Positions 1 through 64,000 of a stretch of 64,000 nt of DNA are shown piece by piece. The DNA is taken from the NCBI RefSeq assembly GCF_004293625.1, contig NZ_CP033040.1, positions 248,001 through 312,000 of the forward strand, read 5' to 3'. The number at the start of each line of letters is the position of its first letter. The stretch's first letter is position 1. The position numbers and the translations under genes were made by a program. This DNA comes from Thiomicrorhabdus indica. Lineage in GTDB: Bacteria > Pseudomonadota > Gammaproteobacteria > Thiomicrospirales > Thiomicrospiraceae. The notes under the pieces are model-generated. The model did not search any database and was not told where the DNA came from. It saw only the letters and a program-made list of their open reading frames with translations.

Positions 1-267
1 GGATTTGCCTGGGTAAAGTTTTGAAATGTCACGAGTGGTTGCCCACTCTAGCAAGCTTTCAGCATGTGGGCCGATGTAATGGACTTTTTTAAGACCAGAA
101 ACATCCATTAAACCCGCTTTAGTTCGGATTGCTTCGTGATCGTCGGCTAGGGTGTAACCGCTGTTGCTGTAAGTCCAAGCGGTGGGCATGCCATTCCAGT
201 CTTCCAGATTAGACCCCAAAGCACGGTGTCTTTCAGCCAGTGCCGCCATACGCCATGAATTTGCCAT
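1..267 (-). CDS. GcvT-like aminomethyltransferase family protein (N-terminal part, cut by window edge)
   Basis: This is the first 89 codons of a leftward gene that runs off the window. The start at 267 is supported by an AAGGAGAG ribosome site just upstream. The visible protein carries the N-terminal signature of the GcvT/DmdA tetrahydrofolate-dependent family: a segment like 'DDHEAIRTKAGLMDVSGL' followed by a conserved 'D..KL' near residue 83. Members move one-carbon groups from glycine, dimethylglycine, DMSP or related substrates to folate in the cytoplasm. The substrate cannot be decided from this fragment. Two palindromic sites upstream suggest dedicated regulation. Family assignment is fairly secure; the reaction is not. 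Confidence 0.7.
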   Translation of the reverse strand, partial: MANSWRMAALAERHRALGSNLEDWNGMPTAWTYSNSGYTLADDHEAIRTKAGLMDVSGLKKVHYIGPHAESLLEWATTRDISKLYPGKS

Positions 268-324
268 AGTTCTCTCCTTTCGTCGATAAGATTAGCTAAG
301 AGTATTTCTTAAAATTCAATAAAG

Positions 325-385
325 ATTCCTGATAAGAATACCATTTTTATTTTCTTTTGAGAAAAATATTATTCCTGATAGGAAA
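325..385 (-). promoter_or_regulatory. Pair of palindromic operator-like sites upstream of the GcvT-like gene
   Basis: ATTCCTGATAAGAAT (325-339) and ATTCCTGATAGGAAA (371-385) share the core TTCCTGATARGAA, which is a near-perfect or perfect inverted repeat (TTCCT-GAT-AGGAA). Their centres are 46 bp apart, and they lie about 58-118 bp upstream of the gene's start codon. A TAATAT -10-like hexamer on the minus strand abuts the distal site. The arrangement suggests two operators for a dimeric regulator. I do not recognise the regulator. Confidence 0.4.
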
Positions 386-700
386 ATAATTTTCATTCTT
401 TATCAAGCAGTCAGGGGAGAACCAATAAATGGCATAAAATGTTTTGAACGCTTTTAGTTCTGGGTTTTTGCTCATAGAAAAATAGAACGCGGCTGTAACG
501 AAGAGGAAGGAAAAGAAAAAAGTAAGGTAAAGTCGATTAGATTAATTAAAGGTGGAATGTAAAAGTTAAAAAGATGTCGCTATTATGATAAGAATTTAAT
601 TTTACTCTGCCCCCCAATTATGGACTGTTTAACCACCGTACCCGTACAAACCCAAGCTCAAAATTGAAAAACACGCACTGGCGCATTTTATCGAAGATTG

Positions 701-811
701 ATGGCAACAAACTGTGTGGATAATGAGTGCGCAGGACAGTTGCAAAATTGGCACCAACAACTGCTCAATGACCAAATTGAGCTGGCTGAATTGTTATTGA
801 AAATAGACTAG
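701..811 (+). CDS. Possible 36-residue small ORF or gene remnant
   Basis: An ATG at 701 opens 36 codons ending at a TAG at 811. The predicted tail is leucine- and glutamate-rich ('DQIELAELLLKID') and looks amphipathic. The ribosome site is weak. The preceding 100 bases contain coding-looking pieces in other frames broken by stops, so this may be the end of a decayed gene. A C6 tract followed by AATTATGGAC at about 610-626 resembles an IS3-family element end. No function is proposed. Confidence 0.22.
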   Translation: MATNCVDNECAGQLQNWHQQLLNDQIELAELLLKID

Positions 812-841
812 ATTAAAAGCAATGGAGTCTCACTCCATTGC
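811..841 (-). terminator. Intrinsic terminator downstream of the HIRAN gene
   Basis: A perfect 10-bp stem (GCAATGGAGT 819-828, ACTCCATTGC 832-841) with a CTC loop is followed on the minus strand by TTTT. It lies 38 bases after the stop of the leftward HIRAN gene. Confidence 0.6.
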
Positions 842-878
842 AGCTGTGTTGGAAAGACAACGATTAGAAGCAGTTTGC

Positions 879-1571
879 TTACCTTACTCTGAGCATGACG
901 TAAATGAGGGGTCTGTCTTGAGTCCCTGATTTTTTGGCAATTTTGCACTCAATATTTCTATCCATTAATTTACGAACTGTTGGGCATAAAAGTTTGTTTA
1001 TGTAACCTAAAATTTTATTATCAATAAGTACTGTAATAGCTTGATTATCATATTCATTAGAGTCTTCAGTTTTAAGCTCTACCACTGAGTTAATATCTAG
1101 ATTTGATACTTCTTCGTAAGTTAAATAGTAACGAGTGCCAGCAAGTTCCATAAGGTAATCAAACGGTATTGTTGCTTCTTCTAGGTTGGGAATTAAGTCA
1201 AATCCATCACTAGGAAGTTGAACTCCTGTGTGGGTGATTAGATCGAAATCACTACCATCGAAAGTTTCGGGTAAGTTATGGTTAGTTAAATATTTTTTAA
1301 AATCTCGACGTGAACGTGGCGGTAATCTTTTCATAAAAGTGGCCATCACATCATTGGAAAATGTCCCTTTGTTTAAAGGGAATGCTGGATAGCCTAAAAA
1401 ACCTTGCTCTAATGCAGATGCATAGTCTTGAGTCTGTGTTAAATATGAGAACTCATGTTTATCGTTTTGTCTTTTAATTTCACCCACTAAGTAACGCTGA
1501 TGACGATCTTTGTTCGATTGCCATGTTAAAAACAGTGTATTTACATGTATGGGATTATTAATCACTATCAT
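879..1571 (-). CDS. HipS-like N-subdomain fused to a HIRAN domain
   Basis: A 230-residue cytoplasmic protein. Residues about 12-100 resemble the small N-terminal subdomain of HipA/HipS: an exposed beta region with 'YLVGEI', 'FSY', 'GYPAFPL' and an 'F..RLPPRSRRDF' segment in place of HipA's 'FF.NLLPEG'. Residues about 143-215 carry a HIRAN signature: 'LAGTRYYLTYEE', then 'VVELKTEDSNEYDNQAI', then 'ILGYI'. HIRAN domains in HLTF/Rad5-type proteins bind DNA ends. The gene overlaps the upstream kinase gene by 14 bases, so the two are surely co-transcribed and probably translationally coupled. In HipBST-type systems the HipS subdomain is a separate polypeptide that controls the HipT kinase, so a regulatory or targeting subunit is the best guess. 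The HIRAN call is confident and the HipS-like call moderate. Confidence 0.7.
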   Translation of the reverse strand: MIVINNPIHVNTLFLTWQSNKDRHQRYLVGEIKRQNDKHEFSYLTQTQDYASALEQGFLGYPAFPLNKGTFSNDVMATFMKRLPPRSRRDFKKYLTNHNLPETFDGSDFDLITHTGVQLPSDGFDLIPNLEEATIPFDYLMELAGTRYYLTYEEVSNLDINSVVELKTEDSNEYDNQAITVLIDNKILGYINKLLCPTVRKLMDRNIECKIAKKSGTQDRPLIYVMLRVR

Positions 1572-2496
1572 TTTTTAATTCTTCTTTAATTAACTCTAGT
1601 CTGATTGTGATGTTTTTTTGAATCCAATTTAACCGTTCTTCACTAAATGGGACGGCTATGTCAATTCGAGTCAAAGTCTCAATTTCAGATAGCATTCTCT
1701 CTAAATTTAAGGTTTCTATTTTAGAATTCATGTATTGTCGAAATTTATCGTCAAGATTCGCAATACCACCTACTAAATGAAAGTGTGGAATTCTATTTCT
1801 AGTGTCGTCTTTTGTAAATCTTAAATGATGACGGCCTTTATTGATATACTCAATGGTTCGGTTTTTGTTCCATTTAGAAATTTTATCTAAGAATCTTTCA
1901 TGACCTAGAGATGTTCCGTTATCAAATAGAGGACTTAAACGAGATTTATCGTTGCTTTGAAAAACTACGCCCCAATTTTCTTGGTGTCTATCTGTATTAC
2001 CAATTAATGCATCGAATAAGGCCATGTCCGCTAACCATTCTATACGATTTGTGACTAAGCCATAATGAACAGAGAGCGTTCTTATAATAAGAGTCATATC
2101 TTCAAGGTTGTGTTCTTTGCCGGTTCGATCATCAAAATTAGGTATCAATCTTTTAAAGTATGATCCTGCATGGATGAATCGTTCATCAGTTACATCGTAA
2201 AACCACTCGATCAGAGAGCCGCATATTACTTCACCGTCACTAATCATTATGGCTGGAAGAGCCTTTGGAACATCAACCCCTAAATATTTAGAAATGATAT
2301 GGGCAACAATTTCAGTCCAGAATTGATCGGGATAGCGATTTATTGATTCTTTAAATAAATAGGGCCAATTTGGTTTTAAGCTCTCAGTGTTTATTGAGAC
2401 AGGAGACCATAACATTTCCTTATCTCGAGCGCCGACAGGAAATATTGCATGGTGCTCATCCTTAGTCCAATTTGTAACATCGAATACTTGAATCAA
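1558..2496 (-). CDS. HipA-like serine/threonine kinase
   Basis: A 312-residue protein with the HipA/PI3-4-kinase-like fold. A glycine loop lies at about 21-26 ('VGARDK'), the ATP lysine is probably K49 in 'LFKES', and E62 follows in 'FWTEIVAHI'. The catalytic loop 'GNTDRHQENW' is at 166-175 (D169, N174). The metal-binding 'DNG' is at 192-194. It lacks HipA's N-terminal subdomain, which sits instead in the downstream overlapping gene. The start is a TTG with GAGG nine bases upstream; the next in-frame ATG would remove the glycine loop. Known HipA kinases phosphorylate GltX, and HipT phosphorylates TrpS, arresting translation. The target here is unknown. No helix-turn-helix antitoxin gene is seen on either side. 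The base composition is more AT-rich than the flanking metH. Confidence 0.8.
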   Translation of the reverse strand: MIQVFDVTNWTKDEHHAIFPVGARDKEMLWSPVSINTESLKPNWPYLFKESINRYPDQFWTEIVAHIISKYLGVDVPKALPAIMISDGEVICGSLIEWFYDVTDERFIHAGSYFKRLIPNFDDRTGKEHNLEDMTLIIRTLSVHYGLVTNRIEWLADMALFDALIGNTDRHQENWGVVFQSNDKSRLSPLFDNGTSLGHERFLDKISKWNKNRTIEYINKGRHHLRFTKDDTRNRIPHFHLVGGIANLDDKFRQYMNSKIETLNLERMLSEIETLTRIDIAVPFSEERLNWIQKNITIRLELIKEELKNDSD

Positions 2497-2551
2497 AAGT
2501 TACTACCTCATTCGTTAGGATTCAATGGAGTATATTAAGGGCTTGGTATAT

Positions 2552-5500
2552 CTACTGCGCAAAATCTTCAGGGTCATAGCCTAGATTTGGTGCGAGCCAT
2601 TTTTCGGTTTCTTCGATTGACCAGCCTTTGCGGTGAGCGTAGTCTTCGACTTGGTCGCGACCAAGTGAGCCGATACCGAAGTATTTAGACTCTGGGTGTG
2701 AGAAGTAGACACCGGAAACCGCAGCCGTTGGCGTCATGGCGTAGCTAGACGTTAGCTCTAAACCGATTTCGCTATCCGGTTTTAGCAGTTCCCAGATGGT
2801 GCCTTTTTCGGTGTGCTCCGGACAAGCAGGATAACCCGGTGCAGGGCGGATACCTTGGTATTTTTCACGAATGAGTGCTTCGTTGTCCAAGTCTTCATTC
2901 GGCGCATAGCCCCATTCTTCTTTACGCACGATTTCATGCAATGTTTCGGCAAAGGCTTCTGCAAAGCGGTCGGCCAACGCTTTGAGCATGATTGATTTGT
3001 AGTCATCGTGATCGGCTTCAAATTCTGCTGCTTTTTCATCACAGCCGATACCACCAGAAACTGCGAATAGACCGACGTAATCGGCAATTTCAGTGTCTTT
3101 TGGAGCTACATAATCCGACAAGCATTGGTTATAACCGCCGCGTTTTTTCTCCGCCTGTTGGCGTAAGTTGTGCAGTACGGTTAGCACTTCGGTGCGCGAT
3201 TCGTCAGTATAGACTTCAATATCATCGCCAATTGCATTCGCTGGATAGAAGCCGTAAACCGCTTTGGCAGTCAGCCATTTTTCAGAAATGATTTGTTTCA
3301 GCATCGCTTGTGCATCGGCATAGACTTTTTTCGCTTCTTCACCGACGACCTTGTCATCCAAAATGCGAGGGAAGAGGCCGTGTAGTTCCCAAGATTGGAA
3401 GAATGGCGACCAGTCGAAACGTTCCAACAATTTTTCCAACGGGAAGTCTTCAATGACACGTGAGCCAAGGAATGAAGGTTTTACCGGCCGGTAATCTTTC
3501 CAGTCGATTTCAATGCGGTTTTCGCGAGCCTTATTAATCGGTACTCGTTTGACCTGCTTGGCACGAGCTTTACGCTCTTCGCGCACGGTTTCGTATTCGG
3601 CACGAATCTTGGCGGCGAAGTCGACTTTCAGGTCATTGGAAATCAAACTTTGTGCGACACCGACCGCACGCGATGCATCTTTTACGTAAACCACTGGATG
3701 ATCGTATTGCGGTTCGATTTTCACCGCGGTATGCGCTTTGGAAGTGGTTGCGCCACCGATTAACAGCGGCAAGTCCATATTACGTTCTTTCATCAACTTG
3801 GCGACATTGACCATCTCTTCCAGAGATGGAGTGATCAGACCGGAAAGTCCGATGACGTTTGCGCCTTCTTTAACCGCTGTATCAAGAATTTTTTCGGCCG
3901 GTACCATTACACCGAGGTCGATGACTTCAAAGTTATTACATTGTAGTACCACACCCACAATGTTTTTACCGATATCGTGCACGTCACCTTTAACGGTCGC
4001 CATGACGATTTTTCCGTTCGCTTGACCTTCAGTTTTCGCCGCTAGAAGATAAGGGTCAAGATAGGCCACTGCGCGCTTCATGACACGTGCTGATTTAACG
4101 ACCTGCGGCAGGAACATTTTTCCAGAACCGAACAGGTCACCGACCACGTTCATACCGTCCATTAGAGGACCTTCGATGACTAATAGCCCTGAACCGAGTT
4201 TTTGGTAAGCTTCCTCGGTATCTTCTTCGATATAGTCGGTAATGCCTTTGACCAGTGCGTGTTCCAAACGTTTTTCAACGCTTTCTTCACGCCATTTAGT
4301 ATCGGCAACCTTGCTGGCTGCTGTGCCGTCACCACGGAATTCTTCCGCGACTTCTAGCAAGCGCTCTCCAGCTTCAGGGTCTTTGTTGAGAATGACGTCT
4401 TCAACGGCCAGACGCAGTTTTTCCGGTAGGTCATCGTAAATTGCCATTTGGCCGGCGTTGACAATCCCCATGTCCATGCCTTCTTTAATTGCGTAGTAGA
4501 GGAATACCGAGTGAATCGCTTCACGCACCGGATTGTTGCCACGGAAGGAGAAGGAGACATTGGAAACACCACCGGAAATTTTGGCATGCGGTAGATTGGC
4601 TTTAATCCATGTCACTGCATTGATAAAGTCCAGACCGTAGTTATTGTGTTCTTCAATACCGGTCGCGACCGCGAAGATATTCGGGTCGAAAATAATGTCT
4701 TGCGGCAGGAAGCCAACCTTGTCGACTAGCACGCGATACGAGCGTTCGCAGATTTCGATTTTGCGCTCTAGCGTATCCGCTTGACCGTCTTCATCAAAGG
4801 CCATAACAATGGTCGCAGCACCGTATTGTTTGACTTTGCGCGCGTGTTCGATAAAGGCTTCTTCTCCCTCTTTCAGAGAGATGGAGTTGACCACGCCTTT
4901 ACCTTGAATACATTTCAGGCCAGCTTCAATGACTTCCCATTTAGAGGAGTCGATCATAATTGGTACACGCGAGGCTTCCGGTTCGGAAGCCAATAGGTTT
5001 AGGAATTTGACCATGCACGCCTTAGCGTCCAGCATCCCTTCATCCATGTTCACATCGATAATTTGTGCGCCGTCTTCTACCTGTTTAACCGCGATCTCAA
5101 TTGCTTCTTCGTAGTTCTCTTCGATAATCAGGCGTTTGAATTTGGCAGAACCTGTGACGTTGTTCCGCTCACCGACATTGACGAACAGTGTGCTTTCATC
5201 AATGTTTAATGGTTCTAAACCCGATAGGCGACAGGCAGGTTTGACGTTCGGCAAAGTTCGGGCTGGATGTGCCAAAGCAGCGTTTGCCATGGCTTCGACA
5301 TGATCCGGCGTAGTCCCGCAACAGCCACCAATGATATTGATCCAGCCGTGTTCCGCCCAGTGTTTGATTTCTGCCGCCATTTGTTCCGGTGTTTCGTCGT
5401 ATTCACCAAACTCGTTTGGCAAACCGGCATTCGGATGCACGGAAACGTAGGTTTCACAAACACGGCTTAACTCTTGTACATAAGGGCGCAGTTCTTCTGG

Positions 5501-6391
5501 CCCAAGCGCACAGTTAAGACCAACCGACAGTGGTTCAGCGTGAGCCACTGCATTGTAAAAGGCTTCTGTGGTTTGACCACTTAAAGTACGACCGGATGCG
5601 TCAGTGATAGTACCGCTCAACATAATAGGCACTTCTGGGAAAGCGCCTATTTCACTCAGCACTTTGTTGGCAGCCTCACTGCGCTGCTCATTAACTTCAG
5701 TTAACTCTGCTGCTACTTCGGCTGCCGTCGTGTTCTGAGCGAAATATTCATCTTTCCGCTTATGCCACGCTTCGCGTAATTCGTTTTCCACCTCTTTAAC
5801 GGCAAAAATCGCGGCTTTGGCATTGAGGGTATCGAAAATGGTTTCAATTAAAATGGTGTCTACACCGCCTTCTAACAGGGCGCGAGTCGCTTGTTTGTAA
5901 GCTTCGACCAGTTCGTCAAAAGAGGTGTTGCGGTAACCTGGATCATTGACGTCAGGCGAAATGGAAGCGGTGCGGTTTGTTGGCCCAAGCACACCAGCGA
6001 CAAAACGTGGTTTGCCGTCTTCTGACTCGGCAATATCGCAGGCTTCGCGAGCGACTTTGGCACAGGCGAGGTTTAACTCGCTGACATAGTCTTGCATGTC
6101 GTAATCGGCTTGGGCAATCGTGGTCGCGTTAAAGGAGTTCGTCTCAACGATATCGACGCCCTTTCGCAAAAAGTCCAAATGGATGTCGCGAATCACATCC
6201 GGTTTGGTCATCGCCAAGATGTCGTTATTGCCTTTGATGTCCATATGATAATCGGCAAAACGCTCGCCACGGAAATCTTCTTCCGTTAGATTCATATTTT
6301 GAATCATAGTCCCCATAGCGCCATCCAGAATGACGACTCTTTCGGCAAGAAGTGATTTTAAAGTGGCGATACGTTGTGCGCGTGAACTCAT
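2552..6391 (-). CDS. metH: Cobalamin-dependent methionine synthase
   Basis: This 1279-residue enzyme transfers a methyl group from 5-methyltetrahydrofolate to homocysteine via cobalamin. Domains in order: homocysteine/zinc domain about 15-375 with ligands C294, C357 and C358 ('[10 protein letters not shown]'); pterin domain about 395-660; cobalamin cap and binding domain with the lower-ligand motif 'DVHDIG' at 803-808 (H806); and the AdoMet reactivation domain with '[12 protein letters not shown]' near the C-terminus. It is about 50 residues longer than the E. coli enzyme because of a charged helical insertion at about 203-250, inside the homocysteine domain. No cobalamin or SAH riboswitch was recognised upstream. 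The HipA-like gene begins 56 bases downstream on the same strand. Confidence 0.97.
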
Positions 6392-6473
6392 CGGTTTTTA
6401 GCCCCAGAATTAAGTAAGAGCGTGTTAAGCACTCTTGGTAAAAACAAAATTGGGCGCTATTTTAACCGATTTA

Positions 6474-6483
6474 ACCGGCCGGT
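6474..6483. repeat. ACCGGCCGGT palindrome (intergenic copy)
   Basis: This copy of the dispersed ACCGGCCGGT palindrome lies between the metH start and the end of the leftward GGDEF gene. There is no T-run next to it, so it is not an obvious terminator. See the finding on the whole family. Confidence 0.8.
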
Positions 6484-6577
6484 ATAAATTTCGAGTGGCT
6501 GAGGGAATGGGCTGATAAGGCAGTATGCCTTATCTTTTTGGTAGATAGGCAGAATAAGATATTGAATCATTCATTGT

Positions 6578-7840
6578 TTATTTGCATAAATTCACTTGAT
6601 TACGACCATTCTCTTTAGAGTAGTACAACGCTTTGTCAGCCAGATTTATGGTCTGAAAGATGTCGTCCCCATGAAAACTCATGCCTGCACTCAAGGTGTA
6701 TGCAATTCCTGTATCAATATCGGATTGGGTTTCTATCGTTTTTAGAAGAAGTTTGGTTTTTTGAGTGATTTGCTCAGTCATGGATTTCGAATCATTCGCG
6801 CAACCAAATACGCAAAACTCTTCTCCACCAAAACGTCCAACAATTTCATTATGGAAAATGGTTTGAATCATTTGCGCTGTGTAGCGAATCACTTCATCGC
6901 CTTTTGTATGACCGTAGCTATCATTGACCGCTTTGAAATGGTCTATATCAAGCATAATCGTAAAGTATTGCTGTTGATTGTATTGACATTTTTGGAAGCA
7001 CTCTTCACCAATTTTGTAAAAATGGCGACGGTTATAGAGTTCAGTTAAGGGGTCAATCTGTGAAAAAAATTCGACTTCTTTGTAAGATTCGCACAGTTCA
7101 ATATTCTGGCGAATTCGCACATGAATTTCTTCTGGACTGGACTGTGTATTGAAAAAGTCATTGACGCCATATTTCATCATTTTAATTGCATTGGCGATGT
7201 TTTGTTCAGGCTCACACGCCATCAATGGCAGTTGATGCGAGTCAAACTTCTGTCGGACTTTTGAGAGGAAATTCATGACGTCTGAGCTACCAAGTTTGGT
7301 CGAGTTTTCGATGAGAATCATGGATGGAAGGTTTTTACTATCCATGTCATCAAGGTTGGGCAATTGTTCGGTGGCTGTCACTTGGTAGCGATGGCGTTTA
7401 AGAAGCGTTTCGAGAAAGTTTCGATAATTGGAGTCTTGCTTTCCAAGCAGTAGAATTTCTCTTTGCGCGTTGCGATAAATGTTCAGTAAGACCTTTATTG
7501 CATAGTCGATTGATGCTGGACTGTCTTTCAGTACAAAGTCAGCGACTTGTTTTTTAAGCATCTCTTTGCGGATGTTTTCATTGAAAGTGCCACTCAAAAC
7601 GACTGCAGTGATTTGATGTTGATTGAGTACATCAATGGTTTCGCCTTTTGGAGCGTCTGGCAAGTTCAGGTCACACAGGCAGACTTCTATTTTAATTGTT
7701 GTGTCTGCGATGGTTTGTTCAACTTCAGATAAGCTATGACAAGTGAGAACAGGGATAGGGGAGATTTTTTCTAAATTCTGTTTCAGTAATTGAGCGATGG
7801 ATTTTTGATCATCAACGATGAGAAAAACGGATTGTGTCAT
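6578..7840 (-). CDS. Response regulator with diguanylate cyclase output (REC-REC-GGDEF)
   Basis: A 420-residue cytoplasmic protein. The first receiver domain (about 4-120) keeps the acidic pair D10/D11, phospho-acceptor D57, T85 and K105. A second receiver-like domain (about 130-255) is degenerate, with Glu where the phospho-acceptor would be ('MILIENST'). The GGDEF domain (about 265-415) has an intact GGEEF at 338-342 and 'DIDHFKAVND', so it should make cyclic di-GMP. The RxxD product-inhibition site before GGEEF is absent. No partner histidine kinase is adjacent. It is divergent from trmA across 190 bases, which probably hold both promoters. The PleD-like layout is clear; the input signal is unknown. 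Confidence 0.9.
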   Translation of the reverse strand: MTQSVFLIVDDQKSIAQLLKQNLEKISPIPVLTCHSLSEVEQTIADTTIKIEVCLCDLNLPDAPKGETIDVLNQHQITAVVLSGTFNENIRKEMLKKQVADFVLKDSPASIDYAIKVLLNIYRNAQREILLLGKQDSNYRNFLETLLKRHRYQVTATEQLPNLDDMDSKNLPSMILIENSTKLGSSDVMNFLSKVRQKFDSHQLPLMACEPEQNIANAIKMMKYGVNDFFNTQSSPEEIHVRIRQNIELCESYKEVEFFSQIDPLTELYNRRHFYKIGEECFQKCQYNQQQYFTIMLDIDHFKAVNDSYGHTKGDEVIRYTAQMIQTIFHNEIVGRFGGEEFCVFGCANDSKSMTEQITQKTKLLLKTIETQSDIDTGIAYTLSAGMSFHGDDIFQTINLADKALYYSKENGRNQVNLCK

Positions 7841-8030
7841 AGAAAACTCAGAGTTGGCAAAACCATTATTTAATAGGAAAAGTCAGTATAGTCTTGCTAC
7901 GTGTTTTTATCTAGTGCTTAAATGTGTTTATCTCAACCTTAAATGTGCAAGAATTTGGAATCGTCAGCGTAAGCTTGGCACCTCGTTTATAATCTGCAAC
8001 AGTTTTGCTATTGATAAAGGGTTTTGAATT

Positions 8031-9113
8031 ATGTTGTGCCAAGTCTTTCCTGAAAATTATGCTCAACAGCTTCAAGAAAAAACAACGAGATTGACTGAGT
8101 TATTGCCTTCTGTTCCAAATTTTGAAGCGTTTGAATCACCTAAAAGTCATTTTCGAGCAAGGGCAGAGTTCCGCATTTGGCATGAAGAGGATGATTCCTT
8201 TTACATCATGTTTGACCAAGAAACCAAGCAGAAAGTTAAAATTGATGCTTGCCCTATGGCGATTCAACCGATTGCCGATTTAATGCAGCCTTTGATGGCG
8301 GAAATCAAATCAACGCCGGTTTTACGAAGCAAACTGTTTCAAATCGACTTTTTAGCGACGCTTTCAGGTGAAATGCTGGTCACTCTGATTTATCGTCGGC
8401 CGATAGAAGGCGATGATGCTTGGTTGTCCGCTGCGAATGCTTTAAAAGAGAAGCTTCCTATTACCCATATTATTGGGCGAGCGCGAAAACAAAAGATTGT
8501 CCTTGACCAAGACTTTGTCACAGAGACATTAAACGTCGATGGTAAGCCGTTTCGATATCAACAGATTGAAAACAGCTTCACTCAGCCGAATCCTTTCATG
8601 GCGCAATCCATGTTGCACTGGGCGAGAAAGCAGACACAAAATTGTGGCGGTGACTTGATTGAGTTGTATTGCGGCAATGGTAATTTTTCAATTGCACTGG
8701 CTGAAAACTTCAATCGAGTACTGGCGACCGAGATTTCGAAAACGTCTGTGGCATCTGCTCAAGTTAATATTGCAGATAACCAAATCGATAATTTGGTGAT
8801 TGTTAAGCTTGCTGCGGAAGAGGTGACGGAAGCTTTGAATGGACGTGAGTTTTTTCGGCTGAAAGATGTGGATTTGTCATCTTATGATTTCAGTACAATT
8901 TTTGTTGATCCTCCACGCTCGGGGTTGGATGATTTGACGCGACAAATGGTGACGGAGTACGACAATATTTTGTACATCTCTTGTAATCCAGAAACCTTGG
9001 CGAGAGATCTGGAAGTAATTTGTCAGTCTCACGAGTTGGTTTCCACGGCTTTATTCGATCAGTTTCCTTATTCGCATCATATTGAAAGTGGTGTCTTTTT
9101 GAAACGCCGTTAG
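8031..9113 (+). CDS. trmA: tRNA (uracil-5-)-methyltransferase
   Basis: A 360-residue SAM-dependent enzyme that makes m5U54 in the T-loop of tRNA. The whole length matches the TrmA family: 'RAEFRIWHE' near the N-terminus, the SAM motif 'LYCGNGNFS', 'DPPRSGLD', the catalytic cysteine in 'YISCNPETL' and the general-base Glu in 'IESGVF' near the end. An AAAGGG ribosome site precedes the start. A TATAAT hexamer at 7988-7993 is a plausible -10 with a weak -35. Confidence 0.97.
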
Positions 9114-9150
9114 ATTTTTGTTAGACCTTGATCATTTCTGTTAAAAGAGG

Positions 9151-9158
9151 CCGGCCGG
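9151..9158. repeat. CCGGCCGG palindrome (intergenic copy)
   Basis: GCCGGCCGGT, 38 bases after the trmA stop and upstream of the TauE gene. It is a member of the dispersed palindrome family and has no T-run. Confidence 0.7.
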
Positions 9159-9312
9159 TCTTGTTTTGATCACTGAAAGGCTGCTTTAACAACAAGTTTA
9201 GGGAGAAGGTTGTCTTTTCTAAGGTAAAGTTATGGAAAGCTTATTGTCAGATTGTTGTTATATAAACGTTTTATAATGCGATAAATATTTTATGAATCTT
9301 TAGGAGTGAACT

Positions 9313-10077
9313 ATGGTTTTAGCCTGGATTGGCGCCCTCTTTATTGGGATTACACTCGGGCTCTTAGGATCGGGTGGCTCGATTTTGACAGTTCCTGTAC
9401 TGAATTACGTCGTTGGTCAAGAGACAAAAGTGGCGATTGCCGGTTCATTGATGATTGTCGGAATCATCAGTTTGTTTTCGTTGATCCCTTATGCAAAACA
9501 GAAGCTAGTTGATTGGCGAACCGTTTTTATGTTTGGTATCCCTGGAATGGCAGGGGCAGTTTTTGGTGCTTGGACAGCTAACTTTGTCTCAGATGCCATG
9601 CAGATGTTGGTCTTCACGGTATTATTGCTGATCGCAGCCGTTCTGATGTACCGGCCGGTAAAGTTGCAAGATGAAGAGCGAGAAGCGCGTGCATTCTACA
9701 AAATCGCAATTGATGGTTTTGTGGTGGGCGGTGTCACGGGATTGGTTGGTGTCGGCGGCGGCTTTTTGATTATTCCCGCGTTGGTTTTACTTGGCGGATT
9801 GTCAATGCGTATGGCTGTGGGAACCAGTTTGGTGATTATTACAGCGAAGTCGTTTGCTGGATTTGTTGGCTATCTTCCGGTGTTAGAAAAGCTGAATCTG
9901 CAGCTCGACTGGAACATTATTTTGATTTTCTCAGCGATTGGTATTTTAGGGGGGTGGATTGGCCACAAGATTAGTTCTAAGGTCGATCAAAATGCTCTGA
10001 AAAAAGGGTTCGCGCTCTTTATGGTGCTAATGGGATTGTTCATTTTGTATAAGAATTTACCAGCGCTAATCGGCTAA
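9313..10077 (+). CDS. TauE/SafE-family anion (sulfite-type) exporter
   Basis: A 254-residue polytopic inner-membrane protein with about eight hydrophobic segments. It shows the family's internal duplication: 'GLLGSGGSILTVPVL' near residue 18 and 'GLVGVGGGFLIIPALV' near residue 145. Family members move sulfite, sulfoacetate or related anions, which fits a sulfur oxidiser, but the substrate is not determined by sequence. AGGAG precedes the ATG. A near-palindrome TATAAACGTTTTATA (9261-9275) containing a TATAAT -10-like hexamer lies upstream and may combine promoter and operator. The gene stands alone and ends in a strong terminator. Confidence 0.85.
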   Translation: MVLAWIGALFIGITLGLLGSGGSILTVPVLNYVVGQETKVAIAGSLMIVGIISLFSLIPYAKQKLVDWRTVFMFGIPGMAGAVFGAWTANFVSDAMQMLVFTVLLLIAAVLMYRPVKLQDEEREARAFYKIAIDGFVVGGVTGLVGVGGGFLIIPALVLLGGLSMRMAVGTSLVIITAKSFAGFVGYLPVLEKLNLQLDWNIILIFSAIGILGGWIGHKISSKVDQNALKKGFALFMVLMGLFILYKNLPALIG

Positions 10078-10110
10078 AACTCAAATTGAGTGAGGCTTAA
10101 TTTTTTATTT

Positions 10111-10148
10111 AAAGCAGCCTTTCGAGATTCGATTGGCTGCTTTTTTTT
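10111..10148 (+). terminator. Intrinsic terminator after the TauE-family gene
   Basis: AAAGCAGCC (10111-10119) pairs with GGCTGCTTT (10135-10143), followed by a T8 run. The leftward gene at 10164 converges on it. Confidence 0.85.
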
Positions 10149-10163
10149 ACAGTTAAAAACCTT

Positions 10164-10583
10164 CTAAGTTATAGAGCGGTTGATTTCATGGAGAAGAATC
10201 TTTTGCCAATGGCTTTCAAATTCTTCTTTGCAGAGTTGGTCTGTTTGCAAAAGTTGTAGTTCATGTGCACGAAGTTTGCCGTAGTAACTTTCGATTTGGT
10301 GAGGATTTTCTTGATGTTTGGTCAACAGTATTTGTTCAGCCTGTAAAATTTCTTCCACGCTATAGCATTGGATAAGTTTTCGAAGAAAACGATTGAACTT
10401 AGAAAGCTTCTCCTTCGGCAGTTTCATGATTTCCTCAACTCTCAATTCTGTTGGTCGAGTATCTGAAAAAGCACTGTCATTGTGTCTGGTTAGCTCTGGA
10501 AAGGCTGATAGAAGATCGGATAACATTTCGTTCATCTCTTTGTCGCTTGACTTCAGGAGATGTTCTGTTGGATGTTCTGGCAT
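10164..10583 (-). CDS. Hypothetical soluble protein
   Basis: A 139-residue charged, mostly helical protein with no signal peptide, membrane segment or metal motif. I do not recognise a family. It contains a Leu/Lys-rich stretch 'KLPKEKLSKFNRFLRKL' near residue 60 and a glutamine-rich C-terminal half. The ribosome site before the first ATG is poor; an internal ATG at residue 17, preceded by AAAGAG, is an alternative start. It converges on the TauE gene terminator and is probably a single-gene unit. Confidence 0.55.
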   Translation of the reverse strand: MPEHPTEHLLKSSDKEMNEMLSDLLSAFPELTRHNDSAFSDTRPTELRVEEIMKLPKEKLSKFNRFLRKLIQCYSVEEILQAEQILLTKHQENPHQIESYYGKLRAHELQLLQTDQLCKEEFESHWQKILLHEINRSIT

Positions 10584-10709
10584 AGGTTTGTTTTAGTGGT
10601 GTTTATTAAACGATATCAGTCTAAATTGTGGCATAAAATGTTTTACAGGTTGTGAAAATTCAGGCTATTTTTAGGTTTGAGTAGGAAAATTTAGGAAAAG
10701 GAGAATGAT

Positions 10710-11036
10710 TTGCAATTTTTCCGCAAGGGAACAGGATTTTTATTACTCGCTTGGTTAATGATTGTCATTGGTTTATTGGCGGGGCTGTTTTTTGATTCGA
10801 TGTGGTTTGCTCGTTTTGGAAGTTTGGTCGTCCTGTTTGCAGTCATGAGCGAATACACTTTGATTCATCAAGAATTTGATACGCTTTATCGACGTTTGGA
10901 TGAAATTACTGCTAAAGACAATATTCCAGACTTGTCTCCTTCCAAATGGCATCGAAAAAAGGTCTGGACTGCCCATTTCACGGTTGTTGTCGGTACCTTG
11001 ATTTGGGGGTTTGGAGATTTGTTTTTGCCGTTTTAG
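10710..11036 (+). CDS. Small inner-membrane protein, TTG start
   Basis: A 108-residue protein with two adjacent hydrophobic helices (about 9-28 and 32-52), a soluble charged middle ('LYRRLDEITAKDNIPDLSPSKWHRKK') and a third C-terminal helix ending 'GFGDLFLPF'. The start is a TTG at 10710, six bases after AAGGAG; an ATG five bases earlier is in another frame and closes quickly. No family recognised. A likely promoter region is the AT-rich gap from 10584, which contains TGGCATAAAATGTTTT, also seen near position 430. Confidence 0.6.
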   Translation: MQFFRKGTGFLLLAWLMIVIGLLAGLFFDSMWFARFGSLVVLFAVMSEYTLIHQEFDTLYRRLDEITAKDNIPDLSPSKWHRKKVWTAHFTVVVGTLIWGFGDLFLPF

Positions 11037-11113
11037 AGGAAGTGCCCTGTAGGAATAAAGTAAATTAAGCCCTAATTTTTAAAAATATGTTTGTTTTTTT
11101 AAGTATAGTTACT

Positions 11114-11172
11114 TAGTCGGTTCTGAATAACTGGCTTTGCCATAAATTAAACGAGTTATTCAGAATCGACTA
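11114..11172. repeat. Short inverted-repeat element (59 bp), miniature-transposon-like
   Basis: Arms TAGTCGGTTCTGAATAACT and AGTTATTCAGAATCGACTA pair with one mismatch. The loop starts GGCTTTGCC. The 20 bases TGGCTTTGCCATAAATTAAA and the right arm recur in the 136-bp element at 33529-33664, so this is one member of a dispersed family. Confidence 0.6.
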
Positions 11173-11278
11173 CTTACCATTGAATTGCCGAATGAGTGTT
11201 CAGAAAGCAAATCGATTTCATTTCAAAATAAAAAAGAATTACCTTATATAAATATGATTTGTTAGGTGTTAAGCAAGG

Positions 11279-14164
11279 ATGAGCTTCTTTAGGAATCGCT
11301 TAAAAATTGGTTCGGTTGGCTTGCTGATTGTTTTAATGACATTGGTTTTGGCTATTGGATATCAGCTTCTAGTTGAAAAAGAGCGGCAGCTTTTAGATAA
11401 GACCTTTCAGCAAATACAAAAACAAGCAGAACATCAGTTACTCTCGCTTATTGATGAAAAGCAGAGCTCCTCCAAAAGTATAGCTATTTCATTGGCCCAC
11501 AACTCCAAAATTATTGATCTATTCGCTTCCTCAAACCCTTCAAATTATGTTTTGAAAAACATGGCAAATCAGTTATCTCAAGTGGATGAGTACAAGAATA
11601 TTTGGGTGCAACTCATTGATCAAAACGGGGTTGCGATTGCCCGAAGTTGGACAGAAAGTGTTGGGCAGAATCTCAGTAAAATCCGTCCGGATTTGCAAAG
11701 TTTTCTTGAGCAGCCAAGAGTGCTGACTGGCATTAGTATTGGGAATTATGATTTAAGCTTCAAAGCGATGGTGCCTATATATAATCATAGAGGTGAATTT
11801 CTCGGTTTGTTAGAGGTCATTACGCATTTTAACTCGATTGTTGAAAGGCTTAGAAAAGAAGGTTTTGATAGTCTGATTCTTGCCCAGGAAAGCTACTTCT
11901 CTCAAATTAAGCATCCGTTCACGAATACATTCGTCGGTAAGCGCTATGTCGCGAACCTTAACGCTAATCAGGAAGATATTGAGTTATTTAATGAACTTAA
12001 TTTGAATTCGGTCGAATTTGAAAGTTACTTCTATGCGCAAGATCAAAACAGGGTTGTTTTTTCCATTCCTATTATGGGGAAAAACAATGAAAAGCTGGCG
12101 GATTACTTTATTTTCAAGCCCATCACCGACATTGATTTCAGCCTTATCCGTGTTCAAACCAATAATATTAAGTTGGCCGTAGCGCTAACATTAGTGGTTT
12201 TATTCATTCTTTTTTATGCATTAGGTTTGAAACGCCAACCAAACCTTAAACATCAAAAATCGAAATTCAAAGTTTTTATTGCGCTTTTCATTGTCTTGAT
12301 GCTTATCAGTGCAGCGGCTTTCTATGCGTCTTATTTAAAAGAACGTGAAGCTTATTTGGAAATGCATAATCAATCCATTAACAAAAGCTATGAAATTATT
12401 AAAGACAAATATCAATCGGTTGCATTGACGACGTTACAGCTTCTCATTAATAAACAGAGCGTTATTGATTTAATGGAGCAAGCTTATAATGGCGAGCAGA
12501 GTAAAGCTTTTGTTCGCCAAGAGCTACAAAACCTTTTGAACGAGGATTATGAAGTTCTGAGGGGCGGTAACTTACGGCAACTGCACTTTCATCTGAGAAA
12601 CAATGAGAGTTTATTAAGAATGCACCGGCCGGCGAAATTTGGTGACAATTTAACCGGTATACGCAAAACCGTTGAATATGTGAACCGAACCTATCAAGCC
12701 ATTCATGGTTTTGAAGAAGGGCGAATTTTTAATGGTTACCGTTATATTTTTCCAATCACTCAGCATGCAGGTACTCCGAGTGAGCAGCATTTAGGCTCCG
12801 TCGAAGTCTCTTTTAGTCCATATGCGATTGCACAGGATTTTGCAAAAACATTTGGCATTAACTCTGAGTTTATTATCAAAAAATCAGTCGTCGAGGAAAA
12901 AGTGTTTGAAAGCGAGAGGGACAACTATATTCAATGCTTGTTTCCAAACTATGCCTTCGATAGGGAGATGCAGGCTAAGCTAAAAAGCGGTGCGCATTGC
13001 GCCAATATTGACAATCAATTTGTTGATATTGGAAAGCTTGAAAATCAAATTGATAAAGGAAAGGTCTTTTCCGTTGAGTCGTTCGATGGACAGAAATTGT
13101 TTACTTTGATTCCTTTAAGCAACCCCGTTACGGATAAGGTTGTTGCTACCTATATTTTGGTTGACCAGAATGATGCGTTGCAGAATATTAAATCGCACTA
13201 TTTGCTGATGTATTTAATCGGCTTAGTCATTATTGCCTTAACGCTTGCCTTTGTTTTCAAGGAATGGATGAATGCTCAAAATGCTCGGCAGATGTCTCAA
13301 AAGACCCAACAGATTTTGGATTCGCAAAAATCGATTGTGGTAATCAATGACGGGGAAGATATCATCAATGTTAACCAAGCATTTCTAGATTTTTTTGAAG
13401 TTGAATCTTTAGATCAGTTTAAACAGATGAGCCACTGTATCTGTGACCATTTTCGGCGGAATGATCGTTTTTTCCATCTTGGAAAAGTACCCGAAGGTAC
13501 TTCGTGGTTAGAGTTTGCTATGACGTTGAAGCATTCTGAACGAATGGTGCAAATGGCAAATCATAAAGGGGAAGATTGTATTTTCAACTTTAGTCTTTCA
13601 AGATTTTCTGAGGGACGATTTATCATTGGTTTCAATGATATCACCGACACGATGCTTGAACACTTTGAGCTGGAAAACCGAGCGACGACTGACTATCTGA
13701 CGGGGGCTCGAAACCGAAGTTATTTGAATCATGTGCTTCCTGTACTTCGCGATATAACAAAACAAGCGAACAAGTCGCTCGGTTTGATTTTGTTTGATAT
13801 TGATTATTTCAAATCCTTTAATGATAGCTATGGCCACAATCTGGGGGATGATATTCTTAAAGAAATCGTCGTCTTGGTAAAACGTACCATACGAGATGAA
13901 GATCTATTGATCCGCTGGGGAGGCGAAGAATTCATTTTGGTGGTTAAGATTCATGATATCCAGAGTGCAGAGCGCATTGCAGAAAATCTTCGCCAAGTGA
14001 TTGCCGCGCATGAATTCTCAGAGGGCTTGAAGGTCACCTGTAGCTTTGGAGTGACCTTGGATAATGATGCGTTTGAGATTGAGGACATGATTCAAATTGC
14101 GGATCAAGCACTATACAAATCCAAAGATAATGGCCGCAATTGCGTATCTGTCAAAATCAACTAG
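11279..14164 (+). CDS. Membrane diguanylate cyclase with two periplasmic sensor domains and PAS
   Basis: A 961-residue inner-membrane protein. Predicted order: TM about 10-32; first Cache-like sensor about 45-290; a TM pair about 296-318 and 333-352, leaving a very short cytoplasmic loop; second sensor region about 355-635; TM about 640-662; PAS about 680-790; GGDEF about 800-961. GGEEF is at 881-885, and the product-inhibition motif RDED at 872-875 sits at the correct spacing, so feedback inhibition is expected. Two consecutive periplasmic sensors in one cyclase is unusual and may come from fusion of two receptor ends. Only a weak AGGTG ribosome site is seen. It appears monocistronic. Confidence 0.88.
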   Translation: MSFFRNRLKIGSVGLLIVLMTLVLAIGYQLLVEKERQLLDKTFQQIQKQAEHQLLSLIDEKQSSSKSIAISLAHNSKIIDLFASSNPSNYVLKNMANQLSQVDEYKNIWVQLIDQNGVAIARSWTESVGQNLSKIRPDLQSFLEQPRVLTGISIGNYDLSFKAMVPIYNHRGEFLGLLEVITHFNSIVERLRKEGFDSLILAQESYFSQIKHPFTNTFVGKRYVANLNANQEDIELFNELNLNSVEFESYFYAQDQNRVVFSIPIMGKNNEKLADYFIFKPITDIDFSLIRVQTNNIKLAVALTLVVLFILFYALGLKRQPNLKHQKSKFKVFIALFIVLMLISAAAFYASYLKEREAYLEMHNQSINKSYEIIKDKYQSVALTTLQLLINKQSVIDLMEQAYNGEQSKAFVRQELQNLLNEDYEVLRGGNLRQLHFHLRNNESLLRMHRPAKFGDNLTGIRKTVEYVNRTYQAIHGFEEGRIFNGYRYIFPITQHAGTPSEQHLGSVEVSFSPYAIAQDFAKTFGINSEFIIKKSVVEEKVFESERDNYIQCLFPNYAFDREMQAKLKSGAHCANIDNQFVDIGKLENQIDKGKVFSVESFDGQKLFTLIPLSNPVTDKVVATYILVDQNDALQNIKSHYLLMYLIGLVIIALTLAFVFKEWMNAQNARQMSQKTQQILDSQKSIVVINDGEDIINVNQAFLDFFEVESLDQFKQMSHCICDHFRRNDRFFHLGKVPEGTSWLEFAMTLKHSERMVQMANHKGEDCIFNFSLSRFSEGRFIIGFNDITDTMLEHFELENRATTDYLTGARNRSYLNHVLPVLRDITKQANKSLGLILFDIDYFKSFNDSYGHNLGDDILKEIVVLVKRTIRDEDLLIRWGGEEFILVVKIHDIQSAERIAENLRQVIAAHEFSEGLKVTCSFGVTLDNDAFEIEDMIQIADQALYKSKDNGRNCVSVKIN

Positions 14165-14297
14165 CAATAAAAACAGGGTTTTAAACGCTCTTATAACGAT
14201 GGTTTGACTCAGGGCACTTGAATTAATTTAGGGTATTCAGTAGCCCCATAATTTCCTTATTGAGTCGACTGACTCGCTTTAATTGTGAAATTCCACA

Positions 14298-14528
14298 CTA
14301 ATGCCCTTCATTATGAGGCGGATCAAACTTTAAATCTGGATCTTGCTTCACCGCTTTTTCAATATCCATGACATAGGCTTTCATGGCACCAGCCAATTCA
14401 GGGTTTTCTTTTGCGTAGTTTTCAAAGGCTGCGATGTATGGATCTTTGGATTTATCTGTAGCAGTCGCTATGCTTGGCGTCAGTGCAATAGTGGCTAAGC
14501 TTAGTTTTAACCAATTCAAGATTTTCAT
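14298..14528 (-). CDS. Small exported protein, paralogue of the N-terminal segment of the 18-19 kb MBL-fold protein
   Basis: A 76-residue protein with a signal peptide (cleavage probably after 'ATA' near residue 23) and a 50-residue mature part ending in 'DPPHNEGH'. Residues 29-62 ('DPYIAAFENYAKENPEL...KQ') match residues 29-62 of the metallo-beta-lactamase-fold protein at 18046-19149 with 16 identities in 34 positions and no gap. The mature protein is therefore a free-standing copy of that protein's N-terminal helix region. It has a reasonable ribosome site (GGAGAA) and stands alone. Function unknown. Confidence 0.7.
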   Translation of the reverse strand: MKILNWLKLSLATIALTPSIATATDKSKDPYIAAFENYAKENPELAGAMKAYVMDIEKAVKQDPDLKFDPPHNEGH

Positions 14529-14743
14529 TGTTTTCTCCTAAACTCATTGTTTGTCATAAAATTTTGTTAAGCGCTGTTTAACAATTCCAATTTTATTGAT
14601 TGCAGACGGCAGATTATTGAGAAATTTTTGAGGTTGTTTTTACTTTAGCGCTCTAGCTATTTAGTATGTTTTTTATTGTTTTCAATAACACAAAAGAATG
14701 ATTTAATAAAAGTGTCATTTCGGGGTTATAAAAGTAATTTATG

Positions 14744-14768
14744 CTCCCACTGTTTTTGAAAGTGGGAG
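14744..14768 (+). promoter_or_regulatory. Hairpin covering the ribosome-binding site of the chemoreceptor gene
   Basis: CTCCCACT (14744-14751) pairs perfectly with AGTGGGAG (14761-14768) across a 9-base loop. The right arm contains most of the Shine-Dalgarno GGAGG, which lies six bases before the ATG at 14776. Such a stem would hide the ribosome site until melted or bound, in the manner of an RNA thermometer or translational switch. Confidence 0.5.
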
Positions 14769-14775
14769 GTGACCA

Positions 14776-17343
14776 ATGAAAAATCTAAGTATTGCGCAAC
14801 GACTGTGGCTGAACCTGTCATTGGGTGTTTTGATTACATTAGTCATTGTTTACAGTGGTTTGAGTGGACTTTTTAAGGCTCAATCGGCTTCTCAATCGCT
14901 TATTGAATTGCAAGCAACGGATGTTGTACCTGTTAACCAACTTACCCATTCTTATCGCCAAATGATTGATCAGATGATGAATGCATTACTCAATCGAACT
15001 GATGCAGCACAGCAGGCGTTTTACTCTCGTAGCGAATCTTTTCGAGAAGAGTTGGTCAATTTATTTGAATCAAAAGGTGTTGAGCTGGCTTTGGATAATA
15101 ATGGTTATTACCGGCCGGTAAAGAACTCAGTAGATTCTCAAAATGAGGCTTCAGAGTTAAATCCAGTACAACTTGAAGCGCAAGCCGAAGTGCTGCTTAA
15201 TCCCACAAAATCTTTGTTGAATGACGTTTTGCAGGTGGATCCTATTCTGTTGGATTTACGAAAGGTGGTGGCTAGTTATCTTTTTTTGAGAAAAGATATT
15301 GAAAATACCTATGAATTCGGTATTGAAACCAGTCTTCGCAATATGGAGAAACAGCTCCAGTCGTTGAGCCTAAGTGACTATGTACAAGACTCATCCGAGC
15401 TCCTTTCGTTGTCCGAAACGCTTTTAAACAAGCTTGAGGAATCAAAACGATTAGCGCCTTTGTATTTGGTTTCAAATAACCCAGATGTTTTGCAAAATTT
15501 TCACCAGAAAGGCTTAGGAGATTCGGCAGATAAGATCATTGAACAATTTTCTGAATCGTTGGCCAGTGCTTTTTTATTGCAAGAGAGTCTTGAAGGGTTT
15601 GTAAACTCTCGTGACAGCTTGGTAGAAAGCATGCATGACATTCGTGATGCGATGCACACTGCACAAGAAAATAATCAGACGATTTATACGCTTATCAATC
15701 AAGGGCAGAGCCTTTTTGACAAAGTTAGCGGTGATTACCAGCAAAAGAGTGTTCATGCCTTGGATGAGGTGGAAGTGTTGGCTGGCGATCGAATCGAATG
15801 GATGTTATGGATTGCTGTGGTTGGTTTGCTGTTGATGCTGATCATTAACTTTATTTTCTTAAATTCGATTACGCAACCCTTGTCTAAAATGAAAGCTAAA
15901 GTGCGTAATATGCAGCAAACAATGGTGTTTGATAGCTGGTCACCGGCCAAAGGGCGTAATGAATTAACGGATATGGAAAATGTAATCGGTGAGCTTTTGC
16001 AAACTTTTTCCAGTTCTATGAAGGAAGTGATTTCAACCAGTGAGGCGATGGCGCAAGGTGATTTGAATTTGACGTTATCGAATGATTATCGTGGTGACCT
16101 CAAAAAAATGGCAGACCACTTCAATCAAAGCTTGTCTTATATTCAACAGACATTGAATGAAATCGAAGAAGTCAGCCATGCTTTGGCACAAGGCAATTTA
16201 AAGTATCAAATTGCCGTTGATGCGTATCCAGGACAATATCAAGTGGTTTTGAGAAGTTTACAGCGAGCTTTGAAACAACAGCGACAGGCAATAGAGGAAG
16301 TACAAGTTATTTCCAAGACCATGGAGCAAGGTGACTTTTCTTGCCGAATTGAGAATGAGATGCCGGGAGATTTAGCAAACCTCAAGCTTCACTTTAATGA
16401 TGCGTTGGATAATTTAGAGTCTGCCATTTTGCAAAAAGTAACCGCATTGCAAGCCTATAGTCAGGGGGATTTCTCGTATGAAATGGAAGGTGAGTTCCAA
16501 GGACGTTTGTATGAGCTAAAAGACCACATGGGTAATATGGCAACGAAAATCAGTCTGATGTTAGAAGAAGTAAAAGCCTCAACATTAAAGGCGGAAACAG
16601 GAGTGGCGGAAATCAGTCAAGGAAATGAAGAATTGAATCAGCGTGTTCTAAAACAAGCTGGATTTATACAAAAAACCTCAGCGCGAATGGGCACGATGAT
16701 GACCTTTTTGGAAGGCAGTTATCAGCAGTCGAATGAAATGGCAAAAGCTTCTTATTCGGTAAAAGAATCCTCGAATTCTGGTTTAGCCACCATTGATGAA
16801 ATGGTCAATGCCATGCAGCAAATTGAAGCGGCCAGTCAACAAATTTCTTCCATGACGGAGGTGATTGACAGTATCGCCTTTCAAACAAATTTATTGGCTT
16901 TAAATGCTTCGGTGGAAGCTGCGCGTGCAGGTGAAATGGGGCGTGGTTTTGCAGTGGTTGCGCAAGAGGTCCGAAGCCTTGCGAATCGATCAAGCGAGGC
17001 ATCGAAACAAATTCGACAGGTTACGGCAGATACCTTGGAAAAAGTGTCAGTTGGTATGGATTTAACCTCAAAAACTCAGCAGATTTTTGGCAAGAACGCA
17101 CAGAATATTGAACAGATTGCCAACCAAGCATTAAAAATGCAGAATTCGATTGAGCATCAAAACGAGTCGATTTCTGAGGTGAATCAGTCATTGTTGGAAA
17201 TTGAACAGACAACGCAAGCCAATGCAGAGTTGGTTGAACAAGTGACAGCGACATCGGCTGAAATTATTGATCAAATGGGTGGGTTGCAAGATAAGGTTAT
17301 GCAGTTTCAACTTAAGGAAAAACCTGCAATGACTTTGTCATAA
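14776..17343 (+). CDS. Methyl-accepting chemotaxis protein
   Basis: An 855-residue transmembrane chemoreceptor. TM1 is about 10-30, a large helical periplasmic domain about 31-340 has no Cache signature that I recognise, and TM2 is about 342-362. It is followed by HAMP and further HAMP-like repeats about 365-580 ('[11 protein letters not shown]', '[10 protein letters not shown]', '[10 protein letters not shown]', '[10 protein letters not shown]' mark four repeats). The signalling hairpin about 590-845 has the conserved tip '[20 protein letters not shown]'. Poly-HAMP receptors of this kind relay through CheA/CheW. No che genes are in the window. Translation may be gated by the hairpin described at 14744. 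Confidence 0.92.
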
Positions 17344-17397
17344 GGCCAAGGTTTGTCTGAGAGGGTGTTTGAGGGATTAGGTAAGTGAAGATTGCAT

Positions 17398-17970
17398 TTA
17401 ATGGAAGTTTTGAATAAATAGTTTGAAAATGCCTTCGCTGAGGTACTCAAGTTGATGATGCTTGGAATCGCTACTCGGTAGGAATTCTCGCATAGGTCCA
17501 ATTTGGACATGAAACATCACTAAACCCATTAGGGTAGTAATCAAAAAATGATGATCCGCATTTGGAGCTAGGTTCTTTAGAATGCCTTCCATTTGTTGAC
17601 AGGTTTCATACATGACTTCATGCGCTAAAAACTGTAGGCGAGTTTTATCATTTTGGAGTAATTCACGTTGAATCAATAGGCGAAAGTTTTCATCTTCGGT
17701 CATTTTGGCAAGGCTAAGTTGAATGACTGACTTTAGTTGCGATTCGGTTGAAGTATCACTATTAAAAACTGAGGTGAGTTGATCATTGTGTTGGCGAAAA
17801 ACCCATTGTAAGCAGGTTTGGTAGAGGTGTTGTTTGTCTTGAAAGTGGTTGTATAAAGAGGGGGCTTTAATGTTGCTTGCTTTGGCAATGTCTCGCATGG
17901 TAACGGCTTCATAGCCATGTTGTGCAAAAAGCTCGGCAGCAGCTTCTAAAATTCGATGATAAGTATCCAT
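17398..17970 (-). CDS. TetR-family transcriptional regulator
   Basis: A 190-residue protein. The N-terminal helix-turn-helix is clear: 'ILEAAAELFAQHGYEAVTMRDIAKASNIKAPSLYNHFQDKQHL' reads through helices 1-4 in the family order. The C-terminal ligand and dimer domain is diverged. Immediately upstream of its start are two copies of TACCGGCCGGTA spaced 17 bp, a plausible autoregulatory operator. The metallo-beta-lactamase-fold gene lies upstream on the same strand, and the two may form one unit or regulator-target pair. Confidence 0.9.
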   Translation of the reverse strand: MDTYHRILEAAAELFAQHGYEAVTMRDIAKASNIKAPSLYNHFQDKQHLYQTCLQWVFRQHNDQLTSVFNSDTSTESQLKSVIQLSLAKMTEDENFRLLIQRELLQNDKTRLQFLAHEVMYETCQQMEGILKNLAPNADHHFLITTLMGLVMFHVQIGPMREFLPSSDSKHHQLEYLSEGIFKLFIQNFH

Positions 17971-17991
17971 CTATTTTCTCTTTAATAGGCT

Positions 17992-18018
17992 ACCGGCCGG
18001 TAAATGATACCGGCCGGT
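17992..18018. promoter_or_regulatory. Tandem ACCGGCCGGT palindromes between the MBL-fold gene and tetR
   Basis: Copies at 17992-18001 and 18009-18018 lie 17 bp apart centre to centre, between the MBL-fold gene stop (18046) and the TetR start (17970). TetR dimers bind short palindromes, so these could be the regulator's operators. The same palindrome is scattered through the window, so the local meaning is uncertain. Confidence 0.45.
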
Positions 18019-18045
18019 AACGTTGTCGATGTTGTGTTCTAAGTT

Positions 18046-19149
18046 TTATTCAAAACTTAGTCCCATATCTCCCCCTGTTAATTCTTTATAAACATGGACG
18101 GCATTTTGTTCAGCGGTTTGTTCGAATACAGGGCGGTCTTTGTAAGCAGATTGGTCAATTGAACCCATATCTTCCTCGGTTCCGCCTTCTGCAATTTTCT
18201 TATTCACTTCCGCGTGCAGGAACTCCAAGTAACCAAGCGTATCTTTGGTAATGGTCGCCATATCGGTTGGCGCACCATGACCAGGAATCACTGTGACATC
18301 TTCAGGCATTGCGGCTTTCATGGCTTTGAAAGTATCAATCCAGTAACCTGTGTTCGTGTAGGAGAAGAAGGCAAGGGAGCGTGTATTATAGGCAACATCA
18401 CCGGTGAATAACAAATTTCGACTTGGGATGTAAGCTAAGGTTGACCCTGGAGTGTGGCCTGGTCCAAAGTTTAGAAATTCAATGGTTTCACCGCCACCGA
18501 CATCGATGACTAATTTATCCTCAAAGGTTGTGAATTTGTCACTGACATTACGGGCAGAGAGTGTAATATTTTCACCCACTCGGCGTGCCCAACTCGCTTT
18601 AATCATTTCATAGCCATTATCGAAATCACTGTTTGCCTGCTCATTCGAGTAAAGGTTTTTAACCCCTTTGTCCACCCAGTAACTTGCTCCCAAGTAGGCA
18701 TGACCTTGAGAGTTTTCTACGGCTACCCATTTGACTGGCTTATTGGTGTGTTTCTGAATTATTTTATGGAAACTTGCAGCAACAGCAGGGTTCGGGCCGG
18801 CATTGAAAACGAATACGCCATCTTCAAATTCTACCCAAGAAAGGTTGTTGTTCAGGCCGTAGTTTTCAGGCGTGTGCCAAATTAAACTACCGACCACGGT
18901 GTAAACACCGTTCATAACTTTAGTTGGTTGTGGTAAATCTAAGGTTTTGCCGATGTAGCCAGCTTGCTTTTGGGTTTTTTGAACATCTTTGATGTATTGT
19001 TCTACTGAACCGCTTAATGAAGAGCTTTCTTTTGCATAGGCGGCAAATCCAGCCAAATAAGGATCTAGCTCTGAAGCTTGAGCATTACCGAGTCCTTGGA
19101 GGGCAAGACTTCCGGTTAAAATTGTGCTCGCTATCAATCGCTTATTCAT
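18046..19149 (-). CDS. Periplasmic metallo-beta-lactamase-fold protein with degenerate metal motif
   Basis: A 367-residue protein with a signal peptide (cleavage near 'AQA' at 23-25). An N-terminal helical segment 29-62 is shared with the 76-residue protein at 14298. An MBL domain occupies about 80-320. The usual HxHxDH motif is replaced by N146-S-Q148-G-H150-A151, while H232 in 'GPGHTPGS', D251 in 'FTGD' and the His in 'IPGHGAP' are kept. It resembles SoxH/quinoprotein-relay MBL proteins in layout, but a dinuclear zinc site as in canonical hydrolases looks impossible. The protein may bind one metal or act without hydrolysis. The TetR gene follows on the same strand. Confidence 0.8.
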   Translation of the reverse strand: MNKRLIASTILTGSLALQGLGNAQASELDPYLAGFAAYAKESSSLSGSVEQYIKDVQKTQKQAGYIGKTLDLPQPTKVMNGVYTVVGSLIWHTPENYGLNNNLSWVEFEDGVFVFNAGPNPAVAASFHKIIQKHTNKPVKWVAVENSQGHAYLGASYWVDKGVKNLYSNEQANSDFDNGYEMIKASWARRVGENITLSARNVSDKFTTFEDKLVIDVGGGETIEFLNFGPGHTPGSTLAYIPSRNLLFTGDVAYNTRSLAFFSYTNTGYWIDTFKAMKAAMPEDVTVIPGHGAPTDMATITKDTLGYLEFLHAEVNKKIAEGGTEEDMGSIDQSAYKDRPVFEQTAEQNAVHVYKELTGGDMGLSFE

Positions 19150-19385
19150 TGTGTTCTCCTCGAGTTGTTTTATTTTTTCGTTTTTGAGTTGGTTTTATGT
19201 TTTATGGTTGCTTGCTAACAACTGTTAGTTTCGATTGTAACAACCTTAATTTAAATTAAACCCTAAAGTTTTTTATGCGAAATAAAATTTATTGGTAGGC
19301 AAATTGACTCGTAATCGGGAATTTTGTGGTTCTTGAAGCGTTAGCCCATTAAAACCGTTAAAATACGCATTTAAAAATTACAGCC

Positions 19386-20243
19386 ATGAGAGTGCCAGTG
19401 ATGACGGATCCCAAAGCAGTTGTCGAAAAGCCGATGAAGTTGACTAAAAAAGAACGTACAAAAGATTGGATTAAACCACCGAAAGCCATTATGAAGCCAG
19501 TGGGTCGTGCCATGGCGCAATTCAAAATGTTGCGTGATGGTGATCGAGTGATGTTGGGATTGTCAGGAGGAAAAGACTCTTTGGCGTTGTTAGTGATTTT
19601 AAAGCACCTACAACGCCATGCACCGGTGAAATTTGAATTGGCTGCTTGCACTATTGACCCGGAAATTCCAGGGTTTGATCCTTCGCCTTTGAAAGAGTGG
19701 GTGGAGCAAAAAATTGGTGTGCAGTACTTCTATGAGTCAGAAGATTTGGTTGCTTTGGCTGATAAGCATATGAAAGGGGACTCCTTTTGTAGCTTTTGTT
19801 CCCGACAAAAGCGCGGCAAGCTCTATACGACTTGTCGACGAGAGGGTTATAACGTCTTAGCTTTGGCTCAGCACTTAGATGATTTGGCGGAAAGTTTTAT
19901 TATGTCGGCGTTTAATGCCGGTCAGCTAAGAACCATGAAGGCGCATTATCTGAATGATGATGGCGATATTCGCATTATTCGTCCGCTGGTTCGTGTTCGT
20001 GAAAATCAAACGCGCGATTTTGCGACTGCGGCTGGCTTGCCGGTTATTCCTGATAATTGCCCTGCCTGTTACGCGAAGCCACAACAACGCCAAGAGATGA
20101 AGCAGTTATTATTGGCACAGGAGCAAAAAAATAAGCACCTCTATGCCAATTTGTGGACAGCGATGCAACCGTTAATTGCTGATGACAATCATGATGGCTT
20201 GGCAAATCTTGATGAACTTACTGGGTTAGGAAATGGCAAATAA
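19386..20243 (+). CDS. TtcA-like PP-loop ATPase, probable tRNA thiolation protein
   Basis: A 285-residue protein with an ATP pyrophosphatase loop 'SGGKDS' and a 'CSFCSRQKRGKLY' motif equivalent to the iron-sulfur/catalytic CxxC of TtcA. A second CxxC lies near the end in 'NCPACYAKP'. TtcA makes 2-thiocytidine 32 in tRNA. This protein differs from E. coli TtcA at the helix after the CxxC ('HLDDLAESFIMSAFNAG' in place of the 'HHRDD' version) and has an extended N-terminus, so it belongs to the family but perhaps not to the TtcA subgroup proper. The start is uncertain (19386 or the ATG at 19401). It overlaps the next gene by 11 bases. Confidence 0.75.
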   Translation: MRVPVMTDPKAVVEKPMKLTKKERTKDWIKPPKAIMKPVGRAMAQFKMLRDGDRVMLGLSGGKDSLALLVILKHLQRHAPVKFELAACTIDPEIPGFDPSPLKEWVEQKIGVQYFYESEDLVALADKHMKGDSFCSFCSRQKRGKLYTTCRREGYNVLALAQHLDDLAESFIMSAFNAGQLRTMKAHYLNDDGDIRIIRPLVRVRENQTRDFATAAGLPVIPDNCPACYAKPQQRQEMKQLLLAQEQKNKHLYANLWTAMQPLIADDNHDGLANLDELTGLGNGK

Positions 20244-21147
20244 ATCGAGAAAAGCCAGAGATTTTGCTGCAAAAGTCACCATTGGCTTATTAAAGGTTTT
20301 GTCTTGGCTTCCGTTATCGGTTTCACAATTTTTTGGAAAATTAACCGGCCGGTTAATGTCAATGACCAACAACAAACAACGCTTTATTGCGAGTGCAAAT
20401 ATCTCCGCAGCTTATCCCAAGCTGAATGAAAATCAGCGAAAATCAATGGTGAACAAGGTTCTCAAACATAATGCCCAGTCGATATTTGAATTAGGGGCAA
20501 TGTGGTTTTGGCCTGAGAAAAAGATTAACTCAATTATTCGCCATGTTCATGGCAAAGAATACTTGCAGGCAGCCTTTGATCAAGGGCAAGGCGTGATTGT
20601 TTTGGCTCCTCACATTGGCAATTGGGAGTTGATGGGCTGTTATTTGTCGATGCACTATCCATCCACTTTTATGTATCAGCCGCCGAAATTAGCGCCGATT
20701 GAGCAACCCATGCGCCAGTCAAGAATGCGTTTTGGTGCGGCTTTGGCTCCAACAGATTTGTGTGGAGTAAAGCAAGTAATGAAGGCATTAAAGTCGAATC
20801 AGTTGACGGCAATTTTGCCAGACCAAGATGCAGGAGAAAATGGTGTTCATGCTCCTTTTATGGGGCATCCTGTCCGCACCATGACATTAATTAGTCGATT
20901 ATTGCAAAAAACCAAAGCAGCCTGTGTTTTGGCGGTCGCTTTGCGTGATTCAAAAGGCTCATTTGAGTTGCACTTTATGCCAGCAGATCGAGAAGGGCTA
21001 GAGAATGTGGATCAGCTTCAAGCTGCACTGTCTTTGAATCAAGCGGTAGAGCAGTGCGTTGCGCTGGCACCAGAGCAATACCTTTGGACCTATAAACGAT
21101 TTAAAGGTCAGCCGGAAGGTGCACCTGATATTTATCGAACTTCCTAA
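20233..21147 (+). CDS. LpxL/HtrB-family lysophospholipid or lipid A acyltransferase
   Basis: A 304-residue membrane-associated protein with an N-terminal hydrophobic segment, the HxxxxE acyltransferase motif in 'HIGNWELMG', and downstream family blocks 'LPDQDAGENGVHAPFMG' and 'YLWTYKRFKG'. Family members add secondary acyl chains to lipid A or related lipids using acyl-ACP. The 11-base overlap with the TtcA-like gene indicates co-expression. A CCGGCCGG copy (20345) encodes 'TGR' within the N-terminal region. Confidence 0.88.
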   Translation: MANKSRKARDFAAKVTIGLLKVLSWLPLSVSQFFGKLTGRLMSMTNNKQRFIASANISAAYPKLNENQRKSMVNKVLKHNAQSIFELGAMWFWPEKKINSIIRHVHGKEYLQAAFDQGQGVIVLAPHIGNWELMGCYLSMHYPSTFMYQPPKLAPIEQPMRQSRMRFGAALAPTDLCGVKQVMKALKSNQLTAILPDQDAGENGVHAPFMGHPVRTMTLISRLLQKTKAACVLAVALRDSKGSFELHFMPADREGLENVDQLQAALSLNQAVEQCVALAPEQYLWTYKRFKGQPEGAPDIYRTS

Positions 21148-21170
21148 TTAATTCAAGGTTTTTGATATCT

Positions 21171-21192
21171 GAAGTAGGTAAGAAGTAGGTAA
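21171..21192. repeat. Tandem 11-bp duplication
   Basis: GAAGTAGGTAA occurs twice in direct tandem (21171-21181, 21182-21192) in the short gap between two convergent genes. No terminator hairpin is evident there. Confidence 0.6.
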
Positions 21193-21196
21193 GTTT

Positions 21197-21793
21197 TTAG
21201 GGCTTTTTACCAACAAACCAACTGTAGCGATATTTCGGTGCGTCCTGTTGAATTGAATCATTCAACCAGCCTTCGCCATTGATCAAGCATTGCAGGTTTT
21301 TGAAAGATTGTGTGAGTTCGCCGCTTTTAAGGTAAAAATCTGGATTTTTGGGTGCATTTTCCTGCATGGGTTCTAAAAAACTCTGATAGAACAATAAACC
21401 ATTCGGCTTTAAGGCTTGTTCAATTTGTTTGAAGAGTTTTCGGTCAAGATAGCGGCTGACGACAATGACATCGTATTGCTGATAAGGCAGAAGCATCTGT
21501 TTAAGATCGGTTAGGAGTGGCTGAATCGGCAAGTGATTTAAACTCGCCCAGTTGTTTAGTATGGTGAGAGCGTTATCTGAAATATCCCAAGCATCAACCT
21601 TTAGACCGCATTGTGCTAAAAATCGTGCATTTCCACCCAAGCCACAAGCCAAATCAAGCGCTTTGCCATAAAACGGTAAAAGGTGGCTGTGCTCCTTCAA
21701 TGCATAGCATGGAGTCGTTGGAGTGTTCAAATCACTGTCAGAATATTTCAAATCCCATTTTTCACCGGCCGGTAGAGTTTTGTTTTTTGTCAT
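21197..21793 (-). CDS. Class I SAM-dependent methyltransferase (TehB-like)
   Basis: A 198-residue protein with the SAM-binding motif I 'ALDLACGLGGNARFLA' near residue 46, then 'VDAWDIS' (motif II acidic) and 'YDVIVVSRYLD' (motif IV). The size and sequence resemble small TehB/UbiE-like methyltransferases. Substrate unknown. It is the last gene of the long leftward run, 16 bases after trkH. Confidence 0.82.
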   Translation of the reverse strand: MTKNKTLPAGEKWDLKYSDSDLNTPTTPCYALKEHSHLLPFYGKALDLACGLGGNARFLAQCGLKVDAWDISDNALTILNNWASLNHLPIQPLLTDLKQMLLPYQQYDVIVVSRYLDRKLFKQIEQALKPNGLLFYQSFLEPMQENAPKNPDFYLKSGELTQSFKNLQCLINGEGWLNDSIQQDAPKYRYSWFVGKKP

Positions 21794-21809
21794 CGAATGA
21801 AGGCCTTGT

Positions 21810-23261
21810 CTAAGAGCGCCAGAAGGCAGCAGTAAATAGGACTAACAGCGTAAAGATTTCTAGACGTCCAAGCAACATTGCAAAGGTCAGAATCCATTTT
21901 ACCGGATCACTCATTGTTGAGAAATTTGCTGCGACTTCGCCAAGCCCAGGACCCAGATTGTTCATCATGGCAGCAACAGCTGAGAAGGCGGTCACTTGGT
22001 CAACACCCAGTGCCATGACTGCGAGCATGATCACTGCAAAACTGAAAACATATACGGCTAAAAAGCCCCAAACAGCGGTCATGACTTTTTCAGGAATGGT
22101 TTTGTTAGCCAGCTTGACCGGCAAAATCGCATTGGGATGAAGTAGGCTTTTGAGCTCGCGAAGGCCTTGTTTAAAGAGCAAAACAAAACGAATTACTTTC
22201 ATTCCACCTGCGGTTGAGCCGGCGCTTCCGCCAATAAAACTCATGAAGATAAGTAGTACCGGCAAGAAACTTGGCCAAGCAGCAAAATCAGCATTGGCAA
22301 AGCCTGTAGTGGTGGCAATGGAGACGGTCTGGAAAACTCCGTAGCGAAAAGCTTCTTCCCAAGTCGAGTAGACGTTTTGCAAGTATAAGTAACTCACCAC
22401 CACCGTGGTCGCTAAAATTAGTAAAGCAGCATAGACTTTGAATTCAGGATCTCGGTAATAGTGTTTACCGCTCAGGTTTCGAAATGCTGTGAAATGAAGT
22501 GCAAAGTTGATGCCGGCAAGGAACATAAAGAAAACGGCGATGGCTTCGATTGCTATGCTGTCAAAGTGACCAATACTTGCGTCATGAGTTGAGAAGCCTC
22601 CAATAGCAACAGTGGAAAAGCTATGGGAAAACGCATCGAACCAGTTCATCCCCGCCATCCAGTATGCGACTGCACAGGTGATGGTTAAACCTAAATATAT
22701 GTACCAAAGCGCTTTAGCGGTTTCTGAAATTCGTGGCGCGATTTTAGAATCTTTGACAGGGCCGGGCATTTCAGCACGATAAAGCTGCATGCCCCCGATC
22801 CCTAGAATTGGTAAAACTGCGACCGCTAAAACGATAATTCCTAAGCCACCCATCCATTGGAGTTGTTGGCGATACCAAAGAATTGCATGGGGCATGGAAT
22901 CAAGCCCACTGAGAACAGTTGCACCGGTCGTTGTAAGGCCTGAAAAACTCTCAAATATTGCATCGGTCAGACTCAAGGGGACTTCGGTTTCAATATACAG
23001 AGGTAAGGCTCCTGCAAAGCCTAGTACAGTCCAGAAGAGTACAACGACTAAGAACCCGTCTCTAACTTTGAGTTCTTGTTTGTAATTGCGAACAGGCCAC
23101 CACATCAGTGAACCGAGTAATAAAATACCAAGCATAACGCTGAGAAATGCCGTCAGACCACCATCTTGATAAATTAGTGAAATCATGACAGGGGGAACAA
23201 GACTGAGGCTGAAAATCATGAGTAATAAACCAATGACTTTAGAAATGATTTTTGAGTGCAT
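21810..23261 (-). CDS. trkH: Trk potassium uptake channel subunit TrkH
   Basis: A 483-residue inner-membrane protein with the four-fold pore-repeat layout of TrkH. Selectivity-filter-like segments are visible in 'TTTGATVLSG', 'STVAIGGFSTHD', 'TTTGFANADF' and a fourth near 'NNLGPGLGE'. It forms the potassium pathway controlled by TrkA, encoded 43 bases upstream. Confidence 0.96.
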   Translation of the reverse strand: MHSKIISKVIGLLLMIFSLSLVPPVMISLIYQDGGLTAFLSVMLGILLLGSLMWWPVRNYKQELKVRDGFLVVVLFWTVLGFAGALPLYIETEVPLSLTDAIFESFSGLTTTGATVLSGLDSMPHAILWYRQQLQWMGGLGIIVLAVAVLPILGIGGMQLYRAEMPGPVKDSKIAPRISETAKALWYIYLGLTITCAVAYWMAGMNWFDAFSHSFSTVAIGGFSTHDASIGHFDSIAIEAIAVFFMFLAGINFALHFTAFRNLSGKHYYRDPEFKVYAALLILATTVVVSYLYLQNVYSTWEEAFRYGVFQTVSIATTTGFANADFAAWPSFLPVLLIFMSFIGGSAGSTAGGMKVIRFVLLFKQGLRELKSLLHPNAILPVKLANKTIPEKVMTAVWGFLAVYVFSFAVIMLAVMALGVDQVTAFSAVAAMMNNLGPGLGEVAANFSTMSDPVKWILTFAMLLGRLEIFTLLVLFTAAFWRS

Positions 23262-23304
23262 TTACTGTCTTCGCTTTAACTAGCCGTTATTTTGAGTAGA
23301 TCGA

Positions 23305-24702
23305 TTAACTCAGCCAAGAACTGTCTTTGGGGTTGACCAGTTCATTTAAGGCATCATTACTGCTGGAATCGGTAATAAAGATGATCATGTGATCTTCGGC
23401 CATAATCTCAACATCACGGTGCGCGATAATGACTTTTTCTTCTCGAATAATGGCTCCAACGGTAATGTTGTCGGGCCAAGGTATTTCAGCGATTGTTCTG
23501 CCAATGATTTTTGAGGTGTTTTCACTGCCGTGCGCAACGACTTCAACTGCTTCTGCTGCACCTCTTCTCAAAGTGACCGCTTTGATTGTGTCGCCTTGGC
23601 GCGTGTAGTGTAACAAGTTGTTGGTCGTAATCGAGTCGGCAGAAATCGCAATATCAATGCCGTTTAACTGAATCATTTCTACATAGGATTGATTGTTGAC
23701 AAGAGCAATGACTCGACGAACCCCGAGCTTTTTAGCGAGCATCCCTGAGATAATGTTGGCCTCGTCAGAATTGGTGACGGCAATAAACAGGTCAATCTCG
23801 TCAATATTTTCTTCTATGAGTAAATCTTTGTCGGCGATGTCACCATGAATAATAATGGTTTGGTCAAGCTTTTCTGCATTTTCTCGGGCTTGTTGCATTG
23901 TGTGATCAATCATTTTGACTTGGTGGTCTTGTTCTAGCGCTTGAGCGAGGTGGAAGCCGATATTGCCTCCACCACCAATCATAATGTTTCGAGAAGGTTT
24001 GACTCGACGTTTACGGAATTCTTGAAGAATGGTGGGGATGTGTTTGGTCTCTGACAGAAAGAAGATTTCATCACCGGCTTCAATGACAACATCCCCTTTG
24101 GGCATAATGACTTGTTGTTGACGATAGATTGCGACAAGTCGCAGTTTGACTGAAGCGGGAAGTAATTGCTTCAAATCTCGAATAGGTTGATGGTTCATTT
24201 GTCCATCTGGATAGACTTTCATCGCTACTAAGCGTAATTTTCCATCATGAAAGTCAATAACTTGTAGAGATCCTGGGTATTCAATGAGCTGAAGAATGTA
24301 GTCAGTTACAATGCTTTCAGGGCTAATTAAAAAGTCGATGGCCAAAGCATTGCTATTTTCAGACCGGTCAAATAATTGAGGATGTTCTAAGTAAGATCGG
24401 CCACGAACACGGGCAATTTTGGTTTGGGTTTTGTACATCATGTGCGCTAATTGACATGCAACGATATTGGTTTCATCGTTTTGTGTTGCGGCAATGAGCA
24501 TGTCTGCTTCTTCCAAACCTGCTTGCATTAAAACATCCGGATGAGACGCATGCCCTTGAACAGTGCGTATATCAAGACGGTCTTGAAGGCGTTGTAAATG
24601 CAATCGATCAAGGTCAACCACGGTAATATCATGGTTTTCATTCGCGAGTTGTTCTGCAACCGAACTGCCGACTTGGCCAGCTCCTAAAATGACAATGTTC
24701 AT
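23305..24702 (-). CDS. trkA: Trk potassium uptake regulator TrkA
   Basis: A 465-residue peripheral protein with two RCK modules. The first nucleotide-binding loop is 'GAGQVGSS' near residue 7 and the second 'GGGNIGFHLAQ' near residue 232; each is followed by an RCK_C domain. It gates TrkH in response to nucleotides. It is followed directly by trkH. Confidence 0.97.
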   Translation of the reverse strand: MNIVILGAGQVGSSVAEQLANENHDITVVDLDRLHLQRLQDRLDIRTVQGHASHPDVLMQAGLEEADMLIAATQNDETNIVACQLAHMMYKTQTKIARVRGRSYLEHPQLFDRSENSNALAIDFLISPESIVTDYILQLIEYPGSLQVIDFHDGKLRLVAMKVYPDGQMNHQPIRDLKQLLPASVKLRLVAIYRQQQVIMPKGDVVIEAGDEIFFLSETKHIPTILQEFRKRRVKPSRNIMIGGGGNIGFHLAQALEQDHQVKMIDHTMQQARENAEKLDQTIIIHGDIADKDLLIEENIDEIDLFIAVTNSDEANIISGMLAKKLGVRRVIALVNNQSYVEMIQLNGIDIAISADSITTNNLLHYTRQGDTIKAVTLRRGAAEAVEVVAHGSENTSKIIGRTIAEIPWPDNITVGAIIREEKVIIAHRDVEIMAEDHMIIFITDSSSNDALNELVNPKDSSWLS

Positions 24703-24832
24703 AGGCTAATCTTTGGTCTCATAAAAAAGCAATGCAACAGCTTACTGATTGTTAAATCGTATCTTAATTTGCTTTTAATTTGGGGCTCTTAATTTGAACT
24801 AACTTAGGGTTGACTTTATCGACTGCAAACTT

Positions 24833-26167
24833 TCAAAAAGGGTTTTTGGGATCAATACCCAATGTTTTGAGTTTCCGGTATAAGTTGGTTCGTTCAACGC
24901 CGGAACGTTTCGCGGTTTCTGAAACGTTGCCACCGGTTTCACGAAGCAATTGACTGAGATAAGTCGCTTCAAGCCGGTCTTTGGCTTCTTTTAAACTGAT
25001 GCTAGTATCGATTTCCCAAGCGCTACGGTCTGTGCTGGGTGATTCATGCAGATAGTTTTTGACTTCGTCATCACTAACCTCTCCCTCGCCTAAGATTAAT
25101 AGGCGTTGGACAAGGTTTTTAAGCTCTTTTAGATTTCCCGGCCAATTATATTGACGAAGTACATTTTGCGCAGGAACACTAAAGTGACGATATTCTAAGC
25201 TTTCATGAGTGACGAAATGATTAATAAAAAACTCAATCAGTTCAGGAATATCCTCCGTGTGCTGTCGAAGAGCAGGTACTTGAATTGGGATAACTTTTAA
25301 ACGTTCGTAGAGCGCATTATGAAAATCTCCCTCAGCAACGGATTTTTCTAGAAGTCCTTTGCTGAGAGCTAATAGTCGAATATCTAAATGAATCGTTTCA
25401 GCGTTGATATGCGTTTTTTGGTTTTGGATTAATTCAAATAATATCGTTTGACCGGCCGGTGATAATTGCTCAATTTGAGAAATGACTAAAGTTCCAAAAT
25501 CAGCTTCTTTTAGACGTTGTAGACTGTTTTGGGCGTCAGTTTCATCGAACAGACGATTGAAATCATTTGCTGACATTTCGACGTAGGCAGAGTTTTTCCG
25601 TGAAGAAGTTTTATGAAGCGCTTGTGCAATATGGTGCTTGCCTACACCGGACTCTCCTTCTATCAGAACTGGCATCGTGAATTTCGACAGTCGCTCAATG
25701 GTTTCACGCAACTGAATCACTGATTTACTCTTGCCTACTGGCATAAACTGCTCTGGAAAACTCTGTTTTAATTGGCGGTTTTCTTGGTTTAGGCGGCTAG
25801 TTTCCATTGCGCGTTCAGCGGTAACGGTCAATTTTGCCAAGGAAAGTGGTTTTTCTAGAAAATCATAGGCACCCAGTTTGGTTGCTTCAATAGCGGTTTC
25901 AATGGTGCCGTGACCGGACATCATGATTACTTTGGTATTTGGCAGTGAGGATTCTTGTTGAATTTCTTTAAGTAGGCTAATGCCATCAATATCCGGCATC
26001 CAGACATCCAAGAAAATGATGTCCGGGAGAAACTGACGCCACTGAGTGCGTGCTTGTTCACCGTTTGCTGCTGTTTCAACCTTATAGCCTTCTTCTGCAA
26101 ATATTTCCTGCATCAGGTCACGAATGTCTTTTTCATCATCAATGATTAATAGTTTACCTAGTCTCAT
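24833..26167 (-). CDS. ntrX: NtrX-type response regulator with a degenerate sigma54-activator domain
   Basis: A 444-residue protein. The receiver domain has D54 as phospho-acceptor, with S84 and K106. The central AAA+ domain has a Walker A-like 'GESGVGKHH' (171-179), but the GAFTGA sigma54-contact loop is missing: the stretch from about 195 to 235 is shortened, and the Walker B position reads 'LVISQI' instead of 'LFLDEI'. The C-terminal Fis-type helix-turn-helix ('GGNVSETAKRSGVERTNLYRKL') is intact. It probably binds DNA without activating sigma54 polymerase. It overlaps ntrY by four bases. Pairing with NtrY and gene order support the name. Confidence 0.88.
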   Translation of the reverse strand: MRLGKLLIIDDEKDIRDLMQEIFAEEGYKVETAANGEQARTQWRQFLPDIIFLDVWMPDIDGISLLKEIQQESSLPNTKVIMMSGHGTIETAIEATKLGAYDFLEKPLSLAKLTVTAERAMETSRLNQENRQLKQSFPEQFMPVGKSKSVIQLRETIERLSKFTMPVLIEGESGVGKHHIAQALHKTSSRKNSAYVEMSANDFNRLFDETDAQNSLQRLKEADFGTLVISQIEQLSPAGQTILFELIQNQKTHINAETIHLDIRLLALSKGLLEKSVAEGDFHNALYERLKVIPIQVPALRQHTEDIPELIEFFINHFVTHESLEYRHFSVPAQNVLRQYNWPGNLKELKNLVQRLLILGEGEVSDDEVKNYLHESPSTDRSAWEIDTSISLKEAKDRLEATYLSQLLRETGGNVSETAKRSGVERTNLYRKLKTLGIDPKNPF

Positions 26168-28368
26168 TCGCGCGTCTCAGTTAGCGTATTGGGTGCCTTG
26201 GCAGGCGTGATAATTGGAAGGTTGATTATAAAGCAGGTACCTTCATTTGGTGAAGTCTTCACGGAAATTGTTCCATGATGTTCATCAATGATTTTACGCA
26301 CAATAGCAAGGCCTAACCCAGTTCCTTTGGGTTTATCCGTTGCATAAGGTTCGAAAATCCAGTTTTGTGCCTCTTCAGGCATGCCTCGACCATTATCACA
26401 AACGGTAATTTGATAGGTTTCCGAGTCTAGCAGTCGTGTGGTCAGTTTAACTTTCGTGTTGTCTTGATTTTCACAGGCTTCGAGTGCGTTTTTAATCATG
26501 TTATGGAATAGTTGTCTCAAGCGAGAAAGGTCTGCCATGACTTGTGGTGCAGGCTCAACAAGTTCAAGTTCAAGTTTCCATTGTGAGTTTTGATACATGT
26601 CAGCAATGGACGTTAGCAGAGCGTTTAGTTCCGTTGGTTTTAAATACACTTCTGGCGGTTTTGCGTAATCACTAAACGCTTGTACGAGTTTTTGCATGGC
26701 GGCCACTTGATCGGTAATGGTATTGGTCATGCGATTAAGCAGGTCTAAATCATCGCCATCTAGCTTGCGACTGAGTTTAAAGTTTAAGCGTTCCGCCGAT
26801 AGTTGAATGGGCGTTAACGGGTTTTTGATTTCATGCGCTAGGCGACGAGCGACATCGCTCCAAGCTTTGTTAAGTTGTGCTTGAACCAGTTCGGTAATGT
26901 CATCAATCAGCAATACGTATCCAGCTGTGTTTTGGGTTTTTGCAGATAAAGATGTGCCGTGAAGCATAAGGATTTTGTGTGCTTGTTTGCAACGGTAATC
27001 AAATCTAAGTTCCCAATGTTTTCGTTTGTCTTTGTTGGCAAATTTCGGTTTGATTTCGGTGAACAGCTCTTGAATTGCTTCGTGAAGTTGAGGGCTTTGG
27101 CTTGAGATTTCTTCCGGGGTCGCATTTTTAATGTCTTCAAAGCGACAGTTTAAGATTTGTTCAGCGGCTTCATTCATACTGCGAACGCTTTGTCGGCCAT
27201 CGAAAGTAATTACCCCACTGGAAAGATTTTGAATGACCCCTTGCAGATAAAGTTTTTGAACTTCTGTCTGTTGATGACTGATGCGTAAATCATTTCGGGC
27301 TTTGGATATTTTTTCAATCATGTCATTAAACGACAGAATCAGTTCGCCAAATTCATCACGTTCCCTGACTGGCATTTGAATATTGTAGTCTCCTTGGGAA
27401 ACCGCTCGGGTTCCGCGCGTCAGTACGCGAATTGGCTGTGTGAAATTATCAATGGCGCGAATGCTGAATAGAATAGCGGTCACAATGGTCAGTAATACCA
27501 CCATGGTCAAAATCAAGGTGAAACTGGTTGTAAGAGGTCCTTTCAGATAGGAAAGTTCCAGGTACTGACTATTTGCTGTCGCGACAGAATCAGCCATTTC
27601 CGTGATGTTTTTTGGAATGAGAAAAATCGCTTGTAATGCATAATCGTTATTAAAGTTGTCGTTGAACGGAATAAGGATGCGAATGAAAGATTCTAAACCA
27701 TCGTCGGACTGCTCAATTGCCGCATAGGTGGTGTTTTGTCGAACCTGTTGAAATAAGTTGTCGCCGGGAGGTTTAGGCAGAATCTGGGCATTGTCACGGC
27801 TGCTGAAAGCAATTAACTGTTGGTTGGTTTGATACAGAGCGACTTCTTCTGCATTCAGTAGGCGGCGAAGATTACTCACGCCGGTAATCGGGAAACTTGC
27901 TAGAAGATCGCTCTGTTCACGGGTAATGGTCATTGTGAGGTTTAAGCTTTCACGGGTTTTGTTATCCAATGTATAGCGAACAAGTTCAGCAGCATTCCCA
28001 AGTGCCGTTTCGGTTTTGACATCAAACCACTGGGTAATCCCTTGTTGGATGAAATTCATTGAGAAAGCAAAAATCGTTATGGCAGGAATGCCCATCAAAA
28101 GGGTTGCCAGTAAGCTTAAACGAATGGTGATTTTTGTACCCGGAACTTTCTTTTTCAGCTTGTTATAGAGAGACCACAGGGTTTTTATAAAGAGGCCAAG
28201 TAATACAGCGATACCAATCCAAGAGGCAAATAGCAATGCTGAGTAGGCATCGGCAAATTCGGAGGCATTCTGTAAAATCTGGCTCATTATCATCAAGGCA
28301 ATGACCAGTGCAATAAACAGCAATGTTGTCCAGCCGTATTGTTTTAAAAAACGTCCAAATGTCCTCAT
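26164..28368 (-). CDS. ntrY: NtrY-type sensor histidine kinase
   Basis: A 734-residue inner-membrane kinase. There are three N-terminal hydrophobic segments (about 13-30, 42-64, 84-108), a periplasmic sensor region about 110-285, TM about 288-308, HAMP about 310-365, PAS about 375-490, and a HisKA domain with H-box 'HEIKNPLTPIQ'. The HATPase domain has 'NMIKNALEA' (N box), 'DNGRGMP' (G1) and 'GTGLGLAIV' (G2). It phosphorylates NtrX. NtrYX pairs act in nitrogen, redox and envelope control in proteobacteria; the stimulus here is unknown. Confidence 0.92.
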   Translation of the reverse strand: MRTFGRFLKQYGWTTLLFIALVIALMIMSQILQNASEFADAYSALLFASWIGIAVLLGLFIKTLWSLYNKLKKKVPGTKITIRLSLLATLLMGIPAITIFAFSMNFIQQGITQWFDVKTETALGNAAELVRYTLDNKTRESLNLTMTITREQSDLLASFPITGVSNLRRLLNAEEVALYQTNQQLIAFSSRDNAQILPKPPGDNLFQQVRQNTTYAAIEQSDDGLESFIRILIPFNDNFNNDYALQAIFLIPKNITEMADSVATANSQYLELSYLKGPLTTSFTLILTMVVLLTIVTAILFSIRAIDNFTQPIRVLTRGTRAVSQGDYNIQMPVRERDEFGELILSFNDMIEKISKARNDLRISHQQTEVQKLYLQGVIQNLSSGVITFDGRQSVRSMNEAAEQILNCRFEDIKNATPEEISSQSPQLHEAIQELFTEIKPKFANKDKRKHWELRFDYRCKQAHKILMLHGTSLSAKTQNTAGYVLLIDDITELVQAQLNKAWSDVARRLAHEIKNPLTPIQLSAERLNFKLSRKLDGDDLDLLNRMTNTITDQVAAMQKLVQAFSDYAKPPEVYLKPTELNALLTSIADMYQNSQWKLELELVEPAPQVMADLSRLRQLFHNMIKNALEACENQDNTKVKLTTRLLDSETYQITVCDNGRGMPEEAQNWIFEPYATDKPKGTGLGLAIVRKIIDEHHGTISVKTSPNEGTCFIINLPIITPAKAPNTLTETRE

Positions 28369-28383
28369 AGTGCGTCACTCATT

Positions 28384-29340
28384 TTATTGCCAACTTTGTG
28401 GAGCTTTGAGTGTTGTTTCAAACCAGCCACTGTTGAGTTGCCAATTGTCGGTAAACAGAGCTTCCAATAATAATGGCGTGGGTAATTTCCATATATCCAG
28501 AGAGATTCGGATGCGCAAGGTATAAATTTGTCGCGGATGAAGCTCGCTTAGTTCTGCAATTTCAAAAGCTTTAATTGTGGATAGGGTTTCTAATGCGTCA
28601 TCAATGTCTCGAAAGCTTTGCGTATGTCCATTTCTGGAATTATATAGATGGAAAGTTTGATCAAGGCCTTCAGAAAGTAATTTAACGTGATAATCAATAG
28701 ATTTTCTTGTACGTTGATAAGGAATACCCAGTAATCGGTTGGCTTCTGTGAGCTGCATCTGTATTTTGAAGTTTAGATTGATTTCATGATTGATTGCGTC
28801 AAAAATTTTATCGTTGAGCTGTATTCGGCTATTGGAATCAATTTTTAAAAATTGTTTGTCTCGATAGTCAACGACCTTAAGAATCACTATTTTATTTTGA
28901 GTCGGTCTAACTTTTTGTCTAGAGGTTTGTTCCATTGACTCCAGTGTTAAGTTAAACAAGTTTTGTTCTTCGGGGTTTGCAGTCAATCCGTTAGTTGGCA
29001 GGTTGATTTTTTGAGTTATAGGGGTTAAAGGGGAGTCAATCAAGTGCTTAATCCCCAGAAGAGGTTCCTTGTCTAGAACTTGTTCAGGTTCGTAGGTGAA
29101 AGGTGGAGAGATGAGGTTCTCCATTGGAAAGTTTTGATCAATTTTGAGTTCAAATTCAAGGGGGTCTTCATCGGTACTGCTCAAATATTGTGCGTCGTCA
29201 TTGGCTGAAGTTTCTTCAACAGTTGTTTCATAGCCAAATACAGCGATAAGACCAAGAATTATGCCCAAGGCTGCGAGGCGTTTCCAAGTTTTTGCTTGGC
29301 GATTGCCGGAAGCGTGTTCTGGAATTTCAGTCGAGTGCAT
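28384..29340 (-). CDS. DUF4390-type exported protein
   Basis: A 318-residue protein with an N-terminal membrane anchor (about 24-42), a low-complexity acidic linker about 45-150, and a C-terminal beta-rich domain about 150-315. The DUF4390 features seen are 'IQLNDKIFDAINHEINLNFKIQM', a 'YHVKLLSEGLDQTFHLYN' strand pair, and the terminal 'DIWKLPTPLLLEALF...W.LNSGWFE'. DUF4390 genes commonly lie just before ntrY. The N-terminal linker is longer than usual. It is probably periplasmic, with unknown function. Confidence 0.72.
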   Translation of the reverse strand: MHSTEIPEHASGNRQAKTWKRLAALGIILGLIAVFGYETTVEETSANDDAQYLSSTDEDPLEFELKIDQNFPMENLISPPFTYEPEQVLDKEPLLGIKHLIDSPLTPITQKINLPTNGLTANPEEQNLFNLTLESMEQTSRQKVRPTQNKIVILKVVDYRDKQFLKIDSNSRIQLNDKIFDAINHEINLNFKIQMQLTEANRLLGIPYQRTRKSIDYHVKLLSEGLDQTFHLYNSRNGHTQSFRDIDDALETLSTIKAFEIAELSELHPRQIYTLRIRISLDIWKLPTPLLLEALFTDNWQLNSGWFETTLKAPQSWQ

Positions 29341-29376
29341 AAAAAGCTCTTAATAGTGACTCATGAAACGTTTAAT

Positions 29377-30735
29377 TTACGACGTTGAGGCTTTTTCAAG
29401 CAAGCAATAATAAAAACCATCCATGCCATGAGTGCCGGGCAGTATCTGCCGGCCGGGTAAATTTGAAAAGGTTGCCCAGTTGGCGGGGAAATCAATTTGT
29501 GTGGCATCTGGTCTGCTCTCCAGAAACTCTGCAATTTGTAATCCATTTTCTTGCGGAAGTACTGAGCAAGTCGCATACAGCAGCTGCCCTCCGGGCTTAA
29601 GCGTTGCCCAAAGTGCATGCAAAATCTGTTTTTGAATCTGCACTAACTCGATAATATCTTCTTCCGTTCTGTGCCATTTGATGTCTGGATGCCGACGAAT
29701 GATGCCGGTTGCAGAGCAAGGTGCATCGAGCAAGATTTTATCAAAGCGATTGCCATCCCACCATTCTTGGGGTTTGGCGGCATCGCCCACTTGATAATCG
29801 CATTCAAGCTCTAAACGATAAAGATTTTCTGCCAGACGCTCAATTCGTTCAGGATCCTTTTCCAATGCGAAAATATTCGCTTGTGCTTTGGAGAACTCAA
29901 TTAAATGTGTCGTTTTTCCACCTGGAGCCGCGCAGGCATCGAGAATACGTTCTCCGGCTTGAGGTTGCAGAATTTGTGCGGCTTGTTGAGCAGCTGCATC
30001 TTGCACGCTAAAACCGCCTTCTTCAAAACTCGGCAATTGCGTAATGTCGGTACTTTGCAGCAGTGAGATGCCTTGCTGACAGTCAGGATGTCGTTGAGCT
30101 TCGATACCGGAAGACTGAATCGCTTCCAAAAGCGTTTCAGGTGCTTGGTAAATGGCATTGTTGCGCAAAGTCAGTGGCGCAATTTGGTTGTTGGCGCCTA
30201 AAATCGCTTCCCAGTTTTCGGGATAGGCTTTGCGCATCGCTTTAAAAAACCATTGTGGGTGAGAAAATTTTTGTGAAGGTTTTACATCTACTTCTTCACA
30301 GATTGTCGCTTTTTCGCGTAAAAAGTTGCGTAAAACGCCATTTACGAGTCCTTTTGCCCAAGGTTTCTTTAAACGCGAAACCACTTCGACTGTTGCCCCA
30401 ACTGCTGCGTGTTCAGGGGTTTCCATATAAAGAATTTGATAGAGGCCTATCAGAATGAGTTGATTGATGTCTTCATCCTTAGCTTTCAATTTCTTTTTGA
30501 GTAATTGGCTACGAATGGCTTCTAAGCGCAGCTGCCAGCGAAGGGTGCCTAGCACTAAATTTTGAGTGAAGCTGCGTTCGCGACGGTCGGAAAATTGCGC
30601 AAGCCCTTCCGTCAGTACTTGGCTGAGAGAGCGGCCATCTTCAATCACATTCAAGCAAATTTTTAAGGCCACAAAACGGCTGTGACTCGGTGTGTTTTCT
30701 GAGCTCATGCCAAGTCCTTTAACGTGTTTTGACAT
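29377..30735 (-). CDS. rsmB: 16S rRNA m5C967 methyltransferase
   Basis: A 452-residue protein with the NusB-like RNA-binding domain at about 20-150 and the Rossmann methyltransferase domain after it. The SAM motif is 'LDACAAPGGKTTHL'. The two catalytic cysteines of the m5C family are in 'DAPCSATG' and 'YATCSVL'. Its ATG overlaps the fmt stop codon (TAATG), indicating coupling. A second in-frame ATG at residue 10 is possible. A CCGGCCGG copy at 29449 lies near the C-terminus. Confidence 0.96.
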   Translation of the reverse strand: MSKHVKGLGMSSENTPSHSRFVALKICLNVIEDGRSLSQVLTEGLAQFSDRRERSFTQNLVLGTLRWQLRLEAIRSQLLKKKLKAKDEDINQLILIGLYQILYMETPEHAAVGATVEVVSRLKKPWAKGLVNGVLRNFLREKATICEEVDVKPSQKFSHPQWFFKAMRKAYPENWEAILGANNQIAPLTLRNNAIYQAPETLLEAIQSSGIEAQRHPDCQQGISLLQSTDITQLPSFEEGGFSVQDAAAQQAAQILQPQAGERILDACAAPGGKTTHLIEFSKAQANIFALEKDPERIERLAENLYRLELECDYQVGDAAKPQEWWDGNRFDKILLDAPCSATGIIRRHPDIKWHRTEEDIIELVQIQKQILHALWATLKPGGQLLYATCSVLPQENGLQIAEFLESRPDATQIDFPANWATFSNLPGRQILPGTHGMDGFYYCLLEKASTS

Positions 30736-31682
30736 TAATTTAGTTGAGTGCCTATCAGTTGCCTTGCTTGCGCAAAGTTATAGGCGGACATGGCTTTTTT
30801 ACCGGCCGGTTGCACCTGCGTCAAACACAGTACATCATCCCCCGTCGAGACATAAAGACCGGATTTTTCCAGTTGAATGACTTCACCTGGAATACCTGTG
30901 TTTGGTATGTCTTTAGCAACACTCGCTTGCCAAATACGCAAAGGCTTGTCTTGGAATTTGCAAAAAGCTACAGGCCAAGGGTTAAAAGCTTGTATCTTGC
31001 GAACAATTTCACCGGCCGGTAAAGTCCAGTCAATTTGCGCTTCGGCTTTAGAAAGCTTTTCGGCATAAGTCACTAAGGACTCATCTTGTTTTTCTGCCTT
31101 GGCTTGCAAGTTTTGTAAATCTGAAAGTGTTGCCATGAGAGCGTCAGAGCCAAGTATGCTCAAACGATCATGCAAGCTTTGTGCGGAATCATTTTTGGAA
31201 ATAGGCGTGGTCACTTTGTAAAGCATGTCACCGGTGTCTAGGCCTACATCCATTTGCATAATGGTCACTCCGGATTCGGCATCTCCTGATTCGATGGCCC
31301 GTTGAATCGGTGCAGCACCACGCCAGCGCGGCAATAGTGAGGCATGAATGTTTAAGCAACCGAGTTTTGGCGTGTCTAAAACGACTTTGGGCAAAATCAG
31401 CCCATAAGCGACCACAATCATAATATCAGCTTGAAGCTCAGCCAGCTCTTTTTGCGCTTCTTCATTTCGCAGAGACTCGGGCTGAAGTACTGGAATATCG
31501 TGTTCAAGGGCGATATTTTTGACAGGACTCGCGGTGAGTTTGCGACCTCGACCAGCAGGGCGGTCTGGCTGAGTGTACACTGCAACCACCTCATGGTCCG
31601 AATCAAGCAAGGCTTGCAATGGTGCGACTGAAAAATCAGGAGTCCCTGCGAAGATGATTTTTAATGATTGTGTTTTGTTCAT
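30735..31682 (-). CDS. fmt: Methionyl-tRNA formyltransferase
   Basis: A 315-residue enzyme that formylates initiator tRNA. Family signatures: 'IIFAGTPDFSVAPL' at the N-terminus, 'CLNIHASLLPRWRGAAPIQRAI' containing the catalytic His, and 'MDVGLDTGDML'. It lies between def and rsmB, the classic order. Two CCGGCCGG copies (30802, 31012) fall in its C-terminal RNA-binding domain. Confidence 0.97.
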   Translation of the reverse strand: MNKTQSLKIIFAGTPDFSVAPLQALLDSDHEVVAVYTQPDRPAGRGRKLTASPVKNIALEHDIPVLQPESLRNEEAQKELAELQADIMIVVAYGLILPKVVLDTPKLGCLNIHASLLPRWRGAAPIQRAIESGDAESGVTIMQMDVGLDTGDMLYKVTTPISKNDSAQSLHDRLSILGSDALMATLSDLQNLQAKAEKQDESLVTYAEKLSKAEAQIDWTLPAGEIVRKIQAFNPWPVAFCKFQDKPLRIWQASVAKDIPNTGIPGEVIQLEKSGLYVSTGDDVLCLTQVQPAGKKAMSAYNFAQARQLIGTQLN

Positions 31683-31727
31683 ACTCTCTGCGTCTGTGAT
31701 GAGTGGATGCCAATAAATGAAACGATG

Positions 31728-31735
31728 CCGGCCGG
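31728..31735. repeat. CCGGCCGG palindrome between def and fmt
   Basis: GCCGGCCGGT lies in the 141-base gap between the def stop and fmt start. It breaks the otherwise tight gene run and has no T-run. Confidence 0.7.
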
Positions 31736-31823
31736 TGTTTTTGATGTTTTAAACGATGGCCAAGCAGTGATAAAAATGCTGCGAATCTATCAATCGTGTG
31801 ATGCTCTTTTTATCGCACATCAC

Positions 31824-32327
31824 CTATTCCGGTTGTTGCGCGAGCTTACGGTATTTTTGCAAAGCTCGATTGCGTTTTAACCCGGATAAATGATCAATAA
31901 AGAGTTTTCCATCTAAGTGGTCGATTTCATGTTGAATACAAACCGCGAGTAAATCCGAAGCTTCCAACTCAATTGGCTTGCCATCTCGGTCAAGTCCTCG
32001 AACCAAAATGTCACTTGGACGTTTTACTTTCGCGTAGATACCGGGTAGGGATAAACAACCTTCTTCCCAAACAATTTCGCCCTTCGCTTGAATAATCTCA
32101 GGGTTGATCAAAGCAATCGGTTCATCATTGGTTTCAGAGACATCTACGACCAATAAGCGTTCTTGAACAGCAACTTGAGGCGCTGCAAGTCCAATTCCGG
32201 GCGCGTCGTACATGGTTAGAAACATTTCGTCAATGAGATTGCTAATACGGTCATTCATCTGTTCAACGGGCGCGCAAATTTCTCGCAACCCTTCATCAGG
32301 GTAGAGAACAATATCGAGTTTTTCCAT
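31824..32327 (-). CDS. def: Peptide deformylase
   Basis: A 167-residue metalloenzyme removing the N-formyl group from nascent proteins. All three family motifs are intact: 'GIGLAAPQ', 'EGCLSLPG' (Cys metal ligand) and 'QHEIDHLDG' (His ligands and Glu). It heads the leftward def-fmt-rsmB run and is divergent from dprA across about 60 bases. Confidence 0.98.
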   Translation of the reverse strand: MEKLDIVLYPDEGLREICAPVEQMNDRISNLIDEMFLTMYDAPGIGLAAPQVAVQERLLVVDVSETNDEPIALINPEIIQAKGEIVWEEGCLSLPGIYAKVKRPSDILVRGLDRDGKPIELEASDLLAVCIQHEIDHLDGKLFIDHLSGLKRNRALQKYRKLAQQPE

Positions 32328-32388
32328 AAGGCTGTATACTCTAATCTTTAAAATTTTGCTTATTATAACGAATCTCCTTGTGCAAACT

Positions 32389-33531
32389 ATGCCTTCTGCC
32401 TTTGATTTAGCTTCACTATTGACCTTGCATCAAATCCATATCGACTTCGAACAGCTCGATAAGGTGACCACTTATTTTGGTTCTTTTCAGAACGCGGTTC
32501 AGGCGTCTGATGCCGATTGGCAGGCGAGTCAAATTCTGCGTCCGTCCCAGCAAAAAGCGTTTTTGGGTGAACAGCGTGATTTCTGTCTGCAACGAGCGGA
32601 TGAAGCCCTGATTTGGTGTGAACAGGACGCCCAAACTTGGCTGACCATTTACGATGAAGCATTTCCTGAAAATCTAAAAAATATTGATAAGCCGCCACCA
32701 ATCTTGGGTGTGCGAGGCGATGTGGAATGGCTCAAGCAACCGCAGATTGCGGTGGTTGGCAGTCGCCATGCCTCTCAGTCGGGGTTGGAGATTGCACAGG
32801 ATTTTGCAAAATATTTATCGACTCAAGGTTTAACCATTACCAGTGGCTTGGCACTTGGCATTGATGCTATGGCGCATCAGGGTGGGCTTTTGGGGGCTGG
32901 CAAAACCATTGCTGTGGTTGCAACGGGATTAGATCGAATTTATCCTGCAGCCAATCAGCACTTGGGGCGTCAAATTGCTTCAGAAGGCGCCATGGTTTCC
33001 GAATTTCCACTGGGAGTGCAACCCAAAGCTTTTCATTTTCCGCAGCGAAATCGAATTATTAGTGGTCTGAGTGTCGGAACTTTGGTGGTTGAAGCGGCGT
33101 TGAAAAGTGGTTCTTTGATTACTGCTCGAACCGCAATGGAGCAAGGTCGAGAGGTATTTGCCGTCCCAGGCTCCATTCATAATCCTCAAGCAAAAGGTTG
33201 CCACCAGTTAATCAAACAGGGCGCGAAATTGGTGGAGTCTGGGCAAGATATTTTTGAGGAGATTGTTGATGTTTTGCCATTTGAATTATCACCGGCCGGT
33301 GAAAAAAATGTTTTGAGTTCGCCGAAATCCAGTCAAGAAAAAATGAATGCTTCGTTGAAAACATCGAGTCAAAAATTGTTGGAGTGGGTTGAGTTTGAAC
33401 CAATTAGTTTGGATGAATTAGCGGTCTTGAGCAAGATGCCCGTTTCTCAAATACAGGCCGATTTAATGATGTTAGAGCTCAGTGGGCATATTGAAAAGCT
33501 CTCTGCCGGAAGATGGCGAAGAATTAAGTAG
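32389..33531 (+). CDS. dprA: DNA processing protein DprA
   Basis: Loads RecA on incoming single-stranded DNA during natural transformation. The Rossmann core has 'AVVGSRHASQSGLEIAQDF', 'TSGLALGIDAMAHQGGL', 'FPQRNRIISGLS' and 'SLITARTAMEQGREVFAVPG'. A winged-helix DprA C-terminal domain follows ('ISLDELAVLSKMPVSQI'). I chose the ATG at 32389; in-frame TTG (32356) and GTG (32380) codons upstream are possible, and none has a strong ribosome site. The stop codon lies inside the left arm of an inverted-repeat element. A CCGGCCGG copy (33292) falls in the linker between domains. Confidence 0.95.
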   Translation: MPSAFDLASLLTLHQIHIDFEQLDKVTTYFGSFQNAVQASDADWQASQILRPSQQKAFLGEQRDFCLQRADEALIWCEQDAQTWLTIYDEAFPENLKNIDKPPPILGVRGDVEWLKQPQIAVVGSRHASQSGLEIAQDFAKYLSTQGLTITSGLALGIDAMAHQGGLLGAGKTIAVVATGLDRIYPAANQHLGRQIASEGAMVSEFPLGVQPKAFHFPQRNRIISGLSVGTLVVEAALKSGSLITARTAMEQGREVFAVPGSIHNPQAKGCHQLIKQGAKLVESGQDIFEEIVDVLPFELSPAGEKNVLSSPKSSQEKMNASLKTSSQKLLEWVEFEPISLDELAVLSKMPVSQIQADLMMLELSGHIEKLSAGRWRRIK

Positions 33532-33664
33532 TTGACTCTGAATTCCAGTTTTCACTCCACTGCGTTAGAACGCTTTATGTTATCTAGATAGCATTGCAGC
33601 ATTCTGCCTTGATGAGTAAAAAATGGCTTTGCCATAAATTAAATACGTTATTCAGAGTCGACTA
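33529..33664. repeat. 136-bp inverted-repeat element, miniature-transposon-like
   Basis: Terminal arms TAGTTGACTCTGAAT (33529-33543) and ATTCAGAGTCGACTA (33650-33664) match with one mismatch. The first bases of the left arm supply the dprA stop codon. TGGCTTTGCCATAAATTAAA near the right end is identical to the element at 11114-11172, which appears to be an internally deleted copy. No transposase is encoded. Confidence 0.65.
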
Positions 33665-33694
33665 AGTAACGCGTTTTACAGATTATCCGCTGAA

Positions 33695-34669
33695 TTAAAT
33701 TTTAGTGCGAGCAACGGCAACCCGTCCTTCTTCTTCATAGCGTAATTCATCAAAACTGAAATTTTTTGCAATCAGAATGCCACGACCATTGGGACCAGTT
33801 TGATGATAGTCTTCAGGAGTAAGATAGCTTTCATAATCAAAGCCATCGCCAAAATCACGGATGCTGAAATCAATGAACCCTTCTGAGAAGGTAACGCTGA
33901 TTTCAACAAACTGATGTTCATATTCAGGGCTGTACAGCCGTTTTTTTAAGGCGCTTTCGAATTGACCATCATTTACCAGTTTTGCCTTACTTTCAAAATC
34001 AAACCCTAAATTGCCATGCTCCAAGGCATTATTCATTAACTCCAATAACCCGAAACTGGTTTTTTCCGGTGTTTGGGTTAAATAGGATAAAGTCGCAGAT
34101 AAGCTATGAATGTCTTCCGGGGTTCGAACATGAAAAATTGCATGGCGAAACAGGGTGATGGAGTGCTTGTAGTCAATGACAAAACGGTTGATTTCATTGA
34201 AATTGGTCAGGCCTCGAAATGATGAAGATAGGATGTCCAATAAGCGTTCTTCGGAATAAGGTTTGGTAATGAAATAGTAAACCCCATGAGACAGCGCCTG
34301 TTTGAAAACGGAAGAATCTGGACGGGTTTGCAGAATGATGGGTTGATAATCATTTGGGTACATTTGAGCGAGCTTTTTTAAGAACTCCCAGTCTCCATTG
34401 TGCATGTTGTCTTCATCAAACCATAAAATATCATAGGTATCCCCCAGCTCTTCCATAAACATCTGAGCATGATGCGAGTTCCGAGCAAAATCGATTAATA
34501 ATCCTGGGTAATCTAATGCTTGAGATAAAAAATATTGCTGGCCAGGTGAAATTCCAATCATCAAAATTCGTTTTGGATCTTGAATGTCGAAAAATTCTGA
34601 ATTCTGGGGAACGAGTGGTACGCTCATTGCGATTAGACCATTGAAGAGTGAATTTTGCCATTGTCGCAC
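33695..34669 (-). CDS. Receiver domain fused to an RsbW-like ATPase domain
   Basis: A 324-residue soluble protein. A receiver-type domain spans about 30-150, with 'DILWFDED' as the phospho-acceptor strand and 'FITKPYS' holding the conserved Lys. A HATPase domain of the anti-sigma/RsbW type spans about 190-324: 'LLELMNNALEHG' is the N box, 'IRDFGDGFD' the G1 box and 'GRGILIAKNF' the G2 box. There is no phospho-accepting histidine domain, so it is not a normal kinase. It is more likely a phospho-controlled anti-sigma or partner-switch protein. The start (a GTG at 34669) lacks a good ribosome site; the ATG at residue 15 is an alternative. Confidence 0.75.
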   Translation of the reverse strand: MRQWQNSLFNGLIAMSVPLVPQNSEFFDIQDPKRILMIGISPGQQYFLSQALDYPGLLIDFARNSHHAQMFMEELGDTYDILWFDEDNMHNGDWEFLKKLAQMYPNDYQPIILQTRPDSSVFKQALSHGVYYFITKPYSEERLLDILSSSFRGLTNFNEINRFVIDYKHSITLFRHAIFHVRTPEDIHSLSATLSYLTQTPEKTSFGLLELMNNALEHGNLGFDFESKAKLVNDGQFESALKKRLYSPEYEHQFVEISVTFSEGFIDFSIRDFGDGFDYESYLTPEDYHQTGPNGRGILIAKNFSFDELRYEEEGRVAVARTKI

Positions 34670-34915
34670 TTTTGCATAAGGGCTTCAATGGAAACGCCTT
34701 TTATTGACCAATGTGCTGGTATCTCTTTTTGTGTAGTTTAAATAATTCCTGTCGAAATTGATTGCAAATTATAAAAAATTTATGCACCCTAAAAAAATAT
34801 AAGAATTCATAAGCGTGGACAAAGCAGTTCCCTGAAAAATAAATTAGAGTGTTTAGGAAATGACTGTAGAAAGTCTCCGAACCGCTTCGATAAGACGGAA
34901 AGAAGAGTTGAAAGT

Positions 34916-37420
34916 ATGACAAATTTGGTGATTGTGGAGTCGCCCGCAAAAGCGAAAACCATTGAAAAATATTTGGGCAAAGATTTCGTGGTGCGCTCCA
35001 GTTATGGGCATATTCGAGATATCCAGAAAAAAGGGATGGGGATTGATCTGCAAAATGGGTTTGAACCCAGCTATGAAATTTCGTCTGATAAGAAAAAGAA
35101 TGTGACGGAATTAAGAAAACTCGCAAAAGGCTCTGAGCAGGTTTGGTTGGCAACGGATGAGGACCGCGAGGGGGAAGCGATTGCTTGGCACCTTGCGGAA
35201 GCTTTAAATTTAGATGTTAAAACGACCAAGCGTATTGTCTTTCACGAAATCACCAAGCCGGCAATTACCCATGCTGTTGATCATCCGCGCACGATTGATA
35301 TGGATTTGGTGGATGCGCAGCAGGCGCGCCGAATCTTAGATCGTATCGTGGGCTTTGAATTATCGCCAATTTTGTGGAAAAAAATTCGAACAGGTTTGTC
35401 GGCCGGTCGCGTGCAATCAGTTGCCGTGCGATTGATTGTGGAGCGTGAAAAAGAGATTGAAGCTTTTGAAGCCAGCTCGGTTTTCCGTGTTCAAGGGGTA
35501 TTGGATTTATTGTCACCGGCCGGTGAAAAAGTCGGTGAGCTTGATGTGAAGCGCACGGCAACCTTTGAGAATGAAGCCGATGCGACTGCGTTCCTGCAAT
35601 CGGTATCAAGCGCGAATTTGCAAGTGTTATCGCTAGAGGAAAAGCCAGCGAAACGTGCACCAAAGGCCCCCTTTACTACTTCGACGTTGCAGCAAGAAGC
35701 CTCTTCCAAACTAGGGTTTTCGGTCAAGCAGACTATGATGATCGCCCAGCGATTGTATGAATCTGGGAAAATTACTTATATGCGTACCGATTCTGTGAAT
35801 CTGTCCGAAGTTGCCATTGCTCAAGCCGAAACACAGATTAAATCTGCCTACGGTGCTGAATATTCCAAACCACGTCGATACAAGACTAAAAACGCTGATG
35901 CGCAAGAGGCGCATGAGGCGATTCGACCAACGGATTTCTCAACGGAAAATGTTCCGGGTGAACGTAATGAGCAACGTTTGTATCAGTTAATTTGGCGTCG
36001 TGCTATTGCTTCGCAAATGGCTGAAGCACAACTCAAACGCACCACGGTGGAAATCGGAATTGATAATTTACCAACCGATAAGTTGACCGCAAAAGGTGAA
36101 GTCGTTACTTTTGATGGTTTCTTGAAAGTCTATGACTTTGGTGGCAAGGATGACGATAAGTTGCTGCCACCAATGACGATTGGTCAAGCGTTGCGTTTAG
36201 GCGCTTTAAGTGCTCGTGAAAGTTTTGCACGTCCACCGGCTCGATATAACGAAGCCAGTTTGGTTCGAACACTGGAAGAAATGGGGATTGGTCGTCCGTC
36301 AACCTATGCACCAACCATTGATACGGTCCAGCAGCGTGGTTATGTGGTTAAAGAAGATCGTGAAGGCAAAGAGCGCGAGTACCGTGAAGTGTTTCTAAAT
36401 GCGGAAGGGCTTGAAGCCAAAACGTTGACTGAAATGGCTGGTAGTGAAAAAAATAAGCTGTTCCCGACCGATATTGCTGGGATTGTGACGAACTTTCTGA
36501 CTAAGCATTTTGGTGAGGTGCTGGATTATCACTTTACGGCAAATGTCGAGGAGAAATTCGATACTATCGCGAAAGGTAAAATCCAGTGGCAGCAAATGCT
36601 GGAAGAGTTTTACACACAATTCCATCCTAAAGTCGAAGCGGCTGAAGATGTTTCGCGTGAAGAAGCCGGTCAGGCGCGTCCGCTTGGCAATCACCCAGAA
36701 ACGGGTGAGCCGATGTTTGTCAAAATTGGCCGTTATGGCCCTTATGTGCAGATTGGTGACGGTGAAAACGATGAAAAGCCTCGTTTTGCCAGCTTAATGC
36801 CAGGGCAAAAGATGGATGTGATTAACCTTGAACAAGCGCTGGAGCTTTTCAAGTTGCCGCGACATGTTGGTGATATGCCTGAATCTTATTCTGCGACTGC
36901 GGTAGATGGCTCAAAGTTTGGTGTAGACAAAGGTCAAGCGCTGATTGCAAAGCAAGGGCCATTTGGACCTTATTTGGAATATGGCACCAAAAAATACGCA
37001 CCGATCAAAGGATTTGATCCTCTGAGTATTACACTTGAAGAGTCGGTGGCGATTGTTGAGGCGAAAATTCAAGCCGAAGCAGAAAAGATCGTTAAGACGT
37101 TCCCTGAAAACCCAGATGTGAAGATTTTGAAAGGTCGTTGGGGGCCTTATATCACTGACTTGACCACCAAGAAAAACGCCAAAATTGCTAAAGATGAGGA
37201 TGCTTTGGAGCTGAGTTTAGAAGAGTGTGTCAAACGCTTGGACGAAGCACCTGAGCCAAAAAAACGTGGTCGCGCTGCTGCGAAAAAAGCACCGGCCAAG
37301 AAGACGGCAGCGAAAAAAACTGCCGCAAAGAAAAGCACGGCAAAAAAGACAACAGCGAAAAAGGCGCCAGCTAAAAAAACAACCGCTAAGAAAACGACCA
37401 CTCGAAAAACCTCAGAGTAG
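34916..37420 (+). CDS. topA: DNA topoisomerase I
   Basis: An 834-residue type IA topoisomerase relaxing negative supercoils. The Toprim domain has 'VIVESPAKAKTIEKYLG' and 'DEDREGEAIAWHL'. The active-site Tyr is in 'ITYMRTDSVNLS', and 'GIGRPSTYAPTI' follows. The C-terminal half carries TopoI C-terminal repeats ('KIGRYGPYVQIG', 'AKQGPFGPYLEYG', 'LKGRWGPYITD') and ends in a Lys/Ala/Thr-rich tail from about residue 778. No CxxC zinc fingers are present, unlike the E. coli enzyme. The layout resembles alphaproteobacterial and actinobacterial TopA. Confidence 0.97.
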   Translation: MTNLVIVESPAKAKTIEKYLGKDFVVRSSYGHIRDIQKKGMGIDLQNGFEPSYEISSDKKKNVTELRKLAKGSEQVWLATDEDREGEAIAWHLAEALNLDVKTTKRIVFHEITKPAITHAVDHPRTIDMDLVDAQQARRILDRIVGFELSPILWKKIRTGLSAGRVQSVAVRLIVEREKEIEAFEASSVFRVQGVLDLLSPAGEKVGELDVKRTATFENEADATAFLQSVSSANLQVLSLEEKPAKRAPKAPFTTSTLQQEASSKLGFSVKQTMMIAQRLYESGKITYMRTDSVNLSEVAIAQAETQIKSAYGAEYSKPRRYKTKNADAQEAHEAIRPTDFSTENVPGERNEQRLYQLIWRRAIASQMAEAQLKRTTVEIGIDNLPTDKLTAKGEVVTFDGFLKVYDFGGKDDDKLLPPMTIGQALRLGALSARESFARPPARYNEASLVRTLEEMGIGRPSTYAPTIDTVQQRGYVVKEDREGKEREYREVFLNAEGLEAKTLTEMAGSEKNKLFPTDIAGIVTNFLTKHFGEVLDYHFTANVEEKFDTIAKGKIQWQQMLEEFYTQFHPKVEAAEDVSREEAGQARPLGNHPETGEPMFVKIGRYGPYVQIGDGENDEKPRFASLMPGQKMDVINLEQALELFKLPRHVGDMPESYSATAVDGSKFGVDKGQALIAKQGPFGPYLEYGTKKYAPIKGFDPLSITLEESVAIVEAKIQAEAEKIVKTFPENPDVKILKGRWGPYITDLTTKKNAKIAKDEDALELSLEECVKRLDEAPEPKKRGRAAAKKAPAKKTAAKKTAAKKSTAKKTTAKKAPAKKTTAKKTTTRKTSE

Positions 37421-37448
37421 TTATGGCGTGAGTTTTCACTGTGTCTGT

Positions 37449-37547
37449 CAGAATGCTAAAAAATGCTATGAACTCGTCTCGAGGAGTTATGCCTTTGGAT
37501 GGCGGGTGAAAACCTTCCATGGTTCACGATGTTTTTTAGGCATTCTG
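37449..37547 (+). repeat. 99-bp structured inverted repeat downstream of topA
   Basis: An outer imperfect stem (CAGAATGC... 37449-37473 with ...GCATTCTG 37522-37547) encloses two smaller hairpins: AACTC...GAGTT at 37471-37488 and TGGATGG...CCTTCCA at about 37496-37520. As RNA this would fold as a three-way junction. A T7 run follows at about 37558. It may be a structured 3' UTR, a terminator-like element or a dispersed repeat. Confidence 0.45.
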
Positions 37548-37595
37548 GCATAGTCTGTTTTTTTGCTAAACGCCATGTTTCTTCATAATCCTTTC

Positions 37596-37623
37596 AAAAT
37601 CCACCGGCTGGTGGATTTTTTGT
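37596..37623 (+). terminator. Intrinsic terminator before argS
   Basis: AAAATCCACC (37596-37605) pairs with GGTGGATTTT (37610-37619) across a GGCT loop and runs into further Ts. It ends the topA transcript. Confidence 0.85.
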
Positions 37624-37674
37624 TAAACTATTTGGCTTATTTTTTGCCAGACTTTCAATAAAAGAGAACCTCGG

Positions 37675-39435
37675 ATGAAGCAGCAAATTGCCCAAATTTT
37701 GACTCAAGCCGTTCAAACACTGAAAGAGCAGGGAGTGATTCCTGAAGATGCTCAGCCTCGCATTCATGTTGAAAATACGAAAGATAAATCGCACGGTGAT
37801 TTTGCAACGAATTTGGCGATGATGTTGACCAAAGTTGCAGGAATGCCCCCGCGTGCTGTGGCAGAGAAAATCATTCCTTTGGTGGAAAGCGATCCTTTGG
37901 TGACGAAAGTAGAAATTGCTGGCCCGGGATTCATCAACTTTTTTGTGAATGAATCGGCAAAGTTTGATGTTGTTAAAACGATTTTGGATGAAAAAGATGC
38001 CTATGGCCGTGTCAATGTTGGCCAAGGAAAATCGGTGCTGGTGGAGTTTGTGTCGGCAAATCCAACGGGGCCATTGCATGTAGGTCACGGTCGTGGTGCA
38101 GCTTATGGTGCAAGCGTCTCGAATCTATTGGATGCCGCCGGTTTTCAAGTTTCGCGTGAATATTATGTGAATGATGCTGGCCGTCAAATGGATATTCTGG
38201 CGACATCGGTTTGGCTGCGTTATTTGCAAGCTTGTGGTGAAGAGCTCACGTTTCCAAGTAATGGCTATAAAGGCGATTACATTTTGGATATTGCCGGTCA
38301 AATTAAAGTGCAGTTTTCTGAGACGTTGAAAAAACCAGTATTTGAGGTGTTTGCTGGTGTGCATCCCGATGAAGGGCAGCCTGAGGGGGATAAAGAGCTA
38401 CACATTGACGATTTGATTGTTAAAGCCAAAAACCTGTTAGATTCGCACTACGCAGACGTTTTTAAGATTGCAGTGGATTCAATTCTAGCGGACATTAAAG
38501 AAGATCTTGAAGGCTTTAATGTGCGTTTTGATAACTGGTTCTCTGAAAAATCTTTAATGGATTCCGGAGTGATCGATGCGGCGTTAGAGAAGTTGCAAGC
38601 GGCCGGAAAAATCTATGAAAAAGGTGGCGCTCTTTGGTTTAAGTCAACCGATTACGGGGATGAAAAAGACCGTGTTGTGGTGCGTGACAATGGATTGAAA
38701 ACCTATTTTGCCTCGGATATTGCTTATCACTTCAATAAATTAGAACGTGGCTTTGATTTATTGATTGATATTTGGGGGTCAGATCACCACGGTTATATTC
38801 CTCGGGTTCGCGCAGCAATGGAGGCGATGGAAACTGATCCAACTCAGCTTGAAGTCCTGTTGGTGCAATTTGCGATACTATATCGTGGTGGGGAAAAGCT
38901 TGCCATGTCCACTCGCTCGGGAGAGTTTGTCACGCTTAGAGAGTTGCGTGAAGAAGTCGGTGTTGATGCGGCACGTTTTTTCTATGTGCAACGGAAATCA
39001 GAGCAGCATATGGATTTTGATTTGGATTTGGCTAAATCGCAATCAAATGAAAATCCTGTTTACTATATTCAATACGCCCACGCGCGAATTTGCCGTGTTT
39101 TGTCGCAATCTGTCGACAAAGGTTACCAACTTGACCTAAATGCAGGCTTGGCGAGTTTAGATAAGTTGACCTTAGAGCATGAAGCAGATTTGGCGACGGA
39201 ATTAGCGAAGTTCCCTGAGATTATTGCTCGAGCGGCAGTGGTGTATGAACCTCATCAGATTGCTTATTATTTAAAAGATGTTGCGAATGCGTTCCACAGT
39301 TACTACAACGCAGGCCAGTTTATCGTCGAAGATGATGCTATACGCCAAGCGCGTCTCACTTTGATTTCGGCCACTAAGCAAGTGTTACAGAATGGTTTGA
39401 CGTTGTTGGATGTTTCAGCGCCAGAGTCAATGTAG
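37675..39435 (+). CDS. argS: Arginyl-tRNA synthetase
   Basis: A 586-residue class I synthetase. The N-terminal Add-1 domain recognises the tRNA D-loop. The HIGH signature appears as 'HVGHGRG' after 'FVSANPTGPL'. The KMSKS position reads 'LAMSTRSGEFVTL', as in many bacterial ArgRS that lack the first Lys. The C-terminal DALR anticodon-binding domain is present, ending 'VLQNGLTLLDVSAPESM'. The ribosome site is AGAG. A terminator built on the dispersed palindrome follows. Confidence 0.98.
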   Translation: MKQQIAQILTQAVQTLKEQGVIPEDAQPRIHVENTKDKSHGDFATNLAMMLTKVAGMPPRAVAEKIIPLVESDPLVTKVEIAGPGFINFFVNESAKFDVVKTILDEKDAYGRVNVGQGKSVLVEFVSANPTGPLHVGHGRGAAYGASVSNLLDAAGFQVSREYYVNDAGRQMDILATSVWLRYLQACGEELTFPSNGYKGDYILDIAGQIKVQFSETLKKPVFEVFAGVHPDEGQPEGDKELHIDDLIVKAKNLLDSHYADVFKIAVDSILADIKEDLEGFNVRFDNWFSEKSLMDSGVIDAALEKLQAAGKIYEKGGALWFKSTDYGDEKDRVVVRDNGLKTYFASDIAYHFNKLERGFDLLIDIWGSDHHGYIPRVRAAMEAMETDPTQLEVLLVQFAILYRGGEKLAMSTRSGEFVTLRELREEVGVDAARFFYVQRKSEQHMDFDLDLAKSQSNENPVYYIQYAHARICRVLSQSVDKGYQLDLNAGLASLDKLTLEHEADLATELAKFPEIIARAAVVYEPHQIAYYLKDVANAFHSYYNAGQFIVEDDAIRQARLTLISATKQVLQNGLTLLDVSAPESM

Positions 39436-39521
39436 AGGCTAACTAGCCCTAAGGAACCTTTGATTCAATCAGAGTTTCCCTAAGCGAGAATGTAATTTTT
39501 TACTTGAAACTGCGATATAAG

Positions 39522-39546
39522 AACCTACCGGCCGGTAGGTTTTTTG
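39522..39546 (+). terminator. Intrinsic terminator built from the ACCGGCCGGT palindrome
   Basis: AACCTACCGG-CCGGTAGGTT is a perfect 20-base palindrome followed by more Ts, in the argS-SPOR gene gap. The genome-wide palindrome forms the centre of the stem here. Confidence 0.75.
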
Positions 39547-39567
39547 TTTATGAGTTAGGAAGGGTGC

Positions 39568-40395
39568 ATGGCTTACGACCATAATCTTCGTCAAAAAAAG
39601 AATGCGCAAAAGGCTGCAGAAGATGTGTTTGAACCGAAATCACATCGGGATGAACGTATTCTTTTGAGTCATGCCTCTAAGTCAACTTGGTTGGCGACCA
39701 TTGGAATTCTTGTGGCGATGGCTGTGGTCTATTGGGTCGTTACGCACTTTGGCACAAAGGGATTGAAAAGCAGTCAGCAAACTCAGCCGATGGTTGAATT
39801 GGTGTCTGAAGCGGACTTGGATGCTGAAGTAAGTTCAGAATTAGAGTCTTTGGATAGCATCAATGACGCTCAAGCTGAAACCGAAGGTGTTTCTGTAGAG
39901 TCATCAGAAAACTCTCAATCAGCAACCACTTCAGAGCTTGTGGAGGCTTCTGAAAGTCAAGATGCATTGTCTTGGAGTTTTAATGGTTCTGATGACGTTG
40001 AATCGCAACCGGCCGGTCAGAGGTCTTCAGGCGTGATTCAGCGTGATTCTCTTCCGCTTCCTGCTGAGGCAACGAGTCAGGCGAAAATGACCTTTTATGA
40101 GGAAATGCAGCAAGTTGAAGTGCCTCTCGATGACTCAGAAAAATATCCAATTCAGTTAGAAGTGCCTGAATACATTGTTGCAGGAAGCTTTTATCGAGAA
40201 GCGGATGCTCGTAGGGAATTAAAGCGTCTGTCTTCTTACGGCCAAAAATTACTGCTCTCTGAAAGTAGTGGTAAAGGGAATCGGATAGTTTATGTTCTTA
40301 AAACTCAGGCGTATGATAATCGCCGTGAATTAGGGGCGCGAAAAAATGAACTGCGAGATTTAGGTGCAAGGGTTCGCAGTTATCCGGTGAAGTAA
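39568..40395 (+). CDS. SPOR-domain membrane protein (FtsN-like)
   Basis: A 275-residue bitopic inner-membrane protein: a basic cytoplasmic N-terminus, TM about 41-59, a long acidic Ser/Glu-rich periplasmic linker about 65-200, and a C-terminal SPOR domain about 205-275 ('EYIVAGSFYREADARRELKRLSSYGQKLLL') that would bind denuded peptidoglycan at the septum. The position next to argS is typical for this gammaproteobacterial family. It may be a divergent FtsN, but the N-terminal FtsN motifs are not evident. A CCGGCCGG copy (40009) lies in the linker. Confidence 0.82.
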   Translation: MAYDHNLRQKKNAQKAAEDVFEPKSHRDERILLSHASKSTWLATIGILVAMAVVYWVVTHFGTKGLKSSQQTQPMVELVSEADLDAEVSSELESLDSINDAQAETEGVSVESSENSQSATTSELVEASESQDALSWSFNGSDDVESQPAGQRSSGVIQRDSLPLPAEATSQAKMTFYEEMQQVEVPLDDSEKYPIQLEVPEYIVAGSFYREADARRELKRLSSYGQKLLLSESSGKGNRIVYVLKTQAYDNRRELGARKNELRDLGARVRSYPVK

Positions 40396-40502
40396 CCATA
40401 ACCGTTACGGAATTGGTCTTTTACTTGCCTAAAAATCTATAGAGCTTGGATATTGATTGGAAAACGTTTTAAGTAACTCCAAGCAGTGTAGATTTACTAG
40501 AA

Positions 40503-40535
40503 AGCCTTTCTTATAAATAGGTTTGCTGAAAGGCT
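40503..40535 (-). terminator. Possible weak terminator after the leftward GGDEF gene
   Basis: AGCCTTTC (40503-40510) pairs with GAAAGGCT (40528-40535), the second arm touching the stop codon of the leftward gene. Only TTCT follows on the minus strand, so termination would be weak. Confidence 0.35.
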
Positions 40536-41595
40536 AACGTAAAAGCTCCAAGTCTAGTTCTGTAACAACCCGATTTCGTCCAGATTTCTTCGCATGATAC
40601 AGCGCATCATCGGCGCGCTTCACAAACTCTTCTGGTTCTTCGATTGCTTTAAACTTTGAAATACCGAAAGACGCGGTGACAGTTCTAAGTGGCTCGGTTG
40701 AATTTTTACGCTTCAGGTGAGCCGCTTCAATCTCTTTTCGGCAACTCTCAGCAATTTCTATTGGAACTTCAATGTCTGGGCCTTTGATTAAAAGTGCAAA
40801 CTCTTCACCGCCATAACGACAGGTGACCTGATTCGGAATTTGATTTCGTTTAAGGATGTTTGAGTAGTAACGCAAGATGCTGTCACCAATTAGATGACCG
40901 TAGGTATCGTTGAAACTCTTGAAATGGTCAATGTCACTGAGTATCAAATAAACATTTTCTTCGGTTTCGCCATTAATGACTTCATCAGTTAATTCTTTAA
41001 GAGACATGTTAAAGGCTTTACGGTTGCCGATTTGCGTCAACTCGTCTTTCAAGGCTTCAGCTTTTGCATCAACAAGTTGTTGGCGCAGTTTGTTGATTTC
41101 TTCTGCGCTTTCGCTCATTTCTGCGGTAAATTTCTGACTGCTTTCTTGCATTGAATTTGCAGTGCTCAAGACATCGGAAGTAATTTTTCGTACTTGATGT
41201 TGGTCGAGGTTGTCAGCACTCAGTTGGTCGGTACAACTTTCCAAACGATTGGTTTGCTCCTCAAGTTTGTCGCCCCAAGCTTGAATGCGCTTGGCCATCA
41301 TTTCCAGCAAACGCTTTAGTGCTTTATCAAAGCCTAATTGATCCTCCATGTCTTGGTCGGCAAAATAGGTTTGATAAAGTCGTCGACCAGCGCGGTCGTG
41401 ATAGCCAAATGGATCTTGAAGAATGGCATCCATTTCAGCTCGAAACTGAGGGTTTTCGCCTTTGTAATATTGGTACCAGATATAGTAATTCAATGGCGTT
41501 GGGTTAATGTTTTGCTCTTCAAAAGAATCAATTATGCGATTGAAATAGCGTAATGCTTTCTCTTGATCATCTTGTATTTCTAACATGTCCAACAT
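40534..41595 (-). CDS. Cytoplasmic diguanylate cyclase with helical N-terminal domain
   Basis: A 353-residue protein. The N-terminal 180 residues are helical with a long coiled-coil-like stretch and an aromatic start ('NYYIWYQYYKGENPQF'), a layout seen in many single GGDEF proteins. The GGDEF domain (about 185-350) has 'LSDIDHFKSFNDTYGH' and an intact GGEEF at 262-266. The RxxD inhibitory site is absent. No EAL or HD-GYP phosphodiesterase is in the window. It is monocistronic. Confidence 0.9.
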   Translation of the reverse strand: MLDMLEIQDDQEKALRYFNRIIDSFEEQNINPTPLNYYIWYQYYKGENPQFRAEMDAILQDPFGYHDRAGRRLYQTYFADQDMEDQLGFDKALKRLLEMMAKRIQAWGDKLEEQTNRLESCTDQLSADNLDQHQVRKITSDVLSTANSMQESSQKFTAEMSESAEEINKLRQQLVDAKAEALKDELTQIGNRKAFNMSLKELTDEVINGETEENVYLILSDIDHFKSFNDTYGHLIGDSILRYYSNILKRNQIPNQVTCRYGGEEFALLIKGPDIEVPIEIAESCRKEIEAAHLKRKNSTEPLRTVTASFGISKFKAIEEPEEFVKRADDALYHAKKSGRNRVVTELDLELLR

Positions 41596-41906
41596 ATCCG
41601 ATAACTTTTTATTTTTGCCTTATATTAAAGGCGTTTAGGGCTTCACTGTGCAATAGTGGCGCAATGTCTTAGAATAGAGAATCCATGTGATTTTGTCTAG
41701 TAAACTTCTGCGACAGATTTGGATTTTGCAGGCATTTTGGCGTTAAATTTCAGAGTAATTGATTTACTTTAAGATTTGCGAAATTTTTTGATGCAAGGTG
41801 CGCAAGTAGAGTTCGTTCCAAGTCAGGATTGTTAGGCAGACTATAACTCACTTTTTTCATTTACATTATGTTACCTTAAACATTCAGTCAACTCAGAGGA
41901 GTTAAT
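41596..41906. other. 311-base intergenic region, no gene seen
   Basis: The gap lies between divergent genes (leftward GGDEF, rightward ubiK) and presumably holds both promoters. I see no ORF with a ribosome site, no clear hairpin with a T-run and no copy of the dispersed palindrome. A good AGAGGAG ribosome site precedes ubiK at the right end. Confidence 0.5.
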
Positions 41907-42152
41907 ATGATTCAGCCTCCACCTATTGACCAGTTAATCGGTCAATTATCCAAATCGATTCCGCAAGGTTTTGGAGACCAAAATGACCAGATTAAACAAC
42001 AAATGAAATCCATTCTGTCTCGCTGGTTAGAGGAAATGGATTTTGTGACTCGTGAAGAATTTGAAGTGCAGAAAGCCGTTTTACAAAAAACGCGTCAAAA
42101 ACTAGATGAATTGAGTCAGCGTTTAGATGAAATAGACGCTGGTCACGACTAA
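41907..42152 (+). CDS. ubiK: Ubiquinone biosynthesis accessory factor UbiK
   Basis: An 81-residue protein of the BMFP/YqiC family: an amphipathic N-terminal half ('IDQLIGQLSKSIPQGFGDQ') and a C-terminal coiled coil ('TREEFEVQKAVLQKTRQKLDEL') containing the family's 'FVTREEFEVQ' block. UbiK helps the UbiJ lipid-binding protein in aerobic ubiquinone synthesis. It has an AGAGGAG ribosome site and lies 13 bases before comM, a common neighbour. Confidence 0.93.
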   Translation: MIQPPPIDQLIGQLSKSIPQGFGDQNDQIKQQMKSILSRWLEEMDFVTREEFEVQKAVLQKTRQKLDELSQRLDEIDAGHD

Positions 42153-42165
42153 AAAGAGACTATGA

Positions 42166-43749
42166 ATGGGATTTGCACGAGTTTATTCCCGAGCATTGTT
42201 GGGGGTTGATTCCCCTCAGGTACTTGTTGAAGTGCATATCAGTAATGGTTTGCCAAGCTTAACCATCGTGGGTTTGCCGGAAGCTTCGGTTAAAGAGAGC
42301 CGAGAACGTGTTCGAAGTGCATTGCTTAATGCGGGGTTTGACATGCCGGTTCAGCGAATTACGGTCAATCTTGCGCCTGCGGATTTACCGAAATCCGGTG
42401 GACGTTACGACTTAGCCATTGCTGTCGGTATTCTGATTGCGTCAAATCAGATTTCATTACCTGATGGTTTGAATGGCGATGGATCTCTTGAAACATTTGA
42501 ATTTTTTTCCGAGTTAGCTTTAAACGGAAACAGTCGTGCGATTGCTGGAGTTCTGCCAAGCTTGTTATCTGCTCAAGCAGCTGGACGTATCTCCGTTGTC
42601 GCTTGGGATAATGCTGAAGAAGTCGCTTTGCTTCAGCAAGCTTGGCAACAAATTCATCACATGGGTGAAAATTCTTACCGGCCGGTTATTGTTGCCAAAG
42701 ATTTGAATGCGGTCGCAACGGCTTTATCCACTGACACACCAGACGTTTTTACGAGTCAGGAATTTTCAGCGGTGGATTATGTTCCTACTCTATGTCTGTC
42801 GGATATTCGAGGTCAACGACAGGCCAAGCGCGTATTGGAGTTGTGTGCTTCTGGTGGTCATAGTCTGCTGATGGTTGGAGAGCCGGGCGCTGGCAAAACC
42901 ATGTTGGCTTCTCGGTTGCCAGGAATTTTACCTAAAATGTTGCCGGAACAGGCATTGGAAACAGCCGCTATCCATTCTATTGCTGGTCGACCAAGAGATT
43001 TGGAACACTTTTTTGAGAGACCATTTTTGCAGCCTCATCACACGGCTTCAGCCGTCTCTCTTATTGGGGGTGGTTCAAATCCAAAACCGGGTGCTATTTC
43101 TTTAGCGCATAATGGAGTGTTGTTTTTAGATGAGCTTCCTGAATTTAGCCGGCCGGTATTAGAAGCGCTACGCGAACCTTTGGAAAATCGAAAAGTCGAA
43201 ATTTCACGAGTGCGCCAGCAGGCTTGTTTTCCGGCAAGTTTTCAGCTTGTGGTTGCGCTTAATCCTTCGCCTTCAGGATATTTTCCTGATGATCGTAAAG
43301 GGCGTTGTAAAGACACGCCGAATGAAATTAATCGTTATCTAAAGAAAATATCAGGGCCGTTATTGGATCGCATTGATTGCCATTTGGAAGTACCTGCTGT
43401 AGACGTTTCGGAGTTACAAAGAGCTGATAATGTTGAAGGTGCAGAGGCCGAAACCAGCCTTGATGTAAGAGCTCGGGTTGAAGTCTGTCAGGCAAGGCAA
43501 ATTGAACGCCAAGGATGTCTAAACGCTTTTTTGGAGAACAAACAATTACAATCCCTCAATTTGGATGAGACTTCAATGCAATTGCTGAAGGTTGCTACCG
43601 AGGAGCTAGGGTTGTCGGCGCGTGCTTATTACCGAACTCTTCGTCTGGCACAAACGCTAGCGGATATGGAATCCACAGAGATTCAAGCGATGCATGTTGC
43701 TGAAGCACTTTCTTATCGACCTTCTCAACGATTTTTGGAATTAGTGTAA
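42166..43749 (+). CDS. comM: YifB/ComM-family AAA+ ATPase
   Basis: A 527-residue Mg-chelatase-like protein. The N-terminal ChlI-like domain (about 1-170) starts 'VYSRALLGVDSPQVLVEVHI'. The AAA+ domain has Walker A 'GEPGAGKTML', Walker B 'GVLFLDELPEFSR' and a C-terminal Mg_chelatase_C region ending 'VAEALSYRPSQRF'. ComM is a hexameric helicase that extends branch migration during natural transformation. With dprA also in the window, natural competence is plausible. CCGGCCGG occurs twice (42678, 43149). Confidence 0.94.
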   Translation: MGFARVYSRALLGVDSPQVLVEVHISNGLPSLTIVGLPEASVKESRERVRSALLNAGFDMPVQRITVNLAPADLPKSGGRYDLAIAVGILIASNQISLPDGLNGDGSLETFEFFSELALNGNSRAIAGVLPSLLSAQAAGRISVVAWDNAEEVALLQQAWQQIHHMGENSYRPVIVAKDLNAVATALSTDTPDVFTSQEFSAVDYVPTLCLSDIRGQRQAKRVLELCASGGHSLLMVGEPGAGKTMLASRLPGILPKMLPEQALETAAIHSIAGRPRDLEHFFERPFLQPHHTASAVSLIGGGSNPKPGAISLAHNGVLFLDELPEFSRPVLEALREPLENRKVEISRVRQQACFPASFQLVVALNPSPSGYFPDDRKGRCKDTPNEINRYLKKISGPLLDRIDCHLEVPAVDVSELQRADNVEGAEAETSLDVRARVEVCQARQIERQGCLNAFLENKQLQSLNLDETSMQLLKVATEELGLSARAYYRTLRLAQTLADMESTEIQAMHVAEALSYRPSQRFLELV

Positions 43750-43752
43750 TCA

Positions 43753-44445
43753 ATGGAATGGACACTGTTAGTTACCGCCGCCATGGTGGGTTTATTGGGT
43801 GGTGTGCACTGTTTAGGCATGTGCGGTGGAGTTGTTGGTACACTTACGTTTAGTTTGGATGTTCGCAATCAACAAAGTTGGTGGCGAATGCTGCCATTTC
43901 AGTTCGCTTACAATATGGGGCGAATTTTAAGCTATATGGTGATTGGTGCAATTTTTGGACTGATTGGAATGGCAATGGGATCGCTATCCGCGATGCTTCC
44001 AGTGCAACAAGCTTTACAAATTTTTGCCGGCATTTTTATGATTGCGTTGGGTTTGTATCTTGGCGGTTGGTGGTTTGGCGTCGCTAAAATTGAAAAAGTC
44101 GGTCAAGGACTCTGGCATAGGTTGCAACCTTATGCGCAGCGCATGACGCCTGTGAGTTCACCTTTGCAAGCATTTAGCTATGGGCTGGTTTGGGGCTGGT
44201 TGCCCTGTGGCTTGGTTTACAGTACTTTGATTATGGCGATGACCGCTGGTGGTGCACTAGAAGGTGCTTTAGTCATGATGGCTTTTGGTCTGGGAACCTT
44301 GCCAAATTTAATGTTGATGGGAGTATTTGCGTTTTACTTCACTCGGTTGGCTCGCACGACTTGGGTTAAAACATTGGCTGGATTAGGTGTGATTGGCATG
44401 GGCGTTTACCAAATTTATTTAGCTAGTGTGGTTTCGGTCGGTTGA
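43753..44445 (+). CDS. TauE/SafE-related membrane protein of the cysteine-rich COG2836 type
   Basis: A 230-residue protein with about six membrane segments. Conserved cysteine motifs 'GGVHCLGMCGG' at residue about 16 and 'WLPCGLVYS' at about 155 mark the subgroup often found near cytochrome cbb3 assembly and heavy-metal handling genes, suggesting metal or thiol chemistry rather than bulk sulfite export. It starts four bases after comM and is likely co-transcribed. Exact role not determined. Confidence 0.85.
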   Translation: MEWTLLVTAAMVGLLGGVHCLGMCGGVVGTLTFSLDVRNQQSWWRMLPFQFAYNMGRILSYMVIGAIFGLIGMAMGSLSAMLPVQQALQIFAGIFMIALGLYLGGWWFGVAKIEKVGQGLWHRLQPYAQRMTPVSSPLQAFSYGLVWGWLPCGLVYSTLIMAMTAGGALEGALVMMAFGLGTLPNLMLMGVFAFYFTRLARTTWVKTLAGLGVIGMGVYQIYLASVVSVG

Positions 44446-44569
44446 TATTTGCCAAATCTTCAGCAAGCGTTTGTCCTGTTTTGAATTCTTGTGTGGTCAT
44501 AAGTATTACTTTCTTTTTGATATAGAATTTACTTATTAAAATAGACTGATGATTTTAATAAGGATGTCT

Positions 44570-45769
44570 ATGTCTTCCTTCTCTTTATTCTTTACCGGCC
44601 GGTTAAGTTTTATGCAAACGGTTCTAATAATTGGTTTGTTATTGATTTTAACGGCGCTTTATCAGGCTTCACAAAGTCCGATTTCTCTTGTTACGTTCGT
44701 TATTGCTTTGGCAATGGGCGCGGTTCTCAATGGCTTGCATTTTGGATTTAGTCGTAGTTTTAGAGAACTGATTTTAGAACGAAAAACGCTCGCTGTTCGT
44801 GCGATTATTTGGATGTTGGCGTTGGTGCTTGTTCTGTTTGGCTGGTTACAAAATACTGCTGACAGTTTACAAGGTGAGGCGCTTTATGGTTTTATCCGGC
44901 CGGTAGGTGTTTATAGTCTGCTGGGAGCTTTTCTGTTTGGAGTCGGGATGCAGCTGGGTATCGGTTGTACTTCTGGAACGCTGAATCGAGCAGGGCAGTT
45001 GCAAGTGCTGTCGATTCCAACCTTGTTCATGATGATCGTCGGTGGCACCGTAGCTGTTTGGAGCCAAGAGCTTTGGCAAGCATGGCCAGCGGTTGCGCCA
45101 TGGGCGTTTCAGCACAGCGTTCATTGGTTGGTTGCAATCGCTGTTCAATTGCTGTTGTTATTAGTTATTTATCGAAGTTTATTGATATTTGAACGGACTT
45201 CAAACGGACAAGTTCAGACATTGCTCCAACTCAAAAAAAGGGGGGATTCAGCATACTGGCATCCGTGGTTATTAGCGGGATTGAGTTTGGCCACGCTGAA
45301 TGCGCTGTTGTTTTGGGTGTCCGGCTCACCTTGGTCGATTAGTTCAATTTTCCCTTATTGGGGAGTCCACTTGATTGAGCTATTGAAACTTCCTGTTGAT
45401 TGGCAATTTTGGGATTATGTCATGGAAAATCCGAATCATTTAGCGTCTGAAGCCATCAACCATACTGTCAGCTTAACAACTTGGGGAGTGCTTTTCGGCG
45501 CTTTGTTTGTGACTCTCTGGCAAACCAGTGGGCAGTCTAATGCAAAGCAAAATAGGTCAGTTAAATCTGTTTCGCATTGGCGAGCTTGGTTGGTCAGCTC
45601 GGTTGCAGGGTTCATTATGGGGTTAGGCGCAGTCATGGCATCGGGTTGCAATATCGGTGCGTTTTTCAGTGGCATTGCTTCTGGTAGTTTGCATGGCTGG
45701 GTTTGGTTGCCTGCCGCATTGATTGGAAACTGGGCAGGGCTTTATTTGAAACGATTTTTATCGCTGTAG
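44570..45769 (+). CDS. YeeE/YedE-family (TsuA-like) thiosulfate-type transporter
   Basis: About 400 residues with around ten membrane segments. Two family blocks carry conserved cysteines: 'GIGCTSGTLNRAG' in the first half and 'ASGCNIGAFFSG' near the end. In TsuA, such cysteines relay thiosulfate across the membrane, a fitting function for a sulfur oxidiser. The ATG at 44570 is favoured because AAGG lies five to six bases upstream; ATGs at 44549 and 44564 are in frame. CCGGCCGG occurs twice (44595, 44896). It ends nine bases from a convergent gene. Confidence 0.85.
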   Translation: MSSFSLFFTGRLSFMQTVLIIGLLLILTALYQASQSPISLVTFVIALAMGAVLNGLHFGFSRSFRELILERKTLAVRAIIWMLALVLVLFGWLQNTADSLQGEALYGFIRPVGVYSLLGAFLFGVGMQLGIGCTSGTLNRAGQLQVLSIPTLFMMIVGGTVAVWSQELWQAWPAVAPWAFQHSVHWLVAIAVQLLLLLVIYRSLLIFERTSNGQVQTLLQLKKRGDSAYWHPWLLAGLSLATLNALLFWVSGSPWSISSIFPYWGVHLIELLKLPVDWQFWDYVMENPNHLASEAINHTVSLTTWGVLFGALFVTLWQTSGQSNAKQNRSVKSVSHWRAWLVSSVAGFIMGLGAVMASGCNIGAFFSGIASGSLHGWVWLPAALIGNWAGLYLKRFLSL

Positions 45770-45777
45770 TTTTCACT

Positions 45778-46959
45778 CTATAGGCTTTGTTTCATTGCAT
45801 TAATCAGCACTTCATTCGGCAAGCTCACCACATTTCCAAGCATGCTGCCTGAACGACAATTATCTATTACCGGCTGAAGATTGTCTGCCGTTAGGCCATA
45901 TTGTCCCAGACCTTGTGGCGTGTAGGTTTGGGCGTAATGCTTGAGTGTCAGAATCAAATCCTCAAGCGTCTCACCGTCAAACAGTTTGGCAATTGTTTGG
46001 TATTTATCGAGTGTTGATTTCGCCAATTCGCTACTGTTCTTGTGCAAAGCTTCGATATTCGCTTGCGTGATGGGAGCAAGAAGTTTGGCGCACACTATGC
46101 CATGTGGTGCTTCAAAGAATGCCCCGATTGGGCCGGCTAGGCCATGAACGGCTCCTAAGCCGGCATTAGCAAGTGTCGTTCCAGAGAGAGTCGCAGCAAG
46201 CATGAGGTTGCTATAGCCCATGTTTTGTTCGGTTTCTTTATCAGAGTCAATGGCTTCAAACGCGCCTTTGAACAGTTTCATGCCTTGAAGCGCGAGTGCA
46301 TCGGTAATGGGGTTGGCATTTTTTGTGGTGTAGCTTTCCAATAGCTGAGTAAAAGCATCCATTCCTGTGGCGTATAAAACATCTTTCGGACAGCTTTTTA
46401 ACAGTTCTGGATCAAGCCAGACTGATCTGGCGAGAAGTTTATTGTCGCGAAACGATTTTTTAAAATAGCCAATGCGCGATAAAACCGCGTTTTTGGTGGT
46501 TTCTGAGCCTGTACCTGCGGTGGTTGGAACGGCGATAAAAGGACAAGTTTCAACATTGAATGGTTTGCCTGCGCCAACGCCTTCAAGGTAGTCCATCACC
46601 GAAGTTTGACTGGGAATTAGGCCTGCGACAGCTTTGGCGGCATCGAGAACACTGCCTCCACCGAGTGCAACCACTGCCGTGGAATCTGCATCACATTTCA
46701 AGACGATTTCATCCACTAGATCCGGTGAAGGTTCACCGCTGACAATAAAATGTTGAATCGTATGTGATTGGCTTAAGGTTTCTAAAAGCTCCGCTCCAAA
46801 TTGCCCTGTTTGAGAAATTGACCGGCCGGTCAAAAGCACTAATTTGCCAGCATAATTTTTTTGTAAGAACTCTGATAATTGGCTGCGAATGCCTAATCCA
46901 AAATGCATTTCAGGGTGCGTTGCAAAACTAAAGTTGGCAATAGGATGATTTGAGTACAT
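45778..46959 (-). CDS. Iron-containing alcohol dehydrogenase family protein
   Basis: About 393 residues. The NAD-binding region has 'VALGGGSVLDAAKAVAG' and the family block 'VPTTAGTGSETT'. Metal ligands are suggested by 'GMDAFTQLLES' and 'GLGAVHGLAGPIGAFFEAPHG'. The start at 46959 is supported by GGAG seven bases upstream; the longer frame to 47031 would run into a repeat. Substrate unknown; members reduce aldehydes or oxidise alcohols. Confidence 0.9.
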   Translation of the reverse strand: MYSNHPIANFSFATHPEMHFGLGIRSQLSEFLQKNYAGKLVLLTGRSISQTGQFGAELLETLSQSHTIQHFIVSGEPSPDLVDEIVLKCDADSTAVVALGGGSVLDAAKAVAGLIPSQTSVMDYLEGVGAGKPFNVETCPFIAVPTTAGTGSETTKNAVLSRIGYFKKSFRDNKLLARSVWLDPELLKSCPKDVLYATGMDAFTQLLESYTTKNANPITDALALQGMKLFKGAFEAIDSDKETEQNMGYSNLMLAATLSGTTLANAGLGAVHGLAGPIGAFFEAPHGIVCAKLLAPITQANIEALHKNSSELAKSTLDKYQTIAKLFDGETLEDLILTLKHYAQTYTPQGLGQYGLTADNLQPVIDNCRSGSMLGNVVSLPNEVLINAMKQSL

Positions 46960-46992
46960 TTGGAGTCTCCGGGCTTTGAGTTGACAAAAGTC

Positions 46993-47099
46993 GATATGCG
47001 TTAAGTCTTTCAAAAAGACACTGTTCACCATCTTTGGTCGCTCGGCTCAGCCTATCCCATGGGCTTCGACGCATTTTGAAAGACTTAATAATGCATATC
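46993..47099 (-). repeat. 107-bp structured inverted repeat between rep and the alcohol dehydrogenase gene
   Basis: GATATGCGTTAAGTCTTTCAAAA (46993-47015, quoted in full only by ends) pairs with TTTTGAAAGACTTAATAATGC... (47074-47099). Inside are small hairpins (CCATCTTTGG, GGCTCAGCC, CCCATGGG). The left arm's AAGTCTTT-AAAA-GACACTGT also appears at 59505-59523. It may be an mRNA-processing element or a dispersed repeat. Confidence 0.45.
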
Positions 47100-47113
47100 T
47101 TTTGAAATTAGCG

Positions 47114-49153
47114 CTAAACCGCCTTTTGATTTAACATCGCTTTGATGTTTTCCAGGTGGTCATTGCCTTGTTGCAGATTTTCTTCTTTGCTAATGACCAC
47201 GCCTGGTTTACCCTCCCATTTCAAGCCCTCTTCAGGGATTTCAAACAGAAAGCGGCTTGGCTCACACGCGACATCTTCACCACCTTTTCGGCGCTTATTG
47301 GCGTAGGTCATGGTCAAACTGCGTTTGGCCCGTGTCACGCCAACATAAGCCAAGCGACGTTCTTCTTCAAGACCCGGTGATTCCATGTTTTGTTTATGCG
47401 GCAAAAGCTCTTCTTCCATGCCGATTAAATAGACATGTGGGAACTCAAGACCCTTTGAGGCGTGAAGTGTCATCAGACTAACCATGTCTTGCTCTTGGTC
47501 AGATTCATTTCGATCCAGCATATCACGCAATGCCAAATGAGAAACAATCGATGTGAGTGTGCGTTCCTCATTGTCTTCGGTCAGCGCTTTATTAACAATG
47601 CGCTCAATCCAGACAATAAAATCACGGACATTGTTAATGCGTTTTTCAGCTTGTTTGGGGGTGTTGGCCGTTTCATGCAGCCAGTTGTCGTATTCTATCT
47701 TTTCCATCAGCGCTTTAATAAAATGAATCACCGCTTCACCGGCAATCGAATCGGCTTCTTTAATCCATTCCAGCAGCATTTCACTGAAAAAGCCAACGCG
47801 TTTCATCGCCTTTTCGGACAACTCTTGGGTGATGCCAAATTCTTGGGTGGCATCAAATAGGCTGATATTGCGTCGAGTCGCGTAGGTGGCGAGTTTTTCT
47901 AATGTGGAAGCACCAATTTCACGGCGCGGCGTATTAATAACGCGTAAGAATGCGGCATCGTCATCGGGGTTGGTAATGAGCTTGAGATAACTCATCACAT
48001 CTTTGATTTCTGCGTGGTCAAAAAACGATTTTCCGCCAGAGATGACATAAGGAATATTTTGTTCGCGTAGTGCACGTTCAATTAATCGTGCTTGATGATT
48101 TCCGCGATACAAAATCGCATAGTCTTTGTGTTTGGTGCGATGTTTAAAGCGGTGCATGACCATTTCAGACACCACGCGCTCGGCTTCTTGGGTTTCATTG
48201 GCGCAGGCAATGACGCGCAAGTCTTCACCTAAGCCCATTTCCGACCACAGGCTTTTTTCAAACACGTGAGTGTTGTTAGCAATCAGTTGGTTAGCTGCGG
48301 TCAAAATCCGATTACTTGACCGATAATTCTGCTCAAGCTTAATGAGCTCAAGAGAAGGAAAGTCCTCTTTCAGCAAAGCTAAGTTTTCTGGCTGTGCACC
48401 ACGCCAAGCGTAAATGGATTGGTCATCATCGCCAACCACGGTAAAGCGTGCTTGGATGCCAACGAGTAATTTAACCAATTGATATTGCGCGGCATTGGTA
48501 TCTTGATACTCATCGACCAATAGATAACGCACGCGGTTTTGCCATTTTTCTAGCACGTCTGGGTTTTGCTGGAAGAGTGTCACTGGCAAGGTAATCAGAT
48601 CGTCAAAATCAACGGCGTTATAGGCACGAATCTGTTTTTGATAGAGTTGATATAAAACCGCTCGAGCTTGTTCCGTTGCATCTTCAGCGTTTTCAATCGC
48701 TTGCTCAGGGGAAATATGGGCATTTTTCCAACGTGAAATATCCCACTGCACGCCATCTAGGACTTCAGGATCAACAGTTTGTTTAGACATTAATTCTTTT
48801 AAAATCTGTCCGCTGTCGGTGGCATCCATAATGGTAAAGTTGGCCTTAAACCCTAGGTGTTTGTATTCACGGCGAATAATGTTTAAACCAAGGTTGTGGA
48901 AAGTGGAAACATTCAGCCCTTTGGAATTGTCGTCTTTGAGCAGCTTAAACACACGCTCTTTCATCTCTTTCGCTGACTTGTTGGTAAAGGTGACAGCATA
49001 GATGTGATGTGGAGCGACTTGATGATGCCGAATCAAATAAGCGATTTTCTCGGTAATCACCCGTGTTTTACCCGAACCAGCACCGGCCAGAACCAAAGCC
49101 GGGGTTTCAACGTGTTTAACAGCCATGTGTTGACGATCATTCAATGAATGCAT
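47114..49153 (-). CDS. rep: ATP-dependent DNA helicase Rep
   Basis: About 679 residues of the UvrD/Rep superfamily 1 helicases. Motif I is 'GAGSGKTRV', motif II 'VDEYQDTN', motif III 'GDDDQSIYAWRGA' and motif VI 'YVGVTRAKRSL'. The N-terminus 'MHSLNDRQHMAVKHV' aligns with Rep, so I take the ATG at 49153 rather than the upstream in-frame codon at 49231. It removes roadblocks ahead of replication forks. Confidence 0.93.
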   Translation of the reverse strand: MHSLNDRQHMAVKHVETPALVLAGAGSGKTRVITEKIAYLIRHHQVAPHHIYAVTFTNKSAKEMKERVFKLLKDDNSKGLNVSTFHNLGLNIIRREYKHLGFKANFTIMDATDSGQILKELMSKQTVDPEVLDGVQWDISRWKNAHISPEQAIENAEDATEQARAVLYQLYQKQIRAYNAVDFDDLITLPVTLFQQNPDVLEKWQNRVRYLLVDEYQDTNAAQYQLVKLLVGIQARFTVVGDDDQSIYAWRGAQPENLALLKEDFPSLELIKLEQNYRSSNRILTAANQLIANNTHVFEKSLWSEMGLGEDLRVIACANETQEAERVVSEMVMHRFKHRTKHKDYAILYRGNHQARLIERALREQNIPYVISGGKSFFDHAEIKDVMSYLKLITNPDDDAAFLRVINTPRREIGASTLEKLATYATRRNISLFDATQEFGITQELSEKAMKRVGFFSEMLLEWIKEADSIAGEAVIHFIKALMEKIEYDNWLHETANTPKQAEKRINNVRDFIVWIERIVNKALTEDNEERTLTSIVSHLALRDMLDRNESDQEQDMVSLMTLHASKGLEFPHVYLIGMEEELLPHKQNMESPGLEEERRLAYVGVTRAKRSLTMTYANKRRKGGEDVACEPSRFLFEIPEEGLKWEGKPGVVISKEENLQQGNDHLENIKAMLNQKAV

Positions 49154-49241
49154 AAAGAGGAATCTTGTATTGGAATGCTTAAAAATGTAAGTCGCATATT
49201 TTAGCAAAGCCAATATAAATTCAACACACAATTCAAAGTCT

Positions 49242-49251
49242 ACCGGCCGGT
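49242..49251. repeat. ACCGGCCGGT palindrome upstream of rep
   Basis: TACCGGCCGGTA followed by TCTTTTTTT on the plus strand, between the divergent rep and methyltransferase genes. The T-run makes it terminator-like on the plus strand, but no gene reads into it from that side. Confidence 0.7.
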
Positions 49252-49355
49252 ATCTTTTTTTAATGACGCTACCGAGTTAGTCAGTGAAGGTATAATTGGC
49301 AAATTACGATTTTCCAAATTTTCCAAATTTTTTTCTAAGGATTTTAGGAGGCCAT

Positions 49356-49952
49356 ATGGCAAAACTCTCAGCGCAAGAGATTGCAAAACTCAAAGCTGAT
49401 ATTCAATTTACTGAAGTTTTGAAAGATAAGACTTTGCAGTTTCGCAGTACTTGGGGGATTTTTAGCCCACGAGAAATTGATGCTGGAACACACTTGCTGC
49501 TTAAACACCTCGATATTAAAGAAGATGAAATCGCTTTAGATTTAGGCTGTGGTTACGGGCCAATCGGTTTAACAATTGCTGCTTGTGCACCAAAAGGTGA
49601 GATTCATATGGTCGACAAAGATTTTATGGCAGTGGAATACGCAAACCGTAATGCAGAATTGAACGGGTTGAACCATGCTAAAGCGTATTTATCGAACGGT
49701 TTAAGTAATGTGCCAAAAGATTTGCAGTTCACGACAGTTGTTTCCAATGTGCCTGCAAAAGTTGGAAAAGAGATGTTGAGCATTATGTTGCATGATATTC
49801 ATGCACAGTTGGCGCCAGGTGGACAGCTTGTGGTGGTGACTATAAACGGACTTCGCGACTATATGAAGCGAAACTTTAACGAGGTTTTTGGGAACTATAA
49901 AAAGGTCAAACAAGGGAAAGACTATACGATTTCACGAGCGGTGAAGGAGTGA
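49356..49952 (+). CDS. RsmC/MTS-type class I methyltransferase
   Basis: About 198 residues. The MTS-domain pattern of RsmC-like rRNA methyltransferases is visible: 'WGIFSPREIDAGTHLLLKHL', SAM motif I 'ALDLGCGYGPIG', and 'VVSNVPAK' in place of the common 'NPPF' tetrad. This means the N6-adenine/N2-guanine NPP[YF] motif is altered, so the substrate is uncertain. The start at 49356 is fixed by a strong AGGAGG five bases upstream. Confidence 0.85.
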   Translation: MAKLSAQEIAKLKADIQFTEVLKDKTLQFRSTWGIFSPREIDAGTHLLLKHLDIKEDEIALDLGCGYGPIGLTIAACAPKGEIHMVDKDFMAVEYANRNAELNGLNHAKAYLSNGLSNVPKDLQFTTVVSNVPAKVGKEMLSIMLHDIHAQLAPGGQLVVVTINGLRDYMKRNFNEVFGNYKKVKQGKDYTISRAVKE

Positions 49953-50006
49953 AATCGACAGAGAGAGGAAAGGATTTGTATAAAACAGCAATTTTAAGAG
50001 GTTGTA

Positions 50007-50266
50007 GTGGATAAAATTCCCCCCCCCAAATACTGACGCATCCAGTTTTTCTGGGACTGGATGGAAATGCAAAAATAGTCAGAGCTCAGCTTTTCTTTGT
50101 TAGTTCAATAGGTTTGGTACTTTCCTTTTTTAATTTAAATATTAGTGAGGAATCATCCATCCTAGGAATCAAGTTTCAAAACCTTGAGTCTTGGTTGTCT
50201 TCATATAAAGCTAACTTTGTTTATGATTGCTTGTGTTTGTTGGCAAGTACTTTATTTATCTATTAA
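50007..50266 (+). pseudogene. Small membrane-protein ORF interrupted by a C9 homopolymer (phase-variable or decayed)
   Basis: A GTG at 50007 is preceded by AAGAGG at ideal spacing. Codons 5-7 are a run of nine C (50019-50027). As read, translation stops three codons later. With one added C (or two removed), the frame continues to a TAA at 50264-50266, giving an 86-residue product beginning 'MDKIPPPQILTHPVF' with a hydrophobic helix 'AQLFFVSSIGLVLSFFNL'. Beyond about 50205 another frame looks more protein-like ('MIACVCWQVLYLSIKPLV'), hinting at a second lesion. Either a contingency locus or a pseudogene. Confidence 0.45.
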
Positions 50267-50323
50267 GCCTTTAGTTTAGTGAGTTTTACCAATTACTACG
50301 CAGTACATTAGTCGACCTGTAAT

Positions 50324-50337
50324 TTGATTTATATCAA
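50324..50337. promoter_or_regulatory. Candidate FNR/Anr-type box
   Basis: TTGATTTATATCAA is a perfect TTGAT-N4-ATCAA palindrome, about 100 bases upstream of the CsgG-like gene. A TTTATC hexamer at 50360-50365 is placed as expected for a -10 with the box centred near -41.5. This suggests activation under low oxygen. Confidence 0.5.
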
Positions 50338-50440
50338 TTTTTGTATTTTTTAGGTGTCTTTTATCACTTAAATGTAGCAAGATGTGCTGTTGTATATTCC
50401 ATCTTTCTTTTTAAAAATATCTTTTTATACAGGTTTAATA

Positions 50441-51499
50441 ATGACTAAAACTTCTATTTTTAGCGGTAAAAGTTTGCTCAAACTTTCTGCGATTTTTGCC
50501 TTTGCCTTAGGCGTTTCAGGTTGTATGTCGAACATGAACCCCGGTTCAAGCGATGCTAAAACAACCGCGACTGGTTCTGCTGGTGGCGCGAATTCTCAAA
50601 ATGCGAACAGTGGCTTGGAGCGATGCGATGCGACTTTAGGAACTTTGGCAATTTATGAAGACCAAACAGAATCTTGGTATCGATATTTAAGTCGAGATTT
50701 GAGATTACCGTCAACCACGCCTGTTATTCGTCTATTAGCACAACAATCTAACTGTTTTGTCATTGTTGAGCGTGGAAAAGCATTCAAACAAATGCAACAA
50801 GAGCGACAGATAATGAATTCTGGTGAGATGCGATCAGGTTCAAACTTCTCTAAAGGTCAAATGGTTGCAGCGGATTATACGGTCACGCCTTCTATCACAT
50901 TCAGTTCTAATGATACCGGTGGCGGTGGTGCCGTTGTCGGTGCGATATTTGGCAGTTTAGCCGGAGCAGTTGCGGGTGGTTTTAAAAACAGTGATGCAAG
51001 CACGATGCTGACTATGATTGACAACCGTTCAGGGGTTCAGCTTGCTGCGTCAGAAGGAAGTGCAAGAAATACTGATTTCTCACTGTTTGGTGGACTATTC
51101 GCTGGAGCAGCAGCAGGGGGGGCGGGTGCATATTCAAAAACGCCAGAAGGTAAAGTACTTGTTGCAGCTTTCACCGATTCTATGAATGGTTTAATTAAAG
51201 CGCTTAAAGCTTACAAAGCACAAGAAGTGAATGGTGGCCTTGGTTCTGGCGGTAATTTAGGTGTTCAGGGTGCTACGACGACTCTTGATGGTGTAATGAC
51301 AGAGCGTCGATATGACAATGCATTAAAAATGTATGAGTATAAAATCGTAACGAAAGATAAATCTCAGACATACCGATTTAATCACAGTAAAAAAATTCCA
51401 TATAAAAACGACTTGGTTCGTTTTAGAACGAGTGGAAATAAGGTTGATCCAGAAAGCATCTTATTGCTTGAAAGAAAGTATGTTCAAAAATACTGGTAA
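50441..51499 (+). CDS. CsgG/HfaB-family outer-membrane lipoprotein
   Basis: About 352 residues. The start at 50441 gives a clean lipoprotein signal peptide with lipobox 'VSGC' near residue 28. The body matches CsgG/HfaB-type proteins: 'LGTLAIYEDQTESWYRYLSRDL', 'PVIRLLAQQSNCFVIVERGKAFKQMQQER', 'AADYTVTPSITFS'. A glycine-zipper stretch 'GAVVGAIFGSLAGAVAGG' follows, which could insert in the membrane. CsgG forms the curli secretion pore, but no other curli genes are seen here. A perfect FNR-type box lies upstream and a terminator downstream, so it is a single-gene unit. Confidence 0.8.
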   Translation: MTKTSIFSGKSLLKLSAIFAFALGVSGCMSNMNPGSSDAKTTATGSAGGANSQNANSGLERCDATLGTLAIYEDQTESWYRYLSRDLRLPSTTPVIRLLAQQSNCFVIVERGKAFKQMQQERQIMNSGEMRSGSNFSKGQMVAADYTVTPSITFSSNDTGGGGAVVGAIFGSLAGAVAGGFKNSDASTMLTMIDNRSGVQLAASEGSARNTDFSLFGGLFAGAAAGGAGAYSKTPEGKVLVAAFTDSMNGLIKALKAYKAQEVNGGLGSGGNLGVQGATTTLDGVMTERRYDNALKMYEYKIVTKDKSQTYRFNHSKKIPYKNDLVRFRTSGNKVDPESILLLERKYVQKYW

Positions 51500-51538
51500 T
51501 CTATACTGATTATTTGGCTTTTCTAAAGCCTTTAATCT

Positions 51539-51589
51539 AAGCTTAATTCATTGTTTTTTAATAAATCAATGGGTTAGGCTTTTATTTTT
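51539..51589 (+). terminator. Intrinsic terminator after the CsgG-like gene
   Basis: AAGCTTAATTCATTG (51539-51553) pairs with CAATGGGTTAGGCTT (51567-51581) using a few G-U pairs, followed by TTATTTTT. Confidence 0.6.
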
Positions 51590-51791
51590 GGCTAGATATG
51601 CCACCCCTCCTCCATTTTTACGACCTTTCAAAAATAGAAATTTATGCTTGAAGTTTGAGGCGCGTTCTCATAAACGCTTTAAGGCAAAATCTGAATGGTT
51701 GTTGAATTTTTTATTTGAGAAGCCTGTCACTATCGCTATATGAAGCAGTGATGTTACAATCCTTTTGAATTTCTAACTTGAGAGAAGATGC

Positions 51792-52799
51792 ATGATGCAG
51801 AGTCTATGGAATATACGTTTTGCAGGATTAGGGTTAGCCTTGGTTGCAATTATGTTGATGACATTCAGTCAGTTTGCGGAGGCAAAGCGACTGGGTGGTG
51901 GGAAGAGTTTTGGTTATCAAAAGCAGGTGGCGCCTAAGAGTTTTAATAATCAAAAAGATAATAAATCCTCACAAACAACACCGGCCGGGCAAAATGGTAC
52001 GGCAGCTGGTACAGCTGGAGCAGGCACGGCGGCCGCAGGAACTGCTGCCAAATCTGGTGCCTCAAAATGGCTTGGACCTTTGGCAGGATTAGCAGCCGGT
52101 GGACTTTTGGCGGCGATGATTTTTGGGGATGGATTTGAAAATCTTCAAATTTTGGATATTCTAATTTTTGCGTTAATCGCCTTTTTGTTGTTCAAACTGT
52201 TTATGTCCCGCAAACGTGCGCAACAAGCTCAAGAGCCTGCTTATCAAGGCTATCAGCAGCGAGCGCCTGACAATGTGGCGCAGCGTGAGATGCCACAAGA
52301 ATCACCAGCTCCGCAAGTCCGTCAGACACATAAGGATCAGCCTGCTTACAACCCAAATGAAGGGGGGTCGATTTTTGGTGCAGATTTGGGCGAAAGTCCA
52401 ACGCAGAATGCACAGCCGGTATCTCAAGCGCCTGAATGGTTTGATGCAGATGGCTTTATAGATGGATCGAAATCTCACTTTCTTGCGTTGCAATCTGCGT
52501 GGGATCAGGTGGATTTATCTGCCTTGGAATCCTACTGTACGCCAGAGCTTTATAAAGCTTTAGAAGCTGAATTAGAAGGTGTCCAAGCAGGTGAAAATCA
52601 TACGAAAGTAGAAGATTTACAGTCTGAAATTGCGGCAATGTCGGTTGAAAATGACTACTTTTACGTGAGTGTGCGTTACAGCGGATTTATGGATGAAGAT
52701 GGGCAAGGTGCGCACGCCTTTACGGAAATTTGGCACATTCGTCGACTTGCTGAAGGCGAAGGTAACTGGGCACTTGCAGGAATACAGCAAAACCACTAA
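51792..52799 (+). CDS. Tim44-domain membrane protein
   Basis: A 335-residue protein: N-terminal signal or anchor about 10-30 ending 'AEAKR', a Gly/Ala/Thr-rich linker, a membrane hairpin about 92-140 ('LAGLAAGGLLAAMIFG', 'LDILIFALIAFLLFKLFM'), a Gln/Pro-rich linker, and a C-terminal Tim44-like domain about 215-335 ('FIDGSKSHFLALQSAWDQVDLSALESYCTPELY', 'YVSVRYSGFMDED', 'FTEIWHI'). Bacterial Tim44-like proteins are poorly characterised envelope proteins. Position 51981 holds a CCGGCCGG copy in the linker. Confidence 0.82.
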   Translation: MMQSLWNIRFAGLGLALVAIMLMTFSQFAEAKRLGGGKSFGYQKQVAPKSFNNQKDNKSSQTTPAGQNGTAAGTAGAGTAAAGTAAKSGASKWLGPLAGLAAGGLLAAMIFGDGFENLQILDILIFALIAFLLFKLFMSRKRAQQAQEPAYQGYQQRAPDNVAQREMPQESPAPQVRQTHKDQPAYNPNEGGSIFGADLGESPTQNAQPVSQAPEWFDADGFIDGSKSHFLALQSAWDQVDLSALESYCTPELYKALEAELEGVQAGENHTKVEDLQSEIAAMSVENDYFYVSVRYSGFMDEDGQGAHAFTEIWHIRRLAEGEGNWALAGIQQNH

Positions 52800-52852
52800 C
52801 ATCATAAGGTCTTTTTGACTGTGTTAGGTGCCTAGACGAAAGGGAGGCAAAG

Positions 52853-53299
52853 ATGCTAATAAAAACCATAACTTTGGCTGGCGTTATTTTATCGGCTTTA
52901 CTGTTGGGCGCTTGTTCAAAAGAGCCGGTAAAACTGACCAACGCTCAGATGGTGGATTCTTTGGATCGTGGGTCGGGCAACTTTGACCGCGTTTTGCAGA
53001 TTTGCTTCGATAAACCGCTTTCGAGTGAGTATTACCACAAAATCACTTTAATCACTCAGGAAGATGTAAAAATCAGTGGTGAGGGAGTTCTTCGACCTTT
53101 GGCATCTGACCCAGACAATAAGTGCCATTTACGTAATATGTATCTTTATATCCATAAAGATTCACCGGTTGATGCGCGACAGCTTATTAAAGATTTTGTT
53201 CGAAAAGGCAATATCCGCCAGCTTTTAGTTCAGGTCTATTACGACAAACCTGAGGGTAAAGAGTTGCCTGTAACGGAGAAAGTTTTTAAAGGTTTGTAA
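52853..53299 (+). CDS. Hypothetical lipoprotein
   Basis: A 148-residue exported protein with lipobox 'LLGAC' (Cys near residue 21). The mature part has two further cysteines (about residues 51 and 93) that could form a disulfide, and no family I recognise. It lies 53 bases after the Tim44-like gene and before a strong terminator, so the two are probably co-transcribed. Confidence 0.68.
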   Translation: MLIKTITLAGVILSALLLGACSKEPVKLTNAQMVDSLDRGSGNFDRVLQICFDKPLSSEYYHKITLITQEDVKISGEGVLRPLASDPDNKCHLRNMYLYIHKDSPVDARQLIKDFVRKGNIRQLLVQVYYDKPEGKELPVTEKVFKGL

Positions 53300-53334
53300 C
53301 CTTTGATTTTGTCTAATCAATGGATAATATTTTC

Positions 53335-53376
53335 AAACCCAAGTTGAAAGGTGAGAGCTTTTCACTTGGGTTTTTT
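53335..53376 (+). terminator. Intrinsic terminator before truD
   Basis: AAACCCAAGT (53335-53344) pairs with ACTTGGGTTT (53364-53373), extended inward by a bulged GAAA/TTTTC, and is followed by a T-run. Confidence 0.8.
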
Positions 53377-53441
53377 GTTGATGAAAAATGTCGAATGAAA
53401 ACCGAACGGCATTTTGCTTAACGGCATTTTTAGGACCATGT

Positions 53442-54668
53442 ATGACTCAAGATTCCACAAGTAATTTCGACCGGCCGGTAGAGTTTATTAAATCGGAGAT
53501 GGCTGACGAAGCGGCTTTTTCCGCTTTAAATTATGCAACACAAGCGCCAGTGGTGAGCGGTTATCTACGTGTTAAACCAGAAGATTTTTTGGTTGAAGAG
53601 CAGATTGCCTACGATCTTTCTGGGGACGGCGAACATTTGTGGATTTGGGTAGAAAAAACCGGCGAAAACTCGGATTGGGTTGCTGGAGAATTGGCCAAAT
53701 GGGCGGGTGTTTCCAAGAAAAACGTTGGGCTGGCGGGCCAAAAAGACCGTCATGCAGTGACGCGACAGTGGTTTAGTATTACTTTGCCCGGTAAGCCGAA
53801 TCCAGATTTCGACGCCTGGCCTCATGACACTGTACGTTTGTTAAAACATTGCCGTCACCAGCGCAAATTGCAAAAAGGTGGTTTGAGTGGCAACCAGTTT
53901 GTCATTCGTCTACGAGGTCTGCAGTCGGTTGATCAAAGAACTCTACCGGCCGGTGAATTACAAAATAATATTGAACAGCGAATCCATTTTATTCGTACCC
54001 AAGGTGTTCCAAACTATTTTGGTGAGCAGCGTTTCGGCCACTCTGGAAATAATTTACGAAAAGCGATTGCGTGGTTGGTTGAAGGAAAATCAATGCGAAT
54101 GAAACCAAATCAGAGAAGTTTGTATTTATCTGCTATGCGTTCGTGGGTGTTTAATCAATATTTGAGTGCTCGGATTGAGGCGGGTATTTGGGATCAATAT
54201 ATTTCAGGCGATGCGCTAAATTTGCAAGGATCCAGTCGTTGGTTTGTGGAGACGGATGGCTCTGAGATTGAGAAGTTGCCGCAACGAGTTTCTTCGGGCG
54301 ATTTGCATCCAACTGGACCTTTGATTGGCGAGGGTGATTTGCCGGTGATGCAAGAAGCGAAAGCTCTGGAAGAGGCACTTTATGAAACCTTTCGTGATTG
54401 GTTTGAAGGGTTGAAAAATCAACGGTTAAAGGCGGATAGACGTGCGCTCAGACTACTGGTCTCAAGTGAGCAGCATGCGTTTAATTATCGTTGGCTTGAA
54501 GCCGATAATACGAGTTTTTTAGAAAATGATGAGGATTTCAAAGAGCAAGGGTTGCCGGATTTAGAACTCAGCTTTTTCTTACCGGCCGGTAGCTTTGCTA
54601 CCATGGTTTTGCGTGAAATTGTGCAGGTAGTGGATTATCAAAAGAAACTAAAATTTGTAAAAAAATAA
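53442..54668 (+). CDS. truD: tRNA pseudouridine(13) synthase
   Basis: About 408 residues. The catalytic Asp lies in 'GLAGQKDRHAVTRQW', the family's GxKDxxAxT motif. 'FVIRLRGL', 'VPNYFGEQRFG' and the terminal 'PAGSFATMVLREI' blocks are also typical. The TRUD insertion domain covers about residues 170-300. The ATG at 53442 is favoured because AGGA lies upstream at good spacing; the longer frame to 53388 begins next to the terminator. Three CCGGCCGG copies (53471, 53946, 54582) fall in this gene, the densest set in the window. Confidence 0.95.
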   Translation: MTQDSTSNFDRPVEFIKSEMADEAAFSALNYATQAPVVSGYLRVKPEDFLVEEQIAYDLSGDGEHLWIWVEKTGENSDWVAGELAKWAGVSKKNVGLAGQKDRHAVTRQWFSITLPGKPNPDFDAWPHDTVRLLKHCRHQRKLQKGGLSGNQFVIRLRGLQSVDQRTLPAGELQNNIEQRIHFIRTQGVPNYFGEQRFGHSGNNLRKAIAWLVEGKSMRMKPNQRSLYLSAMRSWVFNQYLSARIEAGIWDQYISGDALNLQGSSRWFVETDGSEIEKLPQRVSSGDLHPTGPLIGEGDLPVMQEAKALEEALYETFRDWFEGLKNQRLKADRRALRLLVSSEQHAFNYRWLEADNTSFLENDEDFKEQGLPDLELSFFLPAGSFATMVLREIVQVVDYQKKLKFVKK

Positions 54669-54809
54669 ATGCGTATAAGTACGAGTTTGGTATAGTTGTT
54701 AATTTACGGCGTAAAGGCATATGCTTTGGGCTGTTGGGGAGCATCTATCGCCTCGAATTAATCCATTAATATAGTCTGGTAGACTATTTCAAAGAGTATT
54801 GTCTAATTC

Positions 54810-57755
54810 ATGAACCGATTAGCTGGTCTCATCGCTGATTTTCTGACACGAAAACTATCAATGTTTGCGGTGGTGGCAGGGATGTTACTTGTGGGAACCT
54901 TGGTTGTCACAGAGGCTGAAGTCGAAGAGCGTAACAATGATCTTTTTGAACAAGCAGAGTTTGCCTCGCACGCTTTACGTGCAAATTTAGAAAGTGAGTT
55001 GAATAGCCAGAAGCAAATTCTGGATGCATTGAGCGAAAATGCACTTACTTCTCTTATTCAATTAATTCAGATCGCCGAAGAGACCACCCCTGTAGGCCAG
55101 GGCTCTTCAGAGGGTTTAGTCACCCCAAAAAGCGACCCGTTTTCAGCGTTGAGTCAGCAACCTAGCTGGCAAGATTTCCAATCCAAACTTTTAAATTATC
55201 TTCCGCAAGTACAGCAGTTCGCTTTGTTGGACTCTCAAGGCAATGTTGTACTTGATGGCGGCGGATTTTTTATGGGAAATGCTTGTCGGGTTCAAGTTGA
55301 ACATGGATTGGGAGGTAATAAGGGCGGTGCTGTGATGTTGCAGGCGCACTTTTTCCATGATGGCGACCACCATTATGATTTGATCTATTATTTGCTTGAA
55401 GGTGATCAGGTTAAAGGGGCGATACTTGCCAGTTTGCCTTTGACATCGCTTTCAGCCTATCTTTCTCGATTTGTCACCGATGCTTTGGAAGTTGTGATGC
55501 TGAATAAGCACAATCCGACCCAGGTTATTTTAAGTTCTTATGAGGATTTAAGTTTGCAAGCCGGCGCAATGATCTCTAATGAATTTGTAGAGCAAGCGTT
55601 GGTTTCCATGGATTTGCCGAACACCGATTGGCGTTTTTATTTCTTTGCCAAAGAAGGTGTGTTGGATGAATTGCGTAATCAACTTTATGTATATGCCTTT
55701 TTGATTTTTTCGATTCTCGCCTTGTTGCTTGCTTTGCTTCAAAGTCGATGGGCAAATGCATTGAATGTTCAGGCTAAGGGAGATCGTTCCAAGGCATTCC
55801 AACTTTATCGACAAAGCCCAATGGCCTTGTTTGTGTTAGATCCTTCTCCAGCCAATACGATTCGCTATTTTTCGGCCAACCAAATTGAGCAAGCAAGTGC
55901 CCTTAAGCAAGCCGTGATTATCAATCAGTCCTTTACCACATTGTTGCACCCTGAAGAACATAGTCGCTGGCATGAGTTATTGAGTGAGTTCCTAGAAAAT
56001 GATCACTCGTCATTGGATGCAAACTTCCGTTTACAAAAAGTTGGAGATTCAAGTAATTTCAGATGGGTGGTGAATTTGCATGTTGTTGCAGATTTTAATG
56101 AAAATGGTGAATGCGAACGTTTATTGGTCTATTTATTTACGCTTTCTGAGCATCAAACGGGAAAAAAATTAGTGGATGATCTGCTGGAATCTTTCCCTTT
56201 ACCGGTTTTTATTACGGATGAAAATGGTATTTTGATTGATGCGAATAAAGCGAGCGAATCGTTTTTATCGAGGAATAAGCAAGCCTTCTTGTCTTCGCCT
56301 TTGGCAGGTTGTATGGATTTGGAAAGCGCTCAAAATTATCGCCAACAGTTACAGCAAGCAGAGCAGTCTCATCATTTTTCGGTATTAGCTGAGCAAGATG
56401 TCCGAGACACGCCTGACAATTTGATTCCACAGGAACAGGTGGCTTTACGATTTAAAACTGCCAATGGAACCTTAACAAGTTGTGATGTGAGTATTCAGTC
56501 GCTGCCATCACTGTATGAAAATGCTTTTATTCATTTTCTTCAACCGGTTGTTCAATCGCAAACACCTGAACCAGAGCAAGGTGAAACGCCTTATCTTGAG
56601 AGTTACTATGAGGCTGCTCTGTCACGCTTCAATGTCGGTTACCACATTGCCGATGAGCTGGAAGAGTTAATGGGGTTCTTGAGAGGCGTTAGTGATCGCT
56701 TGAAGTTTACTTTCATTGACAAAGTTTCAAGAATTCATGCGGATGAAATCCGCAATCGAAGCGATGCAGTGACACGTTCCTTGCAAGACTTTAAGTTCTT
56801 GGCGTTAAAGGATGAGGATTTCTCTAAAACCAGTTTTGATGCGTATATTTTGGTTGAAGAATCATTACATCTTTTACGGCTTAAAGCGCGTTGGCATGGA
56901 GTGAATTTTGAGTTTAACTATAACTCAGGTTGTCCTTATGTTTGGATGGGATATGAAAACAGAATTAAGCAAATTATCCTTCAGCTGTTGTCTTATGTGA
57001 TTGAACGTCTTGCTTGTGAACAAGTGCGTATTAACGTCGGCTGCGTTGAAACGGATAAGGGTAGTTTTTTGAAAATGGTATTTCTCCTGTCATCGTCTGA
57101 GAGTGAGAAGTTGGAAAAAGCGAATGAATTCATGGTTGCTGATATTTCATTGACAACAGATTTAGCGAATAGGGAGTTAAGAAGTTCTCAGCGCCATCAT
57201 GTGTTAAAAGGCTTGGAGCTTTCCACTGCGTTGTTACGAGCTTTAGGTGGCGAGATTCATGTTGGCCAAAGTCGTAATAATGAAATTGGCTTTTCGGTAG
57301 ATATTCCTGTTGATATGGATGATTTATCTAATAGATATTCGGACAATAAAGACTCTGATGTGATGGCTGAGCAACATTTTATTGATAAACGTTTCTTGTT
57401 GGTCGATTCCGACACGGTCGTTGAGCAGTTGCTCGTCGATGTTCTAGAGCGTATGGGTGCGCAAGTCGATGTGGTCGAAAATGGAATTGATGCAATTAGT
57501 TTCTGGCGTAACTATTCGCACCTTTATGCCGGTTTACTGATTGAGGTAAACGCTGAAGTCATGGATGCCTATGAGGTCATGAGTTTTATTCGTCGAGAAG
57601 AAGAGGAATCTATGCTAGACAGCCATTTTCCAGTAATTGCTGTGGTTGATCGCAATCTTCACAATAGCATGGATTTAGACGAATTTGATGGGGTTGTGGA
57701 AACGCCACTGATCGTTGAGCAAATGGTTTCAGAGCTGAAACGGTTGAATGCTTGA
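54810..57755 (+). CDS. Membrane hybrid-kinase-like protein with degenerate kinase and receiver domains
   Basis: A 981-residue inner-membrane protein. TM about 18-36; periplasmic sensor about 40-290; TM about 292-312; two PAS-like domains about 325-450 and 458-585; a kinase-like region about 600-850; a receiver-like domain about 860-981. No convincing H-box is present. The ATP N-box reads 'ILQLLSYVIE' with the key Asn lost, and no DxGxG is found. The receiver has Glu in place of the phospho-acceptor ('LIEVNAEVMDAYEV') and lacks the conserved Lys ('VVETPL'). It is probably a signalling scaffold or allosteric partner. A 7-bp hairpin (54771-54787) lies just upstream. Confidence 0.75.
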   Translation: MNRLAGLIADFLTRKLSMFAVVAGMLLVGTLVVTEAEVEERNNDLFEQAEFASHALRANLESELNSQKQILDALSENALTSLIQLIQIAEETTPVGQGSSEGLVTPKSDPFSALSQQPSWQDFQSKLLNYLPQVQQFALLDSQGNVVLDGGGFFMGNACRVQVEHGLGGNKGGAVMLQAHFFHDGDHHYDLIYYLLEGDQVKGAILASLPLTSLSAYLSRFVTDALEVVMLNKHNPTQVILSSYEDLSLQAGAMISNEFVEQALVSMDLPNTDWRFYFFAKEGVLDELRNQLYVYAFLIFSILALLLALLQSRWANALNVQAKGDRSKAFQLYRQSPMALFVLDPSPANTIRYFSANQIEQASALKQAVIINQSFTTLLHPEEHSRWHELLSEFLENDHSSLDANFRLQKVGDSSNFRWVVNLHVVADFNENGECERLLVYLFTLSEHQTGKKLVDDLLESFPLPVFITDENGILIDANKASESFLSRNKQAFLSSPLAGCMDLESAQNYRQQLQQAEQSHHFSVLAEQDVRDTPDNLIPQEQVALRFKTANGTLTSCDVSIQSLPSLYENAFIHFLQPVVQSQTPEPEQGETPYLESYYEAALSRFNVGYHIADELEELMGFLRGVSDRLKFTFIDKVSRIHADEIRNRSDAVTRSLQDFKFLALKDEDFSKTSFDAYILVEESLHLLRLKARWHGVNFEFNYNSGCPYVWMGYENRIKQIILQLLSYVIERLACEQVRINVGCVETDKGSFLKMVFLLSSSESEKLEKANEFMVADISLTTDLANRELRSSQRHHVLKGLELSTALLRALGGEIHVGQSRNNEIGFSVDIPVDMDDLSNRYSDNKDSDVMAEQHFIDKRFLLVDSDTVVEQLLVDVLERMGAQVDVVENGIDAISFWRNYSHLYAGLLIEVNAEVMDAYEVMSFIRREEEESMLDSHFPVIAVVDRNLHNSMDLDEFDGVVETPLIVEQMVSELKRLNA

Positions 57756-57784
57756 GCAGTACCGTTGTAAATTACGCCGCAACG

Positions 57785-57826
57785 AAAAATGGCCTTGGAT
57801 GCTGTTGTGCATTCAAGGCCATTTTT
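57785..57826. terminator. Bidirectional intrinsic terminator
   Basis: AAAAATGGCCTTGGATG (from 57785) pairs with CATTCAAGGCCATTTTT (to 57826), with A- and T-runs on both sides. It lies between convergent genes and should serve both. Confidence 0.88.
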
Positions 57827-57843
57827 GTATTCAGCATCGACTA
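57827..57843. repeat. Relic matching one end of the inverted-repeat element family
   Basis: GTATTCAGCATCGACTA differs by two or three bases from the right arms of the elements at 11114-11172 and 33529-33664. No second arm is seen. Confidence 0.35.
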
Positions 57844-57850
57844 TTTAGGA

Positions 57851-58294
57851 TTATTTTTGATAGAGCGTTTTAGGGTCAATTAGCGGCTCGGAAGTAATGG
57901 TGGCTTTATCGCCTTCGACAAGCGTGTAAAAACAGCTACGTCGACCTGTGTGGCAAGCAGGGCCTGTTTGATCGACGAGTAATAAAATTGCATCGCCATC
58001 GCAGTCAAAGCGTAGTTCTTTTAGGACTTGAATTTGCCCTGATTCTTCGCCTTTTCGCCAATAGTTTTGACGCGAACGAGACCAATAACATACCCGGCCG
58101 GTAGCAAGTGTTTCTTGCAAGGATTTTTCGTTCATCCATGCCATCATCAATATTTCTTTAGTATCGTGTTGTTGTGCAATGGCCGGAATTAAGCCGTCTT
58201 GGTCAAATTTGACTGCTTTTAAAACGTCTTCCCATGCAAACTCATCGCCTATCTTAGCCTTTTCAAGGGTTTTAAAATTCAGTGAATCACACAT
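57851..58294 (-). CDS. hisI: Phosphoribosyl-AMP cyclohydrolase
   Basis: A 147-residue enzyme for the third step of histidine synthesis. Conserved blocks: 'MMAWMNEKSLQETLATGRVCYWSRSR', 'WRKGEESG', and the zinc/magnesium site in 'DCDGDAILLLVDQTGPACHTG' with 'SCFY'. There is no HisE domain. It is isolated from other his genes, and the 3' end follows a bidirectional terminator. A CCGGCCGG copy (58094) is inside. Confidence 0.96.
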   Translation of the reverse strand: MCDSLNFKTLEKAKIGDEFAWEDVLKAVKFDQDGLIPAIAQQHDTKEILMMAWMNEKSLQETLATGRVCYWSRSRQNYWRKGEESGQIQVLKELRFDCDGDAILLLVDQTGPACHTGRRSCFYTLVEGDKATITSEPLIDPKTLYQK

Positions 58295-58305
58295 GTTTGC
58301 ACTCC

Positions 58306-59385
58306 TTAAGAACGTTTAGCGTTCGCAAACGCGGCAGCAAATAAGTTATTGGTGACTTGCTGTTTTTCCACCTTTTTGGGTTTCTTTTGCTCAACCTGTG
58401 ATTGCTCGCCGCGTTTAAGCATTGCATTAAACAATTCGACAGTTGCTTGAGCATCGGCTAATGCATCATGTGCATCGCCAGGGAAAGGCTTGTCTAATAC
58501 TTTGGCGTAGGCATCGGTAAGTTTTGGTGTTTTATAGAACCAATACATGCGCTCAGAGTGCCAACGAATCGCACCGATCAAATCTTTGGAAAGTTCGGCC
58601 GCATCAAGCCAGGTGTTGTAGTCCAGTTCAAAGCGCAGCATTTTCTTTTCGGCGCTTTTTTCCAAGTACATAAAATCACTTTCGGTACTGTAAGCCAGCA
58701 CCACATCAGCATCTCGTAGCGTATCATGGATTTCATCCCAAGCTTTAGCCAGAAGAGGTGCGTCTTGAACCATCTCAGTGGTGATGTTGTGTTTATCGTT
58801 TTCAGGGATATCGTAGCCAGGATTAATCAGCTGATTGAATAGTTCCTTACCCTCTCCATCGCAGGCCGAGAGTTGAATGATGTCGGCATCTGGGTCGGTC
58901 GAAATGTTCGTGGCTTCAATGTCAATGCAGACAATATTTTTGCCTTTTAGGTTTTGTGCATGTTCTTTAAGCTTGAACAGTGCGTCGTTGCGACGTTCGT
59001 TAATCAGGTCAATGACTTCTGATTCGCAAAACGGTTGAATGAGTTTTTCAAGATTTTTGCGCAGGCGCGCAATCGATTTGGTGAGCGCTTTACGAACGTC
59101 TTCGTCCTCACTAGATTTTTCAATGAATGCTTCAACTGTATAGGCTTCTTCATCAATAAAAATCGTTTCTAAACTTTTTTGAGCAATCTTTTTAACTTTG
59201 AAATTGTACGCTTCCAAAGGTGGGATAAACACTTGGCCATTGAGTAGAGACGTTGCACCTTTTTCAGGTGAGGCCATAATTTCAACACCTTTTAGACTAA
59301 TGCCGTCGGAAGCGGCCACCGCAACCAAGTATTCTTTTAAGGGTTGTTTACGTTTATCAATCAAAATCAGTTGTGCATTGCTCAT
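58306..59385 (-). CDS. DEDDh-type 3'-5' exonuclease-domain protein
   Basis: A 359-residue protein. An N-terminal region of about 135 residues, with no recognised fold, precedes a DnaQ-like exonuclease domain about 145-320. Exo I is 'CIDIEAT' (Asp and Glu), Exo II 'LAYSTESDFMYL' (Asp) and Exo III 'HDALADAQAT' (His and Asp), so the site is complete. The C-terminal tail is Lys/Gln-rich. It lies 11 bases before hisI on the same strand. Substrate (DNA or RNA) unknown. Confidence 0.82.
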   Translation of the reverse strand: MSNAQLILIDKRKQPLKEYLVAVAASDGISLKGVEIMASPEKGATSLLNGQVFIPPLEAYNFKVKKIAQKSLETIFIDEEAYTVEAFIEKSSEDEDVRKALTKSIARLRKNLEKLIQPFCESEVIDLINERRNDALFKLKEHAQNLKGKNIVCIDIEATNISTDPDADIIQLSACDGEGKELFNQLINPGYDIPENDKHNITTEMVQDAPLLAKAWDEIHDTLRDADVVLAYSTESDFMYLEKSAEKKMLRFELDYNTWLDAAELSKDLIGAIRWHSERMYWFYKTPKLTDAYAKVLDKPFPGDAHDALADAQATVELFNAMLKRGEQSQVEQKKPKKVEKQQVTNNLFAAAFANAKRS

Positions 59386-59504
59386 AAAAGTTCTTTTAAT
59401 TCTTGGTTTTAATAAAAATAGTCGGTTATTTTAGCAGACCCTAGAAAGGGTTGCGTGTCACTTGGGGACTAGATTCGGTACTTCAATGATTATCTAAGCG
59501 GTAA

Positions 59505-59523
59505 AAGTCTTTAAAAGACACTG
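59505..59523. repeat. Short copy of the AAGTCTTT...GACACTGT repeat
   Basis: AAGTCTTTAAAAGACACTG matches the left arm region of the structured repeat at 46993-47099. The rest of the 222-base gap has small hairpins (CTTCTAGGAAG, ACAGC...GCTGT) but no gene. Confidence 0.35.
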
Positions 59524-59607
59524 TGAATCCCTTCTAGGAAGTTTTAACAGCTCATCTTTTGGCTGTGAAGCCGTGAAGTTCTTAAGCTCGTTGTTGCATA
59601 GCTTTGG

Positions 59608-60762
59608 TTAGATTTCATTCTTTGCAAAGAGGTTTTCAGCATAATGATGAAACAATTTGTGCAGACTTTTTAGCAGAAGTTGTTGGCGCATGGGCAGGTG
59701 GGCGCAGTAGTAGCCGGTGAATTCCATTGCTGCTATGCCTCCACGCTGCTTTTTAAAGTGCGCGGCGCCGGAGCTTAAGTTCAAAAGTTGATGTCGTTCG
59801 TGGGCAATTTTTAATAACTGGGCAATGGTTAAACGATAAAGTCCCATGGATTTAGGCAGTGTCGTGTCATAGCCGACAATCGGCATGGTTAAAATGTTGT
59901 TGTGAGTGAAGAGTCCCATTGTGGCGACAATTCTCCCTTCGTCATTCCGAAAGCTAAAAAATTCCACTAGCTTATTTTTATGCAGTTGTTGTAGGTATTC
60001 GGTGGAATATTGAGGGTTATGTTGCGAGTGTTTTTCAATATAGAGTTGGTAAAAGCATTTTTGAATGTCTTTAAAGTCTACCGGCCGGTGTTCTTTTGGC
60101 GTGACCAAACTCAAAGGTGTTTTTCTTAAAAGTCGCCAATCGTTTTTGACATTATTTTTTTTCCACCAGTTCGTTTCATTCGGAAATAAGTACACTTGGC
60201 GAGCCGGTAGCATTAACCAACCCAATGATGTGAGGTCTTGAATAAGTTGGCCGTCGCACTCGCTATTCAGTGAGCGAATACTGAGGCTGTGTTTAGGATG
60301 TTGTTGGCTGAGTGTTTGAGTTAATTTTTGTAATGTGTCTTTACTCGTCGCTGGAAAGGGGCAAGTGGAAAAAAGCCAGTTGTTCAAGCTAAGAGTTTGA
60401 TTAATCTTGCCCCATTTCAATGCAGTCGAAAATATGGGAAAAGTCGCTTTGATTAAGGTTCTCTGCATCGGATTTTTAATTAGATGTAATTCTTCCGATG
60501 CGTAATCAATATAGGCGTTATAGGCTGAGCAAACATAGCTATTACGATAGTCGGTTTGGTTTTTAGCCACAGGGATTGAAATTTCGTTGAACGAATAAAC
60601 GTTCAATTCTGTGGCAATATTGGCAATCGCATTTGGTAAGGTCTGCTGAAAAGCGTCGATAAACTGCTGAGTTTTTTTCGCAAGCGCGGCATTCACAGAG
60701 TCATTAGAACGGGTTAAATTTTCGTTAACCTCCACATCGAATTCGATTGGGTTTTGCGTCAT
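59608..60762 (-). CDS. GNAT/FemAB-like acyltransferase partner of the BtaA-type enzyme
   Basis: A 384-residue soluble protein. The C-terminal half looks like a GNAT/FemAB fold: 'FFSFRNDEGRIVATMGLFTHNN' (core strands), 'LPKSMGLYRLTIAQLLKIAHE' and 'NLSSGAAHFKKQRGG', a pattern common in peptide or lipid N-acyltransferases. The N-terminal half is not recognised. It begins three bases after the BtaA-type gene, with GGAG at good spacing, so the pair is an operon. In bacteria making DGTS, the gene after btaA is normally the methyltransferase btaB; here this gene takes its place. N-acylation of the homoserine lipid is an inference. Confidence 0.65.
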   Translation of the reverse strand: MTQNPIEFDVEVNENLTRSNDSVNAALAKKTQQFIDAFQQTLPNAIANIATELNVYSFNEISIPVAKNQTDYRNSYVCSAYNAYIDYASEELHLIKNPMQRTLIKATFPIFSTALKWGKINQTLSLNNWLFSTCPFPATSKDTLQKLTQTLSQQHPKHSLSIRSLNSECDGQLIQDLTSLGWLMLPARQVYLFPNETNWWKKNNVKNDWRLLRKTPLSLVTPKEHRPVDFKDIQKCFYQLYIEKHSQHNPQYSTEYLQQLHKNKLVEFFSFRNDEGRIVATMGLFTHNNILTMPIVGYDTTLPKSMGLYRLTIAQLLKIAHERHQLLNLSSGAAHFKKQRGGIAAMEFTGYYCAHLPMRQQLLLKSLHKLFHHYAENLFAKNEI

Positions 60763-60765
60763 GAA

Positions 60766-62106
60766 TTACGACTCCAACCCTTGAGGTTTCTCGCCTGTAA
60801 TTTTTTGATACATAAACACAGCGCCATAAATTGCTGAGCGGTCTTGGCGTGTTAGTTGTGCATTGTAATCGGCATCGGTTTGCCATTGCTCAAGCAAATT
60901 TGGCGCAAGTTTTTCTTCTAAAGGAGAAATTTCACCGGCTGTTCTGAAGACAACTCGTGCATCGGTGGTTGCGGTTCGAGTCACTTGAGACCATAGCGCA
61001 TTCAGTTGTTCTGCGTCCATCCAATCTTGAGCATCCAAAAACAGGTATGCATCTAAGCTGTTGGCAGGCATCGCTTGCAGTTGTTGGGTAAGCGAGGTGT
61101 GATGCCAAGAAACTTTGGAGGATTCTTGGCGGATCGTTTCAAAATTTTCAGCTTTTAAGTATCTTGGTAACGCTTTCTGGCTTTCCAAATCATATCGGCG
61201 AGCAAAGGCTTGCCAAGCAAAATAGTTTTCTTCTAGCGGAAAATCACAGGCTAAACGGCGAGCACGATCCTTTAACAGTTCATGCATTTGCACGCCTTTT
61301 TGTTCAGAGTTGACTTGCATTTCATCGTATTGAGAAGGTGGAATGCCTAGGCTGTAAAGTACAGAAGTTCTTCGGCTTAAAAAGCGTAACAATTTTGTGT
61401 CAAATACTGGCGCAACATGCTGTTCAAATTGAGTTCGTTGCTCTTCAAGTGTTTTGGCTTGCATGATTTGGCTAATGTCATAGCCAAGCCGACGACTGAC
61501 CCAATGAATCAAGCCAATGAATTTACCAAGTAGACCGTGGTGGTAAAAATTGTTGGCAAACAGCTCGATACGCTTTTTTCTCAGAACGCCTGTTTTTTGA
61601 TTCCAATACTGTTGGGTTTTTGTTGAGAGTTTTGAAATGAGTTTCTTCTCAAATATTTCAATATTGTGCGGTAAGTTGGCATTGGCAAAAAAGTCAAAAA
61701 ACTCAGATTGAGTTAGATTTTGGCTAGCAATCAATTTCAGCTCTAGCAAGGCTAAGTGGTGTTCATTTAAATCGACAACCGTAATTGATTTTGGTTTGAC
61801 GGTTAAGTAGTTCAAAACATTGCACCCGCCAGAAGAAATCGTAAACACGCGAGAATTTTCTTTGAGATTCAAAGCTTGGATATCAACCTCTGGGTCTTCC
61901 CAAATTTGCGGATAAACCAAACGATCAAACCATTTTGCAAACAGTCGATCTGCCAACCCTTTTTTGCTGAACAAACTTGAGGGTTTCACTGCTTCATTTA
62001 ATAGCGTTTTGTTACAGCCTTCAGTATGCGTTTGGGAGTTGGAAAACGGGTGAATTTCATCTGGAGTTGTCAAAGATGAGTTTGCAGGTTTATTTGGCAG
62101 TGTCAT
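60766..62106 (-). CDS. btaA: BtaA-type (DUF3419) AdoMet:diacylglycerol 3-amino-3-carboxypropyltransferase
   Basis: A 446-residue protein matching DUF3419/BtaA: 'VYPQIWEDPEVDIQAL', the SAM-binding 'VFTISSGGCNVLNYL', 'ITVVDLNEHHLALLELK', and later 'LDAYLFLDAQDWMD'. BtaA moves the aminocarboxypropyl group of AdoMet to diacylglycerol, forming diacylglycerylhomoserine, the precursor of the betaine lipid DGTS. GAGG precedes the start. A palindrome upstream may control it. BtaB is not in the window. An alternative substrate is possible, since some DUF3419 members are uncharacterised. Confidence 0.82.
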   Translation of the reverse strand: MTLPNKPANSSLTTPDEIHPFSNSQTHTEGCNKTLLNEAVKPSSLFSKKGLADRLFAKWFDRLVYPQIWEDPEVDIQALNLKENSRVFTISSGGCNVLNYLTVKPKSITVVDLNEHHLALLELKLIASQNLTQSEFFDFFANANLPHNIEIFEKKLISKLSTKTQQYWNQKTGVLRKKRIELFANNFYHHGLLGKFIGLIHWVSRRLGYDISQIMQAKTLEEQRTQFEQHVAPVFDTKLLRFLSRRTSVLYSLGIPPSQYDEMQVNSEQKGVQMHELLKDRARRLACDFPLEENYFAWQAFARRYDLESQKALPRYLKAENFETIRQESSKVSWHHTSLTQQLQAMPANSLDAYLFLDAQDWMDAEQLNALWSQVTRTATTDARVVFRTAGEISPLEEKLAPNLLEQWQTDADYNAQLTRQDRSAIYGAVFMYQKITGEKPQGLES

Positions 62107-62174
62107 GATTTCCTCAAAAGAAAGATAGTCATCTAAAAGTCATTTGTTTTTGGCATGATAGAAATGAATCAGTG

Positions 62175-62194
62175 ACAGGATTTGACACTCCTGT
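62175..62194. promoter_or_regulatory. Palindromic site upstream of btaA
   Basis: ACAGGA-N8-TCCTGT lies in the divergent btaA/phosphatase gap, about 70 bases from the btaA start, next to a TATATAA stretch. It is a plausible operator; the regulator is unknown. Confidence 0.3.
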
Positions 62195-62323
62195 GAAATT
62201 TATATAACAGTGAATTGAAGGTGCCGATATTGCAGGATAGTTTAATGCATTGCATGAGTCTTGCTTATAAAACTGGCACAAAAAGTGTTTTAAGTTTGGT
62301 GGTTGCACCATAAAGGAGTGGGT

Positions 62324-63181
62324 TTGAAGCCTGATTGCATTTTTACCGACATGGATGGCACTGTTTTGGGGCATTCTGATTATGAATATGCGCCAGTCTT
62401 GCCAGTGTTGGAACAGTTAGCTGAAGAGGGAATTCCTGTGGTGGTGAATTCGAGTAAAACCTATGCGGAAATCGCTACTTGGCTAGAAAAACTTAATTTA
62501 GAACCTCCATTTATTTCCGAAAATGGCGGGGTGATTTATTTACCCAGTCGGGCACAAGGACCCATACAGGCACAAGTACCCATACGGGCACAAGTACCGG
62601 CCGGTAACAAACAGATACTGGGAACACCTTACCCACAAATTCGTGCTTTTATGCAGCAGGTTAGAGAAGAATTTGATTGGCAGTTTGAAGGCTTTGGCGA
62701 TATGTCGGTTGATCGAGTCGTAGAAACGACTGGGTTGGCGACAAAAGATGCAGAGCAAGCGATGCAACGAGAAGTGACTGAACCGATGTTGTGGCATGAC
62801 TCTGAAGAGTCGCTTGAGGCTTTCATTCAATTGGCTGAGAGGACCGGGTTGCAAGTCGTCCGAGGGGGGCGTTTTTATCATGTCATGGGTCAGCATGATA
62901 AAGCAAAAGCGATGAACTGGTTGTTGACTGAAAGTGGTTTGCTTGGGCAAAAGCAGCGTGAAAATGTATGTGTTGTCGCATTGGGTGATGGCAATAATGA
63001 TCGAGCAATGTTAGAAGCCGCTGACATTGCAGTGGTGTTACCGGCCGGTAACTTTTCAAGTTTGGAGATTGATGCCAAGCCTGATGGTTACCCTAAACAA
63101 GTGATTTATGCACAAAAAGCTGCCCCGGAAGGTTGGGCGGAAACAGTCAGACGAATCTTGAAAGATTTGAAGGGTAGATAG
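62324..63181 (+). CDS. Mannosyl-3-phosphoglycerate phosphatase (HAD family)
   Basis: About 285 residues of the HAD-IIB/MpgP family. HAD motif I is 'FTDMDGTVL', motif II 'VVNSSKT', motif III Lys in 'DKAKAMNWLL', and motif IV 'ALGDGNNDRAML'. It dephosphorylates mannosyl- or glucosyl-3-phosphoglycerate to give the compatible solute. The TTG at 62324 is chosen because AAAGGAG lies five bases upstream. Residues about 76-93 are encoded by three tandem 18-bp units. It is followed by a glycosyltransferase that would supply its substrate. Confidence 0.88.
   Translation: MKPDCIFTDMDGTVLGHSDYEYAPVLPVLEQLAEEGIPVVVNSSKTYAEIATWLEKLNLEPPFISENGGVIYLPSRAQGPIQAQVPIRAQVPAGNKQILGTPYPQIRAFMQQVREEFDWQFEGFGDMSVDRVVETTGLATKDAEQAMQREVTEPMLWHDSEESLEAFIQLAERTGLQVVRGGRFYHVMGQHDKAKAMNWLLTESGLLGQKQRENVCVVALGDGNNDRAMLEAADIAVVLPAGNFSSLEIDAKPDGYPKQVIYAQKAAPEGWAETVRRILKDLKGR
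62549..62602. repeat. Three tandem 18-bp repeats inside the phosphatase gene
   Basis: Units start at 62549, 62567 and 62585 and share the pattern C(R)GGCACAAGKACCCATA; the third ends in a CCGGCCGG copy. They encode RAQGPI, QAQVPI and RAQVPA in frame. This fits a recent in-frame expansion in a surface loop. Confidence 0.75.
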
Positions 63182-63198
63182 GTCACCGATAAAAGCTT

Positions 63199-63220
63199 CG
63201 CATTGCATGGATGCAATGCG
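63199..63220. repeat. Inverted repeat after the phosphatase gene
   Basis: CGCATTGCAT and ATGCAATGCG pair perfectly around GG. There is no T-run, so it is not a standard terminator. Confidence 0.5.
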
Positions 63221-63327
63221 CAGAGTGGTTATGGATGACGAACAACGTCTTTTAGCAATGACCTATCTGCCGGTGAGAAATAGTCAATATTAGAGATCAA
63301 TTGATTAACCAAAATGAGGGTGTAACA

Positions 63328-63384
63328 ATGTGTTTGCTTTATCAGCGTTTTAGCGCGTTTTTGAGTTTGCACCTGAGGTGTTAG
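63328..63384 (+). CDS. Possible 18-residue leader ORF
   Basis: An ATG preceded by GAGGGTG opens 18 codons ending at a TAG at 63384, 33 bases before the glycosyltransferase start. The product is hydrophobic and Leu/Phe-rich. It could be a translated leader or chance. Confidence 0.2.
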   Translation: MCLLYQRFSAFLSLHLRC

Positions 63385-63417
63385 TCAAAAAAATAGAAAT
63401 TATATAGAGGATTTGAG

Positions 63418-64000
63418 ATGAGTGATTTTTTTCAGAATGGGACTGTAACGACTTTTCATAATCTAACTGACCGGCCGGTTGAAAGTTTAGAAGAGGAGTT
63501 AATTAAGTTTTCCGAAACCCGAAACATGGGATTGATTCTTCCGTCACTGTTCAGTGAATTGGAAATGCCAGCCCTGAAAAACATTGTTGAAGAGTTAAAA
63601 AAAGTTCCTTATCTCTCCGAAATTGTTATTGGCTTAGATCGTGCAGATAAAGAGCAGTTTGAATTCGCAAAAAAATATTTTTCCGAGCTGCCTCAAGAGC
63701 ATCGCATTATCTGGAATGACGGCCCACGTGTGACAGCGATTATGGATCGTTTAAAAGAGGAAGGTCTTGCCCCAACCGAACCGGGTAAGGGTACCAATGT
63801 TTGGGGGTGTTATGGCTATGTGCTGGCATCGAAAAGGGCAAAAGTGGTTGCTTTACATGATTGTGACATTGTCACTTATTCACGTGATTTATTGGCACGA
63901 CTCATCTATCCGGTCGCTCATCCTAACTTCAACTTCACCTTTGCTAAAGGCTACTACGCCCGACACGCCGATGGAAAGTTAAATGGTCGTGTTGCGCGAT
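63418..64000 (+). CDS. Glucosyl/mannosyl-3-phosphoglycerate synthase-like glycosyltransferase (partial)
   Basis: The first 194 codons of a gene cut by the window edge. AGAGGA precedes the ATG. 'MGLILPSLFSELEMPALKNIVEELKKVPYLSEIVIGLD' reads as the start of a GT-A fold, and the nucleotide-sugar DxD motif is in 'VVALHDCDIVTYS'. The layout fits GT81-type GpgS, which joins a sugar to 3-phosphoglycerate. Its position after the matching phosphatase supports this. Glucose versus mannose cannot be told. A CCGGCCGG copy (63471) encodes 'DRPVE' near the start. Confidence 0.8.
   Translation, partial: MSDFFQNGTVTTFHNLTDRPVESLEEELIKFSETRNMGLILPSLFSELEMPALKNIVEELKKVPYLSEIVIGLDRADKEQFEFAKKYFSELPQEHRIIWNDGPRVTAIMDRLKEEGLAPTEPGKGTNVWGCYGYVLASKRAKVVALHDCDIVTYSRDLLARLIYPVAHPNFNFTFAKGYYARHADGKLNGRVAR

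Follow-up and report, generated by a model that had tools for sequence, protein, structure and literature searches.

The window, that is, the whole 64-kb stretch of Thiomicrorhabdus indica DNA that was analysed, carries a short palindrome, CCGGCCGG, dispersed over genes and intergenic spaces. A sequence-only reading of this window had listed 34 copies by their first bases, 26 of them extended to ACCGGCCGGT, and both counts as well as every position proved exact. Its estimates of about 43 percent GC and of well under one copy by chance also agree with the values calculated here, namely 42.6% GC and 0.25 expected copies, with a maximum of 2 in 100 dinucleotide shuffles. According to the ORF map, seven copies lie between ORFs, at 6475..6482, 9151..9158, 17993..18000 and, 17 bp away, 18010..18017, 31728..31735, 39528..39535 (where a run of T comes after a terminator-like stem), and 49243..49250. 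Four copies are found within named genes, one in dprA (33292..33299), one in topA (35516..35523), and two in comM (42678..42685 and 43149..43156). The other copies inside listed ORFs are exact matches at 3484..3491, 9651..9658, 12625..12632, 15111..15118, 20345..20352, 21765..21772, 25452..25459, 29449..29456, 30802..30809, 31012..31019, 40009..40016, 44595..44602, 44896..44903, 46822..46829, 51981..51988, 53471..53478, 53946..53953, 54582..54589, 58094..58101, 60081..60088, 62597..62604, and 63041..63048. The reading's seven intergenic copies are thus upheld, whereas its 27 genic copies become 26 in ORFs and one, at 63471..63478 near the window end, without an assigned gene. As it had claimed, genic copies occupy all three reading frames, 12 reading PAG and 9 and 5 falling in the other two. 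Additionally, profile matches over cut-off support both competence-related genes that it had named as context, which are not part of the motif: dprA (32356..33531, + strand, TIGR00732) and a YifB-family gene (42166..43749, + strand, TIGR00368), which we take to be comM.

The motif is widely spread beyond the window. In the 2.83-Mb genome, CCGGCCGG occurs 1217 times compared with 22 copies of the reversed control word GGCCGGCC, which makes it a highly iterated palindrome, as HIP1 is. ACCGGCCGGT occurs 1025 times, compared with 1 for its control and 0-15 in each of 31 congeners (58 genomes were counted; G058-G082 were left out), and is private to this species among those congeners. Such genome-wide over-representation, by one to two orders of magnitude, is also a trait expected of DNA-uptake sequences (DUS/USS). 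In a 464-kb sample, 212 copies of CCGGCCGG were found where Markov models of order 1, 3, and 4 predict about 1.8, 4.7, and 19, each palindrome being counted once (both-strand counts halved). Chance and base composition are ruled out as the cause by the shuffles, the reversed-word control, and the Markov models. The frequency is thus not the product of CCGG/GGCC usage, nor is the motif confined to the window, and the earlier claim of selection or spread at the DNA level is well supported.

On average, the motif forms a dyad-symmetric 24-bp element with the consensus CCGG-T-A-A-A-n-W-T-T on either side of the dyad. Its AT tracts are placed roughly one helical turn away from the centre. Flanks are near background beyond about 13 bp, so that the repeated unit extends no further. 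An oriented pattern hidden in the palindrome flanks was sought and rejected, as the gain of 71 log units compares with 46-65 in eight re-paired controls and the flank scores barely correlate (0.10), which leaves asymmetry as at most a hint. Between genes, 57 of the 212 sampled copies were found against 25.3 expected from ORF coverage, about twice chance; they lean to convergent gaps (18/57), and a tract of four T or A lies near 23 of the 57. The sites in genes lie in variable parts of the proteins, with a protein identity to G024 of 49% around the site and 62% gene-wide (20 sites), and the same direction was seen in all three other comparisons. Over-representation in intergenic DNA and at permissive coding positions is another DUS/USS trait.

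Related species carry comparable words with a common inner part, a further trait of DUS/USS that we refer to as dialects. The sister palindrome CAGGCCTG, which differs from CCGGCCGG by two base changes, occurs in 236-1173 copies in each of 32 of the 62 genomes of the order, and related words that are not palindromes, for example CCCARCCTGGCAGATTTT and ACCCGGCCTGTTGAGTTT, are found in five (G021, G004, G063, G064, and G068, with G004 assigned by count only). Most sampled dialects share a half-site in which a GC-rich core is followed by a T-tract, at a distance of about 10-12 bp from the core centre, and most keep one register from the dyad, with A/R at about 8 bp and the T-tract at about 10-12 bp; a clear T-tract was not seen in the two g5 genomes sampled. 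The palindromic dialects have GGCC at their centre, and those of G063, G064, and G068 lack it. By the patterns used, 14 of the 32 genus genomes and 24 of the 62 order genomes carry no dialect. De novo sampling covered eight of these 24; 60-160 kb each of G003, G011, G013, G014, G024, G026, and G031 yielded no further dialect, and the G020 sample was swamped by a repeat array. Small samples can miss dialects, as 24 kb of G027 gave no signal despite its 522 copies of CAGGCCTG. In 20-kb stretches of G063, G064, G068, and G021, both orientations of the non-palindromic dialects occur in 13 of the 17 stretches with more than one site, although counts are small. KOPS and Chi are polar motifs whose orientation follows the direction of replication, whereas orientation here is mostly mixed and the palindrome itself has none.

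Within a dialect, sites are conserved in place. Between same-dialect species, 130 of 183 aligned coding sites are kept compared with 3-14% of control 8-mers (15 species pairs, one direction counted, gapped or unaligned sites left out). In-place conversion of old sites into new ones was considered and rejected, since at 64 aligned coding sites of relatives the T. indica genome (G000) has neither word, control 8-mers being identical in 4-6%, and at 73 G000 sites six CAGGCCTG-bearing relatives have CAGGCCTG at none and CCGGCCGG at one; these comparisons share sites and are therefore not independent.

Among the options that the sequence-only reading had listed, DNA uptake has the best support, and ACCGGCCGGT probably forms the core of a DUS/USS-type uptake sequence whose dialect, in the genomes counted, belongs to this species alone. 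The proposal draws on the enrichment, the dialects, the shared half-site and T-tract, the siting, the within-dialect conservation, the absence from two acquired-looking regions, and the finding that comEC, dprA, and comM are present, from which we infer an uptake function, a receptor, and the route of the dialect switch. On this reading, the transformation machinery would include a DNA receptor at the cell surface that prefers motif-bearing DNA. Fragments from kin would be taken up and recombined more often, and this bias in uptake and recombination would let the motif build up at any place that the gene product can accommodate. In sister species, the same process would have favoured other dialects.

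An 11.2-kb stretch of this genome that carries an integron integrase contains no copy of the motif, and neither does a defence island in the relative G030 (0 against 8.4 expected per 20 kb). This would be in keeping with the rarity in recently acquired DNA expected of DUS/USS, but both regions were chosen post hoc for being motif-free. Seven motif-free gaps longer than 6.5 kb occur in the T. indica sample, one with an integron integrase and one with an rve-type transposase gene; the scanned genes of the other five are ordinary-looking or without a Pfam match, and these weigh against the uptake reading. A CRISPR array was also observed, in L007. Moreover, one-base variants of CCGGCCGG stand at background in the 464-kb sample. 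PMC1939737 leads one to expect graded enrichment of near-matches around uptake sequences, as a model prediction and not a definition, and its absence here counts against uptake.

Of the competence machinery expected alongside DUS/USS, ComEC, DprA, and YifB/ComM are present in this genome, and the genome-wide search for pilus genes covered ComP_DUS and GspH. Genes such as dprA and comM are common in bacteria without uptake tags and are therefore weak evidence alone. ComEC is present in this genome and in 56 of the 62 order genomes, motif-bearing and motif-less alike, which makes it uninformative as a discriminator. The sequence-specific receptor of uptake sequences is ComP or, as has been proposed, ComN/PpdA. 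The Pfam model ComP_DUS had no match over cut-off in any of the 62 genomes, G000 included, nor in any of 14 controls, so that its sensitivity is unproven. GspH was matched in three of the 62, all without a detected dialect and G000 not among them, and a signal-motif scan of 562 kb gave no convincing prepilin, one match lacking the look of a pilin. In the literature listings consulted, no published uptake or transformation tests turned up for these bacteria; PMC3757466 names Thiomicrospira, in passages unrelated to uptake tags, and no competence terms were found in PMC6501319.

A broader proposal, which we hold with some confidence, is that the Thiomicrorhabdus/Hydrogenovibrio family possesses an uptake-sequence system of its own that has not been recorded before. 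It would comprise at least five dialects, and some of these would have turned two-fold symmetric, one site comprising two half-sites. One species would have lost the ancestral set of CAGGCCTG sites and built up a new word afresh, in about 1000 copies and at other places. Only Pasteurellaceae and Neisseriaceae are, to our knowledge, bacterial families with firmly established uptake sequences, and none of these is palindromic, which counts against the uptake reading. If true, the present family would add a third set. It includes many species with sequenced genomes, some of them without a detected dialect, shows several dialects within one genus, and in one species the dialect would have been replaced wholesale. 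The origin, change, and loss of uptake specificity would thereby be open to study, the receptor could be found by genome comparison, and acquired islands in these sulfur-oxidising autotrophs could be read in a simple way.

In PMC12616744, the extended USS of Pasteurellaceae is a core ending CGGT followed by CAA or CAAA and then TTT(T). The present motif resembles it in the GC-containing core ending GG or GGT, an AT/T tract within about 3-5 bp, dialects in related species, and over-representation. It differs in its core letters, in several perfectly palindromic dialects with the tract on both sides, in a second distal AT tract that is at most weak, in its host, which belongs to another family of Gammaproteobacteria, and in its uptake role, which is a predicted one. 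With the DUS of Neisseriaceae it shares lineage-tracking dialects and permissive, intergenic, near-terminator siting (PMC3630211), and it may also share the atypical distribution in mobile elements (PMC7371117). Here, however, ComP_DUS gave no match over cut-off, the AT flanks belong to the motif, and palindromic dialects exist.

The strongest rival to uptake, although an unlikely one, is a dimeric chromosome-organising or DNA-repair/recombination protein that would bind the 24-bp element about 1000 times per genome, with recognition drifting between species. The average dyad symmetry and the placement of the AT tracts are in keeping with it. In genic copies, moreover, the palindrome arms extend 1.50 on average against 1.28 for re-paired flanks (sd 0.07), a hint that symmetry is selected, which a monomeric receptor leaves unexplained. 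The copies are spaced a little more evenly than at random (CV 0.85), but regularity is not convincing, as stretches end at 20 kb and long gaps are cut. The five non-palindromic sister dialects indicate, however, that what the dialects have in common is not a site for a dimer, and they argue against any role needing a palindrome, including the nucleoid-protein site suggested earlier. Furthermore, the protein would have to be reconciled with genus genomes lacking a dialect and with mostly non-polar orientation, and a structural site would not be expected to be missing from the defence island, unless the island arrived recently.

A palindrome made by a methyltransferase together with a methylation-dependent mismatch-repair bias, as proposed for HIP1 of cyanobacteria, is very unlikely. 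HIP1 and its alternates are likewise highly iterated GC-rich palindromes of similar densities that vary among relatives (PMC4390886), and of the six genus genomes in which PF02086 was matched, five are dialect-bearing. In contrast, the three DNA-methyltransferase families PF00145, PF01555, and PF02086 are all unmatched in this genome (adenine-methylase families being outside the search), which argues against the methylation option of the sequence-only reading, as do the non-palindromic dialects. The same profiles matched 10, 11, and 4 of 14 control genomes, respectively; the search with PF00145 and PF01555 was confined to this genome, and PF02086 is missing from 13 of the 18 genus genomes that bear a dialect, T. 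indica among them. Another kind of mark on the DNA, such as a phosphorothioate in the central GGCC, or signalling linked to restriction, is highly improbable. Phosphorothioation occurs near GGCC, which the palindromic dialects have in common, but three dialects lack GGCC and we know of no such marking system that enriches its own sites. Transcription terminators or small mobile palindromes can practically be dismissed: some intergenic copies form terminator-like stems, as at 39528, with T or A runs and convergent gaps as described, whereas 155 of the 212 sampled copies are genic, intergenic arms are no longer than those of re-paired flanks (2.04 compared with 1.97), and the near-background outer flanks disfavour a mobile element.

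The palindromic 8-bp word CCGGCCGG is a real and genome-wide feature of Thiomicrorhabdus indica. All 34 window positions listed for it by the sequence-only reading were exact, where shuffles give 0.25 expected copies, and the extension to ACCGGCCGGT was confirmed for 26 of them. The whole genome (G000; one contig of 2,829,883 bases) holds 1217 copies of CCGGCCGG versus 22 of the reversed word, so that the word is not limited to the window, and 1025 copies of ACCGGCCGGT versus one copy of its control word. By TopA, the nearest relatives with a name belong to Thiomicrorhabdus. An order-4 Markov model predicts about 19 copies in a 464-kb sample, comprising the window and 20 spread stretches of the genome, versus 212 observed; one-base variants of the core show no enrichment over background in this sample. 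Among 31 congeners, ACCGGCCGGT occurs 0–15 times each, with the highest counts of 15 in both G013 and G024 (control word 3 and 2, respectively), and the dense set is therefore private to this species among the genomes counted. Two full copies lie 17 bp apart between two genes at 17993–18017 of the window. Close pairs are not clearly in excess, as 7 of 191 neighbour distances in the sample are below 50 bp versus 4.9 expected.

The element covers about 24 bp and is two-fold symmetric, with AT tracts located 10–12 bp from its centre. At the 212 sampled sites, the first base outside the core is T (91%), followed by A, A, and A (59, 61, and 51%), one loose position, and an A/T tract with a TT end; variation is tolerated at the outermost A/T. 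Both sides of the core follow the same flank rule and vary almost independently (flank-score correlation 0.10). Palindrome extension is 1.50 bases in genes versus 1.28 for re-paired flanks (sd 0.07), and 2.04 versus 1.97 in intergenic copies. Within ORFs lie 155 of the 212 copies, distributed over the frames as 96, 34, and 25 with the Pro-Ala-Gly frame most frequent, and 57 lie outside ORFs versus 25.3 expected. There is a tendency towards convergent gaps (18 of the 57 intergenic copies in 9,031 of 52,897 intergenic bases) and away from divergent gaps (6 of 57 in 11,376 bases). Coding copies sit in variable protein stretches: identity in the 20 residues around the site is 49% versus 62% gene-wide against G024 (20 sites), and 44% versus 62% against G009 (17 sites).

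When 20 congeners were sampled (19 samples of 20 kb and one of 4.8 kb), K-mer counting revealed a different palindrome, CAGGCCTG, in several of them, frequently as ACCAGGCCTGGT. At the whole-genome level, CAGGCCTG reaches 236–1173 copies in 32 of 62 genomes of the order, where the reversed word occurs 0–28 times; these comprise 15 in Thiomicrorhabdus, 7 of 11 in genus g6, 9 of 9 in g5, and the single g3 genome. T. indica has 12 copies. Additionally, non-palindromic consensus forms, built from 11 to 19 sites each, were obtained from g6 samples as MCCCAGCCTGGCAGATTTT in G063 and CCCCAACCTGGCAGATTTT in G068 and G064, and as ACCCGGCCTGTTGAGTTTT in G021. The corresponding degenerate pattern CRRCCTGKYRRR, counted on both strands of the 62 genomes, occurs 501 times in G021, 282 in G004, 356 in G063, 373 in G064, and 401 in G068, and at most 87 times in the remaining 57. 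One of the forms is present in 38 of the 62 genomes; these patterns detected none in the other 24, eight of which were sampled for unfamiliar dialects. Among the 24, the small genomes of genus g28 (G071–G074) have a weak CAGGCCTG excess (35–67 versus 7–31 for the reversed word), perhaps a relic or an additional dialect. Aligned on the core centre, most dialects show A or R at a distance of about 8 bp and a T-tract at about 10–12 bp; the two sampled g5 genomes keep ACCAGGCCTGGT with the clear tract absent, and the non-palindromic forms have the tract on one side only. Judged by eye, this layout resembles the extended uptake words (USS) of Pasteurellaceae, given as AAAGTGCGGTCAATTTT and AACAAGCGGTCAAATTT, in which a core with a GGT end is followed by 3–4 bases and then Ts (PMC12616744).

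Gene-by-gene alignment of coding regions near the window locus in six CAGGCCTG genomes found the same word in the partner at 130 of 183 sites (15 genome pairs, one direction counted), and other GC-rich 8-mers were retained at 3–14% in the same comparison. At the aligned CAGGCCTG sites of these relatives, either CAGGCCTG or CCGGCCGG was found in 0 of 64 cases in T. indica and in 0 of 71 in G024, where no dialect was seen here. At T. indica sites, the six relatives had CAGGCCTG in 0 and CCGGCCGG in 1 of 73 alignments, and G024 had 0 of 17; these site comparisons overlap one another. No in-place conversion was seen at aligned sites, though the two words differ by two bases only. On a tree of RsmB and Fmt from 30 genomes (G004 and G019 left out), T. 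indica occupies its own branch, 0.26 changes per site long, which arises at an unresolved fork, and the four motif classes need five changes, the minimum possible being three. Since other genera carry CAGGCCTG, we infer that this word came first and was lost in several lineages, and that a new set was built in T. indica.

The CCGGCCGG set most likely represents a dialect private to T. indica within a new branch of putative uptake sequences. Such a role would account for the density, dialects, permissive siting, and terminator-like copies, all of which are on record for the DNA-uptake words (DUS) of Neisseriaceae (PMC3630211). The competence-related genes named by the sequence-only reading, DprA and YifB/ComM, were found, and ComEC is present in the genome. 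Competence genes alone are not decisive, because species that lack the motif have ComEC as well. The candidate receptors ComP_DUS and GspH gave no match in the genome, and the background-level counts of one-base variants likewise do not fit the expected enrichment of near-matches. No published description of these words, of uptake sequences in these genera, or of matching highly iterated palindromes in Proteobacteria was recognised among the matches listed, in which subscription journals are thinly covered. The methylation alternative, a HIP1-type palindrome made via a methyltransferase, requires such an enzyme (PMC4390886), and PF00145, PF01555, and PF02086 are all without a match in T. indica. 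PF02086, the one family of the three searched genus-wide, matches in 6 of 32 genomes, five of them with a dialect, but is lacking in 13 of the 18 dialect-bearing genomes of the genus. A polar motif such as KOPS or Chi is disfavoured because most 20-kb stretches hold both orientations (13 of the 17 that contain at least two sites). A dimeric architectural protein or any other palindrome-requiring role, including the earlier suggested nucleoid-protein site if of this kind, fails for those sister dialects that are not palindromes.

Motif-free regions were also inspected. Positions 1,649,248–1,660,451 of the T. indica genome hold no copy versus about 4.8 expected. An integron integrase lies here (8194–9048 of sampled stretch L014, whose 1–10450 is G000:C1:1650001–1660450; TIGR02249 over cut-off) beside an array of small same-strand ORFs, and the region is probably a chromosomal integron. 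Stretch L183 of G030 (G030:C1:1227001–1247000) has 0 copies versus 8.4 expected; the other 36 sampled 20-kb stretches from genomes with CAGGCCTG all contain the word. L183 is a defence island that encodes Wadjet JetA, JetC, and JetD together with a fused BsuBI/PstI-type restriction-modification gene, a GmrSD domain, and a PDC-S28 helicase; a short adjoining ComM-like ORF (18300–19322, minus strand) points to comM as the location of the island. Both cases, picked post hoc, fit a word absent from incoming DNA. In the remaining long motif-free gaps of T. indica, most genes are ordinary or gave no match, and one gap contains an rve-type transposase gene. A 16-kb gap, among the first 100 positions listed, is by our own reckoning about the longest expected by chance among 1217 copies. 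Inside a 16-kb motif-free gap, two MauG-like di-haem peroxidases adjoin an MbnP protein (L196 8704–12759). CRISPR-like arrays with about 60 bp spacing occur in T. indica (L007 5493–8073, 44 repeats) and G020 (L160 9922–15624, 96 repeats), and a tandem repeat with spacings of 30–288 bp, perhaps a repeat protein gene, lies in G064 (L202 8854–14230).
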